This document shows positions 1 to 64,000 of a stretch of 64,000 nt of DNA, one piece after another. The DNA comes from Antedon mediterranea. Its lineage: Eukaryota; Echinodermata; Crinoidea; Comatulida; Antedonidae. Under the pieces are notes generated by a model that made no database searches, had not been told where the DNA came from, and saw nothing but the letters and a program-made list of their open reading frames with translations. The DNA lies in NCBI RefSeq assembly GCF_964355755.1, contig NC_092670.1, positions 18,847,201 through 18,911,200 on the forward strand, read 5' to 3'. The translations under genes were made by a program, and so were the position numbers. Numbering within the stretch: position 1 is the first letter of the stretch; the number at the start of each line of letters is the position of its first letter.

Positions 1-17
1 TAATTATGCAATAAAGC

Positions 18-92
18 GCTGTGGTCTGGTGGTAAGATATTCTTCATGTAAGCGAGAAGTTGCAGGTTCAAATCCTGCCAGACACATTTTTT
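18..92 (+). repeat. degenerate tRNA-like module with T-run
   Basis: A tRNA-like D-arm region (GGTCTGGTGGTAAGA) and a good B box (GGTTCAAATCC) in a paired T stem are followed at 87-92 by six T residues, a Pol III type terminator. The acceptor strands pair only if one extra base is allowed, and the anticodon stem gives a nine-base loop. I therefore read it as a tRNA pseudogene or SINE head rather than a working tRNA. It lies beyond the last visible UBE2O exon, probably in an intron, on the opposite strand. Confidence 0.45.
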
Positions 93-321
93 CATACAAC
101 TAAAAATACAGAACTTTCGTCAATGAGCTATGCTCGACGCGATTATAACATGTTCTGAATATGAACACTGTTTCTATAATTTGACAGTATGATTTATAAA
201 TGGACAGTAGACTCTTTAGGAATTGGTGTCATTCTTACAATTCTGCTAATTTGCATATTCATTAGGTTCATATTCTCTAAAATGCATTTGTAGCATTGAA
301 TTATTACAATTATAGCAGTAC

Positions 322-3300
322 CTGTACAACTTTGAGCAGAGTCATCTCGTTGTACATGTGACTGTTTTCTTCACCTAGACTTGAGCCACGATGTTTCTCA
401 AATCCAGCTTCATTGTAATATGGTTCAGCAACTAAGATTAGCCCCTGCACGGAGACTAGCACCTGTAGCAGTGTGGATTTGCTATTCCACATCTCATCAT
501 GCTGCAGATAAAAATAGTACTAATAGATACTAATTTCCAAGTGAAGTATATATATATATATAAACACAACAGGCACAGAACATTAATTCCACACCGTTCA
601 GTGATATACTAAGATTGAAATAATTAATTTGAAACGATAAAGATGAAGGTATCTGTGGGAATAAGAAAAAGCCGCCCCAACCGAGATTCGAACTCGGAAT
701 ATCTGGGTTGTTAAGTAGACTAATCTGTGGGAGCTTGTTGATGAACCAAGTGCTTATAAAAACAATTACAAGAGAACTGTATAAAGCATACATACCTTGC
801 CTGTCCATGTGCCAAGCAAACTGATGCACACTTTACCATCCTCGTACAGGTTAGGGTTAAGCCGCATACTGCAGTATGAATGGTAGTGGAGTATAGGCGG
901 AACCCTGGGGTAATCTGAAGGTAGTCGCACATCAAAGTGAAATAAAGCATCTTCATAGGGAGTGTTCTTGGGGCCTTCAATTAGTACTGAAAACAAATCC
1001 TATAAAACAATCATTCATAACAATAGTTAATTACAATTTCAGTAGAAAACCCTCTATTAAGAAAACCTCTTCAGGGCCTAAAAAAGTGTCCTTTTAACAG
1101 GGGTTAGCCATATTGTTGAAGCATGTCACTGGAAAGTGTTCCCTTTTTAATAGGGTGTCCCAATTAGGGGCTCCAATGTATTATACTGTAAATATTATTA
1201 TTCAGTATCATACCATGCGATCTTCAAAGGCTTTCACTAAAATTCCAACTGGCAAGGAGCATTGCAAAAGGCTAATCTGTATAAATAAACAAAAGAGTTT
1301 ATAAAGATTTCTTATGTCTTAATATATTATAATATATTAATTTGTCTCATCTATTAGTAGATGCCTTTGATTCAATTTTTCAATGACTTCATCATTACCA
1401 GAGACAGGAATAATTGCATTTCACAAACCTCCTTTTGTACTGCAGATAAAAATCTCTTTGGCGCTATCGGCGTGTGAACAGATTTTGCGAATATATGATT
1501 TGCCGGTATGGTTTCAACACTAATAAATTCTGTAACGAAACAATTTTTTATGTAAAAATTTCATTATTATTAGATATGGCATAACTATTGGATTGCTATT
1601 AATCAAATACATACAATACTCTCTTTGCTAATAAATGCAATAGTTTTGATTGAACTTTACTACACCTTTCACACCAAACTTTGCAGTGATCTCCAAAACA
1701 CCACGGAGAGACCCCATTCACATCGTTGTTTAATTTTACCTTTACTTTCACAACTCCGGAGTTGACTCCCTGGTGTGTCTAAACTCTAGAGTGTCTCCGG
1801 AGTATTGCGCGTTGGTGTGAAAAGGGTATAAAGGTAAAGGTATTCATATTTGTCCTCAAGCTTAACTGGAAACTGAGGAAATTCGGATTAGGCCCTCCAC
1901 GGACCCACGACAGCCAGCAGTGCAGCGCCTACCAGATCAGCACACCGGGAGACGATCCCCTACTCTTTTCGAATAGTGTACCAAGTTCTTTAACGTGCAC
2001 TGTTAAGTACACGGGACCAACGGCTTTACAATGAGAGTAAAGCACCTTGCCTAAGGATGCAATTAGTATGGTACAGATAACCTCGAACCCATGCCTATCA
2101 CATGCTAGTCCGATATTACCAGTCTCCAGTATACAGCACCCGCCGCGATTTCTAGACGGTCTCCCATCCAGAACACAACCAGGCCCAACGTTGCTTAACT
2201 TCGGTGATCTGACGAGAACCGGTGTTTCAACGCAGTATGGCCGTAATAAGTTGCATTACTTACTATCAGATTGTTCACTATTATCTGTAATACTTGTGGC
2301 TATTGCTGATTTGCCAACCTCATCACCACAACGTTTTGTCGTCTCGTATTCCGTCCCTACCATTTCGGTTTCAGAAACACTCAAATCCACATCATCTATA
2401 TCTATAGTACCTTTTGAGGTTGCATTTGCACTATCATATTTGTCCGATTCAGATTGATGGCATACACTTTTTGATGGTGTATCATTTGAGGTTAATAAAC
2501 GTGTTGTTTCATTTGGTTGGTTATGGTTTGCCTCTGTGATAATTTCTGATCTAGATGAAGTAGCTTCTCCTTCAATAGGCCGTGCATTAACAGCGTTTCT
2601 TTCATTTTGTTCATCCACAACAGAGTTGTCTTGCTCTCTAGTGCAAAAAGTTTAAGTTGAAAGCAACGGACGTGTCAATAATAAACACAGATTTTAGCGT
2701 CTTTCACATTTGCTCCGGTTCGGCAATTAATCTAAAAAATTAATTTTCATGTTGCGCCATAAAGTTATGCATCAATATTTTACTTGACATATGCGTAAAA
2801 CCGCGAGACGCGTTGTGAAAATTTAAAGTCGCTAATTCTGTACACGAACACTGGAGCTGAATCAGAGCAAGTGTGAAAGAGGCTTTATTCAGTGATAAAT
2901 AACTGGGGCTTACGGTGTAGAATCCGGGTTCCATGACCTGAGGTCATAAGTTAGTAAGAGAACAATAGAGATACCACTCTATGTGTAACAAGAAGTATTA
3001 TTCCAAGTGCTACATTAAAGTCTATTGTTTGATCTTACAAAACCTTGACATACAGTAGTGTATTTGAATATTGTTGTTTGTTCAAGAACATTACATATGG
3101 TAGAAGTGTAAGCTTGTCTCACATAAGCTTGTACACTATAGTCTGATCACAAGACTGATTTGCTTATTTGCTTGAATATTTGTTTTACTTTGTCTTTCAA
3201 ACGAAAACACTGTACTTAATGATACTGGAAATGTAGTACCTGAATGAGTTTGTGGTGGTTTGGTCATCAGACCCTTCGCTGGCTGTTTCCCAACTGCTCT

Positions 3301-6300
3301 CAGTTCCTTCAATTGAATGACTATCTAAATGCCATGTGCCTTCATCCTCTTCATTCTCTGACCAGTCAGAATCACTATCCTGAACATTTAAGTATAAACT
3401 ATTAATTATCTGACCAATCAGAATAATATGAAAATGACAATACTGTGGCTGGATCTCAATGAAGATACAAATAAAATACAGTAAGCCAAAAAAGCTAAAT
3501 CAAAGTAAAACAGCCAGAATCAAGTGCATTGATATACTGTTATAAAAGTCACTAATTTATTTATTGATGGAGGTCATAATTGTTTTTGTTATTCCTACTA
3601 GTTTGTGTAACTGTTAAAATACTAGTTTGTTATTGCAGGCCTTAAAGTTTTATACTTACAGTATTTTATGTTTTAGAATTTACCTCATCTAACTTATACA
3701 GATCCTGCGGCAATACTGTTGTAGTAGTGTTGTCCACCCATACAACCTCAACAGTTCCCTCGGTATTCACCCATAGCACCTATCAAGAAGAATTATAATT
3801 TAAACCAGTATTTACAGATTTATAGTTTTAATAATGTGTATTAATTTAGGCTTTACTTCAAACTGGAGATTACGGCCATGTAAGCATGGAAGAATTTATT
3901 TGTTTACTAAATAATTCCTCCATAATGTAATAAATACTACTGACCTGACCAGCAGAAGGCAGTACCTCATGTAGGCCTTCTTGATTTGTGTCACCAACCC
4001 GTACTACTATATCCCCTGTATTGAATGTGAAATCTGTGTGCGACATCAGATCATATACACTGCTTTCTTCTGTGTGTGTATACTGTGGTCTATAATAAAG
4101 ACATTCAATATTTATCTAGAGTACTTGGTATTGATAGCTATTTGTACGTTTACAAATAGGCCTATATTGCATGTTTTTATACTCTTGTTCAATGTGGCTA
4201 ATCACAGAGATATACTCTATGGGCTAATTCACGCTAAAACGAACATAATATACACTTCAGAAAAGAACAGGCAATTGTCAATCCATCAATTATGTCAAAC
4301 AACTTTAAAACAGACTAACATAGACTGGTCCTCCTGCATAGGTCTCTTGTACCAACGGACAGTACACGTTCTATCTTGATGGTTTGCACTTGATATCAGC
4401 CCATACACACCTTCTTCTATATCTACAATGGTAAAGAAAACATTAGTCACCTTCCTACAGGGTATTCTGTACAGATCATATTCAGAAATAATGTAGGAGA
4501 TTGTCCTGATTTCAGTATTAAGGACCATATTGCAACAAAGAGCGATTACAATTTTATTTTAATATCCTACTTTCACTTTGTGAGACAAAGTCTCCAGGAA
4601 AGAACTCCAGTTCATCCATCTGATTCATAGGACTGAGTTGAGATGAGCGAATGTTCTTTTCAATTTTACCATCCTGCAGAGTAAAGGTATTCACAAATTT
4701 AACATTTTGTCTAGTAAATGATAAGATAACTGTCCAACAGTGTCTGGTCGCATGATAGACAATGTGGCCATTGCATGATGTAAATTTTTAAAAAACAACT
4801 AGTACTCACTTGCCAGATCACGTCAACAACAGTTGAAGTATGAGTGACCTCCACACAGACCTCCTCACCAGCTGTAACTGGTTGTCTCTTATTACGACCA
4901 GATCTTGTCTTCACAGCTCTAGCTGTGCCAGACTTCTGGTGACCTTCTCCCCTTTTCCTCTCTGCACCTTTCTCTTTTACATCCAAATGCAAATCATCTG
5001 TGCCTTTTATTAGACCCTCTATCAATGCAATCTGCTCATTGATTTCATTCCGTGACTGCAGTAGTTTGACAATATGCGGGTCCATTTTTTGTGGCTCACC
5101 ACTTGTCTTGTTGATATCCCCTATTTTAGCAATATCCTCAGAAGCTGAAAGGAGCTGTTTATGTATGTCACGCAACAAATCCAAATCTAGTTTGCCATCA
5201 GTTTTGCCAAGTGGAATTGCACTTGCTTCTGCACTCTTTCCATTATCAGTATTGTCTTCTACAGATACACCAGATTCTTCTTTTGGTTTTTTAGTGTCTT
5301 CCTCAGAAGTCTCTTCCAAATCTATTTCTTGCAAGATATCACTAAGTTTGTTTACTTTATCAATCAATTCTGCTTTTTTATTCTTCTTCACTATTATACT
5401 TTCTTCAACAATCTTTTGTGGACCTTGTTGATTTTCTTCTTTTTGATCTTCTTCTGTGACATCATTCTGTGGATATTCCTCTTGTGGACCTTTCTCTTGT
5501 TGATCTTTCTCTAGTGGATCATTCTCTTGCATATCATTCTCTAGTGGATCATTCTCTTCCGGATCTTCTTCTGGTGGATCTTCCTTCTGAGATTGTTTGT
5601 CACTTGTCTTTGGTGTAGTCTCTGGTTGTTTGAAGCAGTATAAGGATCCTAGTACCACATGTTGAGGGTGCACAATTTTCTCTGTTTTTACTGTGTACAT
5701 TGCTTTATCTCCTATTTGTACACATGCAGCTTTAAACTGCTGAAGAACCTTCAATCTGTAAGAAGTATACATAAACCAAGGTGTTATCAACAGAACAGGT
5801 TTTAAAACCTAGTCATTCCAATTAAAATACAACTTCACTACTCACTCTTTTAACGCATCACCTTCTATCTTCTTGTCTGGTGGCTTAAACAGCTCATCAT
5901 TGTTAAATGTTTCATTTATACATAGCCCCCGTGTTTGCCAATGTACCTCTACACTTGTAACCTTAACCTAAAAAACAGAGAAAGATTAAATAAATTATTT
6001 ATACAGTAGGAACTGAAAAACTGTTGCCGTTTTGCTAAAAACTGTATATATCTAGTATAAACTTCTAACAGTTAGGTTGGAATTGTTCAAAACTTGTACC
6101 TTTTCAACTGTTCCTCTGAAGTTTGTCTTGTTCCCCATAATTGGTTTAGTACCCGATAACCATTTTGCTTTCTTAAACACTGATGATGGTCCATGTAGAA
6201 CCTGACCTGGATAGTACCCATCTTCGCCAGTGAACACGGAAAACTGTTGTATTGGAAATAATAAACAATAAAATTAGTAAAGTTAATACATGAGTGTTAT

Positions 6301-8055
6301 TACACTATACTTTTATTAACTACTACAACAATACTCAGGTACAACAATGCAGTATTGCCTGAACTGCAAAGAGGTTTACTACTACTACTAATAATAGAGA
6401 TGTGCAAACATTGAATTGAAAATATTCTGACCTCTTCGCTATTATCGTGAACATCTGTCAACTTACTAGCGCCCTCATCAGTTACTATATATCTGAAATT
6501 ATACACAGACAATTAAATTTTGTAACATATGGTAAAAGGTATTTTGTCCATACTTCTTTTGAGTATCAGTACACTTAACATTAAATTGGTTAATCTTTCA
6601 CTTACGTACTAATAATATACTGGTACAATTTAAAAAGCACTAATAGTTTACTGCAATTATTCAATCCAGTGATGGGTTCTTAAATCTAAATGTACCTTGC
6701 TCCATTTTGAAGTTTAATGATAAGTTCCGAGGACACTTCACGTATGGTTCCTAACCAGTATCCAAACACTACATGGTCTCCATGTTGGAATTCCTGAAAT
6801 AAGAATTGTTTTTATGTTAGCGTCGATATGACAATGATGATTTAAAGTACAGTACTTGAAAGCTAGGAGCAGGGGCAGGCTGGGATTCAGAATGGTGGGG
6901 AGGGACACTACAGTTAGGAATTTTACTCATTCAAGTTAATTTAAATACACCATTTGTATTAAATTAATGATTTTTTTTACATACCATAATTTGATTAAGA
7001 TCTTTACTGTCAACATCATATATCATCTGTTTTGTTTTGAAGATACGTAAGTGACACAGAATATTGACAGATTTGACAAATCCGCATTGCGTTCCACCAC
7101 TTTTGAGTGAGTAGACAACATCACCAGGCATCAGACTACGATCGTATAATGTTATCTGTGTAAATAATGCAATAAATTACTACTTTACACGGGCATCATC
7201 GGAGTACTAATTGGTCAGTTAAAACAGCTTATGTATGAACATTTTCTTAGTATCAAAGTGTAACACTGATTTGTTGCTTGCTTGGTTGGTTGGAGTTGTG
7301 GTGGTTTTGTTCAGGAGTAGGAGGAGCTGAAGGTTGTGGGTTCCATTTTCCTTGTACATTTTTTCTTTCATTTACAGTATAAAAATCCAATTCGGATTGC
7401 ATCCCAGACTAGAGATTTTTTTTGTGGACCTGAGCTATCGTGTAATTTTTATGGTTGTGTGAACCTAGGTGGACACATCTCCTCCTCTCACGCCTCATCT
7501 ATCAACTCGCTTCCACAATCAAAAAGAAAATGTCAAACTCAAAGTTAGATTAGAAATAATTCAATTCATTATTACTAGTGTTCCGATTTATTTATTTATA
7601 AAACCACACAGCACAGGCATAGTCATAGGCTATAGCCAGGCTGTATCCGATATGGCCATGCCATACCCATCACACAATATTTATCTTATCCCCTCTAGCT
7701 AAGTAGGCTAGGCCCCTATGCTACTACTATTAGCTAGACCACCACACACAGCACAATGGGATCGTACCTTGCTGTCATCTACAACCTCCTCGTTGCCTTT
7801 GGGATACCATGCTACGCGTACTTGGCCTGGATTAACTCTTTCGAATTCTTCTTCATTGTCAGATTCTTCGTCACTGTCAAATGTTTCGTAGTTTGTCACA
7901 ACTAATCCAAATTGGTATTTTCCACCTCGAAGCCTTTTAACAACAACATCTTCTACAAATAATTTCGCCATTTCCATTCTCTCTTTCAACACCAACTCAC
8001 TTTTTTCCAACGTTGTTTTTGTGTATGATGCTGTTCGCGCTGCTTCCGTACTCAC
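322..8055 (-). CDS. UBE2O: UBE2O, giant E2/E3 hybrid ubiquitin-conjugating enzyme (17 exons, 3' end beyond window)
   Basis: UBE2O is a large ubiquitin-conjugating enzyme that also recognises its own substrates (orphan ribosomal and globin subunits in vertebrates). Exons, 5' to 3' on the minus strand: 8055-7768, 7155-6985, 6793-6696, 6492-6432, 6243-6100, 5967-5846, 5755-4810, 4673-4571, 4422-~4326, ~4062 or 4069-3945, 3779-3684, 3379-3240, 2637-2264, 1529-1429, 1276-1214, 999-796, 501-322. About 1100 residues are visible. Conserved landmarks: [14 protein letters not shown] (exon 5), [10 protein letters not shown] (exon 9), [16 protein letters not shown] (exon 11), and the UBC core in exons 15-17 with catalytic Cys in [11 protein letters not shown]. 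As in known UBE2O, the E2 HPN motif reads NPN. Exon 7 holds a long acidic segment. Phase closes at all joins except exon 9/10, where the best donor gives phase 2 and needs a weak acceptor. The roughly 170-residue C-terminal tail lies past position 1. Start chosen as the first ATG of exon 1. Confidence 0.95.
1666..1830. mobile_element. MITE-D, short inverted-repeat element in UBE2O intron 13
   Basis: The left end CCTTTCACACCAA is mirrored by TTGGTGTGAAAAGGG at the right end, giving terminal inverted repeats around a body of about 140 bp with no coding capacity. It directly abuts the tail of the 5S-headed SINE. I found only one copy here, so family status is inferred. Confidence 0.55.
1832..2244 (-). 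mobile_element. SINE with 5S rRNA-derived head (SINE3-like)
   Basis: Read on the minus strand, 2244-2131 matches animal 5S rRNA almost end to end: ACGGCCATAC at the 5' side, then CACCGGTTCTCGTC, GATCACCGAAGTTAAGCAAC (internal promoter region) and GATGGGAGACCG. In place of a terminator, the sequence runs on into about 300 bp of SINE-like body with a B-box-like GGGTTCGAGG and the core word CCTTAGGCAAGGTGCTTTAC, ending in a short CCTTTA-repeat tail. This is a 5S-derived SINE, not a functional 5S gene. It lies in UBE2O intron 13 in the sense direction, with the head 19 bp from the splice donor. Confidence 0.85.
5466..5590 (-). repeat. 15-bp coding tandem repeat (acidic pentapeptides) in UBE2O exon 7
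   Basis: About eight imperfect 15-bp units (for example CTAGTGGATCATTCT on the plus strand) encode pentapeptides of the type [15 protein letters not shown] and KGPQE. The frame is kept because the period is five codons. The tract lies near protein residues 350-410 in a Glu/Asp/Gln/Pro-rich linker between the conserved regions. Confidence 0.8.
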
Positions 8056-8673
8056 TCAACCGTATCAGAGTTAATTTATTTAAATTTCGCCAATATATTC
8101 ACTACAATTTTTTCAATGTACAATGTTTTCATTGTTTATCACATGCCCCTCTTTATATTATCCTCAATTTCAGCATATACAGTAGTAGCATACGTTTTTA
8201 TACTGTTATGTGTGCAATTTTTATTTTTTTAAATCATGTGTACCCGTCAGTAAACATGACAATAAAAATTATCTTATCTTACATATGATACACCATCGGA
8301 TTTATACTGGTGTAATGTACAATGATTGTGCAATGTTGTTCTCATTATTAGGTTTTAGTCGAAACAGGGAAGATTTAAATTTCCTGCCCTAACCATATAA
8401 AGGTACACCAATCACTTCAGTCTCCTCCACTTTTCAACCCAGCACACACACACCGGTTATGATGTTCAAAAGGAGACCAGTCTTTGACTGAAGATGTTAC
8501 CCAGTATAAAGAAATAACAAATCACTGAGGTTGCCTGCTTGATGGTACACAATGGCAAATGTATTCTTTGTGTTTGAAAAAGATCAGAACAACCCATTTT
8601 TCTAAACCATAATGTAACTAGTGTATACAGTATTGAAACAAACAAATCGACAACTTTTTTTTTCACAGAGTCA

Positions 8674-8679
8674 TTTATT
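8674..8679 (-). promoter_or_regulatory. RPS15A poly(A) signal
   Basis: AATAAA on the minus strand, about 70 bp past the RPS15A stop codon. The UBE2O start lies about 620 bp further on in the same orientation. Confidence 0.6.
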
Positions 8680-8747
8680 AAACTCGGTTCATATCTGTAC
8701 AATGATTTTAAGCACAGCCTGATGTTATTACTTTAATCGTATGCTTT

Positions 8748-11175
8748 TTAAAAAAAGAATCCAAGAATTTTTCCTCCTACATGTTTCCTTCTCGCCTCCT
8801 CGTGATCCATAATACCACAGGATGTTGTAAGAACAAGGAATCTGAAGAGAAAAAGAGGTTTTGTTTTAAATGTTAAAAGTACATACACGTACATAGTACA
8901 GGCTGTTCATTTTACATTTTATAAGTAAAGTGCCAGTTAAAAGTAAACAATATATCAGAATCACCCACAAAACCTATTAATTACATACATGGCAACATCT
9001 GGAGTCGAAAAATAGATAGGTAGTCGCTTTTGGAGGCATTTGTTATTAGACAAGCTTAGTGAGGAGTAATTAGCATAATGTACTCGTTGAGTGGCTGAGC
9101 GGTTAGGTTACTGGAACCGTAATTACGTAGCCATAACATTGGCACGGGTTCGAGGCTCACTCGCTACATCGTTTTGGCGGTAGAATGAGTCTTCTCGAAT
9201 AAGGATATAAAATGTAGGTCCAGTGTGCAAATCTTTTGAAACTAGTAGGGTTACCCCGGTATACTTGAAGCCATCAAGCAAAACCCCTGCCAGCCCAGAG
9301 TGCTGTATCTCTACGATCCTATATGTCAAGGGACATCTAGAACTATACTCGCATTATATATATATACTCGTATTGCTAAACTTACCCAAATTGTCTAGAT
9401 GGTAGGAGGTTATTTGTCCACTGTTCTACAGATTTAATTGATACATCAAAGCGAGGACTGATGACACCACACTGTAAGAAACAAAATGTCACATTTAGGT
9501 ATTATCAACTTTGAGGTAAAGGAAATTAATGTTAACACTGCAGTATAAAAAGGTGGTACTTCTTGTCCAGCACTTGATTGAGATCCAAGACTTCTTCAGA
9601 ATAATATGCAATTACCTTATTAATTCTCAAACGGTCATTAGATGGCCATATGTTGACATCAAATGTTGATATAATAAGCATAAAGCTCTGTCTACACTAT
9701 CAAACTTTATGCGACAAAAAAATGTAATGTGCCCATATAGTCGACCTTCTCATTTACACACTTCTCAATTACGAACCTTCTATTTTACGAACGCTGTTCG
9801 AACAATGACATCATCAGTAATATAATAAAACTTTTACATACCTACTAATTTATTATCTTCTTAATATTTAACTATCCCAAAACAATTATTTCATAAATAA
9901 AGCAAAGCTTATTAAAAACGATTCACAATTTAGTTTAAAAGTTGTTTAGGCCTATGCTAGTAGTGGCCAGGAGATCATCATCCCCACTGCTGGAGTGCAT
10001 GGAGAGCACCCTGCACAACATGTTTTTGAAAAAACTAAAGGTTGATCACGAACTGCAATAAGGCTAGCAACGATGACCATACTATAAATTAGTTTGGTTT
10101 GTGCATGTTTTTACGATATAAAAAAACATTTGACTCTTATTTATTAACATTTTAAAACTTTTGTCAGTCGTCGCGTAGCCATTTTCTGGAAATTCCATTT
10201 TACTTGCTGTCTCCACCACCACACATACATAGTAGCTTAAACATTTAAAAATATTTGCGGTCCAGAATGGATTTGATATTATTACTTCAAGAACAAGTTC
10301 GTAAATTACAGTTTGTATCAAAATATGCAATAATAAAAAGTAAACGATGAAATTTTGGTACAGACAACATGTGTAACATAACAAAAAGCAGAAATATCAA
10401 TCTTTTTGGCAGTTTGGTGTTAATTTACATGTTAAATTTTATTGTTTTATACTGTATTTTTAATACTGTTTGTTCTTTTACTGTACTATGCACATTAAGT
10501 TTTACAGAGGGCATTTGTTTGGACTTGTTTTACCACTGATTTTAATAGAGGGCGCTTTTTCCGAACCTTCTCATTTACGAACGTCTCTCAGACCAAGGGG
10601 TACGTAAATGAGAAGGTCGACTGTATATGGATATGATGATGTCATATCACTACCATATTTGGGCTTTTTTTTTTTTTTCCTTTTGTTGGTGGAAAAGCAG
10701 AGAATAGCATTGGTATGGGATCTTGGAACAAAGCAAAGCTTTGTGGCAAAAAACCACGTTTCACTGGAGACAAACATTAGCAGCCTTATGGGCCAAAGAG
10801 GATAGATAGGCAGGTACCTTATTAATTCTACCGTTTAAATTGACAACAATCTTTCCAGATCTATGGTCGTCAATAATCTCAAATTCACCAATGTATCCTG
10901 CAGAAAAATGAAAAAAAAAAATTAAAAAACTTGTAATAAACAAAAAATTTATGATGGTCTAAAAAAAGATGAAATGAAATTTATTATCTAGCAATCACAT
11001 TTTACCAAATACATTAAATCAATGTTCTGAATATTGACTCACCATGTTTCATCATTACTGTAAGGAATTTGACAATGACCTTTGAACTTGGTCTGATCAT
11101 CACTTGTCGTTTTCCTCGCTTTTCAGCATTGCAGATGGAGCGGAGCGCGTCCGCTAGGACATTCATTCGTACCAT
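8748..11175 (-). CDS. RPS15A: ribosomal protein S15a (uS8), 40S subunit
   Basis: Small-subunit ribosomal protein of the uS8 family. Coding exons on the minus strand: 11175-11043, 10897-10818, 9471-9386, 8841-8748. The 130-residue product has the family's usual length. It begins [20 protein letters not shown], carries [20 protein letters not shown] across the first junction, and ends GGKILGFFF. Phases close at all three introns. The start ATG lies 6 bp into an exon opening at 11180, so at least one 5' UTR exon lies upstream; a GTAAGA donor near 11507 is a candidate end for it. Intron 2 holds a MITE-A copy split by an 886-bp element, and intron 3 holds a tRNA-derived SINE. Confidence 0.97.
9086..9345 (+). 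mobile_element. tRNA-derived SINE in RPS15A intron 3
   Basis: The A box TGGCTGAGCGGTTAGG and B box GGGTTCGAGGC are spaced about 60 bp apart, as in class II (Leu/Ser) tRNAs. A non-tRNA body follows, containing CTCGAATAAGGATATAAA and GGTCCAGTGTGCA, words typical of invertebrate SINE bodies. It is antisense to RPS15A. The 3' boundary is approximate and I could not define a target duplication. Confidence 0.6.
9682..10664. mobile_element. MITE-A copy 1, split by a nested element
   Basis: The left arm (AAAGCTCTGTCTACACTATC onward) occupies 9682-9737. The centre (ATATGATGATGTCATATCAC) resumes at 10624, after a nested insertion. The right arm breaks off after TTTGGGC at 10664, so this copy is also truncated. 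Confidence 0.85.
9738..10623. mobile_element. 886-bp non-autonomous DNA transposon nested in MITE-A
   Basis: Terminal inverted repeats: the left end TAGTCGACCTTCTCATTTAC is mirrored by GTAAATGAGAAGGTCGACTG. The flanks are TA on both sides, and removing the element plus one TA restores the MITE-A sequence CCCATATATGG. TA duplication and CAGT-like ends fit the Tc1/mariner-pogo group. Subterminal copies of CGAACCTTCT and a hairpin lie near both ends. No transposase reading frame is present. Confidence 0.85.
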
Positions 11176-11180
11176 GATGG

Positions 11181-12432
11181 CTGTAATTAAAAATAAAACA
11201 ATTGTTAAACTAGTAATTAGTATCGAGTCATAAATCACAAACCATCACCAGTACTGTCAGTAGTGGCCGGTGTAACAGGCCTAGCATGGATGTGGGGACC
11301 GGTCGAGCTCTGATCTAGCCCCTTTTTACTCTCTAGGGCCTAGTAGGCCTAGCTTAGTTAATTAATAATAGGAGGCTAGCTAGCCTAGTCTACTTTCTAC
11401 TAGCTAGGGCCTTAGGCCTAGTAATAGGTAGGTTGGCTACTTACTCTAGCGACTAATAGGTAGTAGGGTTAGCTAGGAAGCAGGCATAGGCCCCTTCTTA
11501 CTTTAACATTTCTACCATTGACATGCGAGATACACTATGCATTGCTGTCTATCTACCTCCCTATTTATTTCCATTGTGAGCTGAGAGGGAGACGGACGGA
11601 GGTCGTCCGCCATGAACGAAAACATGTAATAAACAGCATCCAAAATAATACAAGATTTAATCCATATTCAATAATATTAGTATAATAAATCTTCTAATTA
11701 AATATACTTTCATATTATCGTAAATTTTAGTACTAAAAGGTATGTATCACCGGTGATTTTAATTGATTAAAACAGAGAATTAAATTTTTCAACACAGACC
11801 TATGAATGTAAATGTTAAGAGGAAGTCACAAAGGTTGATGGGATAGAGTTGATTTTATTACAGTAAACGCCCTCAAATAAAAATGGCAGCCACCATGGTG
11901 GCTGCCATTTTCTTGCTACTAATTAATTAAAGAGGGCGCAAATTCACAATAAACACTAAACATGCAAGGCATAGCAACGCTCGTTTATTGAGCCAGTTTA
12001 CAAAGTTTAAATTACCTTTACTGTGGTGCAATTAAATACCTTATAAATACTGCATGCATTATAGTAATCAACAGTATGTTTTATTTAGCTTAGCTTTATT
12101 ATTAATTATGCTTAAGCTAGCCTAGCTAGGCCCTAAACCTAGCTAGCTAGGCTATAAACTTTTAGGCTAGGCTAGAATAGTAGACACTAGGCCTATACTG
12201 TAGGCCTAGCCTAGGCCTAGCTAGATAGAGGCCTTCTTATATAGGTTAGGCCTAAGATAGGATCATCTATGGCCTAGTAGTAGTATCTATCACAAACAAG
12301 GCCTTTTTTAAACTAAAGTGGTTTCATTAATAGATGCCTACATTTTATTTGACAGATTCTAGGCTAGGCCACCACACTACACTAATTACTTTATTACTAA
12401 TTAGTATTACTTGTTTTGTTTTTTTTACATAG
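11181..12432. promoter_or_regulatory. divergent promoter interval between RPS15A and the HEAT-repeat gene
   Basis: The two coding starts face away from each other 1.26 kb apart. A pyrimidine-rich run on the minus strand near 11580-11605 would suit the 5'-TOP start of a ribosomal-protein gene. The flanks (11270-11480 and 12105-12370) are packed with CTAG, TAGGCC and AGCTAG words. No TATA box stands out. The exact start sites are unknown. Confidence 0.45.
11880..11911. repeat. 32-bp perfect palindrome
   Basis: The arm AAATGGCAGCCACC is followed by its exact complement, centred on CCATGG. An outer pair, GCCCTC (about 11870) and GAGGGC (about 11934), frames it, so it could be the core of a small MITE. 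It lies in the divergent promoter interval. A similar CCATGGTGG..GCCATTTTCTT stretch is at 58970-58992. Confidence 0.75.
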
Positions 12433-12437
12433 ACAAA

Positions 12438-15400
12438 ATGCCTACTCTAGAAGAAGCCAGTCAGACATCAAAGCGTCAACGCACATTTGTTGGCCGTCCT
12501 CAAGCAATAACGAGTGGTATCAAACTGTGTAAAGTGAAACCTGTGGCAAATCGATCAGATATTCTGTTGGATGATCAGGTATAAAATCAACAAAATGTGT
12601 ACTTGATACAATAATAAAGCCATGACTCAAAACTGCCCTCTTCTACCACTAACTCTTTAGAGAACAAGTTGTGAAAACAACCTGTGGAGAACAGATTGAA
12701 GGCAACATAATAATAATATCATTTTGTCTTAAACAATTAATTATCACTGTCATCTTATTAACTTACGTGCACAAACATTAGTTTGTATTCAATTTGACAT
12801 ATTATCATACAAAGGGATAATTGAAGTAATTGTGGTTTGTTTTTTAGATGTTCATTGTTAAAGATCTGCAAGATGCCTTGGAGAATGCAATGCATCACTA
12901 TGACCGCGCCAAAACAGAGAATGACAAGATTCTCTATCAAATTCAGGTTGATGAACTCAAAGCAAAATGCGATGAGATGGTTCTTTTATTGAAGGTGGTT
13001 GACAAAATTAATCGTGAATTAATGTATGCTCGAGTTGAGCTGACGAAAGCTGCAAAGATTGGAAAGAATGTTCAGGCAGCTCGTAAAAGAGTTGTATGGC
13101 TCGAAGATCGGAAAGAGAAACTTCTTTTGAAGTACAGACGTCCACCATCAGCAAGAAGTGAGGTAAATTGATTTTTAATGGTAAAAATCTTGTTTATAAT
13201 TGAGACAGTTTTTTTTGTCAAATTACTCAAAATTATTAACACTGTACATGTACAGCATTGATTGTTGTTGTTTATTTTGCCTTAAGCTCTGTCTGCATCA
13301 AACTTTATGTGACAAAAAATGTGATTTGCCCTGGTACTGATATGAATGATGTCACTGTGTCCATATAAGGGCACATCCCATTTTTTGTCACATAAGTTTG
13401 ATAGTGTAGACAAAGCTTTAGACCCATATCATTTTAGTTTCTTCATTATTTTTGTACTTTTTGTTTTTAATGTTGTGATAAATTTGGTCGCACCCTCAAT
13501 TAACAAGGATAAAGGAATAAAATGAAAAAGACCTAAGCCCAATTAGAGATGTTAGATGTTATATACAGAATGATTATACCAAAAGTGTTATGTTATTATT
13601 TCATAGAACATTGAAAAATCAGCTTTTCTTGATGACAGTGATGAATATGATGAGAACTACCCTCCAAAGATCCCTCCATCTGCTGATGCGGCTATTCCAG
13701 ATCTTTATTCTTCCAACGTCAGTAGGAACACGTTTTCATCTATTGATGACATTCTTCCGTCCTCTCCAGTTCGTCGCAATAGATCCAGAATCAATAGTTT
13801 GCCTCACAGAAATGTGTTCCCTGAAAGTTTCTTTGAAATGAGCGAGGTCAGAGAGGATCAAAGGTTGAAACAGAAACGGTTGTCAAAGCAGAAACCTCTG
13901 GATGAAGATGGTGGAAGAGTTGTTTTGAAACCAGAGAAGTCAATTCTGAAGTTTCCTAGTGGTAGTGGAGATGCTTCCATTGGTATGAAAGGTGCTGCCA
14001 CAGGAGATAGGGAATACACTGAAATGTCGATTTACCCTCAGAATTCAGTGACAACAGCTACCACGCCAGAAGTGTACTCTGAGATTAGTGACAGTAGACC
14101 TAGCACAATGCATCGTAATAAAAGGCAGTCAAATTCTGGCCTTCAACAGGTAATGTTTTTCTTTTGACACTTGCCAATTACAACTATACGTTCTATCTAA
14201 CTTAAGCCTTTTTATTGGCAGTAATAATTATTTTCAAGTTATTTTTATTTCTAGAGGACACAAAGTGAAGAAAGTCATAAAGGTGTGTTCCTCACTGAAA
14301 GGTCAGAGGATGATGATGAGGTCAGAGTATCAAGGTCGGGTGAGGTCAAAGAAATGCGTAAGGTGTCAGTTATATCACCTCAACCCCCAGATTATTATGA
14401 AGAAGAAAATGATGAAGAAGAGTCTGACGTGGCTCAAGAAGGTATTGTAAATCAATATTTTCAGTCTTCATTTGATTTACATATAAGTAAATGCTAGTGT
14501 GTGATGATAGGCTGCGCATTCTGTAGATTTTGTAAACATACATCATTTAATTTATTTGTTTGCAAACATAGATCAGCCACCTAATAGAAGTCGTAGCACT
14601 GTGACAGATGCCACAGAAGAGTATTGGTTGTCTGATCACCACAGGTAAATAAATCTTCAGTCTTAAATCTTTAGGTTTGTACGCGCTTCATATATGTTTT
14701 TTATTTTATTTTTTATTTTTATTTTATTTTTATTTTTATTTTATTCAGTCAAAACCAACAGCGATAAATACCGCCATTGAATTGTTTTCTTTCTTTGTTT
14801 CCTAGGTTTGAGTACAACCAGTTTGTTGATGCACTTACAAAAGAGAACCCATTGTCTTACCACTCACTTGGTCTTGCTGTCCAGTCAACATTTATGTCCT
14901 CAGGTATGGCATGTATTTTTCATTCATTTTTTAAAATCGTCAACGCCCTCATTGTTTGATTATTTAACCCAAATGATAATAATGATTTATCAATATGTGA
15001 ATACATTTGTATTTTCTATTGAATTTCTAGCTGACACTAATGGTCCTGAGCTACCTTGGTTAGAGGGTGTTACAGCTGGAAATATGGGGGATGCTCAGGT
15101 GAGTGTAGGCTAGACATACAAACTATTGTAGGCCTACCCAAAAGAGGTGCTAACATTTTAAAGGATTTAAGCTTGATAATATACATAATATTTTGGTGGC
15201 TGGTTTAATGCTAACTATTATTTTAAAATATCATAACCTGATACTTTGCTTATTATTAATTTTAATTATTAATACACAAGAATAATGTTTTGATATTTTT
15301 ATCTAATTGTTAAAACAGAGTATGGAGTTAGATACAGTAAGTTTAACTACTAAAGATCATAAAGCAACATGTACATAAGGACAAGGAATCACTTAGCTTT

Positions 15401-18400
15401 CCCGCAATTTGGCTGATTGCTTTTTCAATTTCAATTTTCTTTTATTTCGGAGTTATACATCCCCAACATCAAATCTCTAAATCTCTGTCTACACTATTAA
15501 ACTAGTTTTTGACAAAAAAGTGTGGTGTGCTCAATGGTAGTAATATGGCATCATCATGTCCATATGTGGGCACATCACATTTTGTTATCACATAAGGTTT
15601 GATAGTGTAAACAGAGCTTAATAACTGTTGTATCACCACAACAGAAAAAAAACTATGTTGTGTTGATATATCAAGATGACCAGTAATACAAAATGCTGGC
15701 TGGAGTGCCAGATCCAGTTGTAGGCCCTAAAATAAAGTGCTGAATTCAACCTAATTTATGCAGCAACCTGGTGGGGTTCTACTCATTTTTATTTGTCAAC
15801 TGACCTTGCTTTACAATATCTGCTTTTATAATTTTTTTCGTTATTTTTTTTACATTTTTGCTTTTTGTTTTCATTTTTCATATCATTTTAAACCATTAAA
15901 GATGGAAGGTGTAAGTATGTTTACATGTGTTTGATTGCGGTGGTTTGTTTGATTGGATTTAAGCTTCATAATAACACCCACACTCAACAACACCCACACG
16001 TCACCCATCCAAACTTTCCAGGAACTGAATATGCAAACAATTTGCAATGAATTTATCAACTTGTCAAAATTGGCTACCTTTAAACTTGATATTTTTGGCA
16101 CCAAGAAATATCCTATTAAGACTACATTAACATCTACTTTATTTTGGTTTTAAATAATAAAACATTTTAAAGCACAAATGATGCACTTTCATCCATCACT
16201 CTTATATTTATATCCATTTTCTATTGATTTTTTCCTCATTTTCTGAAATCAATAATTGATTGGGTTTTATTTATTTATTTATTTTTTCATCCAACAGTGA
16301 ACTCAAGGTTCACCACTTACAGGAGGGAACAAACACCAAACAATTATTCACATATAATAGCTCTCCCATATTAAATTTAAATAAACATTATTTTCATTTT
16401 AACCAACCCCATTTTAGCCATGTTTACTGATAAAAATATTTTAATTTTCTAGAAAATCGCCCTGGATAAGTTGTCGGAGAAAATTCATAAGATGTACAGT
16501 AAGGTTGAAGGAGCAGCTATACAATCAGTACAGATGACCCCGACACCTGTAGAGAATGAAGCAACGTTACTTGCAACCATGGAAGGTACACTCTTTCACC
16601 TCGAATCAAGACAATAAAAACCATTGTGTTGTGGCGTGTCAAATGAAATTAGACTAACTCTGCCAAGAACACTAACCTTTGTCTGAACATAAGTGATATT
16701 CATTCACTCTCATATACTATGTTTTCTCTATCCTCTCTTTCTTCTCTCTTTCTTCTCTCTTCTTTTCTTCATTCCTTATAATACTGTATGTATTTTGTAT
16801 ATAGTTTATATCCTAATATTTATTTTTTTCTGTTTTCAAAGGTCGTTTGAGTTGTATTTCTCAGAAACAAAGTTCAGAAAGCAAAGTAAGATTATTTACT
16901 TTGTATTTTTGATACAAAACTTTTGTAAAGTAATTACAAAAGTCTAAAGCTCTGTCTACACTACCAAAAAAGTGTGATGTGCCTAAATATGGTAGTGATA
17001 TGCTCAATGGTAGTGGTATGACATCATCATGTCCATATATGGGCACATACACATTTTTTTTCTCATAAAGTTTGATAATGTAGACAGAGCTTAGTATTAA
17101 ATGTAAATGTTACCATCAATATTTGATTTTGCAGCCTGACTCAAGTAAGAGTGTGAGGAGTCTTGTGAGTATAAAAGACGACGACGAGGACTATAATATC
17201 AAGAGTAAAGAGACCTCCTCAGGAAGACACTCCTCAATGAAAACAAAGAAAGCAGTACACAGAGCTACTGCCTCAGATCTACCCAAACAGCAGCTATCTA
17301 ACACAGGCCTGATGTATAACCCACCGGCTATACCAATTCCAGAAGTGCTTCCACTGACAAGAACGGTTCGTATACAGTCATGGTTGATTTTTACTTTCCT
17401 CTGCATAAAATGATTCAATGAAAATAAGAAATGTAATTCTCTTGAGATTCCATATACTATGGAATTAGTGGTCAAGTAATAAAATGTTCTGTTTTCCCTG
17501 TGTACTGTTATGTGAATTGTTACACACATGTATAAATCACTCGGCTTAAGCCCTGTCTACACTATCAAACTTTATGTGACAAAAAAATGTGATGTACACA
17601 TGTATAGACATGATCATATCACTACCATATTTGGCCATATTACTACCATAATTTACAGACAAGTAACACCCCAGCCTATAGATAAATAAACTTATTTTTT
17701 TATTCTTACGGTTGGCTTTAGAATCCAAATAAAATCTACCCAAAAATATCAAGTGACTGGAACAATGTTGACCCAGACCCAATACCACCTACGATCAGAT
17801 TGGTCAACCAGATGAACGTTGCTAAGGAAACAACCTTGTTGCTATATAAGAGTAAAGAGTCAAAGCGCATTGGTTTTACTTTACCAGTTAAGAAACGGCC
17901 AACACCCAAGTCAAAGAACAGGTGAGTGTAATTCCTTCACAAGACATACCAGAGGTGGACATCTATTTTTTCATGTTGAAATCAAATGTAAAAACCCCTT
18001 TTGCTCCCTACAACCTCCATTCCAAGTCCTCACCCTTGAACCTTTTGTGAGGATATAGCCCACTTCAGCCATTGAATAGTGATTTTATCCTATGGCTACC
18101 TTTGTATATTAAGATCTACATCAATTACAGTACATTAGATAAAGAGACCAACCAACTTTAATAACAGTCAACTACATTTTTGTGTACTATAAAAGCATTA
18201 TTCTTTTTGTTAAGGAAAAACGTGACTCTTGCGAACCATCCAATTTTAGCTGCCAGTAGAGTGGCAGCTATGATGATGAGTAAACAAAGTACTGATGCCT
18301 TAAGACTGGATAAAGACGGCCTCAAGTGGAAGAGAGTTGAGGTATTTAAGTCATATTTTAAACAAAATCTCTGTTTAATGCCAATAACACTAAAGACATC

Positions 18401-21400
18401 CATGCATTTGTATGCCTACTTTCTTACAACTATGAATACAAACCAATCGGGAATCTTCTTAAAATACAAATTTGTTGATTTCAGAGTTTAATTTATGAGA
18501 AGTTGCTATCAGAAAATGTACAAGAGAGAAGAGATGCTGCAATGGTAGGTCTTATTGTGTAGTTTCTAGGCTATAAATGTTTTGCCTTTGGTGAATAAAG
18601 AATTATGAATGAATGAATGAATGAAGATTGTTTTCTACTACAATATTCAAAATGTTTATAGTACTTTTCATAAAACTTCTATTCTAAGCCAGCTTGAAAT
18701 AATTAAATGTGCATTTAGCTCATAAATTCTAAAAAGTTCAAAATAGCACTCATTTGCATTAAATATTTGTATAGGATTTGCATTATGGTATCTCATGCAG
18801 TAATTGAATAAAAGTATTTAGTTGGTGTGGCGAGCATTTTTCAATTCAATACACCCTTCAATTCAACATTTCATATTCCCAGCATTTAGGTTCTCTGAAA
18901 TGTGTAAATGAAGAGGTGTTTTCTGCACTTATTCAAAGGGTAAGTAACAGTAACATCTAAATTTCTTTTGTTATGTTGGTTGAAATACGACTGTACCAAC
19001 TAACAGTGTGTATCATGAGAATGGTTTAGTTCAGTAGTTTAAAATTAAATCTAATCACTATTTATCAGTCTTTAATGACTAGTTTCGGCATTTTTTTTAA
19101 GGTGGAAGAGGACAAAGATTCTAAGGTTCGTTACAAGGCAAGCAAGAGTCTAATTACCCTAGGATGCTGGAAACCGGTGCCAATCACAGCGTTGCTGAAT
19201 CACTTGCAGTCTGCTGATCTGCAGATACAGCTTGATATTGTGAAAACGATTATTACGGCTAGGAATGTGCATTTTATTAATAAGGTATTCACTTTATAAT
19301 AAATATACTAAATAATATAAATAAAAGTAAAACAAAGTAAACATTGGGCTTTAAAGTCAATAGAAAATTCAGAAAATTATAAATTGATTTATTCTTCTAC
19401 TGTAATAGAATCCAAACTAAAAAAAATAGACATTTTATACCAACTTTCCCTAGTTGACTGTAGAGTTATATCCTTTTCAGAATCAGCCATGCATAAAGGA
19501 GTTGATAGAGAAACTGAAGCAGCTCTGTCAAGTAGAGGCTGAATCTGAACTAGCTTACTATTGCGCTGTTTGTCTTGGCAGCTTGTGTGAACAGGACCAA
19601 GTTGCTAAGCAAAAGTTGTTGAAAAGTCTTCAAAGTAAAGATTCATACATTATTGCTCAGGTAATTATTGTGGGTTGGAGTTAACATGCTTGGTTTTCAA
19701 AGTTATGACTCTAGAGTTTGCAGTGTCATGAACCCACCTTTTGCATGTTGCTTTATTGAAACAGAAAAGTCCTCTGTGTGAAAGGGGTTTATGAATGACC
19801 AATATCGATTCTACCATAGAATTCCTATACTTTAACACTATTGTTTTTGTTTTAGTCGTTGGAGACTCTAGTACGGCAGATGCATACAACAGAACCCGAT
19901 GTCGTGCAGACAATTCTGGTTCAACTACAGACATCCAAAGTCAGCAAGCATAGATGTGCTGCTGCAAGGTTATTGAACTTTCTTGGTAAATATTTTAATC
20001 AGTCAGTCAGTCTGTCAGTCCATCAAACTATAGTAGATAGACGGTCACTCATTATACTGTATTTGTTCTTTTTTAAGGTTCTGTCTGTATACCAACACAA
20101 GAGGCAGCTCAGAACGTCTTCAATGTATTGGAACAGCAACTGTATAATGACCCAGTTAAAGTAAGTTGTTAATGTTTAGCTCTTTGTGCATACAGATCTC
20201 TCCAGTTAATTAAAGACTGCTTTTATGTATTTCTGTATTTTATTGTTCACTACTACTTTTAATACCATCTCAATATTGTATGTAAATGGGGTTTCGCCAG
20301 GGACAAGCAATTTTCCATTTTATTGTACATTTGTAATGTTATAATTATGTTTTTACAGGATGTACGGAGTGAAATAGCAAACACAGTTACAGAACTTGGG
20401 ATGAGATCATGGCTAATGGATAATGTAGAGAGGTGAGCATTGTCTACATGTTGTAATGACTCTACTTGAATTAAATTCGTTTTTCTAATGCCAACTTAAT
20501 TTGTCATTATTTAAATATCTCTTTTAGTCGACTGGAGGATGAAGATGACAGTTTGAGGACTAGTGCTGTTATTTCAGTGGTGAGTTCTGACAAGAAATAA
20601 GGTTATTTGGTGAAAATTAATTAAGGTGGTGTTGTCTGGTGTTGTTTAGTGTATAGAAATTGAAATATTTTCCTGTAGTTATTGATAACAGAAATAAAAA
20701 GTGTTTGAAATTGTCCGATCCAGGTCTGGAATCGTATACAATACTGTATGTGATATTATTTGCGTACTAAGATTTGAATTATTATTTCTATTCCAGGGTG
20801 TTCTTGGGATGAAATCAGACCATGTGATCAGAATGCTACTGGATATGCTGGAGCTTGATTCATCCGACTATGTGCGGTTAATGGTGGTAAGAACATTTGC
20901 TCAACTTGGTGTTGCCAATTTGAAAATTATGAGATCATTGAGGGACAAGGAACGATCTGGAGGCCCTTTGAGCAGGTAAGTATTTTTTTAATATTTCATA
21001 CGCATCCAACAGCGAGCAAAATCTCGCCAATTACAGGATGGATAAACTATTTTATAATCTATTATATATAAACTAAATCTATTGAGCCTTAGGGAGTGAA
21101 GTTGAACGAGTCCTGGCACTAAGTCAGGATTGAATCCCAGACCTTTGGATTGGAATAACCGCTCCAGCATGTAGCATAGCTCACCTCAATAGTTCAGTTG
21201 TATAAAAACACAAAAAAAACTAAATTACAAGTATTGAGATGAGTAATTAATTTAGTTTTATTTATTGGTTTTTCAGAGAAGCTGCAAATGCATTGAAGAT
21301 TCTTCAAGGTCAAAAGAAGAGCCATACATCACGACAAGGACCTAGAATGTTAGAAATGATGTCACCACCAAGAAGCCCTGTTGCCAGTCCCAACAGGTGC

Positions 21401-21457
21401 AGTCCAATCGATCGAAAGAATACGAACAATCCGCATTTAAAAATAAAAACAAACTAA
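12438..21457 (+). CDS. HEAT-repeat protein, HEATR4-like, 22 coding exons, 1112 aa
   Basis: Exons: 12438-12578, 12848-13162, 13607-14149, 14255-14441, 14572-14644, 14806-14903, 15031-15098, 16453-16585, 16842-16885, 17135-17365, 17722-17921, 18215-18341, 18485-18544, 18883-18939, 19102-19284, 19481-19660, 19856-19985, 20078-20160, 20359-20432, 20528-20579, 20797-20975, 21277-21457. Total 3339 nt, phase closed throughout. Residues about 48-150 form a charged coiled coil (DELKAKCDEMVLLLKVVDKI). The middle is acidic and low-complexity, with DPDPIPPTIRL before the C-terminal third. From about residue 690 a chain of HEAT repeats runs to near the end (VRYKASKSLITLGCW, HRCAAARLLNFLG, YVRLMVVRTFAQLG). 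Length and layout fit HEATR4, but I cannot confirm orthology; the function of that family is poorly known. The start ATG is just downstream of a possible acceptor at 12432, implying a 5' UTR exon. Three introns carry MITE-A copies. Confidence 0.88.
13284..13418. mobile_element. MITE-A copy 2
   Basis: Both inverted arms are present (AAGCTCTGTCTGCATC at the left, GATAGTGTAGACAAAGCTT at the right) around the usual ATGATGTCAC centre. It lies in intron 2 of the HEAT-repeat gene. Confidence 0.85.
14697..14745 (+). repeat. TTTTA-type low-complexity tract
   Basis: A run of TTTTA and TTTTTA units in intron 5 of the HEAT-repeat gene. Confidence 0.8.
15480..15619. mobile_element. MITE-A copy 3
   Basis: Full-length palindromic copy with diverged arms (CTCTGTCTACACTATTAAAC; GATAGTGTAAACAGAGCTT), in intron 7 of the HEAT-repeat gene. 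Confidence 0.85.
16946..17092. mobile_element. MITE-A copy 4
   Basis: Both arms present, in intron 9 of the HEAT-repeat gene. It ends 43 bp before the next exon. Confidence 0.85.
17546..17651. mobile_element. MITE-A copy 5 (right arm lost)
   Basis: Left arm CCTGTCTACACTATCAAAC and the ATATCACTACCATATTTGG centre are present. The right arm is missing and the ACTACCATA word is repeated. It lies in intron 10 of the HEAT-repeat gene. Confidence 0.75.
18604..18623 (+). repeat. GAAT microsatellite
   Basis: About five GAAT units in intron 13 of the HEAT-repeat gene. Confidence 0.8.
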
Positions 21458-21554
21458 ATATTGTATATTAAAAAATCAACATTGAAAAAAAATATTATAT
21501 AATAGAAGGATCCCATACAATTAGAAGCTGCAACCAGAATGCAACGCGTGTCTA

Positions 21555-21642
21555 AATAAAAATGACAACTTTGAAATATAAATTATTGTATTATATAAAT
21601 ATTGTAATTAAAGGTAGCTATTGATAATTATAGAGAAATAAA
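21555..21642 (+). promoter_or_regulatory. poly(A) signals of the HEAT-repeat gene
   Basis: AATAAA occurs at 21555-21560 and again at 21637-21642, about 100 and 180 bp past the stop codon. Either could direct cleavage. Confidence 0.5.
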
Positions 21643-21699
21643 ACACGTAGGCCTATATTTGAATAATTATACTTGTTTTTGCTGACTTCCAATTTATTA

Positions 21700-22791
21700 A
21701 ATCTGTGTGCATCATTTCCATGAATTTTAAAAATAATTTATTGTTATTTATTATTGTGCTTCCGGTTTTTTTACTTTTTGAAATTCCATTTAATGTGGAT
21801 ATTAACTGTTTCTGTATACAAATCAATCATCGATACCATCATTAAGCGAAATATACCAACCCACAGACATAAGAATTATGAATAACACTATCATACGATC
21901 GGCTGGCAATTGATTTGTTTTTGTTTTGAAGCGACTACGGAAGTGATGTCATAATTATAGCGTACAAAAGCAGGAAATTAAACAAGTTATACACACGTGT
22001 GTATTATAGTCAAGTAAACAAGTCTTGGCTTCCGGGGGTAACGGTAACACCCATTTGCCATAACTTGTAGACTATTTATTGAATTTGGCCGATATTTTCG
22101 GATTATGGAAACGCAGTCTTCGCCGTCATACATTCGGTTTTTACTAACAGTTTTTGTAACACTAGGACTGATTATCATCGAATATATCTTCGAATGAAAA
22201 TTTAGGGGGAAAAACTAATAAAATACATAAAAAATCATAAAAAACCTTTGTAGGGTCAAAAAATAGATAAAACGTGTTTCTTGTGACGTATGCTTTAAAA
22301 CGCACTCTTCGCCATCATTTTTAACGTAGGCCTATCATAAATATATCCAAGAACAAAACAAATATTTTTTGATGTACCGTATGTTATAGGCCACAACTTT
22401 TAGACCTATATGTTTTCACTGTACAATTTAAAAGAAATTGATAAAAAATTAAAAACAGAAAGTTTTTTTTTTCTTGTGAGATTCACTCACCTTCAAATTA
22501 TTTCTTATTTTTATTACATACGCTATACTCATTTTGAATAAATATATTTGTAATCAATAAGTTCTTTTTTTCTCTTATTTTGTTTTTGCATATAGGCCCT
22601 ATAGTATAAACATAAACACTGCAGGCGAACCTTAATTCTGAACTGCCCGGGTGATAAAATAGAATAGAAAGTTTAATAAATTTGGATTTTCCATAAACAA
22701 TTTTGTTAAAACAATTACGAAACAAAACCTTGCTGATTCAGTTGTACCATCATCTTGTGGTTATGTACACGACTTTACCACATCATTTTCA
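21700..22791. other. AT-rich intergenic stretch with one copy of a dispersed repeat
   Basis: No gene found. A stretch at about 22193-22285 (AAAACCTTTGTAGGGTC, then ATAGATAAAACGT) recurs at 23675-23745, so the two flank the 508-bp inverted-repeat element. Within it, CGCAGTCTTCGCCGTCAT (near 22111) and CGCACTCTTCGCCATCAT (near 22301) are also similar to each other. Confidence 0.5.
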
Positions 22792-23299
22792 CATATCATA
22801 ACGGTGCGTTTACACTGAATGATACATCACCTTATCAAACGATATTTAAGAAATCATGTAAAAAGGTGACGTGGTTTAGTAACAATTTATTTTCTAGTTA
22901 TAGATAAAGTTTTCAATTCTTCAGAATTGAGATAGAATTCTGATTTTGTATGACCATACTAATAATGATTAAACATTTCTGCAATCTGAACCAATTTTGT
23001 TTACGTAAATACCAAACTTTCTGCGTAATAGTCAACTATAAATTTTGTCTGAATACGTAAACAATCGAAAAAACAGCCATTTATACTGGGACAAATATTC
23101 CATTATGAAATATTAATAGAGAGGCTTTTAAGCAGAAGCGTGTCAAACATTCTGATGACATCATCGGTATTACAAGTACGTGGCTTGTATCGTGTTTACG
23201 ATTTTGTTAAATCTCTCACTAAACATATTTGAACAATACTAACTGTTTATTGCTTGATAGGTGATGTATCATTCAGTGTAAACGCACCGTTATGATATG
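22792..23299. mobile_element. 508-bp non-autonomous DNA transposon with ~45-bp inverted ends
   Basis: The left end begins CATATCATAACGGTGCGTTT and continues to near 22840. The right end is its near-exact complement up to 23299 (one extra T in the left arm at ACACTTATC versus ACACCTATC regions is the main difference I see). The interior is AT-rich and non-coding. The target duplication cannot be fixed because the outermost bases are palindromic. Confidence 0.85.
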
Positions 23300-24116
23300 T
23301 TTGTGTATTGTTTTATATCATAAATCAAAGTACTGTACACATATGACTATCCGTTAGAAACAACACGCCATAGACAAACTGTATACTTGTAAAATGGAGT
23401 GTGGACAAATACGTACAGGCCCTTACAGGCCTATACTTACAATGAAAAGAAAACATACACATGTTAAACAGAGAAATTAAAACTAGAAAATATGTTTCCA
23501 AAAGGGAACTACATTTAAATGATATGTTTTTCTTTTTTTTAGGGCAACACTCAATGTGGTTGTAAAAACTTTTTTGCTTGTTTTGTGGTTGTCCCTGTTT
23601 CATTTATTTTTTTGTTTTGTTTTACAATGTTACAATTTTACTTTATTGTGTCGTGCTTGAAACAATATAAATATCAAATATGAAAATTAAGGGGAAAATA
23701 CATAAAACAACTTTAAAAACCTTTGTAGAGTCCAAAACATAGATAAAACGTATAACAAAAGATATACGTGTTTTTGATGCTTTCAATATTAGGAGAACTA
23801 TTAATAGATTGAACAGTTTGACACAAAAATAATAAGTAATATATAATCTATTACGTGTCATCAGTTTAGACCTAATCGGAGTTCAAAGGTACAAAATATT
23901 ATTTCCTTTGTATCGGGATTACTAAACAACGTATTGTTTAAAATTGAGTTCATGGTTTAGACTCACCCTATATCCTTAACTTGGAAAATCCGTTGTAAAA
24001 TTATAGAAATTATCTTAAAACAAAATCCTTCCCAACACTTCTTCATCCCCATGACCCTCCTCCCTTCAACAAAAAAAAGCAATGAAAGTACGTGTAGAGG
24101 CGCTGATTGTAGAACT
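23300..24116. other. intergenic, second copy of the dispersed repeat
   Basis: Nothing coding. The stretch 23675-23745 repeats the AAAACCTTTGTAG / ATAGATAAAACGT block seen at 22193-22285. Confidence 0.5.
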
Positions 24117-24272
24117 AAAGCTCTATCTATCAAACTAGTTTGACAAAAAAAAGTGTGAAGCGCACAAATATGGAAGTGATATGCCCAATGGTATTGATAT
24201 GACATCATCATGTCTATATATGGGCACATCACTTGTTTTGTCACATAAAGTTTGATAGTGTAGACAGAGCTT
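24117..24272. mobile_element. MITE-A copy 6
   Basis: Full palindromic copy: AAAGCTCTATCTATCAAACT at the left, GATAGTGTAGACAGAGCTTT at the right, and a GACATCATCATGTC centre. Confidence 0.9.
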
Positions 24273-24784
24273 TCGTATGGTCTGTTAAGCGTGTTTACGG
24301 TTCATTGTCCCTACATTCTTGCTGAAACATTTGTATTCGTGACGTATTGCTTCTCTGTCGTTAAAAACATAAACTATAACAATTAAATGTATATTTTTAA
24401 AAGAGATCATCGTAAACTGAGACATTTATCGTCTTACACGGAGTGTTTAATGACTTCAAAACAACATAAGTAGGCCCTTATTATTTCAATTATTGAAACT
24501 ATTTAGCGAATGATAACCCTGTAGATATCAGAACAGCTGGAGGTATATAGGCCAACTGTAGATCAACTAAGCCCACCCCTCCGATCGATCCCCCGTATTT
24601 TACATCCGTATTGCCATATCCTTTCAACACCGGTATTAAATTCCTAGCGAACGCCCAACCTATTTATTACCATACGAAAATTTGGTAGGCCTATTACTTT
24701 CTTTATCCCATTTATTGATCGTTGCAGAGGTGTAGTGTCATTGAACGAGGCAAATGAATTAAAGGGGTGGGAACACTAAAGTGT

Positions 24785-24890
24785 GGTTCCCACTAGAGAC
24801 GCAAGGACGTACGCGCAAACGCAAGCGAGTTGACCAATGACAAGTCACTGTTCGAATAATCCATCGCTTGTGATTGGTCAAATTACTTAA
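24785..24890. mobile_element. MITE-B fragment
   Basis: Left end GGTTCCCACTAGAGACGC, then the CGCAAGCGAGTTGACCAATG arm and its mirrored CGCTTGTGATTGGTCAA. The outer right arm is missing. Confidence 0.75.
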
Positions 24891-26404
24891 AGGCCAGGTA
24901 CGGGCAAAAAATTTCTATTGATCATACATTCCAATAATTATCGATCTATAGTTTCCTCTATGTTTCATAATTTTTGGGATTTTATTTGTGTTACACGAGC
25001 TTGTAGAAAACAAGCACTTTCTTATCAGTGGGGGGATAGTTCAAATTACACAGTAAAACCTCTATTCTTTTGTAGCCTACACACATTTTGTAAATAGAGA
25101 GGCATTTTAAAAAGCTATGAAAAACAAACGGTGTGGTAAAAAATGTTATCAGATGACTAAATATAGGTAATATAATTTGAATATTACATTTCTGGTATTT
25201 TTATTCAATTTAAGATTTTTATTTTCATGCTATAGCAAAAATTATCCACCGTATATCCACCATCTTTTTTCACCTTCTAGGGAGTCACCATACCATGTTA
25301 TTACATTAGGTTAACTACCTAACTACTGAAAAAAAGTCTTCCTGGTTTTTATAGCAGAATTTTGCCAAATTTTGAATTTGACCATTTTAAGGGAAATTTT
25401 TGTTTTTTCGCCTTGATTCCTTTTACAAATACTTGATTTATGACCATTAAAACATCGAACTGGAAAGGTATTGGAGCCTAAAAGCATCGAGAACGAAGAA
25501 GAAAGTGTTTTCAGAGATCTTGTGACACGGCAAAAGTTTGAGCTTCTAGCTATAAAGTAAATGAATAGGAAAAATATGTTACTACATGATCCTAGTTGAT
25601 AGAAATTATCTGTAGGCTTACAAGAAAATATGAACTACATGGACCACTTTGTGCATGTTTTACCGCTAATGTGCTATCGAGAACATACCTTCCAAGATTT
25701 TTTTTTTTTTTTTGCAAGTAAAATAAATAGTAAGAGAAGTTATTATTATGCTAGAATTCTCTAATTGTAGCTGATGTCTTGTATGCAACTAAAATATTTA
25801 ATCAAAGGTTTCAAACAAACATTATAAATTAATGCGATTGATTCAGAGAATCTGATGATTAAATCCTGCTAAATTAAATACTGTAATGGTTTCTCAATGC
25901 ATACAACGTTCAGTCAATAGATAGCTGAAACCAACATGACAAGTAACTTTAATCCATCGAGGACCATAATCATAATCGTGTCAATTGAAGTAGTTGATGA
26001 CGTCAATATAAAATAACATTTTCTAACTACTGCTTTATAAATACACCCTCGTGTCGAGGTTGTTTACTATCGAAGTTCTATGAAATCAATTAGTGTTTAC
26101 GTTAATTAAATGGCCCATAAATCGTTGATAATTATTGTCCTTAAGGGTGCTAATCTCAGAACACATTGTTTTGGTGTCCTCCAGCACAACTACTAATCTT
26201 TGTCAAAGTCTAGTTCAGACTGATTTTCTGTAGAATGAACATTCTTAAGTAAAGAAGTTGAAAATCATGGGAAATTAGAGACGTTGGTTTAGAGAAATAT
26301 ACAAGAGTCTGAACAAGTAATTGAAAGAAGAATAGACGGCAATTGAGAACACAGTTCGCGGAAAAAATGTAATGATGAATATGGGAAATTAAAGTTAACA
26401 GAAA
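24891..26404. other. intergenic, no feature recognised
   Basis: AT-rich sequence with stops in all frames. I see no gene, repeat unit or RNA signature. Confidence 0.5.
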
Positions 26405-26690
26405 GCACAATAATAATAATAATATTCGTTTTTATATAGCGCTTATTGCACAATGCTTTAGCGCTGAACATTATTACCCCAATAATTTTTTGTGTGGATC
26501 AAATACGTATATGGAAACATACTCCCATAATGCAGCTAGTACTGTAATCAGCAAAAAGTTGATCTAACCGGGTGGAGAGAGGCAAAACGTAAGTAAAAGT
26601 ATCTTGCCTAAGGATACAAGCAATTTCGGAGAGAGTTGGATTCCTCCAACGTCCAACCAACAAAGAATCAATGTGCCTTTAATAAGTAAA
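26405..26690 (-). mobile_element. SINE with ATT-repeat tail
   Basis: Read on the minus strand: a body with ATCCTTAGGCAAGATACTTT, then GCGCTATATAAAAACG and a terminal ATT microsatellite (26405-26421 on the plus strand as AAT units). The GCGCTATATAA plus ATT tail is common in invertebrate SINEs mobilised by L2/CR1-like LINEs. It shares the CCTTAGGCAAG core with the 5S-headed SINE at 1832-2244. Confidence 0.65.
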
Positions 26691-27424
26691 ACGCTATTGA
26701 TGATTTATTATTGTTATGATGAGCATTTTAAATTGTGCATGTGTATTGCTATTTTCTATTATTTTTAGGGCCTATACCGTATTAGCATAGAGTAAAGAAT
26801 TTACTCCATGGTATTAGATACCTCATCCCACTATTTTACGAACAAACAAGTTTATACTACTGTATATAGTATGTTTTCATGGGTAATTAGTTCTTATGGA
26901 AGAAATGAGAGTCGTGATCCACGATAAACCAAAAGAGTGTGACGTAACTGTTTAGTGATATGACGTCATTGATCGTTTTACAAATAGAGAATATCGTTCG
27001 TATGATTTGCGCACGTCTTCAAGAGGCAAGGCCACGTCTAAAATAAATATATATTGCTTACGATAAAAATAATATAATTATATTGTCAATGTCATGAAAT
27101 AGATTACATATAGATCAATATACTCTTTCGAATGTCTAAAATAATACTGTGGTATTATCTATGCCCACACAATCCATTTAGTTACAATGCATTTACAAGA
27201 TAGCAGCGTAAACTAATGATGATTAGTTCATTTTTAAATGACATGTTCTTTACCTTGATCTTTAAGATGCATGAAGCGTTGTAGAACACTGTCTTATTGT
27301 ATGCCCTTTTATCTTATTTTAACATGTCAAAAGGTCTGGTACAGTATTTTCTTTTTTCTATTCCCAACTTCTTAGCATGAGAGACACCCATTTCGAAATT
27401 TCCATGCTCTTTATATGTACCGGT

Positions 27425-27900
27425 ATATTTTACAAAAACTATCCAAAATATTTTCACACTCTTCATCAATTAAATTATCTGAGTAGGCCTATCCCAAAAT
27501 ATGTTTAAATTTGTCATTTTCATGCGAAGTATAAAATGTATCAAACATATCTTAGCCGCCATTTCTATACATATCCACATATGAATTAAATAATTCCTGA
27601 TTACGTATATTATTTAATGCTGGACAATTAAGGATGAAATGATGGATGTCTTCGTCCGAATTTGTTTTGCATAATTTTTTATTATTATCAATATTCCAAT
27701 TTGCAGTTCTATTATTCAAAGGTAGAGTAGAACTATTTGAACAAACTTAACATTTTAATGCAGCACATTCAAAATTAGTTGTATCAATTAAGTATTTTTC
27801 AAGTCCAGGTTTTGATTTTAATATGTTATAGATGTGGAGACTTGATTTTTGTAGTAATTCAATTCTCCATTCATCTATCATTATAGAGTTAAGTTTTCTT
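27425..27900 (-). pseudogene. decayed LINE, C-terminal part of reverse-transcriptase polyprotein
   Basis: The minus strand translates, with in-frame stops, to a LINE-type C-terminus: LHIYNILKSKPGLEKYLID, then a stop, then NNRTANWNIDNNKKLCK and EDIHHFILNCPALNNIRNQE. The H...C pattern is the zinc-knuckle-like end found after RT in many non-LTR elements. Two or more stops show it is dead. No RT catalytic domain lies in the window upstream. Confidence 0.7.
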
Positions 27901-28657
27901 AAAATTTCAGAAATTTGAAAGTAGACTTCTTTGTAATTTGAGAGAGTGGTGACAATATTTTTGTTTATTCGATTACAGTTAACGTGGGTTCAATAAACTC
28001 AAATACGTTAAATCATTGTAGGTACGGTATTTATCAATATGTATATATTTCTGTTAATTTATACGTGTTCCTCGAAATGTGTTCATGTCCGTGAAACATT
28101 CGATCGACTGATATTTCCGGATATCTCTTCAAATTTATTTTGTTATGTGATCTTTATCGTGACATTCCTACATTGGTTATTCGTATAATAACCTTAAATC
28201 ATTACCATTATTGTACAGTATTTGCTATTTTTTAAATAATTTAGTAGGCCTATAAGTGTTCCAATTTGATTTAAAATAAATACATATACCACTTGGATTG
28301 ACACGCCCTTTTTTTTTATTCAGTATATTACACATAGGCGCCTTACAAGATGGAACCACCTTAGCTTGAAGGCGCCTCAGATTGACAAATACAACATTTT
28401 AAAACAACTAACAGAAACATCAATCAAATCTTCCAGAATTTAACAAGAAATTGTTGTACATAATAAAATAATAAAGCATTTTCACAATTCGAAAGAAGAT
28501 CGGAACCAAAAATAAAAATTTCACTTAAAAATGTAAAATTAAATATTAAAGAAAAATCCTTGGCTAAGATATCCTCAATAATTGAGTTGGCGCTTACAAG
28601 TAGAATATCTCTTTGTGTATTATAATTAATATATATTATTAATATATTAATATTGAC

Positions 28658-28795
28658 AAGCTTGCAATAAGGACGTAAGCGCAACGCAAGTGATTTGACG
28701 AATCACAAGCGACAGTTCGGATTATCCATCGTTTGCGAGTGATCAAATTACTTGCGGTGCGCTTACGTACTTGCGTAACATCCAAGTGGGAACCA
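28658..28795. mobile_element. MITE-B copy, left end eroded
   Basis: GACGTAAGCGCAACGCAAG and its mirror TGCGCTTACGTACTTGCG flank ATCACAAGCGA / TCGTTTGCGAGTGATC. The right terminus AAGTGGGAACCA is intact. Confidence 0.75.
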
Positions 28796-31213
28796 TTGTG
28801 GTCACCAATTTCCGTTCAATTTCTGGCCACTTTCTTTTCTATATGATGTCATGAATTGTTATTTCATATCATAGAACGATAGAATAATTGGCAAACAAAC
28901 CAGCTGTTTTGAACAGGTTTATATGTTGCCATTACTGCTTGTATTACGTTTTCCTCCGTGAAGTGTAGTAGGCCTACTAGTTTATCGACGTATTGATGAC
29001 GTAAGCAACTAGTAATTGATATTCAAATACAGTATAGCAATATAACAAGAGCTGCAATGTAGGCGTATTTTTAATTTTTAACATTCACGTTTACATTACA
29101 TTCAACTTACATGTTAATTCAAACGTTAAACTGTTTTGTTTAACATTTTTAAAAGACAGTGTTTTTAGAATTTGAATGGCAATATCGATAAAACTTATTG
29201 CGAAATAGGATTTATTAGAAAAAGCCACATTTTGTTAGTTTAGGCCTAAGGATTGGTAGACATTTTACAGAAAACATTATGATGAATTTATGGATTTATG
29301 AATTAGCTTAACTTATATACTTAAATATTAGAAAATATTGGGTTTCAGTAAAATCATATAATCATGAAAAAATAACATCAATATTCTCGACTCAAGTATA
29401 TACGGTAATATACGATGGATGTGTGCTTTCGTACGCCGAGGTTTTGTGTCGTAATATCGTAAAAAGGGAAAGTTTATAAATCATACGCTACCGTACGTTA
29501 CATCTCTAGCACATATAATTATTTTAAGAAAAAAAATCATACTTTTTTAAAGCCTTAGGCCTATATTATAACTATACTGAATGAATAATTATCGCTTATT
29601 ATTACATCTTTATTGAGTATACGATGAAGAACTATGAGAATGAAAAAAATAGCTCCAACCGGTGGTATTAAATACCACGTAACACATGGTTTGTACTTTA
29701 TCCATAATTGTAAAATTCACAGTATCATTTTGAATTAGCTTTGGCCAGTATGCGTAGGACTTTATAATAAAACGTACGATAGACGTGGGAAGGACATTAA
29801 TTGTGTTCGTCAGTGTCAAAGACAGTTTGACGCGTTTGGAAACTGATTGTACGGATTTGGAACGCTCGAGACGCGTCAAATTTGTCTCTGTGGTGTCTTT
29901 GATAGTACGCATATTGTTGATTTATCACGAAGATGTTCTGCTCCTTTCATCATCTTCCCACGTCTCCTACACAAATTATATAGTATTACCGCAAATAAAT
30001 CCTCTCTTGTTATGTATAATATTGAAAGTATGTAGGTACGTGTAACAAAATAGGCCTAATGATGCCATGTAATATGTCTACACCTACACATTTATCAATA
30101 TAGATGAGTTATTAGTCTATCTCGATATATCTAAGCGTGGTAAATGAAACTTAAATTAGAAAACACAAAGATATTCTTATCCTGTAATTGACGAAATCAT
30201 GTAGTTTACGCGACTAAAAAGAATAAAGAATACTTTGTAGGCCTATGCAGTTAACTAATGCGCCATTTAACTTGTGTTTTATTAACTTAAATTAGAACTG
30301 TCTTTTTATTTTAAATGTACTAACAATAGGCCTATACGGTACGGTTATTGAATATTTTGGACGTATAATACACGCGTGATTAACACAAAATATAGTCATA
30401 ATTGTAATCTATGTAAGTACGCCTAGGATTAAAACTCAACCAACCAACCAACCAACCTTCCGGGAAAAAAATTGGTGAAAAAATGAAAACGATATGGCCT
30501 TCTTGTACATAGGCCCACATACACATAAACATCATTTTAATTTTTCGGTTTTCTCAGGCGCGTCTATTTATAAGCTATAAATCAACCAAAATAAAGGGGT
30601 ATTCATGCTAGAATGCATTGGCACATAAGGCCTAGATAATGTTTCGATTGTCTGTCCACACACACCCACTCAAAACCCAATTATACCTGCAACTCGACAG
30701 GCCTAACTACGTTTTAACAAAAACCCATATAGTGAGGGGGAAATTTCATCAGTATCCAGTATTAACAAATTTATTTACGGTATATATTCCGGGATTTTAC
30801 AATTTAACTATATTAATCGCTAAACAATAGAGCTACAAATAACGAAACCAAGAACAATCAACATTTGAGTTACAGTGGTACATCATACACAAAGAACTTG
30901 ATTAAAATATCCTCTTCTAAAAAAATGTTCTAAAAAAGTTATTAATCGAAACAATAATTATCACATAAGTACAAAAAAATCGAAATTCAACGAATTTTGT
31001 TTTTCTAATAATCGTACATTGTAAACTTATAAGTTTAGGGAAAGTTGCTAACATTCTGTAATTGCGTGGGCCTATAGGGAATTAATATCAAGTTCGGCAA
31101 TGTAGGCTCAAATTAAAGTGTTTTCAATCTGTAGTTTGACCGATGGGAGTTTAGGCTATTTTGATAACAGTATATGGTGGAAGGAAGTCGTTTAGTCTAT
31201 AAATAATACTTAT
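28796..31213. other. intergenic, no gene recognised
   Basis: AT-rich with many TAGGCCTA words. A short CCAA microsatellite lies at 30439-30456. The small open frames at 29610-30045 occur on both strands over the same bases and have no family signature. Confidence 0.5.
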
Positions 31214-31354
31214 AAAGCTCTGACTACATTACACTAACAAACTGTGTAACAAAAACATGTTATGTGCTCATGGACATGATGTCATATCACTACCATATTT
31301 GGAAATATCACTACCATATTTGGGCACATCCCATATTTAGTGTAGACAGAGCTT
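31214..31354. mobile_element. MITE-A copy 7
   Basis: AAAGCTCTGACTACATTACA at the left; TTTAGTGTAGACAGAGCTTT at the right, with the CACTACCATATTTGG centre duplicated. Confidence 0.8.
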
Positions 31355-31728
31355 TAGTATACAAAACATGTGTATACATAAACACAACACATGTACTCAC
31401 ATAATTATAATATCAAAACATTAGAAAATAACAGATGATTTTATATTTCTATGATTGTTATAGCGGGAACTTTGTTATTTTTATACCTTGCCTATTGTTT
31501 AAGGGAGGTGAACATTTTTTTTTATTAAGCAAGAGTATGAATATAAATTTGCTATATTTTGAGGGGATTCGCATCCTGCCATGGTAATTACTAAATAGAA
31601 TACATTAAAGGTTACTTATTAGATTCGAATAGTTATGAATTATGAGTGCTAAATTTCATTATCGAATCAATTAGTTATGTGGATGAATTGTTTGGGTCTT
31701 TTAAGCAGTATCATCTCTCATGTTTAGG

Positions 31729-32031
31729 AGTGGGGCTGTGGCTTGGTGGTTATGATGCTTGGCTACCAATCTAAGGGTCCTGGGTTCAAGTCCTGTCATA
31801 TGTCAGGGTTTTTTTCTCATGACAATTTACAACTCCACTCCCAAAGACTTAATAAGTCTTTGTCTACGTAGAGCATCTTGTGTATATGTTTGTCTTATAT
31901 GTTCTAGTGCAGTATATGGAGAGCCATCCCGATAGTGCTTTGCACTCATGGCAATCCTCAGGGTGCTGCACCGCTGTGTTGTCATGTATGTGTGCCTGAA
32001 AATTGAATAAAATATAAAAAAAAAATAAAAA
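31729..32031 (+). mobile_element. tRNA-headed SINE with A-rich tail
   Basis: The head GTGGCTTGGTGGTTATGATG (A box) and GGGTTCAAGTCC (B box) resembles a tRNA with an irregular anticodon stem, then TTTTTTTCTCATGACAATTT. The body ends in TGTGCCTGAAAATTGAATAA and an A-rich tail (32011-32031). About 300 bp, typical SINE architecture. Confidence 0.75.
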
Positions 32032-33157
32032 AGTTCTTATGACTACATGAACTAGACCATATAGTATTTATCTAGCTGCATTGATTATTTTGAAGTATTA
32101 TAAACGTAATATAAAGATACAGTAAAAGTTTTTTTCAGATTAATTAATTTTGTATAATTAGTCTGTTCATGACACGTGGTCTTTATACGTCACAAAAATA
32201 CATTAAATATTAATGAATAATTACAATGAATTGCAATTATTGAAACAATGGATGAATGAGATTTTAATTCTGTTTTTTTTGTGGCCATAATAATGTAATT
32301 TTAGCGATTGCGTAATCATCCTTTATAGATTAATTGTACAGAAATAGGGCCTATATTAGGCCTACTTTTTGAAAGGCTTTATTTTAAGAACGGTTCCTAA
32401 TTAAAAAAAAACCCAAATGTTCCAGGTTCACATTGGAAAAACCATTTTTTATTTCAAAAAAGGAGAAGGAAATGCATGACTAAAAAGTTAACAAGTCTAG
32501 AAAGGATATTTTGTTAGTGCATTGCTTAACCACGGTGCAGCTGGAATCAAGTCATATGTGTGACGTCACATATCAGTATTTCTCATTGCCAAAAATATCG
32601 CCACTCTTAGGCTTCGTGTTAGAAGCTAGAGTGAAATGTTTAACAATACGCATCGAGGTGTTGAATCATAAGCGATATAAAATTAGACATTATTTAATAG
32701 TTAATCATCCCCCACGATGCTATGAACATTACGCAATTCAAATACTGAGTACCCCTTCCTTTGGGACACCCTTTGTTGGTGTCTATTTAATTAATAATTA
32801 TGTACAGGTTATTACTGTATTAAAATACAATCATATGGTATCGTCTTTATACCAAATCTTAAAACGATGAGCCATAACTTTAAGTAGACCTAGACAAGGC
32901 CTATGAAAGGATATACAGTAACTACTGCGCAATAAATAAAACTCAAGCAAAAGTCGCCCTCTTTCCAACATACCGGTAGTTCGTCTCATAACATTGGACC
33001 AGAACTGTAATAAAACATATGTTATTTACACATTTTCAAAGGAAAGAGAGAAACTCTAAACCATCCAGAATTAGTTCTGGTTTACTATTAACGTTATTCA
33101 ATTTACTATCTGTTCGATTCTTCGGATAAGTATTCAATTCAACCTGTGCTAAGCGGA
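32032..33157. other. intergenic, upstream of CBX-A
   Basis: No gene recognised. The open frame at 32511-32870 shows no family signature. Confidence 0.45.
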
Positions 33158-33182
33158 TGACGTCAGCTGGTGTATGACGTCA
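33158..33182. promoter_or_regulatory. pair of perfect CRE/ATF sites upstream of CBX-A
   Basis: TGACGTCA occurs at 33158-33165 and 33175-33182, about 185-210 bp upstream of the CBX-A start codon, where a proximal promoter is expected. TGACGTCA is the palindromic binding site of CREB/ATF bZIP factors. Binding here is inference. Confidence 0.5.
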
Positions 33183-33366
33183 TTAAAGTAGCCAGCTATT
33201 TATCTAACGCAACGACGCAATACTATTTCAGTCGTGTTGCCAAACGTAACCGGTTGTAAGGATAATACTGTACTAACGGTGTATAGCAGCGCCTGGAATA
33301 TTAACTTTCATCGCGAGACCTGCTGTTTTCTCGGCTGCTGCCCTGGAGTTTTAATTTCAAGCGATT

Positions 33367-36300
33367 ATGTCCGACCCGTGGACAGATAAATCCACACAAG
33401 GAATTATAACAGAAGGAGTGTATGTTGCTGATAGTATACGGAGACGCAGAATCAGAAAGGTAGGAAATCTACCATTATTGATGTATAAGCTATACTTTTT
33501 TTGACGATTGTATTACAGTATTTTAAGGCTTGCATTGTAGGCATAAATGGCAATAAAAAGACCGAGGCACTCGATAGGGAATTACCTAAGTTATTTATGT
33601 TAAAAGTCTTCGTATATTTAATTATCCATATCTTCGTTTATATCTATAACATTTTATACTAATGTACATGCTGTTATAAAAGTTTACGAATTTTGTATTT
33701 GAAACATTTAAATAATAATACCGGTACCATGGCACAGATTAAACCAGGTTATGTTCTTTTTATACATTTTCTATAATTGTTTGTTTCTCAAATTTTAACA
33801 GTGAATAAGTTGCACATACCTTTTTTAATAAGTAGGCCTATGGTTCGAATAAACAATTATCATATTTCAATAGTAATAGGCCCACTGTAGTTCGTTTGGT
33901 AGATCGAACTTTCTCGAGGTGGTACAATTGATAAAATGCTCACTAACTTTTGTTCGCGCGCCTTAAACTTATTGCCTTCGTTGCCCACAGCCGATGGTGG
34001 GTTGAGAATATATAATATTATATTTATCCTTTCAATTATAAAAACAAACTTACAAAAAGAAAGCTCACATTTGTCGCATAAAGTTTGATAGTGTAGACAG
34101 AGCTTAAAGCTTGGGTCCCACTTGGATGTAAGAAAGCTCTGGAGAGGTTTAGCTTATAAAAAACTACCAGGCACTTAATCATCAACATTAATAAATTTGG
34201 CCCTATACTTTCAACTTTAACTTTTCTACTAAAAACCTGATTGTTGATATTGGTTACCTGTGTTGTTAAATTAAACCAAATAGTCAATTTAATTTTTTTA
34301 TTTTTTTTTAAATCGTTTTTCTATAAAATTCTTTTTCAATAACTACGGAAACGAAAGGAACGTACAAACAAATATATTTGTATTCCAATAATTATAAAAA
34401 CAAATAAAAACATTTCCTTCAGCAAAAACAACAATTTCAAACCCGGATGTGAAACTAACAATTATTTTATATTTTAGACCTCTTACCGCATTTTTACACT
34501 AGTTTTCTTACAGATGGAAATACCAGAGGATTTTAGATTAAAACTTCTCAATTTTAAGCTTCAATTGTATATTATAGGCCAACTTTCTGTTCATTTAATC
34601 AGCGAACCATTATTAGATTTCTCTTTTCCCATTAGAATTAAGTTAACGTTTACAAAACTTATAGGTCGAAGAGAAATAAGTTGAAATGTCAATAAGATAA
34701 CATTTGGTCTCATGTTTGCCACTCTGACGTCATTTGTACCAAAGATAAGTATCTGCTGCTTACTTGGGCCCAAATCTAACCCCTGACCATCAGTGTAAGC
34801 TCGGCCGGTATGAAAGCCAGGCTAGTGATCTGGAGGTTGTGGGTTCGAGTCCCACCCGATAATTACTTGGGAATTTGTTCGCAAATATTCTCAATGTACT
34901 TAGTATTTAAAGTACAAATTACGTCAGACCAATCACTAAACATTCTCACGCAAAACAAATAAACAATTGCAATCCTAAAGATAACATTTGTTTTTTCCAT
35001 TTAGGGTCGCATCGAGTATTTGGTGAAATGGAGAGGTTGGTCCAACAAGTAAGTAGCAAAATGTTTTTTTTTCAGTGGTTAGTTGGAATTTTAGATCTTG
35101 CGGTGCGACTTAAACATGACTGTAAAAGTCACGTGCGTTATTACGTCACGCACAATCATGCTACATCACGTCATGTCACGCAATCTAATTCATCATATCG
35201 CTCACCAACGAGCCCACTTATAGTTAGGTTTAGCGGGACAGATAGTGCAAATATTTTTTCTATTTTTGTTTTCATCCATCTTTGTTGTGTTCGGTTGGTT
35301 AACCGTACGTACTTACCTGTACCGTAGACCTATAGCAAAACAATTACAAGTTAAAAAGCCGAGTACGTTGCACTCTAAATAGATATTATGATAATCATAA
35401 CCGCAAAATATTGATCGTGACCTCTCAGTCCTCGTACTCGGATTGTTTGCCACGTTGGCCTAGGCCCGTAATTATGCGGATTAGTCCGTGATCGAACCGT
35501 GATGCAGGCTAATTAAGCGTCACGTATCCATATTATTGTCAGTAAACGTGATAAAATGTGTTAAAATAAGATGATGGCAAAACACAAGTCGCCTGCTAGA
35601 ATAAAAAGACGGATCTGAATTATTCTAGTAAGATGAATTGTTTTCATAAGGAAAATTCAAGCGAAAACATGTATATTTTAAAACAAATGAATAAGTATTG
35701 TGGTTCGACAATGTACACCAATCTTTTTCGTAAAGTAGGCCCTATTATTGTTTTACCAAAACGTGTGATTATAATTCTTCATTTCAACGAAGTTCTTCAT
35801 TATATTGAAACATTAGACACGCAATTTAAATATCATAATGCTGTGGTTAATTCCATACAGGAAGTCGTTAAGAAACCCAACAAGACATTATCAAAATGGT
35901 ATACGTGTTTTTACATAAGTTGAAAACCACATTGATGCATTCCGTGCCTGGTATATTATACTATTGTTATCTGTCCGTATTGTTTAAGGTACCCTGGGAT
36001 TGTTAAAAACAACTGGTCTGAATTGATTACATAGGCCTATACTGTTCCTGGTTTTTACAACACGACTCTTCAAAATTGAATTAGTTAAAAACAAATATAA
36101 CAAACGTTGCCAAGAATGTTTTATATTTGCAGCATGCTGCTTCCTAATTATGATTAAATAAAAAATAATGTTCAAATTTAGTATGTTCTTATTCTTAATC
36201 ATGTTCTTAGTACTTTAACATCAAACATCTCCAATGTACGGGTAGTATTATTGTATGGGAGTTGCTTGGAACGAAGAGATACAGTACTTGAAAAGAGATG

Positions 36301-39300
36301 TTTTTGAAAGAAAGCTAGAGAACCATTCAGCCAAACAGCTGCTGGTTTTGTAACCAGCGTTGACAAACATGTGTATTACCGTATAGGAGAAAGTGAGAAG
36401 AAACTGCACTTTTATCTGTGAATACAAGAATTTCCGAATTAAAAAATGAATATTTGAAATGCAAATTATGCTAATTTAAAAATCTTTAGCTGAACATTTT
36501 CCAAACGTTTAGGTACGTACGGTAACAAAGTTCGATGACAAAAACATCTCCTTTTCAAATTCTGCACTTTAGTAGGCCTACACCAGCTTAAATAATTGAA
36601 TTAAATATCATTATGTTTTCTGTTTGCTTCGCAGGTCGAATACATGGGAACCAGAGGATAATATACTTGACCGTGGGCTCATACGCTTATTCGAAATACA
36701 AGAAAGGTAATAAGAGATGTTTCACACTCACGCAATGACGTCACGAGCTCCATTCACACTATTGAGTTCCGTTTAACCATGGAGAAATATTATTTCTCCA
36801 TGGTTTAACCAATTTTGTTCAGTTAATTTATTAGAAATGGAAAATAGAGCAAAATTAAAGAGTAGGCCAACAATATTGGAATTGAAGAAGGCAGTATAAA
36901 TGAATTAATAATGTCGGTCTTTCTCCAACATCAGACATAATAGGCCTAACCGTGTAACTGAATTATTCACTCGCAGTATGATGGTTATAGCCTCATCCAG
37001 AGACTATAGTATATCTGAAAATGCCAGACCCATATACGTGTAGTGAACGAAAGTCATATTCATTGATTAAATGTTTTAATATTTCCTGTAACGTTACATT
37101 TTATCATTCTCCGTGGGCTTGTGACCCGTTGAAATCATCATCTCTCGAAAGAGTAGAGCTTACGAACAAACCATTCCTCTGAGAAATGTTTCTGCGTATG
37201 AACATAAATCCGGCAATAACTGTACTGGGGTTACTTTATACTTACATACTATGTATCTTATGGTAATGTGGCATTAATTTCCATACCGATAAGACCTCTT
37301 AATCCCGCTCTTAATACCCAAAACGCGGTTGATTCTTAATCCATGGCTTATCAAGTCTCAACAGTTCAGATTAACTTTATTTTGGTCTAGAATCATTATT
37401 GCCTATTTAAAACTATACATTGATATGTATCTAAATTCACATTATGAGCAAGATTTTGATTATTTATGTGTTTCTTACAGACTAAAGGAAGACAAAAATG
37501 CAATCCGTAGATCCAAGAAACGGAAACATGTTTTAAGTCCCAGAAAACAGGTAAGATATTACTATATTTATTATGCAGAACCCCTACTACAAATATTCAC
37601 CAGATCAAGTTAGTTCAGTTTGAAACGAAACAAAAACATAAAACAAAATCATACGATAAAATGTTTTCGAGGGCGTTAATTGGTACGTTGCATTCATCAT
37701 ATACTGCCACAACTATATTAGTGGTTTGGGTAAATTTGAAAGGACATAATTGTTTAAAAAAATTAAGTAGATAATATACATAACTTCCTAAGAAGACGTG
37801 AAATTAAACCTGAACCAGAAGCACTAGAACATATTCCAACAATTAATGAACCAATCCAATAACAGTTCTATTATAGCGTATCCATACCGTATTCTATGGT
37901 GTACATTTTCGTTGATTTGCGTCAACCACGATCTAAATTTATCCGCATCCGCCGGCGGGCTAACTTATATTTAGTTAGTACCAGTATTATAGATTTTAAC
38001 TGCATTACCATCTGTTAAGCTTGGGGAAACAGAGTGAATGTGTCCGTAGACTTTGCAAATCGATACTACAAATTGTAATTAAGATTTACAATGTTTTATA
38101 GTTTAAGCTTGGTTCCCACTAGCGACGCAATCTACGCAACGTAAGAAAATGCCCTTCCAATCATTGTGCTTTCCCCCGCCTGCGTAAAATCAAACCTACG
38201 ATGTTTGCAGCACTGTTGCGTCGTCGTCGGTTCCCACTTGTGATTACGCAATACATCACTTTGCGTCAATACGTCGCTGCGTTACGCTGCGTTGCGTTCT
38301 AGTCGGAACCATGCTTAAGGAGAGTCACCAAATAGTAACTATTTGTATTCCGAGTGATAAAATACAAAGTTTACATTCTAATTTAATACATACACTGTAT
38401 CTGAGAATCTGTCTTGATATTGGACATAGTGACATAATGTAGAAATACCGTACATTCAGGTGCTTATAATGATTTATAGGCATATTCTATTAATGAATAA
38501 TGATCATATTAATGAACAATACGTGTTAGATCACCATTTCCTGCTGAATCGGCAAATATAACTTTGCATTGTCGGAGAAACTCCATGCTCCGTACTTCAA
38601 AATTACGCTTTAATATAAAGTAGAGGCCTAGATTGCTCAAATCGAATTAGAAACCATTACATCCCAGTGGGTTAGTGGCAGGGTGTCAACTTCGAGTCTC
38701 TTCGTTTTACTGTTTTTTACCTCAGATTCTCATCTTTAATGTTTACACATTTGTTTGGTTCGTGTTTATACATTCGAGAATTAAATTACATACTAATTAT
38801 AAGACCGATGTTATCGAACTCTTCAAAAGCATAGATTGTATACTGATTTAATTGGAATTGAATCAGGATATGGCTTTATGATCATCTAAATGATTCGTTG
38901 AAACCATCTATTAAACGGTTTTATTGTCTGTAATACTGTTTGCTTTCAAAGATAAAATAATTATTATATCTTAGCACTAGTCTAGATTTAAATTGCTGAT
39001 TTTGTGAAACCCTACTTATTCTTATAAACTGTATTAATTCACAATAATGGAATTAAACGATAACTGATTTGCATATTTGTTTGTACTTAACTGTAAATTA
39101 ACTGTAAACTAAACCACTAACAATATAAATTGAATTTCTATTGATAAGTATAGGCCTAATACATATAAAATGAAGTGTTTTTTTTTATATTAATTTTAGC
39201 GTTTAATAATTACAACATTTCTTCAAAATGGACATTATTATACAAGAAAGTCTATTATTTTTTTGATACTATAACTATTTTTCTCTTAAAATAATTGAGA

Positions 39301-40302
39301 ATTGTTGACTTAAAACAATTCCTTCATTGGAAATAGAACCTGCTTGTACTTGTAGTATAAGTTATGGGTAGCCTCAAGTTTTAGTTTTATTTGAGCTTTA
39401 TATTAATTACATTAATTCTGTTATTTTTACAGTATGCTAATTGTTACAGCTACACGACCAGGGAGCCCATAGAGTCAGATGACGTTAAACTAGACTACAA
39501 AAACAGCTCAAAGCAACTGACTATGCGTCTGAAAATAGCCAAAGGCTCAGACTGGAATCAAGAAAACTCAAAATACACAAAACCTAAACAGAGTTGGATA
39601 AAATGCAATCGGCAAATGGCACTGGTCCAACCGCCTAACGAACTCGATTGCCTTAGACGAATTAAATTCAAATTGGAAAGAGTTCGGTATGAGCCGCCAT
39701 CATCATCATCATCTGCTGGTAACTTCGCTGGAAGCACAGTACTGGATGTAAATCAAAACAATCTATTTGTCCAAGACTACATTGTTCCGCCAAGGAAATC
39801 TTACGAAGAGACGACGGCGCTAACACAAGGGTTGTCAGATCAGTGCGTGGACGATTTACCATCTGTAAATATCTGCCACAGTGAGGATGATGTTAGTCAG
39901 AAGGAACAATTTACTCCGTTTTCAAATTTACGTAAAAATGATGATTCAACGAACAAAATTGACAATCAAGTTCCACATGGCTTTGATACTCATCAGCCTT
40001 GTGATAATTACACCTTTAACCAAAGACAAACTCTGGCAGCTAGTGCCCATGATGATCTTCCATGTCCCGAGGTAGCTAGCCTGCTAAACCAGTCCCAGCC
40101 AAGGCCCGAGTACCTCCCTCTCAACTTGACACCGTATACGTATGACCATAACATTCCATCCCCACAAACCCCTGACTCTGGTGTCAGTCTCGGGGAGGAC
40201 AATATGGAGATCATGACAACCTGCAGTCCTACGACAGTACAACTATCGACAACTACAAGGAACACATTCCAACAAACAAATGTTCCCCAGTCATGGTTAT
40301 AA
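33367..40302 (+). CDS. CBX-A, Polycomb-type chromobox protein, 5 exons, 382 aa
   Basis: Polycomb CBX proteins read H3K27me3 in PRC1. Exons: 33367-33459, 35005-35048, 36635-36706, 37481-37550, 39433-40302; phases close. The chromodomain (about residues 17-70) has GVYVADSIRRRRIRK, EYLVKWRGW and SNTWEPEDNILDRGLI, with aromatic-cage residues Tyr19, Trp40 and Trp43. A basic stretch RRSKKRKHVLSPRK follows (nuclear signal, possible DNA contact). The 289-residue last exon is Ser/Thr/Asn-rich with DDLP motifs and shows no recognisable C-terminal Pc box (TDVT..LTV-type). The start ATG is the first in frame ahead of the chromodomain. The last exon's open frame extends upstream to 39391 and mimics a signal peptide, but a clear acceptor at 39432 excludes that part. 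Nuclear location is inferred from the family. Confidence 0.92.
34064..34135. mobile_element. fused fragments of MITE-A (copy 8) and MITE-B
   Basis: A lone MITE-A right arm (ATAAAGTTTGATAGTGTAGA to AGCTT at 34105) is followed directly by a MITE-B end (AAGCTTGGGTCCCACTTGG). Both families end in AAGCTT-like sequence, so the junction may be one insertion next to another. Intron 1 of CBX-A. Confidence 0.7.
34799..34862 (+). repeat. tRNA-like fragment
   Basis: A strong B box in a paired T stem (GTGGGTTCGAGTCCCAC) follows a weak A-box-like CGGCCGGTATGAAAGCC. No acceptor stem and no T-run, so it is a relic. Intron 1 of CBX-A. Confidence 0.4.
36775..36805. repeat. 31-bp hairpin with CCATGGAG arms
   Basis: Two perfect 15-bp arms (AACCATGGAGAAATA and its complement) with a 1-base centre, in CBX-A intron 3. 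A related hairpin is at 57777-57803. Confidence 0.75.
38105..38317. mobile_element. MITE-B copy, diverged and internally rearranged
   Basis: AAGCTTGGTTCCCACTAGCG at the left and CTAGTCGGAACCATGCTT at the right. The interior contains an extra GGTTCCCACTTGTG terminus, suggesting a copy inserted in or recombined with another. Intron 4 of CBX-A. Confidence 0.75.
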
Positions 40303-40461
40303 CAGTTATATAAAAATATCTTGATTTCTATATATAGCCTATATATATAGGTAACTTTATTCCAAAAAATGTAACAAAACCACGCACTGTGGATTTACAA
40401 AATCTGATACGTTCTTATATGCATGCATCCTACAACAACAAAAAATATAAAATAATGTAAA

Positions 40462-40467
40462 AATAAA
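40462..40467 (+). promoter_or_regulatory. CBX-A poly(A) signal
   Basis: AATAAA about 160 bp downstream of the CBX-A stop codon. It directly abuts the LINE fragment that starts at 40471 on the other strand. Confidence 0.5.
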
Positions 40468-40470
40468 GAT

Positions 40471-40810
40471 TCAAAATAACAAAAGCCACTTATTTCTGTT
40501 GCTGGCAATCTCACGCAAATTAATTAGGTCGTTAAAATTATTTATCTTAAAATTTCTGATAAATAAATCATTTCTAAGTGTACTTAACAGATTGGTTTGA
40601 TGTTTTCCAATTCGCCCTTTTATTGGATTAGAGTGTACTATACCAAACACCAATGCTGAAAAAGCAGGAGTATCTTCACTCATTCTAAGTATATGGCCAA
40701 GCATAGACCACCTAAGTTCATTTACATTCTCAGATAAAGGTTTAGTATTTGTTACCAAATATAACTTATTATTGCTAATCTTTTTCGGATTTCTATAGGC
40801 CTACTGACAC
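40471..40810 (-). pseudogene. LINE fragment, C-terminal tail of reverse-transcriptase ORF
   Basis: The minus strand reads KISNNKLYLVTNTKPLSENV and then ELRWSMLGHILRMSEDTPA, the RW..GHILRM motif that follows RT in many non-LTR retrotransposons. About 95 residues of open frame end at 40471. The rest of the element is absent or beyond recognition upstream (40811-41140). Confidence 0.75.
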
Positions 40811-41713
40811 CATTTTAGTGAGGCATGAAAGAAATTTCAATCCAATAACAGTGAAGCTTATTAATTGCCTTCATTTCAATTTAAAACCACAGCTAACTGA
40901 TCATAAATACTACAAAAAGCATGTGGTGGCGGCCAATATTTACATCACAATAGTTAATTAAATTCAATAATAATTCAATTAAGCTATATTCAGTGTGTAA
41001 AGTTTTGTCATTTGTTTTTGAAGAAGAAAGTATTTTTAGTCTAGGGAGTGACTGTTTTAAATCATATGTATGTGTATTGGAAATGTCAGCCTTTAAAAGA
41101 CTATTCAGAGATACAGTAGTACTAGTAGATGTATACACTTACAGATGAAAAATAATAATAAATATCAATGAATCAAAAGAAAAACAATTGTTGTGGTTTT
41201 GTGAAAACCGGCTCAACTGTTTATTTGTCCATTTCCACATACCTAAAATCTAGCAATATTATAATGCTTTTTGGATAAACAATCTGCCTTTGTTTTCGAC
41301 TTCTCCGCACCAATACATACTTTTGAATAATATTGTTGTTGTGCATGTACTTAAATACCCTCTACCTTGTGGTCTTTGGTATACTCGCATCGTAATCCTT
41401 ATAATACCGATAACCCATAACAACAATTCGTTGTTTATTCATTTATCATTCATAATTTTAACTCATACGTGATACGTGTGTGATGCACTTAAGATTGAAT
41501 CACAATTACTCATAATTTATGTTTTATACACAGCATTCAGTTGAAATTAGCAATCATATCACGTATATTTATTCTAAATGTTTAAAGGTGTAATCTGGCC
41601 TACATTCTAAATTTTGTACATTATCGTGACAAACTGGGAGTTAAAATGTATATCACGTGTTAAGCTTTGAATATCGTGTACATAATATACTGGCGTATTT
41701 CATATTTTAAACG
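40811..41713. other. intergenic, mostly unrecognised
   Basis: May contain further decayed LINE sequence on the minus strand up to about 41140, but I cannot align it to a domain. Nothing else seen. Confidence 0.4.
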
Positions 41714-42190
41714 TGTTCCCACTTGGGACGCAACGCAGAGATGTTGTACTACAATTTAATGGTTCCCACTAAAGCTTGGTTCCCACTAGGATGTAACGCA
41801 AGGACATAAACGCAACGCAAGCGTGTTGACCAAAAAATCTATCGCTTGTGATTGGTAAAATAACTTATTATACTGTAGTGGAAACCAAGTATTAGACGCA
41901 AGGACGTACTGTAAGTAATTTGACCAATCAAAAGCGATGGATTATCCGAAATGTTGCTTGTCATTGATCAATTCGATTGCGTTGTGCCTACGTCATTTAG
42001 CCTTTATTAAAGCTTAGTTCCCACTAGAACGTAACGCAAGGACGTAAACGCAACGTAAGCGTTTTATCCAATGACAAGCGAAGTTATAGACAGTTAGCAA
42101 TCACAAGCGAATACGCCATCGCTTGTGATTGGTCACTTCGCTTGCGTTGCGTTTACGTCCTTGCGTTACGTTCTAGTGGGAACCAAGCTT
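41714..42190. mobile_element. cluster of MITE-B copies
   Basis: A fragment (41714-41770) is followed by a copy at 41772-41888, a half copy to about 42000, and one complete palindromic copy at 42010-42190 (181 bp). In the last, AAGCTTAGTTCCCACTAGAA mirrors CTAGTGGGAACCAAGCTT and the inner arms contain CAATCACAAGCGA / TCGCTTGTGATTGG. Confidence 0.85.
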
Positions 42191-45100
42191 AGCAGGCGGG
42201 AACCAATCTTTAGTGAACACCAAGCTGTTGGTGGTAGACCTACGTTCGATGATCGTGACATTGCCATTTTGTCCTTCCTTTAGTGATTAACATGTAATAT
42301 ATTCATGCCGAAAAATAATTATAATAAAATATTATTATTATATTAACAATATTTGATTCTACGTGTCCAATTTACATTAATTGTGGACTTTATTGATTGA
42401 AGTATTAAGATATTGCAAAGAAGATCAAGGTGTGATTGAAATAAATGTGAAATTACAAGTCACAAATTGACTAAGTGGTGAATGACGTAATATCCATAAT
42501 TATTCAGCTTTTGAATGACCTCTCTTACTTTAAATTATGTTGTCTTTATAATAATCAACGGTGATAAAAGGGGTATATAAGTCATTCAGTTGTGTCTAAG
42601 TTAAATATAAACGGTTATGTGATTTCGTAAATGATAACAACAGTGATATAAGATACAAGATACAAGTCTACTTTATTGTAATCATTTTACAATTTTTAGA
42701 TATGTTTTGTACCATAGTAGATCATTAAATAATGTAAAGTAATAAATATTTAAATAAATGAATACAAGTTACTCTCTTTTAAAGTTTTGATTAAATAAAT
42801 TGCATGCCATGTAGCCTACAGTGTTGAAAATCTGAAACGGTTTGTTGAAATTGTGTTCTGTGTCAGTTTTATAGCCCTTCCTGATCTGCTAATAATAATA
42901 TCTGAGTATAATGGGTGGGCTGAGTCTTGTATAATTTAGTTAATTTTCATAAGATATGATATGATACGGTCTTTCATTAACGTTCTTTTCCAAAGACATT
43001 TTTTGGGTTGTTAGATGCGCATGGGCACAGATTTTATGCCACAAGAGTATACTGAAACTTAATTAATTTTAGTTTAAACCAAAAATGCACAAAAATGTGC
43101 ATGGTCACGTTACTCATAAATAGGCCTACAGTATAAGAAATGTTTATCATAGAAATTTCGTACTTCATAAAATAGAATTTCCATTCAAAATTTGGTATTT
43201 CAAGAGATGTAATGTTTTAAATACGTCTGTTTAAACATTATTATTTTAATTACCGTACTGTGGTAAATAATGCTGGTACTGCACATGGTACGACGATGCG
43301 TGATGCCGATGTCGCTTAGTTTGAGTTTCAGAGGAATTGACCCAGCTTTGAATGACATCAAATAGCTACATTCAATTTATTTTCTCGTTATAAATTCATT
43401 TGCTAACCATATAAAATTTCAAAAATAATATCACATAACATTCATTGAAAAGAAACAATAAGCATGTTGAAGATAGAAATATTAATTTAGTCATAAAGAA
43501 TTATTGAAAAATCAATAGAGTCTCACTTTCTCCACTTCTTACGTAAATGTTAAAACAAGTAAGCATTGTATAGTATAGCGTGTGCCTACCACCACCGCCC
43601 ATTCACTTTGTTCTTTCATTGGAAAAAAGTATAAAAGTTCAAAGTTACATCATAGTCCTAAAATAAGATGAAAATAATATGGGAATACTTGAAGACGATG
43701 ACGTCAGACCGTTCCTGAATACTGTAGTCATCTCGCAAAAACAAACAAAACACAAGATGAGAGACCCAAAAGGCCCAAAAATACCTCGGGGAAACAGCCT
43801 ATTTGCACAAAGAAACAAATTCAATCCTTTACTTTTCTAAAATGTGCATGCTATCAAAACTTCATCCGTATCAATATAATTGCCTTGTGGAAACAAGCTT
43901 TATATTTGCAAGAAAATAAGCTGTTTGATTCATTTTATTAAGTTTGAAATTCGTCAGTTAAAAATACATCGCATAAACGAATTGCAATGAAATTTATCGG
44001 TACAATTTATTAGTTTACTAGTTTTCTTCACTCAGTTAATATATAGTCACACTTACAAACAACTCACGCATTCCCTTCATAAGAAGATTATACATTTAAG
44101 ATTTATTACTCTCTGAAAATATCCTTTTTTTTATCTTTTATTTATCTATTTGTGAGATTTCGTTTATCTAATTTGTACATCAAATCGTGATCGGCAACCT
44201 TTTATGATGACATATTTATTATGTGATTGGATAGTAATTCAGCTACTCTTGCTAATGTTATATTGCTGACGAATGTCATATTTAATTACGGCTATATGTA
44301 GCTGGCTTTTATGAATATTCTAAGAGCAGAAATACGTCATCTGAATGTATCGTAATACACACACACATACACCCACACTATATTGCCATATTTTTTAAAC
44401 TATAATGAAACTTTGTTTGTGTAGAAATAGTTTTGCCTGACAATGACATGTTTATGTTTGTGGATTTTTAAAACCATTGTCATCATCTTACTGCTTACGC
44501 CACTGTTACATATTTGATGTATTGTATTTATCCACCTCATATCAAAAACGCATATCTCATACTTTTCATCATCGTTATCGTTATCATACCAATCGTGGTA
44601 GGGCTACTCATAAATTATAGTCATTGACGTCATTATCATCGTTGTTCGCAATGAGGAAAATATCCTTTTTAACGAGTATACACAGATGCGTGTACGATTT
44701 TAAGACAGTTGCAAATAGTAAAAATCCATACAAAGAATATTCGTGTAATGTAGATATTCTATTGGAAGAATGTTACAGAAGTACCATACTATGGCGCCCC
44801 GTACCATACACCAGTTACTTGACGCAATGGTTAAATAATTCAATCCCTCCACGGGGTACATTCCTTTCACTCATATAAACTATAGATTTTATCTGAATTA
44901 CGTGACCGACAGTGAACACCAGTAAATTTAATCCCAACCAATATTTATTTAACACAAATTATTCATGAACCATCTGGTATCACATTGCATAATATAATAT
45001 GGTATCACATTGCATAATATATAATATACCGATATGATAATCATTGTCCGTTTCATTTGGTCAGACTGTCTTCTTAGTCATTGGCCTACTCATTGAGGTA

Positions 45101-45855
45101 TAACATTAATTTTAAAACTAATTTTATACCTCTATGGCCTACTTATCTAATAAAAATCCTACCATGAAACCTTACATTACCTTTTTTCAAGAATTTTTTT
45201 AAATTTTAAACAAATATTAGTTTCTATGTAAAAAGGTATAAATAAAAGGCACATTTCCATAAAACATTATGTATAGCATTCTGAATGGCATTTTTGTTTG
45301 TTATTAGTGTCTAATAACAATTCAATTGTAATCAGTATCTTTTCTTTTCTCGTGATAAATGAGAAACATCTTTTTTACATGCTCAACGCTGCGACTAGCT
45401 GAGGCAATTAAAGTAATGTTCTCGTAAATTGACGACGAGCGAGTATGTTTATGCTGATGACACGTTAAGAATACAAAGAAGAAAATACAATTTCTGTCAC
45501 CGTAATCATACGTGAATATAGCCTAATTCGAAGGTCAATGCACGAGTAAAAATGCAAAACAAGATTGATGACGTCGCGTCGTACTGCGGCCACTTAAAGG
45601 TACGCACTAAAACGAAAATTAACACTGTAAATAATTAGACGGAATATATAGCTCATGTTCATACACAGTATGTTGTTAATGTTCTACTACGTTAGAGTAA
45701 GGTCATTACGAATTCGTTAATTACATTTTTCGTTCATTGATAGATCAGTGTGATGACGCTCGACTTTATTAAAAATCGTTAGTAATATAATAATAGCCAA
45801 GGGACTTATAACTGGATTAGACAAACAAACAGTTAACAATTTGAATACAGGTTAT
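42191..45855. other. intergenic between the two CBX genes, no gene recognised
   Basis: AT-rich. A 25-bp tandem duplication (GGTATCACATTGCATAATAT units) lies at about 44974-45025. No open frame shows a family signature. Confidence 0.5.
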
Positions 45856-46011
45856 AAAGCTCTCTCTACACTATTAAACTTTATGTGACAAAACATGTGA
45901 TGTGCCCATATATGAACGATGTCACTATCAATTATTTAGGCATATCACTACCATATTTAGGCACATCACACTTTTGTTGTCAAACTAGTTTGATAGTGTA
46001 GACAGAGCTTT
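45856..46011. mobile_element. MITE-A copy 9
   Basis: AAAGCTCTCTCTACACTATT at the left and GATAGTGTAGACAGAGCTTT at the right, both arms complete, between the CBX genes. Confidence 0.9.
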
Positions 46012-46760
46012 ATGTAATTATTATATAGCATGTCAACATTTTTGAGAATATTGTTTGTCACATGTAATATCAAATAATATAGTTTTATCAGTGGACGTTT
46101 CAATTAACTGTGTGTGTGTGTGTGACACATTAAGTGTGTGACACACGTTATTAGGACAGGTATGGCAACAGATTACCCATCATTCATGTGTAGCCTACAC
46201 GTCGTACACGCATGTAAACTTGTGCCATGTAAATTCTTATTCCAAGCTCAAGACAACAGCTCACAACTTGATATGAACTAAAACATTAATATTCAGTCTA
46301 CCAAAGAATGTAGAAGAAACAATTTTAATATTGGATTTGTCGATAAAATAGGCCAATATTTCTTTTTGTTCGAATCTATGAAAATCAACCTTTTTGTGTT
46401 TACCTTCAGGTTTTAGGCCTATTATGTTTATATATAAAGTCCAGAATGATTGAGACAATGATGAGCGATATTTTGTAAAATATGATTAATTGCAGACTGT
46501 CTCCTGATGGATAGTAAACAAATGATATCCGAATCTAATTTTAACAAATTACTTTCATGTAAAAAAAAAACATAACAAACGATGTATGTGCGTCACTGTC
46601 GCGTCATAACTGCCGCTCGATACGCGACAATATAATTACGATTATTTTAATTGGTGGTTGTTGTGAATTTCAAAACTTTTAATGAATCATTCATTTAATG
46701 CATACTTCTTTCTCGTCTACAATGACACCTTGAGATAGCTATTGTTGTCTCGGGTAACAG

Positions 46761-46909
46761 AAGCTTGGATCCCACTAGGATATAACGAAAGGAGGACGTA
46801 CGTAAGCGCAACGAAATCGAGATAAACAATGACAGTTTGAATCGCAACGCATTGACTGCGTTATGCTTACGACCAAGCTTGTGTTACGTCCTAGTGGGAA
46901 TCAAGCTTT
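46761..46909. mobile_element. MITE-B copy
   Basis: AAGCTTGGATCCCACTAGGA mirrors TCCTAGTGGGAATCAAGCTT; the interior is diverged. It lies about 850 bp upstream of the CBX-B start codon. Confidence 0.85.
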
Positions 46910-47762
46910 ATTCCATAACTCGCGCTACTTGAAATAGCGCGACAAGAAAACTGATGCGACATGCGCAATATCACATCTGTGTGTGCGTTATATGCACGCT
47001 GTGCGTTGAAGTTGCCATAATATGCGGACAGTGGTGTGTCATTCATCATCTTCAAGAAAGCAACAATTATCCCACGGTAATTTTTTTAGCCGGCAGAGTC
47101 CTTCCTCTCAATCGTAAAGTGTTATTATAATATTCTTTTCATATATTTTGACACTTAATTCAGGACTACTGAAAATTTTGCAATGGCATGTCAATTGTCT
47201 AAATATTGAACTATTTTTATTCAATAGCAAAGATTTCACGCTGAGTTTTGGATGCTGACGGCCGGAAAATATGCATAACTCACGTCCGACGAATTAACAG
47301 TTCTCATAATAAAGTAGGCCATAGGACAACTGATACTCTTAATCGTATTGGAAATATTAGCAAAAACCCATTGCCTGAAAAATATAGGATTTACCATTAC
47401 AAAAATTCTGATTATTATTATACAGTATTTAACACTTTCTTTCAACGTCTACCACACGTCCATATGTGTGAGTTTATTAATCATTGGTTTCAAATAAATA
47501 AATTAAAATTGCTTCTTATAAAGTGTTTCGTTTATTTCAAAATCCTGGATCCGCCACATTGTCACAGTCAGCAACCAGATTCTATTCTCCTCTTGAGTGA
47601 GATAAGGCTCTTGACTGACCCTCTATAGTCACTTCAGACCATTCAAACAACCTTCGCAAGACATCCCGACCGTCGTCAATTGAGCCTACTTTTAGTTTGT
47701 TATTATATACGGTACAGTTGCAAATTGAGTTGTGGCCATTCATCACCTCCCTTATATATACG
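46910..47762 (+). other. upstream region of CBX-B
   Basis: No coding signal. It must contain the CBX-B promoter and 5' UTR, but I see no clear TATA box or start site. Confidence 0.35.
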
Positions 47763-50700
47763 ATGTCTGACCCTTTTGTATCCCCTGATATCTACAAAGT
47801 TCATCGCCTGGAAAAGAAGCGTGTGCGAGAGGTAGGTGTCCTAGCCCATCTCACCCGTTTGTCCTGGTATCAATATGTGCCAGTTAGTGAAGGCCCTAAG
47901 TATCATTAATCCGCTCTAACACACAGGCTTAGAGAGGTAGACATTGGAAAATGCTTTAACGAAGCCTTAATTTGGTAGATTATTTATCCCATTTGTATTA
48001 GTTCAATTAAAATGTAGGAAGAATCATGAATATTTGGATTTAGACCTAATTCATGCCCCAACAAGGAAAAAATCTGAAAATACCGATATAGCCTATTTCC
48101 TATAATAGGTGATCTTTCTTCTTTATTAACAATTTGTTTAAACATTTTCTGTGGTTTGTGCATAGCGAAAATTTCGTCAGTTTTTAAAAATACCTTATTT
48201 TAAGAATGTGTCCAACTTTCTAATGGCGATAGCACCCGCCCTTTTAATTACAATACTGCATCTGTTTCTCTAGGGCAAAGTTGAATTCTGGGTCAAGTGG
48301 CGTGGATGGCCAGCCAGGTAAGAAGTTTTAAAATATTACTCTATCTATAGGCATATGCAGTTACTTTATTATATTTAAGTAAGTTTAGTTTTGTTTATTT
48401 AAAATAATGACTTAAATTGGGTGCTAATGATATAAAACTATAGCCAGATAATTTAATTTTTTTTGTAACTACTGTGGAGTAGCTTAATTATATCATTTTG
48501 TTTTGTCAAGTTTCTATTAGGTAAATCTATGCAAGGTAACAAATTGGCAAAATGAAGGCGTACTGATGTTTTATTGAGCACATTTGTGCAATTCGGTATA
48601 TCCAGGAAGTATTTAAGACCCTTAGGACAAAATCCGAATCTAAAAAGCATGTAGGCCTACTTAAGAACACAGGACTATATTCTTTAATTCATCGGTTTGA
48701 ACTACATTACTTGGCTCCCATTACTCCAGATATCCTATCATGTTCTTTTCTACCTTTGAATTATACCTCTGTACTATTAACACATCTTATGATCTTCATA
48801 AGATATGCCTACATTGGTCAAGTTTGTGAGACCTTCTTCGTTTTTGACAATTCTCGAGGAACTTTGTACAGTAATCACAATTCTAATTGAGAAATTATGT
48901 AATCCAATTTGTCACGTACCAGCCTATTAGGTTAATTTCGTGTTGTGTTAGTACCAGACTGTATGATTAAGGTGACGCATGGGAATTAAACATATGGCAA
49001 AAAGTGTTAATTTATTGCAGGAGCTTTGTATGATAAAGTTTATGAAATGCCCAAAGTCACCTATACCAGGTTTCACTCTTCCTTGATAATCAAACATGTA
49101 AAGTTTGTTTCGTTTTTTTATTGATTTCCACACATAATTAATAAAAATTATAAGTAACAATAAACATCATACGCCGAGAATGTTAAAGAGTCGCTATCCA
49201 ATCGAGTTCGAACAATACCATGAAAGCCCCAGTGGTCTAATGGTTAGGACATCTGCATATCAAGCAGGCGGTCCGAGTTCGAGTCTCGGTTGGGGCGACT
49301 TTTTCTCATTCTCACAGATTTCCTCATCTTTATCGTTTCAAATTAATTAATTAAATTTCAATATATCACCGGGCGGTTTAGAATTAATGTTCTTTGCCTA
49401 CTGTGTTTATATATATATATATATATATATACGTTAAGTCTGGAAAAGAAGTAAAAACTACAGTTTGGTCTCATATATAAGAGAGATGTGTGGCTGCTGG
49501 TGGGCAAATACGTTCAAGGAACTTTAATGCTTACCCAGCAAAAAAAGATACATAAACATAATCTATAATGACGAGTAAAATGTACATTAAGAATAGGCCT
49601 ATAAAAAAACATTTGGCGTTCCATAGTATCCTATAATGTTCAAACAATACATACCATTGGGTGCTTTTATTATTGCTTTTAGTCGCTTGGACGCGACTCT
49701 ATAGTTCACTATGTCGGTCGGTCTGTCTGTCTGTCGGTCTGTCTGTCGGTCCGGTATCACTATGCGTTTTAGCACCCGACTTATGGCTGTTGGCCTTGTT
49801 CTTTTATATCTTTGTTTATTTTTGTAAATGTTGTTGTTAACCATACCTTGATGTTAAGGTGAATGTTAATAAATTTGAATAGTTATTGTAACATCATGTT
49901 ATTCTATCATCGTCATCATTATTACTGTTAACATTTGTACTATGTTGACTTGTGGCCTTTAAAAGGTGTATTTAAAACATTTAGTACAAGCAAACATCAT
50001 TTAAGATTTAGCTTCCCTATCGATGGCTTTAAATTGTTAACATATTGTTCATGTTATTTACTTAATTAGGTACAACACATGGGAACCATTGGACAATCTT
50101 CTCGACGACTGCTTAATTGATGACTTCCTTTTAAGGTATGATGACGTCATTACACTTATGTAAATGTACTTTATTTAATGAACTTTTTGTGATTTAAATC
50201 TTTATTTGATAGTCATCGACAATCTCTGTACGTTTAAACAAAATACACATACATTACAATAAAAATTTATTACAAGAGGACACATGAATTTGTAAGATTT
50301 GATTTGGGGAGTTATCAGGAAGCAAAAATGGACATTTTGTTCCACTCTAGTTAGGCCTATTTACCATCATTTCAGCTGCTGGTTATATCTATTTTTAAAG
50401 GGCACTTCAGAAAAAGGTTGGTTCGTTCGAACGACCCACACTCCCCGGCCCTTGCGAACTGACTTCGAATTTAAACTCAGAATCATCCACAAATACATAC
50501 ACTTTTACGCGTGCAGCGTTCAAACGGTTAATAGTACGGATTTTACGCAAGTCAGCGTCGTGGCACAAACGACAAAGCGTACGTCAGTGTCATATTGCGA
50601 TAATTCTCGTTCAATCCATGTATTTAATATACTTGTAATTGTACTTGAATGAGTATTTTGACTAAACTGTTTCATCTTTCATTTATTGTCGGTGTCTTTA

Positions 50701-52501
50701 CATATCAGCTTTCAGTGAGCGTTCATCCGTGATAGTGTCGTTAGTGCGTTGAAGGACTTGTAATGAGTTTAGCTTGGCACGATCGTTGAATTAATTAGGT
50801 ACGATGCTGCGCGCCATGGTTATAGTCAATGAAAACGATACGTGACCGGTGCTACAATAATATTATAAGACTGATTATTGGAGATTGCTACGAAATCTGT
50901 ATTTCGTTGACATTTTTAGTTTGAGAGTTGAAAAATAAACAAACAAAAATATGAGCAATTTGTTCGCAATTTGTACAGTGTTGCCCCTTATCATATCGTC
51001 ACCGGTCGAGTATTATGATTATTACTCGTCGGAGACGTAGTACCAGTGAACACACAACCAAAAAGGAAACTATTTTATGATTCATTGTTCTAGCGTTTAT
51101 TATGTGATTATTATATGATTATTATAAGACTGATTGTTGGAGATTAGTACGAAATCTGTATTTCGTTGACATTTTTAGTGTGAGAGTTTAACATAGGCCT
51201 ATAAACAAAAAAAATATGAGCAATTGGATATTTAAATTAATTTGTTTGCAATTTGTTATCACATCGTCATTTCGGGTTCTCACAAAATGATGCCGTTTTC
51301 TAAAACAAAATGGCAAATGAATTCTTCTGCTTTTTAGACGTGTTTATCACGTATTTATCTTACATGGAGAAATTCTTCATAGATTAATTTTGTATTTCTG
51401 TTTTATTTACCTATATATATTTATAAATTTATATTTTCATGCATTATGAATGCATTTTATAGTGAATAAATAAATGGCCGAATGGCCCCAAGGAAAAAAA
51501 CCTGTAGGCCTATTTCCGTAGGCCTACATTTCCTGATAAAATAGGCCTCTAATATCATTATCTTTTATGTTTTCATTATGTATCAAGTGTCCACAATTGT
51601 TGAACAACATGTTTTGAGTCAGACTCATGAGAGGCAATTGACGTATTATTTTGTGTATTTTTACTGTTATTGTTTATATTAATCGGAGTATTTTATTCTA
51701 CTTTAGAATTTGACAATCGTTCGAACTGTTAGAGGGCGACTTTCACTTTATTTCATTTTCATGTTGAAAAGAATACAGTTTTTCAAATTTTCAAATTCTT
51801 GCCCTTCTCAACATTGAAACTTATTTTCTATGTTACCATGGTTTTTAGTCAAATATTTGCTTGTTTTCAGAGAGGATACACGCCTAGGTGTTATCAAGGT
51901 AGGCCTCATTATAAATAAATTTTCGTATATAATCCTGGATAAAAATTAAAAACTAAATCGTATTACAGAAATTGGAGTTGGTCTATATTTAATATTGATA
52001 ATTTGATAGGCTTACCAGTTAGTGTAGAATGTTTTAGTGAGCTAGCTATAATAACGGAACGTGTCACTTTCTCGTCACTTTATTTAAGCCTCAAGAAGAT
52101 GCAGGCAAAGATGAAGAGAACGATTCAAATTTTCTTGAAGGAACTAGTAACCAAGCAATGAAAAGGCCCATTAATGATCAGAATACCAATGGAAAAAGGA
52201 AGAAAGAATCAGGCCACCGTCTCCGTGATCGATCGCCTTCTGTTTCCGATAAAAAGTGGTTACGCTTAAAATCAAACAATAATCGAAGTAAAGTAAAAAC
52301 AAGCAAAGTGGACCAAAGGTAGGCCTATTCGATGTATACATATTTCCACCCTAGTCATTTACTAGAGTTTATAGTACAGTTAAGTAACAGTATGGAATTT
52401 TATGATTTGTATTTATTAGTGTACATGAAGAGAGAACTAACGGAAAACATCCGACGGAAGATCATCAGGAGGACATAGGTCATTGCAGCAGTCAGACTTA
52501 A
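47763..52501 (+). CDS. CBX-B, short Polycomb-type chromobox protein, 6 exons, 172 aa
   Basis: Exons: 47763-47831, 48274-48317, 50070-50135, 51871-51898, 52089-52318, 52420-52501; phases close. The N-terminal chromodomain (DIYKVHRLEKKRVREGKVEF, then WVKWRGWPARYNTWEP) keeps aromatic-cage residues Tyr11, Trp32 and Trp35. The C-terminal side of the domain is divergent and acidic (LDDCLIDDFLL). The rest is a short, charged tail with basic clusters (NGKRKKE; KKWLRLKSNNNRSKVK) and ends GHCSSQT. No chromoshadow domain, so not HP1, and no Pc box. Exon 2 is 44 nt with the same phases as exon 2 of CBX-A, and both proteins start MSDP, so the two genes are tandem duplicates. It probably binds methylated H3, but specificity cannot be read from sequence. 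Known CBX proteins are longer; an unseen alternative 3' exon is possible. Confidence 0.9.
49226..49304 (+). tRNA. tRNA-like gene with anticodon ATC (Asp by code), Pol III terminator
   Basis: Complete cloverleaf: acceptor GCCCCAG pairs with TTGGGGC (one G-T), D arm GTCTAATGGTTAGGAC, anticodon stem TCTGC/GCAGG with a 7-base loop ATATCAA, T arm CCGAG-TTCGAGT-CTCGG. Discriminator G at 49297 and T5 at 49300-49304. The anticodon at 49259-49261 is ATC, which reads GAT (Asp), an unusual A34 for that acceptor; the body resembles tRNA-Glu/Asp. It lies in CBX-B intron 2. It may be a functional tRNA, a pseudogene, or the head of a SINE. Confidence 0.6.
49408..49431 (+). repeat. TA dinucleotide microsatellite
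   Basis: A 24-bp run of TA units in CBX-B intron 2. Confidence 0.9.
49714..49753 (+). repeat. TCGG/TCTG microsatellite
   Basis: Interleaved TCGG and TCTG units in CBX-B intron 2. Confidence 0.85.
50862..51270 (+). repeat. direct duplication in CBX-B intron 3
   Basis: A block at 50862-51001 (ATTATAAGACTGATTATTGG, then CGAAATCTGTATTTCGTTGA, down to TTATCATATCGTCA) recurs at 51121-51270 with about 90 percent visible agreement and one short insertion. Spacing start to start is 259 bp. Confidence 0.8.
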
Positions 52502-55216
52502 CGTCTAACCCTCAACACTTGTGACATGTTTAATGTAAACAGTTATTTAGATTCATAGTTTCGTTAGTAAATTATTTCATTTTAAATATCATTTATTTCA
52601 CCAAATTTCAATTAGAGATACGATATGTTTACTTTCAGTTATCATTGCGTTTGTAAATCAAGGGAGTAATCCAAAATGTTTGTACCAATATGTTCCTCTA
52701 ATTCTTACTGTAATTAAATGTTAATCAGAAAAAATTGACTTTTATTTATTTCAATATCTCCAAAACAAAGAATAAACCGGTCAGACAAATACAAAGCTGT
52801 CCTATTTTCGCAAAACATATAATATAATTTTATATGTTTAAAAAAAATTAACAGCTTTTGTATTATACCGTATACATTGATATAACGTATCATGACGTAC
52901 CCCCTCTATATACATGCTACTTTCAATCAAATCTTATATGTTTCAATCATTATTTTGGCAGTCTGTTTTCTTCAGACGATTTTCTTTCATCGGTTCACAT
53001 TAGCCACGCCAATATTTCGGATTTTTACATTTTGAGACTACAGTATACCTGATTTAGGTATAATAGTTTTGGGTATTTTGTTACATAGTTTGGATTGTGA
53101 CGTAAATAGACCTAAGTCAAACAAATAATTTAGCTCAGTTGTCTCAGTTAGGCCTAAAGAAAAGTGAAATAAAACTCAATTGAAAGTTTCTTCCGATGCT
53201 TGCTAATCTTCCATTTGTAACGAAAAACTTGTTAAGTTCCTTTTTTCCCATATATGGCAATATCTAAACATTTATTTGTAATCCGTGCTTACTCAAAAAC
53301 CAATTATGAATTTTGAAAGAGTACCCTTGGAGAAGTCAACAATAGACACTCCGTCAATTCATCAAGTTGTTTATACTGCAGGCTACCGTACCTGTGTATT
53401 GTTTGTCCCTATTATTAAGTACGGTACACTATTTGTTTTCTACTTTATTCTCCCATGATTTAACATTCTCAATTTGATTGAATAGGCTTTGTTCACATGT
53501 ATGTGACTGATGAACCGTGAGCCTAGCCCACGTCACCCTTTTTTATCAGAGGTCGGCTAGAATAATGCTGAAGATTCACAGTCAGATTTTGGAACAAAAC
53601 ATCTGTTTGTACCACTATTTTCGTATTATGATTCAGTTTTAAAGTTTATTGAAACGGAGCCGTTTGAATGAAGTACACTGATAAATTAGTCAGACTCAAG
53701 ATAGGCAACTCATTACGAGCGTAAACAAATCACAAAATGATCGATTTGAGTACCATATTTGGTAAAACTAGGAAAGTTGCTTCCACTTTTGGAAATTAGT
53801 TATCTTTTGTTGACAGACGAGTTCTTCTTTCATCGAATCGCCAATTAAATAAACAACGGTCTAATTAAATATTTTAACAAGAAAAAAAATGTATATAAAT
53901 TATACACTAACATCTCGTTACAGTTTGTCTACAATTTGTCAACTGGTATCCAAGTATCAAGTTTGTCACGGTGTTCTGTTCTGTTCGTACAGTGGTCTAA
54001 AGTTTTAAAATTTGATCCAACTTTAGAAAAATAAAATTTAAGATCACTAAATGACTAATTAATTGTTAGTCGTAATAATTTGATTTACAGTTATCGTACC
54101 CATATTTAGGCCAATGCCCAGGTTGATCGGGACAACCGCTGGAAAGTTACGAACAATCACCGTGGTGTTAGAAGTTGCATTGTTGACGAAATTATACACA
54201 AAGGGTGCACAAACAGACTGTTCTACCTGATTGCATGTTATTTTAAGGTGCAGTATATTGAAATTAAGTAAATTACATGCGTTAGACTTTTAAACGCCAT
54301 GACGCACAAGGCCAACAATCATTCGCGAAATGCGCTTTCATCCACCCTGGCACCGTATTATAGCTGCATCAGAAAGTGAAACACAAATAACGGTATTCAT
54401 AGAATTCAGTTGTTTTAATTCAGGCAGTCTATCTCGATACATGATTGATGTGTGTTAGTTAAGATAATTCAAGATTTATTTAAGACACTTATGGTAATTG
54501 CTAATATCAATACTATACTCTTTCCCATTACTATCGTAATGTCTGTTCTCCATGCGTCAACCCACAATTACGGTAACGTTCGTATAAACACAATATTATT
54601 GACTATTATCGTTAGGCCACCATGCGAAACTAACAAAACCTTGCGAAAATTCGATGAACAAGACAAGTGTTTTGTGGGTATTATATTCAGAATCAATTTT
54701 CACGTAAATAGTAATACATAATATTTTACATATCTGTTTTATTGTACACGCACACGGATGCACACGCATCCTTTCTCGGTATTGATTTACAACCCGGTCG
54801 GTTAACGTGCTATTGCGCATGACCGAGTGTTCGTTCAGCTGTTCTAACAACAAAAGAGTTATTAGCATTCGACATGAACCCCGGCTCGATGAATGGTGGA
54901 TTCCTGGCCACAGCCAACGCCCCTGAGCAGACACGGTGAAGTTTGGCTTACTCATCTACTAAAATTACCGGAAGAGGTATTTTATGTACCGTGGACGATT
55001 ATAAAGGAGGTAACTCAGCAGGTTGTACTACTGTAGTTGGTAAGATAATTTGAGAAGGTTCGTTGAGTTGAACATTACTTTTATAGATTGTAGCGTCCCA
55101 TCTATACGTTACTTAACATACCACGTGAATTTCGCATCGACCGAATAGCTTGCAGAACGAGGTAGGCGATATATATTGTAACATTCCCACTTGCTAGGCA
55201 TTAAGAAACAGAAAAG
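52502..55216. other. intergenic between CBX-B and fascin
   Basis: AATAAA at 52771-52776 may end CBX-B. Otherwise AT-rich with no recognised gene. The last few hundred bases must hold the fascin promoter; an ATTATAAAG near 55000 could be a TATA-like element, but this is weak. Confidence 0.4.
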
Positions 55217-58200
55217 ATGACGACGGAATTGAAATATTGTTGTGGACTAGTCAATAGTAATAAAAAATATCTAAGTGTTGGGTTTGCTAACTCAGTAAAT
55301 GCAGATGGTACATCGTTAAAAGCGAAACAAAGATGGAATTTAGAACAAGGTGACGATACCGTCTTTCTGAAATTCGGTAGCAACTACTTGACCACAGATA
55401 AAATGGGGAATGTGACGTGTTCGGAAGAAAAAACGGACGACGCGAAATTCCGGGTGGAGACCCAAACTGACGGACGATGGGCCTTCAAGAGTGTCCCGTA
55501 CGATAAATACCTAGGCTGTTCCGATACCGTTAACACAAACGCAACAAAAGCCGAGGAGAAGCAGCTATGGACAGTTCATATGGATATACATCCACAGGTT
55601 AACATTAAAAGCAACATTCGGGATAGGTACGCACATTTAGAAGATGATGAACTTCACTTCAATGAGGTCATCCCATGGGGTGCGGACGCAATCGTCACTC
55701 TAGAATTCCACGGTGGACGTTACGCCCTGAGGGTCTGCAACGGCAAGTACGCGAGTACAACTGGAAGTCTAGTAGATTCCCCCACTGATGATAGCCTCTT
55801 TATCCTAGAGTTTCATGGGGGTAAGGCTGCCTTCAAGCACGGCAGTGGCAAGTATATGGCAGCCATAGGTCCCAAGGCCACTCTGCAGTGCGCAAAAGCC
55901 GCACGGGTCAAACCAGGGAAAGATGAGGTATTCGTTCTAGAGGACAGTCACCCACAAGGCATCCTGATTGCCAGCACTGGAAAGGTAGCATCAACTCGAC
56001 AAGGTACGATTTTATTCATTACTTTCCTATCACAACATCTTGTATTATAGTTTAGTATTGCTTATTAAATAAACACATTTATTATCATTTAACAGATACT
56101 CGGAAGCTCAATATGTATACTTATATAATTATGCACTTGAAGTATCGTATCTAAGATAAGATATCAGAACGTATTATGTTATTGAATGAAGTAATTGAAA
56201 GTAATGTCGGAATCAAATGACTTTGTTGGAAACAGTTTTTCTTTTCTGTCTGCCATTGGCCTAATATTGATCTGCTTAAAACATTCACACCTGTAAACAG
56301 TTTAGGTAATTTACACTCCGTGGTTTGATTAGAGTTTAATAGTACCACATTGTTTGATCTAAGCGCCTTGATTTACCTTAAATTGTCAACAGGTTGCATG
56401 TGTAATGTTTGGTGGTTTCCTGGCTCTCTCTTCCAGCCACTTTTACAAATTAGTTTTCATGTCAAACATGTGTTTATTGTACATTTTACAAGCTCAGGTG
56501 GTTGCCATATCCATCATCATTCCGATGGTGTCTGCAAAGTATCTCTGTTAAATCCATTTCCTTTTTCAGTTAATCCACGACTTTGTCCTTCGCGATTAGC
56601 AATATACTGACTACGGTTACTGTACCACTGAAATGTGTATATACTGTAGGATACCTGGTGGGGCCTCCACTACCAATTGATGGCTATATTTAATTAATCA
56701 CCATTTATGCGCTAAACAAGGTGTTTTACTTTCATGACCTATATAAACAACGTCTGTTTAACCTGAAACAAACTCATGTACTAAGTACTAATGGCTTAGA
56801 AAGAAAGTTTGAATGAATTTAGACCGAGTTTTTTTTTCTCCTTTGTGGTGTAATCTACCACATTTATTCGTTTATCATAATCATTACAAATACATATTTT
56901 TTCCATTATTTGCTTGAATTTTAGGATACTCAAAGTTATAGTATAAAGTAACAATGCATATAATAATGTTTACAATACAATAATTTAGACCGAGTTTATA
57001 AAAATTGTAATCCCTGAACTTGGGTTTAAAGAACAAAATTACAGAAGAAATGCGAAGTTCTAGGCCAAGAAAATTGAATTCTATCAATTTCCTACTTCCG
57101 TGTTAGTCAGGAAACAAACTGCTAGTTCAACACACCACCCTGGATGTGATATCAATTATTCTTGCTCTGTTGATTCAAATCAAAAGGCAAGTTCAGAACT
57201 ATGTCAAGGACATTGTTTGTCGATGACAAAATAAATTTCTAATTTTTTTAGAATTTGGGGGTCTTAAGCATCAAATATTGAAGGTGTTTTTGTTCATATT
57301 ATAGCATCATACAATAGGTCTAGATGCTGGGACCATGGGAATAAACCTAGTATTGTAAACGAATTTCGTCTTTGTCTATTATCTGAAATATCTTTTGTAT
57401 AGTCTTCAAATAAGCATAATAATACTTCGCTTTGAAGATGATGCGATACAATATAGATACTGGTAGGAAGGAAGGCTTGACCTGTTGTTGTATGATCTCC
57501 AATTCTACTGTACTGACTACTTCAGCATGCGGAAGTTGTTTTTAAGATTTACGTGACCATTCGACAAACCCATTTCCTTTGGGGAGTTTCTTCTTTCCTT
57601 TTCACAGCTTTCCAGCACACCTTAATCGTTTACCAGTCACATTGATATTAATATTACTGAAAGTGGTATTTTTAACAATAATATCTTTGAAGGTCATTTT
57701 ATGATAATTTTGCTTTAACTCGTGGTAGAATAATTATACAATACGTCTCTACTAATTTGAGTTTACAACAACGTATTACCATGGAGGAAAAACCTCCATG
57801 GTATTTACCCATTTATCTAAAAAGTACATCGGTATACAAAATGTTGAGTTGTATATTGTACCTCCATCATTATCGACATACATTTTGTTGTAGTTCTTTA
57901 ATTTATATCGAGGAGAACCATCTATTTGTTTATAATCGCTTGTAATTATTTTGACACGGCCGAAAAGTGATAACATTGTTTTATCGGTGTTTCTAAACGG
58001 TAATAAAATGAGTGAATTACTTATTTGCTTTTATTGACACGTTATCGTTTACAATTGATTTAAAGTTATGGCCTACTCTCTTTAGGCTAGTGCTGCACAT
58101 AGAGATGGGTATCAATATGATGTGCTCAAACATAAAATGGAAATATTAGGCCTACATATCAAAAAAAGTACTGTATGTTGGCATGGCATGACGTGACCCT

Positions 58201-61200
58201 TAGGGGAGAAGCATTTAGTTGCAAAGTGTAAAATCCACATCTACAGCGCATTGAGACGACATTGTTTGTTGCGGAATGCGCTATAAATACATTAACATTA
58301 AATGTATTTGTCCTCTCAGTGGACCCAAATCTCCGTGTAGATATTTTATAGATTTCTCTATAATTTCTTTAGGCCTATACTTCCCTTGAACTGTTTCATG
58401 CAATAATACATGGACAGATGGTAGATATGCGATTATTATTCGTAGGTAGATTCTGACAGTTTTTGCATTGCTTACTCTTAGTCATCATTATTGAGTGTAT
58501 TCAAGATATCTGCTGAAACGAGATCCATCTTAAGGAGAGGTAAATGTCGGGCAATCGCATGGAAATATGTTAAGCCTAAGGGAAAATTATAATATCCTAA
58601 TTTAAAAAATAGGCCTACAATCTGTGATACACAAAAAAAACGAGTAATAAGTTACTGATGTTTGAACGTAATATTTGCTGTGTGTCGGTTTCGTCAAAAG
58701 AGAAAACTATTTTTTTTAATGTCCATACACACACTCAATATTTCATAATTAGTTTTGCCTCATGGTTTTTATCACTATAATTCATTGTTTCAGTAGATCG
58801 GGTTGAGTTTTTCTGTTTATAATCATTTTGCCTGTAAGATTCCTGGAAATATAACTCAATATTTTTATAATTTCAATTGTTTACGGAACGCTTACAGCAA
58901 ATTGATCCCCATACGTAATCAAATTAAATACGAAAGGCAATAAAACGTCCATTAAAAACACGTGCGAAGAACCATGGTGGTCGCCATTTTCTTCCCACTC
59001 CTTCCTAGTTTATAATTCTTAATATATTATTCCATTTAAATAATAATAATTCTTATGATGTACGCCTCTTTTTATAATAGTAAAAAATCGTATTTTAATG
59101 ATCAGTTAAAAGTGCAAAATACAGCAGTTGACAACACTGTTTTCTCTTATTCATTAGACACGCCTCATTAATAATAAATGCAGTACACTAGCTGTCAATT
59201 TGTATGGATATTACCTTATTTGGCATGGCAGACAGATCTGTTACTATTTCATTCATTCTTGTTTTTATTTAAACATTTTTAATCAACATCAAATGTACCA
59301 AGCCAATGAATGTGGAGTACGACATTACGTACGTAGTGTGGCACAAGAATGAAGAGTCATTAATTTTTACTATTGCAGTACAAAACATTTCGCAAATCTT
59401 AAATATATAAGTCTGCATGGAGATGTGTAATATTGAAAGTGAAAATTTCGTTATGTTGATATCAATAATTATATCAATGTATTTTTAGTTTTCGTCAATA
59501 TAAGAGAATGAGATCATTCTTTTTTTAATCTGTAGATTTTCTACTATCGGTGTGTCGAAAAGACATAATTCTGTTTACTGAAAAAATATGATTAGAATAG
59601 AAAACAAATGTGATTGTAACCTGTAATATAGAACGATTCTGATTTTTTATGTACAGTTTTATTTCTACAATTAGTATCATATTGCTTTATATGACACCTT
59701 CAAACTGGCATTACATACATTACATTTTGAAAGTGTCAAGAACGTTTTTGGTTTTCGATTGGTTTTTATTTGGATGGTGAAACTTTCTCTTGGAAGTATT
59801 TACCCGGAAGATATGTTGGTTTCCGGGATTTAACCAGCAGACCCATGCCGAGAAAACGTTTCTGCCTAGAGGTCTTATTTGTTGTTGCTACAGGGCAGCT
59901 TGTATCTGTAGACTACTGTAGCAGTTATGTAAACTCTGACCTGTGTGAGACATGTGGTACTTCAATATTTTGGGAATAGGTTTACCAAATCTTGTACCTT
60001 GGGGCCCGTCTCTGATTTTTTTACATTTTGTGGGACCATATTTCCATACTAATAAATTAGTTACATCAAGGAGGATCTCTATGGTTATCGAATTCTTTTC
60101 ATTAAAAATTTTACTTTAAAATTCATTAACCTACTAGCTATACATCCGGAAGATTCTATTACAGTTAACCATAGGTCTAAACAATAGTATTAGTAGTACT
60201 CTTAAGTCAAGCCTACAACTCGAGACAATAAAAAAGCCATTGTGCGTGTCTTACAATAAAACAGTGTGCCACGTTTGTAGAAAAGCACGTGTCACGCCTA
60301 TCGGGTTTCAATTGCGCTATGTTATACAACGAATTCCCTGTAATATGTTAAAGAAAATGGCAATTCGATCTGAAGCTAGATAATAATATTCATTTGAATA
60401 TTTACATCTACCATATAATATAATGAGTTTCAAATAATAGTATGAAACAGCATTTATTTATTATCTGTATATTATAGATCCCATATAAATAATATAATAT
60501 ATAGTCAATTACTGATAATTGAGAATGGGTATTTAAATTGCCATTAGTGTATGGTTATACTTATAATGTAATAATACTTTATTATGATAGAAAGCATTTT
60601 TAATTTAACATTTGAATAAGTCTCAGTACAGCAGTATCTCCACTCCGTACTTATCGACATGATAATGCACATGTTTTAGAATTCATCATATGGCTCGTGG
60701 CTTCGCGACGTCTGCAATCATAAATTTAAATGATATGGAGTTTCCCCGGGGTAACGAGGTGAACCTTTATTTAGGGATCGTCGTAGAAGGTTTTAGTTAG
60801 TACGGAGATGAACAACTGTGCGTCTTTTGGTTTGCAACGTGTGATATAATATTAGGCTACTATCTTTTCATCATGTATTATTGTTTTGTCGATTTTACTG
60901 CTTTGTCATCTTACATAAATTATTTATTGTTCGTCTGCATATCACAATCAGTATAGCCTCGGCCTACAACACTGTAGGCATAATGTGCTTGGGTGCTATA
61001 TTCTTTAAAATAGTGAAATACGTAAAGAGGTCCCCTTTATAATTAACCCATGGATTTTGGAATAGGCCTAATGCTAATTGGGAAGATTTTTGTAAAATCG
61101 AGAATGCTTCTCAACTCAACAACGATAGCGGAAGTAATGGCGATCCAATGTGGAAGGATGTGTGGTGTGTGCCTAGAATGATTAACGTATTTGTTTGCTA

Positions 61201-63603
61201 TTGCTATGCATTCTTAGGCGTCGACTCACACCACCAGTCTGGAATGCCTAAATACTTTCTTGTTTAATTATGCTGAATCAGCAAAATAAACATTAAGCAA
61301 AAGATGTAAAATCGTCGGAATGTCAAAGATCAAGTGTAGGCCTCGTACATCTTCTCGTAATACCTGTAGTAATCAATTCAACAGGTTTGGCAGGTTCTTG
61401 ATCCTCGAACTTGACAACAGACTAGTTTCTCGGTTTTATATTCTAATTAGTATATGTAAAATAATGTATTTATGGAAGCAATTTATTCTGTTTTTAGGAA
61501 CAGAAACGTACATATTTATTCAGCACTGTTTCGGTTGCTTTTTAATTGATTTGCTAGAGAAAGATCGTTGGTTTTTTTTTTCAATTAGCTTTCTACAAGT
61601 GTATATCGGTTTTTGTTCGTGTAGGCCTTATACTACTGTGAAATGTCTGGGTCCGCGCGTCGTGTTTGTACTTAATAATATAATCAATAGAAAATCGGTG
61701 GAAAATCACACTAATAAACACTTTCACAATATTTATATTAAATCATAATGCACGAGCTCTGTACCAGCTTGTCACCGTATTAGTACACTTGGTCTGAGGC
61801 CTTTCAACAAGTGCCAGATTTGGTATTCATGGCTGTTGCTATTAATGCTTGATTGAACTAGGTCCATGATTGAACTAAGGCGTAAGAGTATGGCCAACAG
61901 TGTGTTTGTTAAAGCTTGGTTCCCACTATACGTAACGCAAGGACGGAAACGCAACGCAAGCGTTTTAACCAATCACAAGCGAATAAGCCATCGCTTGTGA
62001 TTGGTCAATTCAGTTGTGTTGCGTTGCGTTACGTCCTTGTGTTGCGTCGCTAGTGGGAACGCAACGCATCGACGTATTGTCATGTCGCAAAGTGCTTGAT
62101 TGAATATATATTTATATATTGCTGTATTGCGTAATCACAAGTGAGACTCGACAACTGCTGCAAATATCGCGTGTTTGATTTCACGCGGGCAAACACAATT
62201 ATTTCCTAACGTTGCGCATATTGCGTTACGTTACGTCGCTAATGGGAACCAAGCTTGACATTGAGACCCTTCTTCTTTCTCAGTGCTTCAATAATCTTAT
62301 ATACGGTACAGTAAATGAAAATATTCACAATACCGTGTACAATTTATTTACAGTAATAATTAATATTGTTCCACCTTTCTTACACATAGGTGTGGATGTT
62401 TCCGCCAAACACGCTCTGGATACTGAAGATATCGCAGAAGGTACTTTCAATGACAAAGAGACATGGCAGCTTGAGTATACAGACGGTAAATGGGCAGTGC
62501 GTACCGCAGAAGATAAATACTGGGAGCTGAAGGCTACTGGTGGTATCCAAGCTGATGCCAGCAGCAAGTACGTTTGTCATTTAAGTATAACTTCTTATAA
62601 ATAAGTATAACTTGTTAAATAATAGTTGAACTTTCGGTTTAACTTGAACTTGACTTGATATCATCTGAAAAATATTCTTAACAACCATCATCTTATTTTT
62701 TGGTACGAAAAGAAGTGCATAAAAGAACGCATACAAAATAACCATGATTTTGGCAACCTTTTACTTAACGAATTGAAGTTTTCTTTGTAATAAATAATAG
62801 TAGACATAATGTGTAACTATCTACTATCTCATTGCAGATCAAACAATGGCTGCAAGTTCGAATTGTCACATCATGAAAACAAGGTAGCTTTGAAGGGTAG
62901 TAATGGAAAGTTTGTCAGGCCGAAAGAAAGTGGTCATCTTTACGCCAATTCGGACAGCTCAGAACCTGCAGAGAAGGACCTCTTTATCTTCCAGATGGTC
63001 AACCGACCTCAGTTGGTTTTGAAAGGAGTACAAGGATTTGTCGGACATGGTTCTAGATCAAAGGTGGAATGCTCCAAACCACGATATGACGTCTACAAAG
63101 TTACCTGCAAAGACGGTTATTACAGCTTCCAGGGTAAATATTGATATTGATTGCTTCTATATGTGTAGGCCTAGGTCTACTGCGCTGAATCTGTACATTA
63201 TTTGCGTTCATATTATCTCTTAATTCTCATAGAAACAGTTAAATTGAATAGGCCTCACGTAGTGCGCGATTCCGGCGAGATACTTGTCGATGTAGTACCG
63301 ATATTTTTCTGAACTCGCCCCATTAAATTTTAAATAGTTACCAGCATTTTGCAAAACCAATATTCTAACCATTATCCTTATTGCTTCCTTTCAACAGCTG
63401 AGAACGGAAAATATTGGGTAGTAGAAGACGACCAGTCGGTTAGCCTTGGAAGCACACCTGATAAGTTCATCTTCGAGTATATATCTATGTCAAGATTAGC
63501 TATCCGAGGAGGGCGTAACTTCAACTATCTGAAGGGAGAACAGAACGGTGACTTTAAGTGCGCAGGAACCGAGATCGAAGCAAAAACAACATGGGAAGTC
63601 TAG
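55217..63603 (+). CDS. FSCN: fascin, actin-bundling protein, 4 coding exons, 488 aa
   Basis: Fascin crosslinks F-actin into the tight parallel bundles of filopodia through four beta-trefoil domains. Coding exons: 55217-56003, 62390-62567, 62838-63133, 63398-63603; phases close to 488 residues, against 493 in human fascin-1. Landmarks: TSLKAKQRWNLEQ near residue 32 (Ser33 aligns with the actin-regulating PKC site Ser39 of human fascin), HPQVNIKSNIRDRYAHL, FHGGKAAFKHGSGKYMA, ATGGIQADASSK and NGKFVRPKESGHLYA, ending in TTWEV where vertebrates have a similar W-E tail. Exon 1 alone encodes the first two trefoils. Start chosen as the first ATG, giving MTTELKYCCGLVN. The 6.4-kb intron 1 contains a MITE-B 134 bp before exon 2. 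The copy looks intact. Vertebrate FSCN1/2/3 arose later, so a numbered name is not warranted. Confidence 0.97.
57777..57803. repeat. 27-bp hairpin with CCATGGAGG arms
   Basis: The 11-bp arms TACCATGGAGG and CCTCCATGGTA surround AAAAA. It resembles the hairpin at 36775-36805. Confidence 0.75.
58240..58310 (+). mobile_element. SINE 3'-tail fragment
   Basis: AGCGCATTGAGACGACATTG and GAATGCGCTATAAATACATT match the usual 3' end of invertebrate SINEs with the GCGCTATAAA motif. No head region was found. Confidence 0.5.
61912..62256. mobile_element. MITE-B compound copy in fascin intron 1
   Basis: AAGCTTGGTTCCCACTATAC at the left and CGCTAATGGGAACCAAGCTT at the right frame 345 bp. An inner terminus CGCTAGTGGGAACGCAACGC at about 62050 shows that one copy is joined to or nested in another. 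CCAATCACAAGCGA and its complement are present. Confidence 0.85.
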
Positions 63604-63635
63604 AAAAGATTACATTTATAACAAAACATTGACTT

Positions 63636-63641
63636 AATAAA
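63636..63641 (+). promoter_or_regulatory. fascin poly(A) signal
   Basis: AATAAA 33 bp past the fascin stop codon. Confidence 0.6.
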
Positions 63642-64000
63642 CTGCTTATAAAAGATCAACACACTAACATAATTTCGTTGTATAATTTTGTTTATTAATA
63701 CTAGCAATATGATATACAAAAGCGCAGAATTAAAAACTAAAGTACTGAGACTGAATAATCCTAAGACCTTATCATCTTAGCTTATTATTATTATTGACCC
63801 CCCTCCCCCCACCCCACACCCCACACAAACAGGGTTGTTAATTCATTGTAGAAGAATAATTAAGTTAAGAAAATTTCTTGTATATTTTTGTACCAATTCA
63901 AAAAAGCTGCTTATATTATTATTAGGCTTATTATTATACTTGCGCTCCGTAATTCTTTCGGGGATAATAAGGTTTTCTTTATTACTGCTTTTTTAAACAA
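63642..64000. other. downstream of fascin, no gene
   Basis: A C-rich low-complexity tract (CCCCCC and CCCCACACC units) at 63799-63828; the remainder is AT-rich with nothing recognised. Confidence 0.5.

Follow-up and report, generated by a model that had tools for sequence, protein, structure and literature searches.

What brings the genes for UBE2O, two Polycomb-type CBX proteins and fascin together within 64 kb of a crinoid chromosome? The stretch analysed here, hereafter the window, covers 64,000 nucleotides of chromosome C1 of Antedon mediterranea (C1:18,847,201-18,911,200; 18.85-18.91 Mb), and the three families are several Mb apart in human. The analysis makes it very probable that the window belongs to an ancient linkage group that has stayed together on C1 and that the two rounds of whole-genome duplication in vertebrates (2R) multiplied into a paralogon on human 17q24-25, 16p12-13, 22q13 and 7p22.

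Gene content of the window

The genes in the window were identified by tblastn with human proteins and by Pfam profile searches. The two methods confirm the earlier note, made from the sequence alone, in that UBE2O, two tandem Polycomb-type CBX genes and fascin all lie within one 64-kb window.

The gene for UBE2O, an E2/E3 hybrid ubiquitin-conjugating enzyme, is located on the minus strand at about 313-8055; this span represents the domain-bearing exons, and the 5′ end may extend further. Four UBE2O-specific Pfam domains (SH3-A, tSH3-B, SH3-B and SH3-C) are present together with the UBC domain (Pfam UQ_con), with SH3-A in the exon at 7711-8055, tSH3-B in the exon at 6055-6273 and the end of the UBC domain at 313-519. 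RPS15A (uS8), likewise on the minus strand, occupies 8751-11175 and was found with the human RPS15A protein as four exons at approximately 11041-11175, 10818-10898, 9385-9471 and 8751-8846, the first of which gives a tblastn E value of 3e-21. The exons are mostly 88-89% identical to the human sequence, and the 66% score of one exon arises because the match extends into the intron. On the plus strand, coding ORFs from 12848 to about 21454 form a gene for a HEAT-repeat protein, a putative HEATR4, which matches Pfam HEAT_2 with an E value of 1.9e-12 on exons joined by eye.

Fascin is encoded on the plus strand at 55205-63600, with exons at approximately 55205-56047, 62389-62589, 62842-63141 and 63391-63600. 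The gene matches human FSCN1 with a tblastn E value of 4e-51; three of its exons carry the Fascin (beta-trefoil) domain according to Pfam, and the fourth was aligned to FSCN1. It is the only fascin that a whole-genome search found.

ARAGORN also predicts a tRNA-Asp at 49226-49297, in a repeat-rich stretch; its anticodon, ATC, is unusual. Because a very similar sequence recurs in the C1 flank, this call is probably a tRNA-derived repeat.

The tandem Polycomb-type CBX pair

The two CBX genes, designated CBX-A (33367-40302) and CBX-B (47763-50135), both lie on the plus strand and were recognised by their chromodomain exons, splice sites and Pfam Chromo matches (E values of 6.8e-17 and 1.6e-14 for the two genes). 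The exons of CBX-A are located at 33367-33459, 35005-35048, 36635-36706, 37481-37551, which encodes a basic RSKKRKH stretch, and 39433-40302, the presumed last exon. Those of CBX-B are found at 47763-47831, 48274-48317 and 50070-50135, and a candidate basic exon beyond these three lies within 52086-52256. Both proteins begin with MSDP, and in each gene the chromodomain is divided among three exons with canonical GT/AG splice sites, the splits falling after RK/RE (phase 0) and then inside NKS/ARY (phase 2). Because the intron positions and phases are identical in CBX-A and CBX-B, the pair is, to judge by gene structure, one Polycomb gene duplicated in tandem.

The affiliation of the pair with Polycomb is clear. 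In a search of solved structures, the best matches are CBX4/6/8 for CBX-A and CBX4/CBX7 for CBX-B, and for both genes CBX4/6/8/2/7 and Pc score well above HP1. In a chromodomain tree the split between Pc and HP1 has a support of 99/100, and both genes group with Pc. CBX-A shares 67% identity with CBX6, 63% with CBX4 and 61% with CBX8; CBX-B shares 52% with CBX4 and forms a very long branch. The grouping inside Pc is without resolution in this tree, and CBX2/4/8 are not separated from CBX6/7; therefore the proposal that CBX-A and CBX-B represent the ancestor of CBX2/4/8 specifically is not supported, and it is equally possible that CBX6/7, which map to 22q13 in the same paralogon, descend from a CBX-A/B-type ancestor.

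The aromatic cage (Y/F, W, W) is present in both proteins, in the sequences GVYVADSI...VKWRGW of CBX-A and DIYKVHRL...VKWRGW of CBX-B. Since the cage residues (Y, W, W) are conserved, the two proteins most likely act as chromodomain subunits of canonical PRC1 that read H3K27me3. Neither Pfam nor a motif scan found a CBX C-terminal motif such as the Pc box in the gene ends, which are only partly resolved. The arrangement resembles the human CBX8-CBX4-CBX2 cluster at 17q25.3 in that Polycomb-type CBX genes stand in tandem near the UBE2O and fascin families, whereas it differs in having two genes instead of three and no recognised Pc box.

Elsewhere in the genome, roughly 20 chromodomain hits with nearly equal scores are scattered across many contigs, many of them in open frames of approximately 340-390 aa, and these look like retroelement integrases. 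The genome-wide search for the chromodomain family misses split exons, including those of the window's own CBX genes, and the number of Pc genes elsewhere falls outside its coverage.

Linkage on chromosome C1

In the assembly of 354.43 Mb there are 11 large contigs, of which C1 accounts for 41.37 Mb (11.7%) and C11 for 22.27 Mb, whereas C12 has only 0.57 Mb. A search for a miR-2 pattern, which would be expected in a protostome, gave no hit, a result that agrees with a deuterostome genome without proving it; COX1 is absent from the assembly. Markers were chosen, with the human map known, from the genes grouped at human 17q25 and from the sister regions, and all results are given, fitting or not; the human map positions are general background, except for the families named in PMC3560075. 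The only or best genome match is located on C1 for RPTOR (17.19 Mb), NUP85 (19.25 Mb), TBCD (19.49 Mb) and RhoGDI (24.81 Mb), and these single-copy 17q25 markers, together with the best Fringe match, fall within C1 17.19-24.81 Mb. For Fringe, the best match and several exon matches are found at C1 20.30-20.34 Mb; hits of lower score at C1:32.15 Mb as well as on C6, C8 and C10 may represent related glycosyltransferases. SMG1 (16p12.3), the neighbour of RPS15A in human, has its only or best match at C1 16.36 Mb. CREBBP/EP300, a further family of the paralogon, is found off C1, on C5, while presenilin, the sole control from an unrelated region (14q24, where it lies near HEATR4 in human), is on C10. 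Fringe-type exons are spread over approximately 36 kb (C1:20299976-20336391), an arrangement that suggests tandem Fringe copies.

In addition to the chosen markers, 190 kb of flanking sequence were read without selecting genes. ENGASE, with a GH85 and a C-terminal Ig domain, and survivin (BIRC5) are both found no further than about 100 kb from the window. SGSM3 was identified from an exon present in the flank, NTAN1 and a LITAF-like gene are also present, and ALG1, read by eye with weak profile evidence, is probably there as well. The human positions are 17q25.3 for ENGASE and BIRC5, 22q13 for SGSM3, 16p13 for NTAN1 and LITAF, and 16p13.3 for ALG1. An MFSD6-like transporter, epsin, a CCDC96/113-like gene, DXO, STK19 and DDX47 come from other human regions. 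Thus, five or six of the 12 families in the flanks fit 17q25 and its sister regions; the excess corresponds to P of 7e-4 to 6e-3 for 5 of 13, which is a rough figure as the background of 6-10% of human genes is estimated and neighbours are not independent.

The proposed match to human 17q25 is therefore real and reaches beyond the three families, with RPTOR, NUP85, TBCD, RhoGDI, Fringe, ENGASE and survivin linked as well. Two further claims of the earlier note require revision, human 16p, 17q24-25, 22q13 and 7p22 being 2R sister regions. RPS15A was thought not to fit, owing to its position on 16p, and to have possibly moved; this does not hold, as 16p is a 2R sister of 17q25 and SMG1 is on C1 too. 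The fascin gene was tied to the FSCN2 paralogon, and while its membership in the paralogon stands, the sister relationship means that it belongs to the whole FSCN1/FSCN2 paralogon and not to FSCN2 alone.

Origin of the linkage

What the analysis shows directly are the gene identities, the linkage on C1 and the clustering of markers of 17q25 type; that the linkage was inherited from a common ancestor, and how old it is, we infer. The ancestral group would have been retained on a single chromosome, C1, in A. mediterranea, and the two whole-genome duplications of vertebrates would have multiplied it into the human regions named above. UBE2O, the Pc-type CBX genes, fascin and RPS15A would then have stayed co-resident given that large exchanges between chromosomes seldom occur and that reshuffling mostly alters the order of genes inside one, and such co-residence would need neither a common function nor co-regulation. 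CBX-A and CBX-B would have arisen when one Polycomb gene was duplicated locally in tandem, and the fact that UBE2O, CBX and fascin lie within 64 kb of one another may be an accident of local order on a conserved chromosome. Points that count against a conserved group are CREBBP/EP300 on C5, the flank genes from elsewhere and the weaker Fringe matches on C6, C8 and C10.

A chance or convergent co-location, by which the families would have come together twice, once in the lineage of this animal and once in that of human, is highly improbable. The chance of any one gene lying on C1 is about 12% in a genome with 11 large chromosomes, and several of the flank genes map elsewhere in human; nevertheless, six of the seven chosen markers are on C1 (binomial P of 1.6e-5 when each gene is given a probability of 11.7%), these six are confined to 8.4 Mb around the window, or 2.4% of the genome, and the 14q24 control is off C1, so that linkage beyond chance on C1 is supported. 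Little credence can also be given to a functional block in which a common long-range regulation or a joint action, for example of Polycomb and ubiquitin control, holds the genes together. While UBE2O and CBX both act in ubiquitin or chromatin pathways, no common function connects a ribosomal protein, fascin, survivin, ENGASE, RPTOR and NUP85, the human families are separated by several Mb and distributed among several sister chromosomes, and the conservation is at the scale of the chromosome with no fixed gene order.

A separate question is whether the tandem CBX pair itself predates vertebrates, in which case the 17q25 (CBX2/8/4) and 22q13 (CBX6/7) clusters would originate from an ancestral two-gene cluster and not from one gene. 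Such an origin appears unlikely, even though CBX genes are in tandem at both human sites and in teleosts cbx4 directly adjoins cbx8, as in human (PMC7230241). The identical intron positions and phases of the crinoid pair would agree with it, as would the closest relatives of its members, CBX6/8/4 for CBX-A and CBX4/7 for CBX-B; however, the chromodomain tree resolves no grouping inside Pc, CBX-B has a very long branch, and the tandem duplication may be lineage-specific. It is similarly doubtful that the Polycomb pair beside fascin and UBE2O is a retained ancestral arrangement, the two members of which could be traced as separate lineages into the vertebrate clusters.

Relation to known linkage groups

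The favoured reading, a conserved linkage group on C1, has known systems to be compared with. UBE2O, CBX2/4/8, CBX6/7 and RPS15A lie on human chromosomes that bear the blocks of the 7/16/17/19/22 paralogon. The 2R paralogon described on human chromosomes 7, 16, 17, 19 and 22 includes FSCN, Fringe, cytohesin, GGA and CREBBP (PMC3560075), and RPS15A on 16p fits because the paralogon has this span. The crinoid group is alike in including FSCN and Fringe, but differs in having just one fascin and one linkage block, and in that CREBBP is on C5. The paralogon on human 7/16/17/19/22, which is that of SSTR2/3/5, has been equated with the amphioxus-human ancestral linkage group 15 (PMC3560075). At a broader scale, 24 linkage groups were inferred for deuterostomes, matching the 24 bilaterian ones (PMC11175523), and the C1 group resembles these (PMC11175523; Simakov and colleagues) in that chromosome-scale linkage is conserved and local order is scrambled. 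As published work places such groups in the bilaterian ancestor, the literature favours a linkage that is older than deuterostomes and dates to that ancestor. The 11 large contigs imply that several ancestral linkage groups were fused in this animal.

The finding is thus a new instance of known and ordinary conserved macrosynteny, a good but expected case that leaves the general picture unchanged. In a genome with only 11 large chromosomes it provides a well-preserved example of the linkage group behind human 17q25, 16p, 22q13 and 7p22, corrects the view that RPS15A moved, and makes the C1 locus a named place to look for how the vertebrate CBX clusters arose.

At the level of individual neighbours, a DXO/RAI1-family gene adjoins STK19 on the same strand in the flank (C1:18981201-18991200, minus strand, local positions 3218-5932 and 8507-9688). 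Because the two genes adjoin in human too, in the MHC class III region at 6p21.33, their adjacency is a candidate for very old microsynteny.
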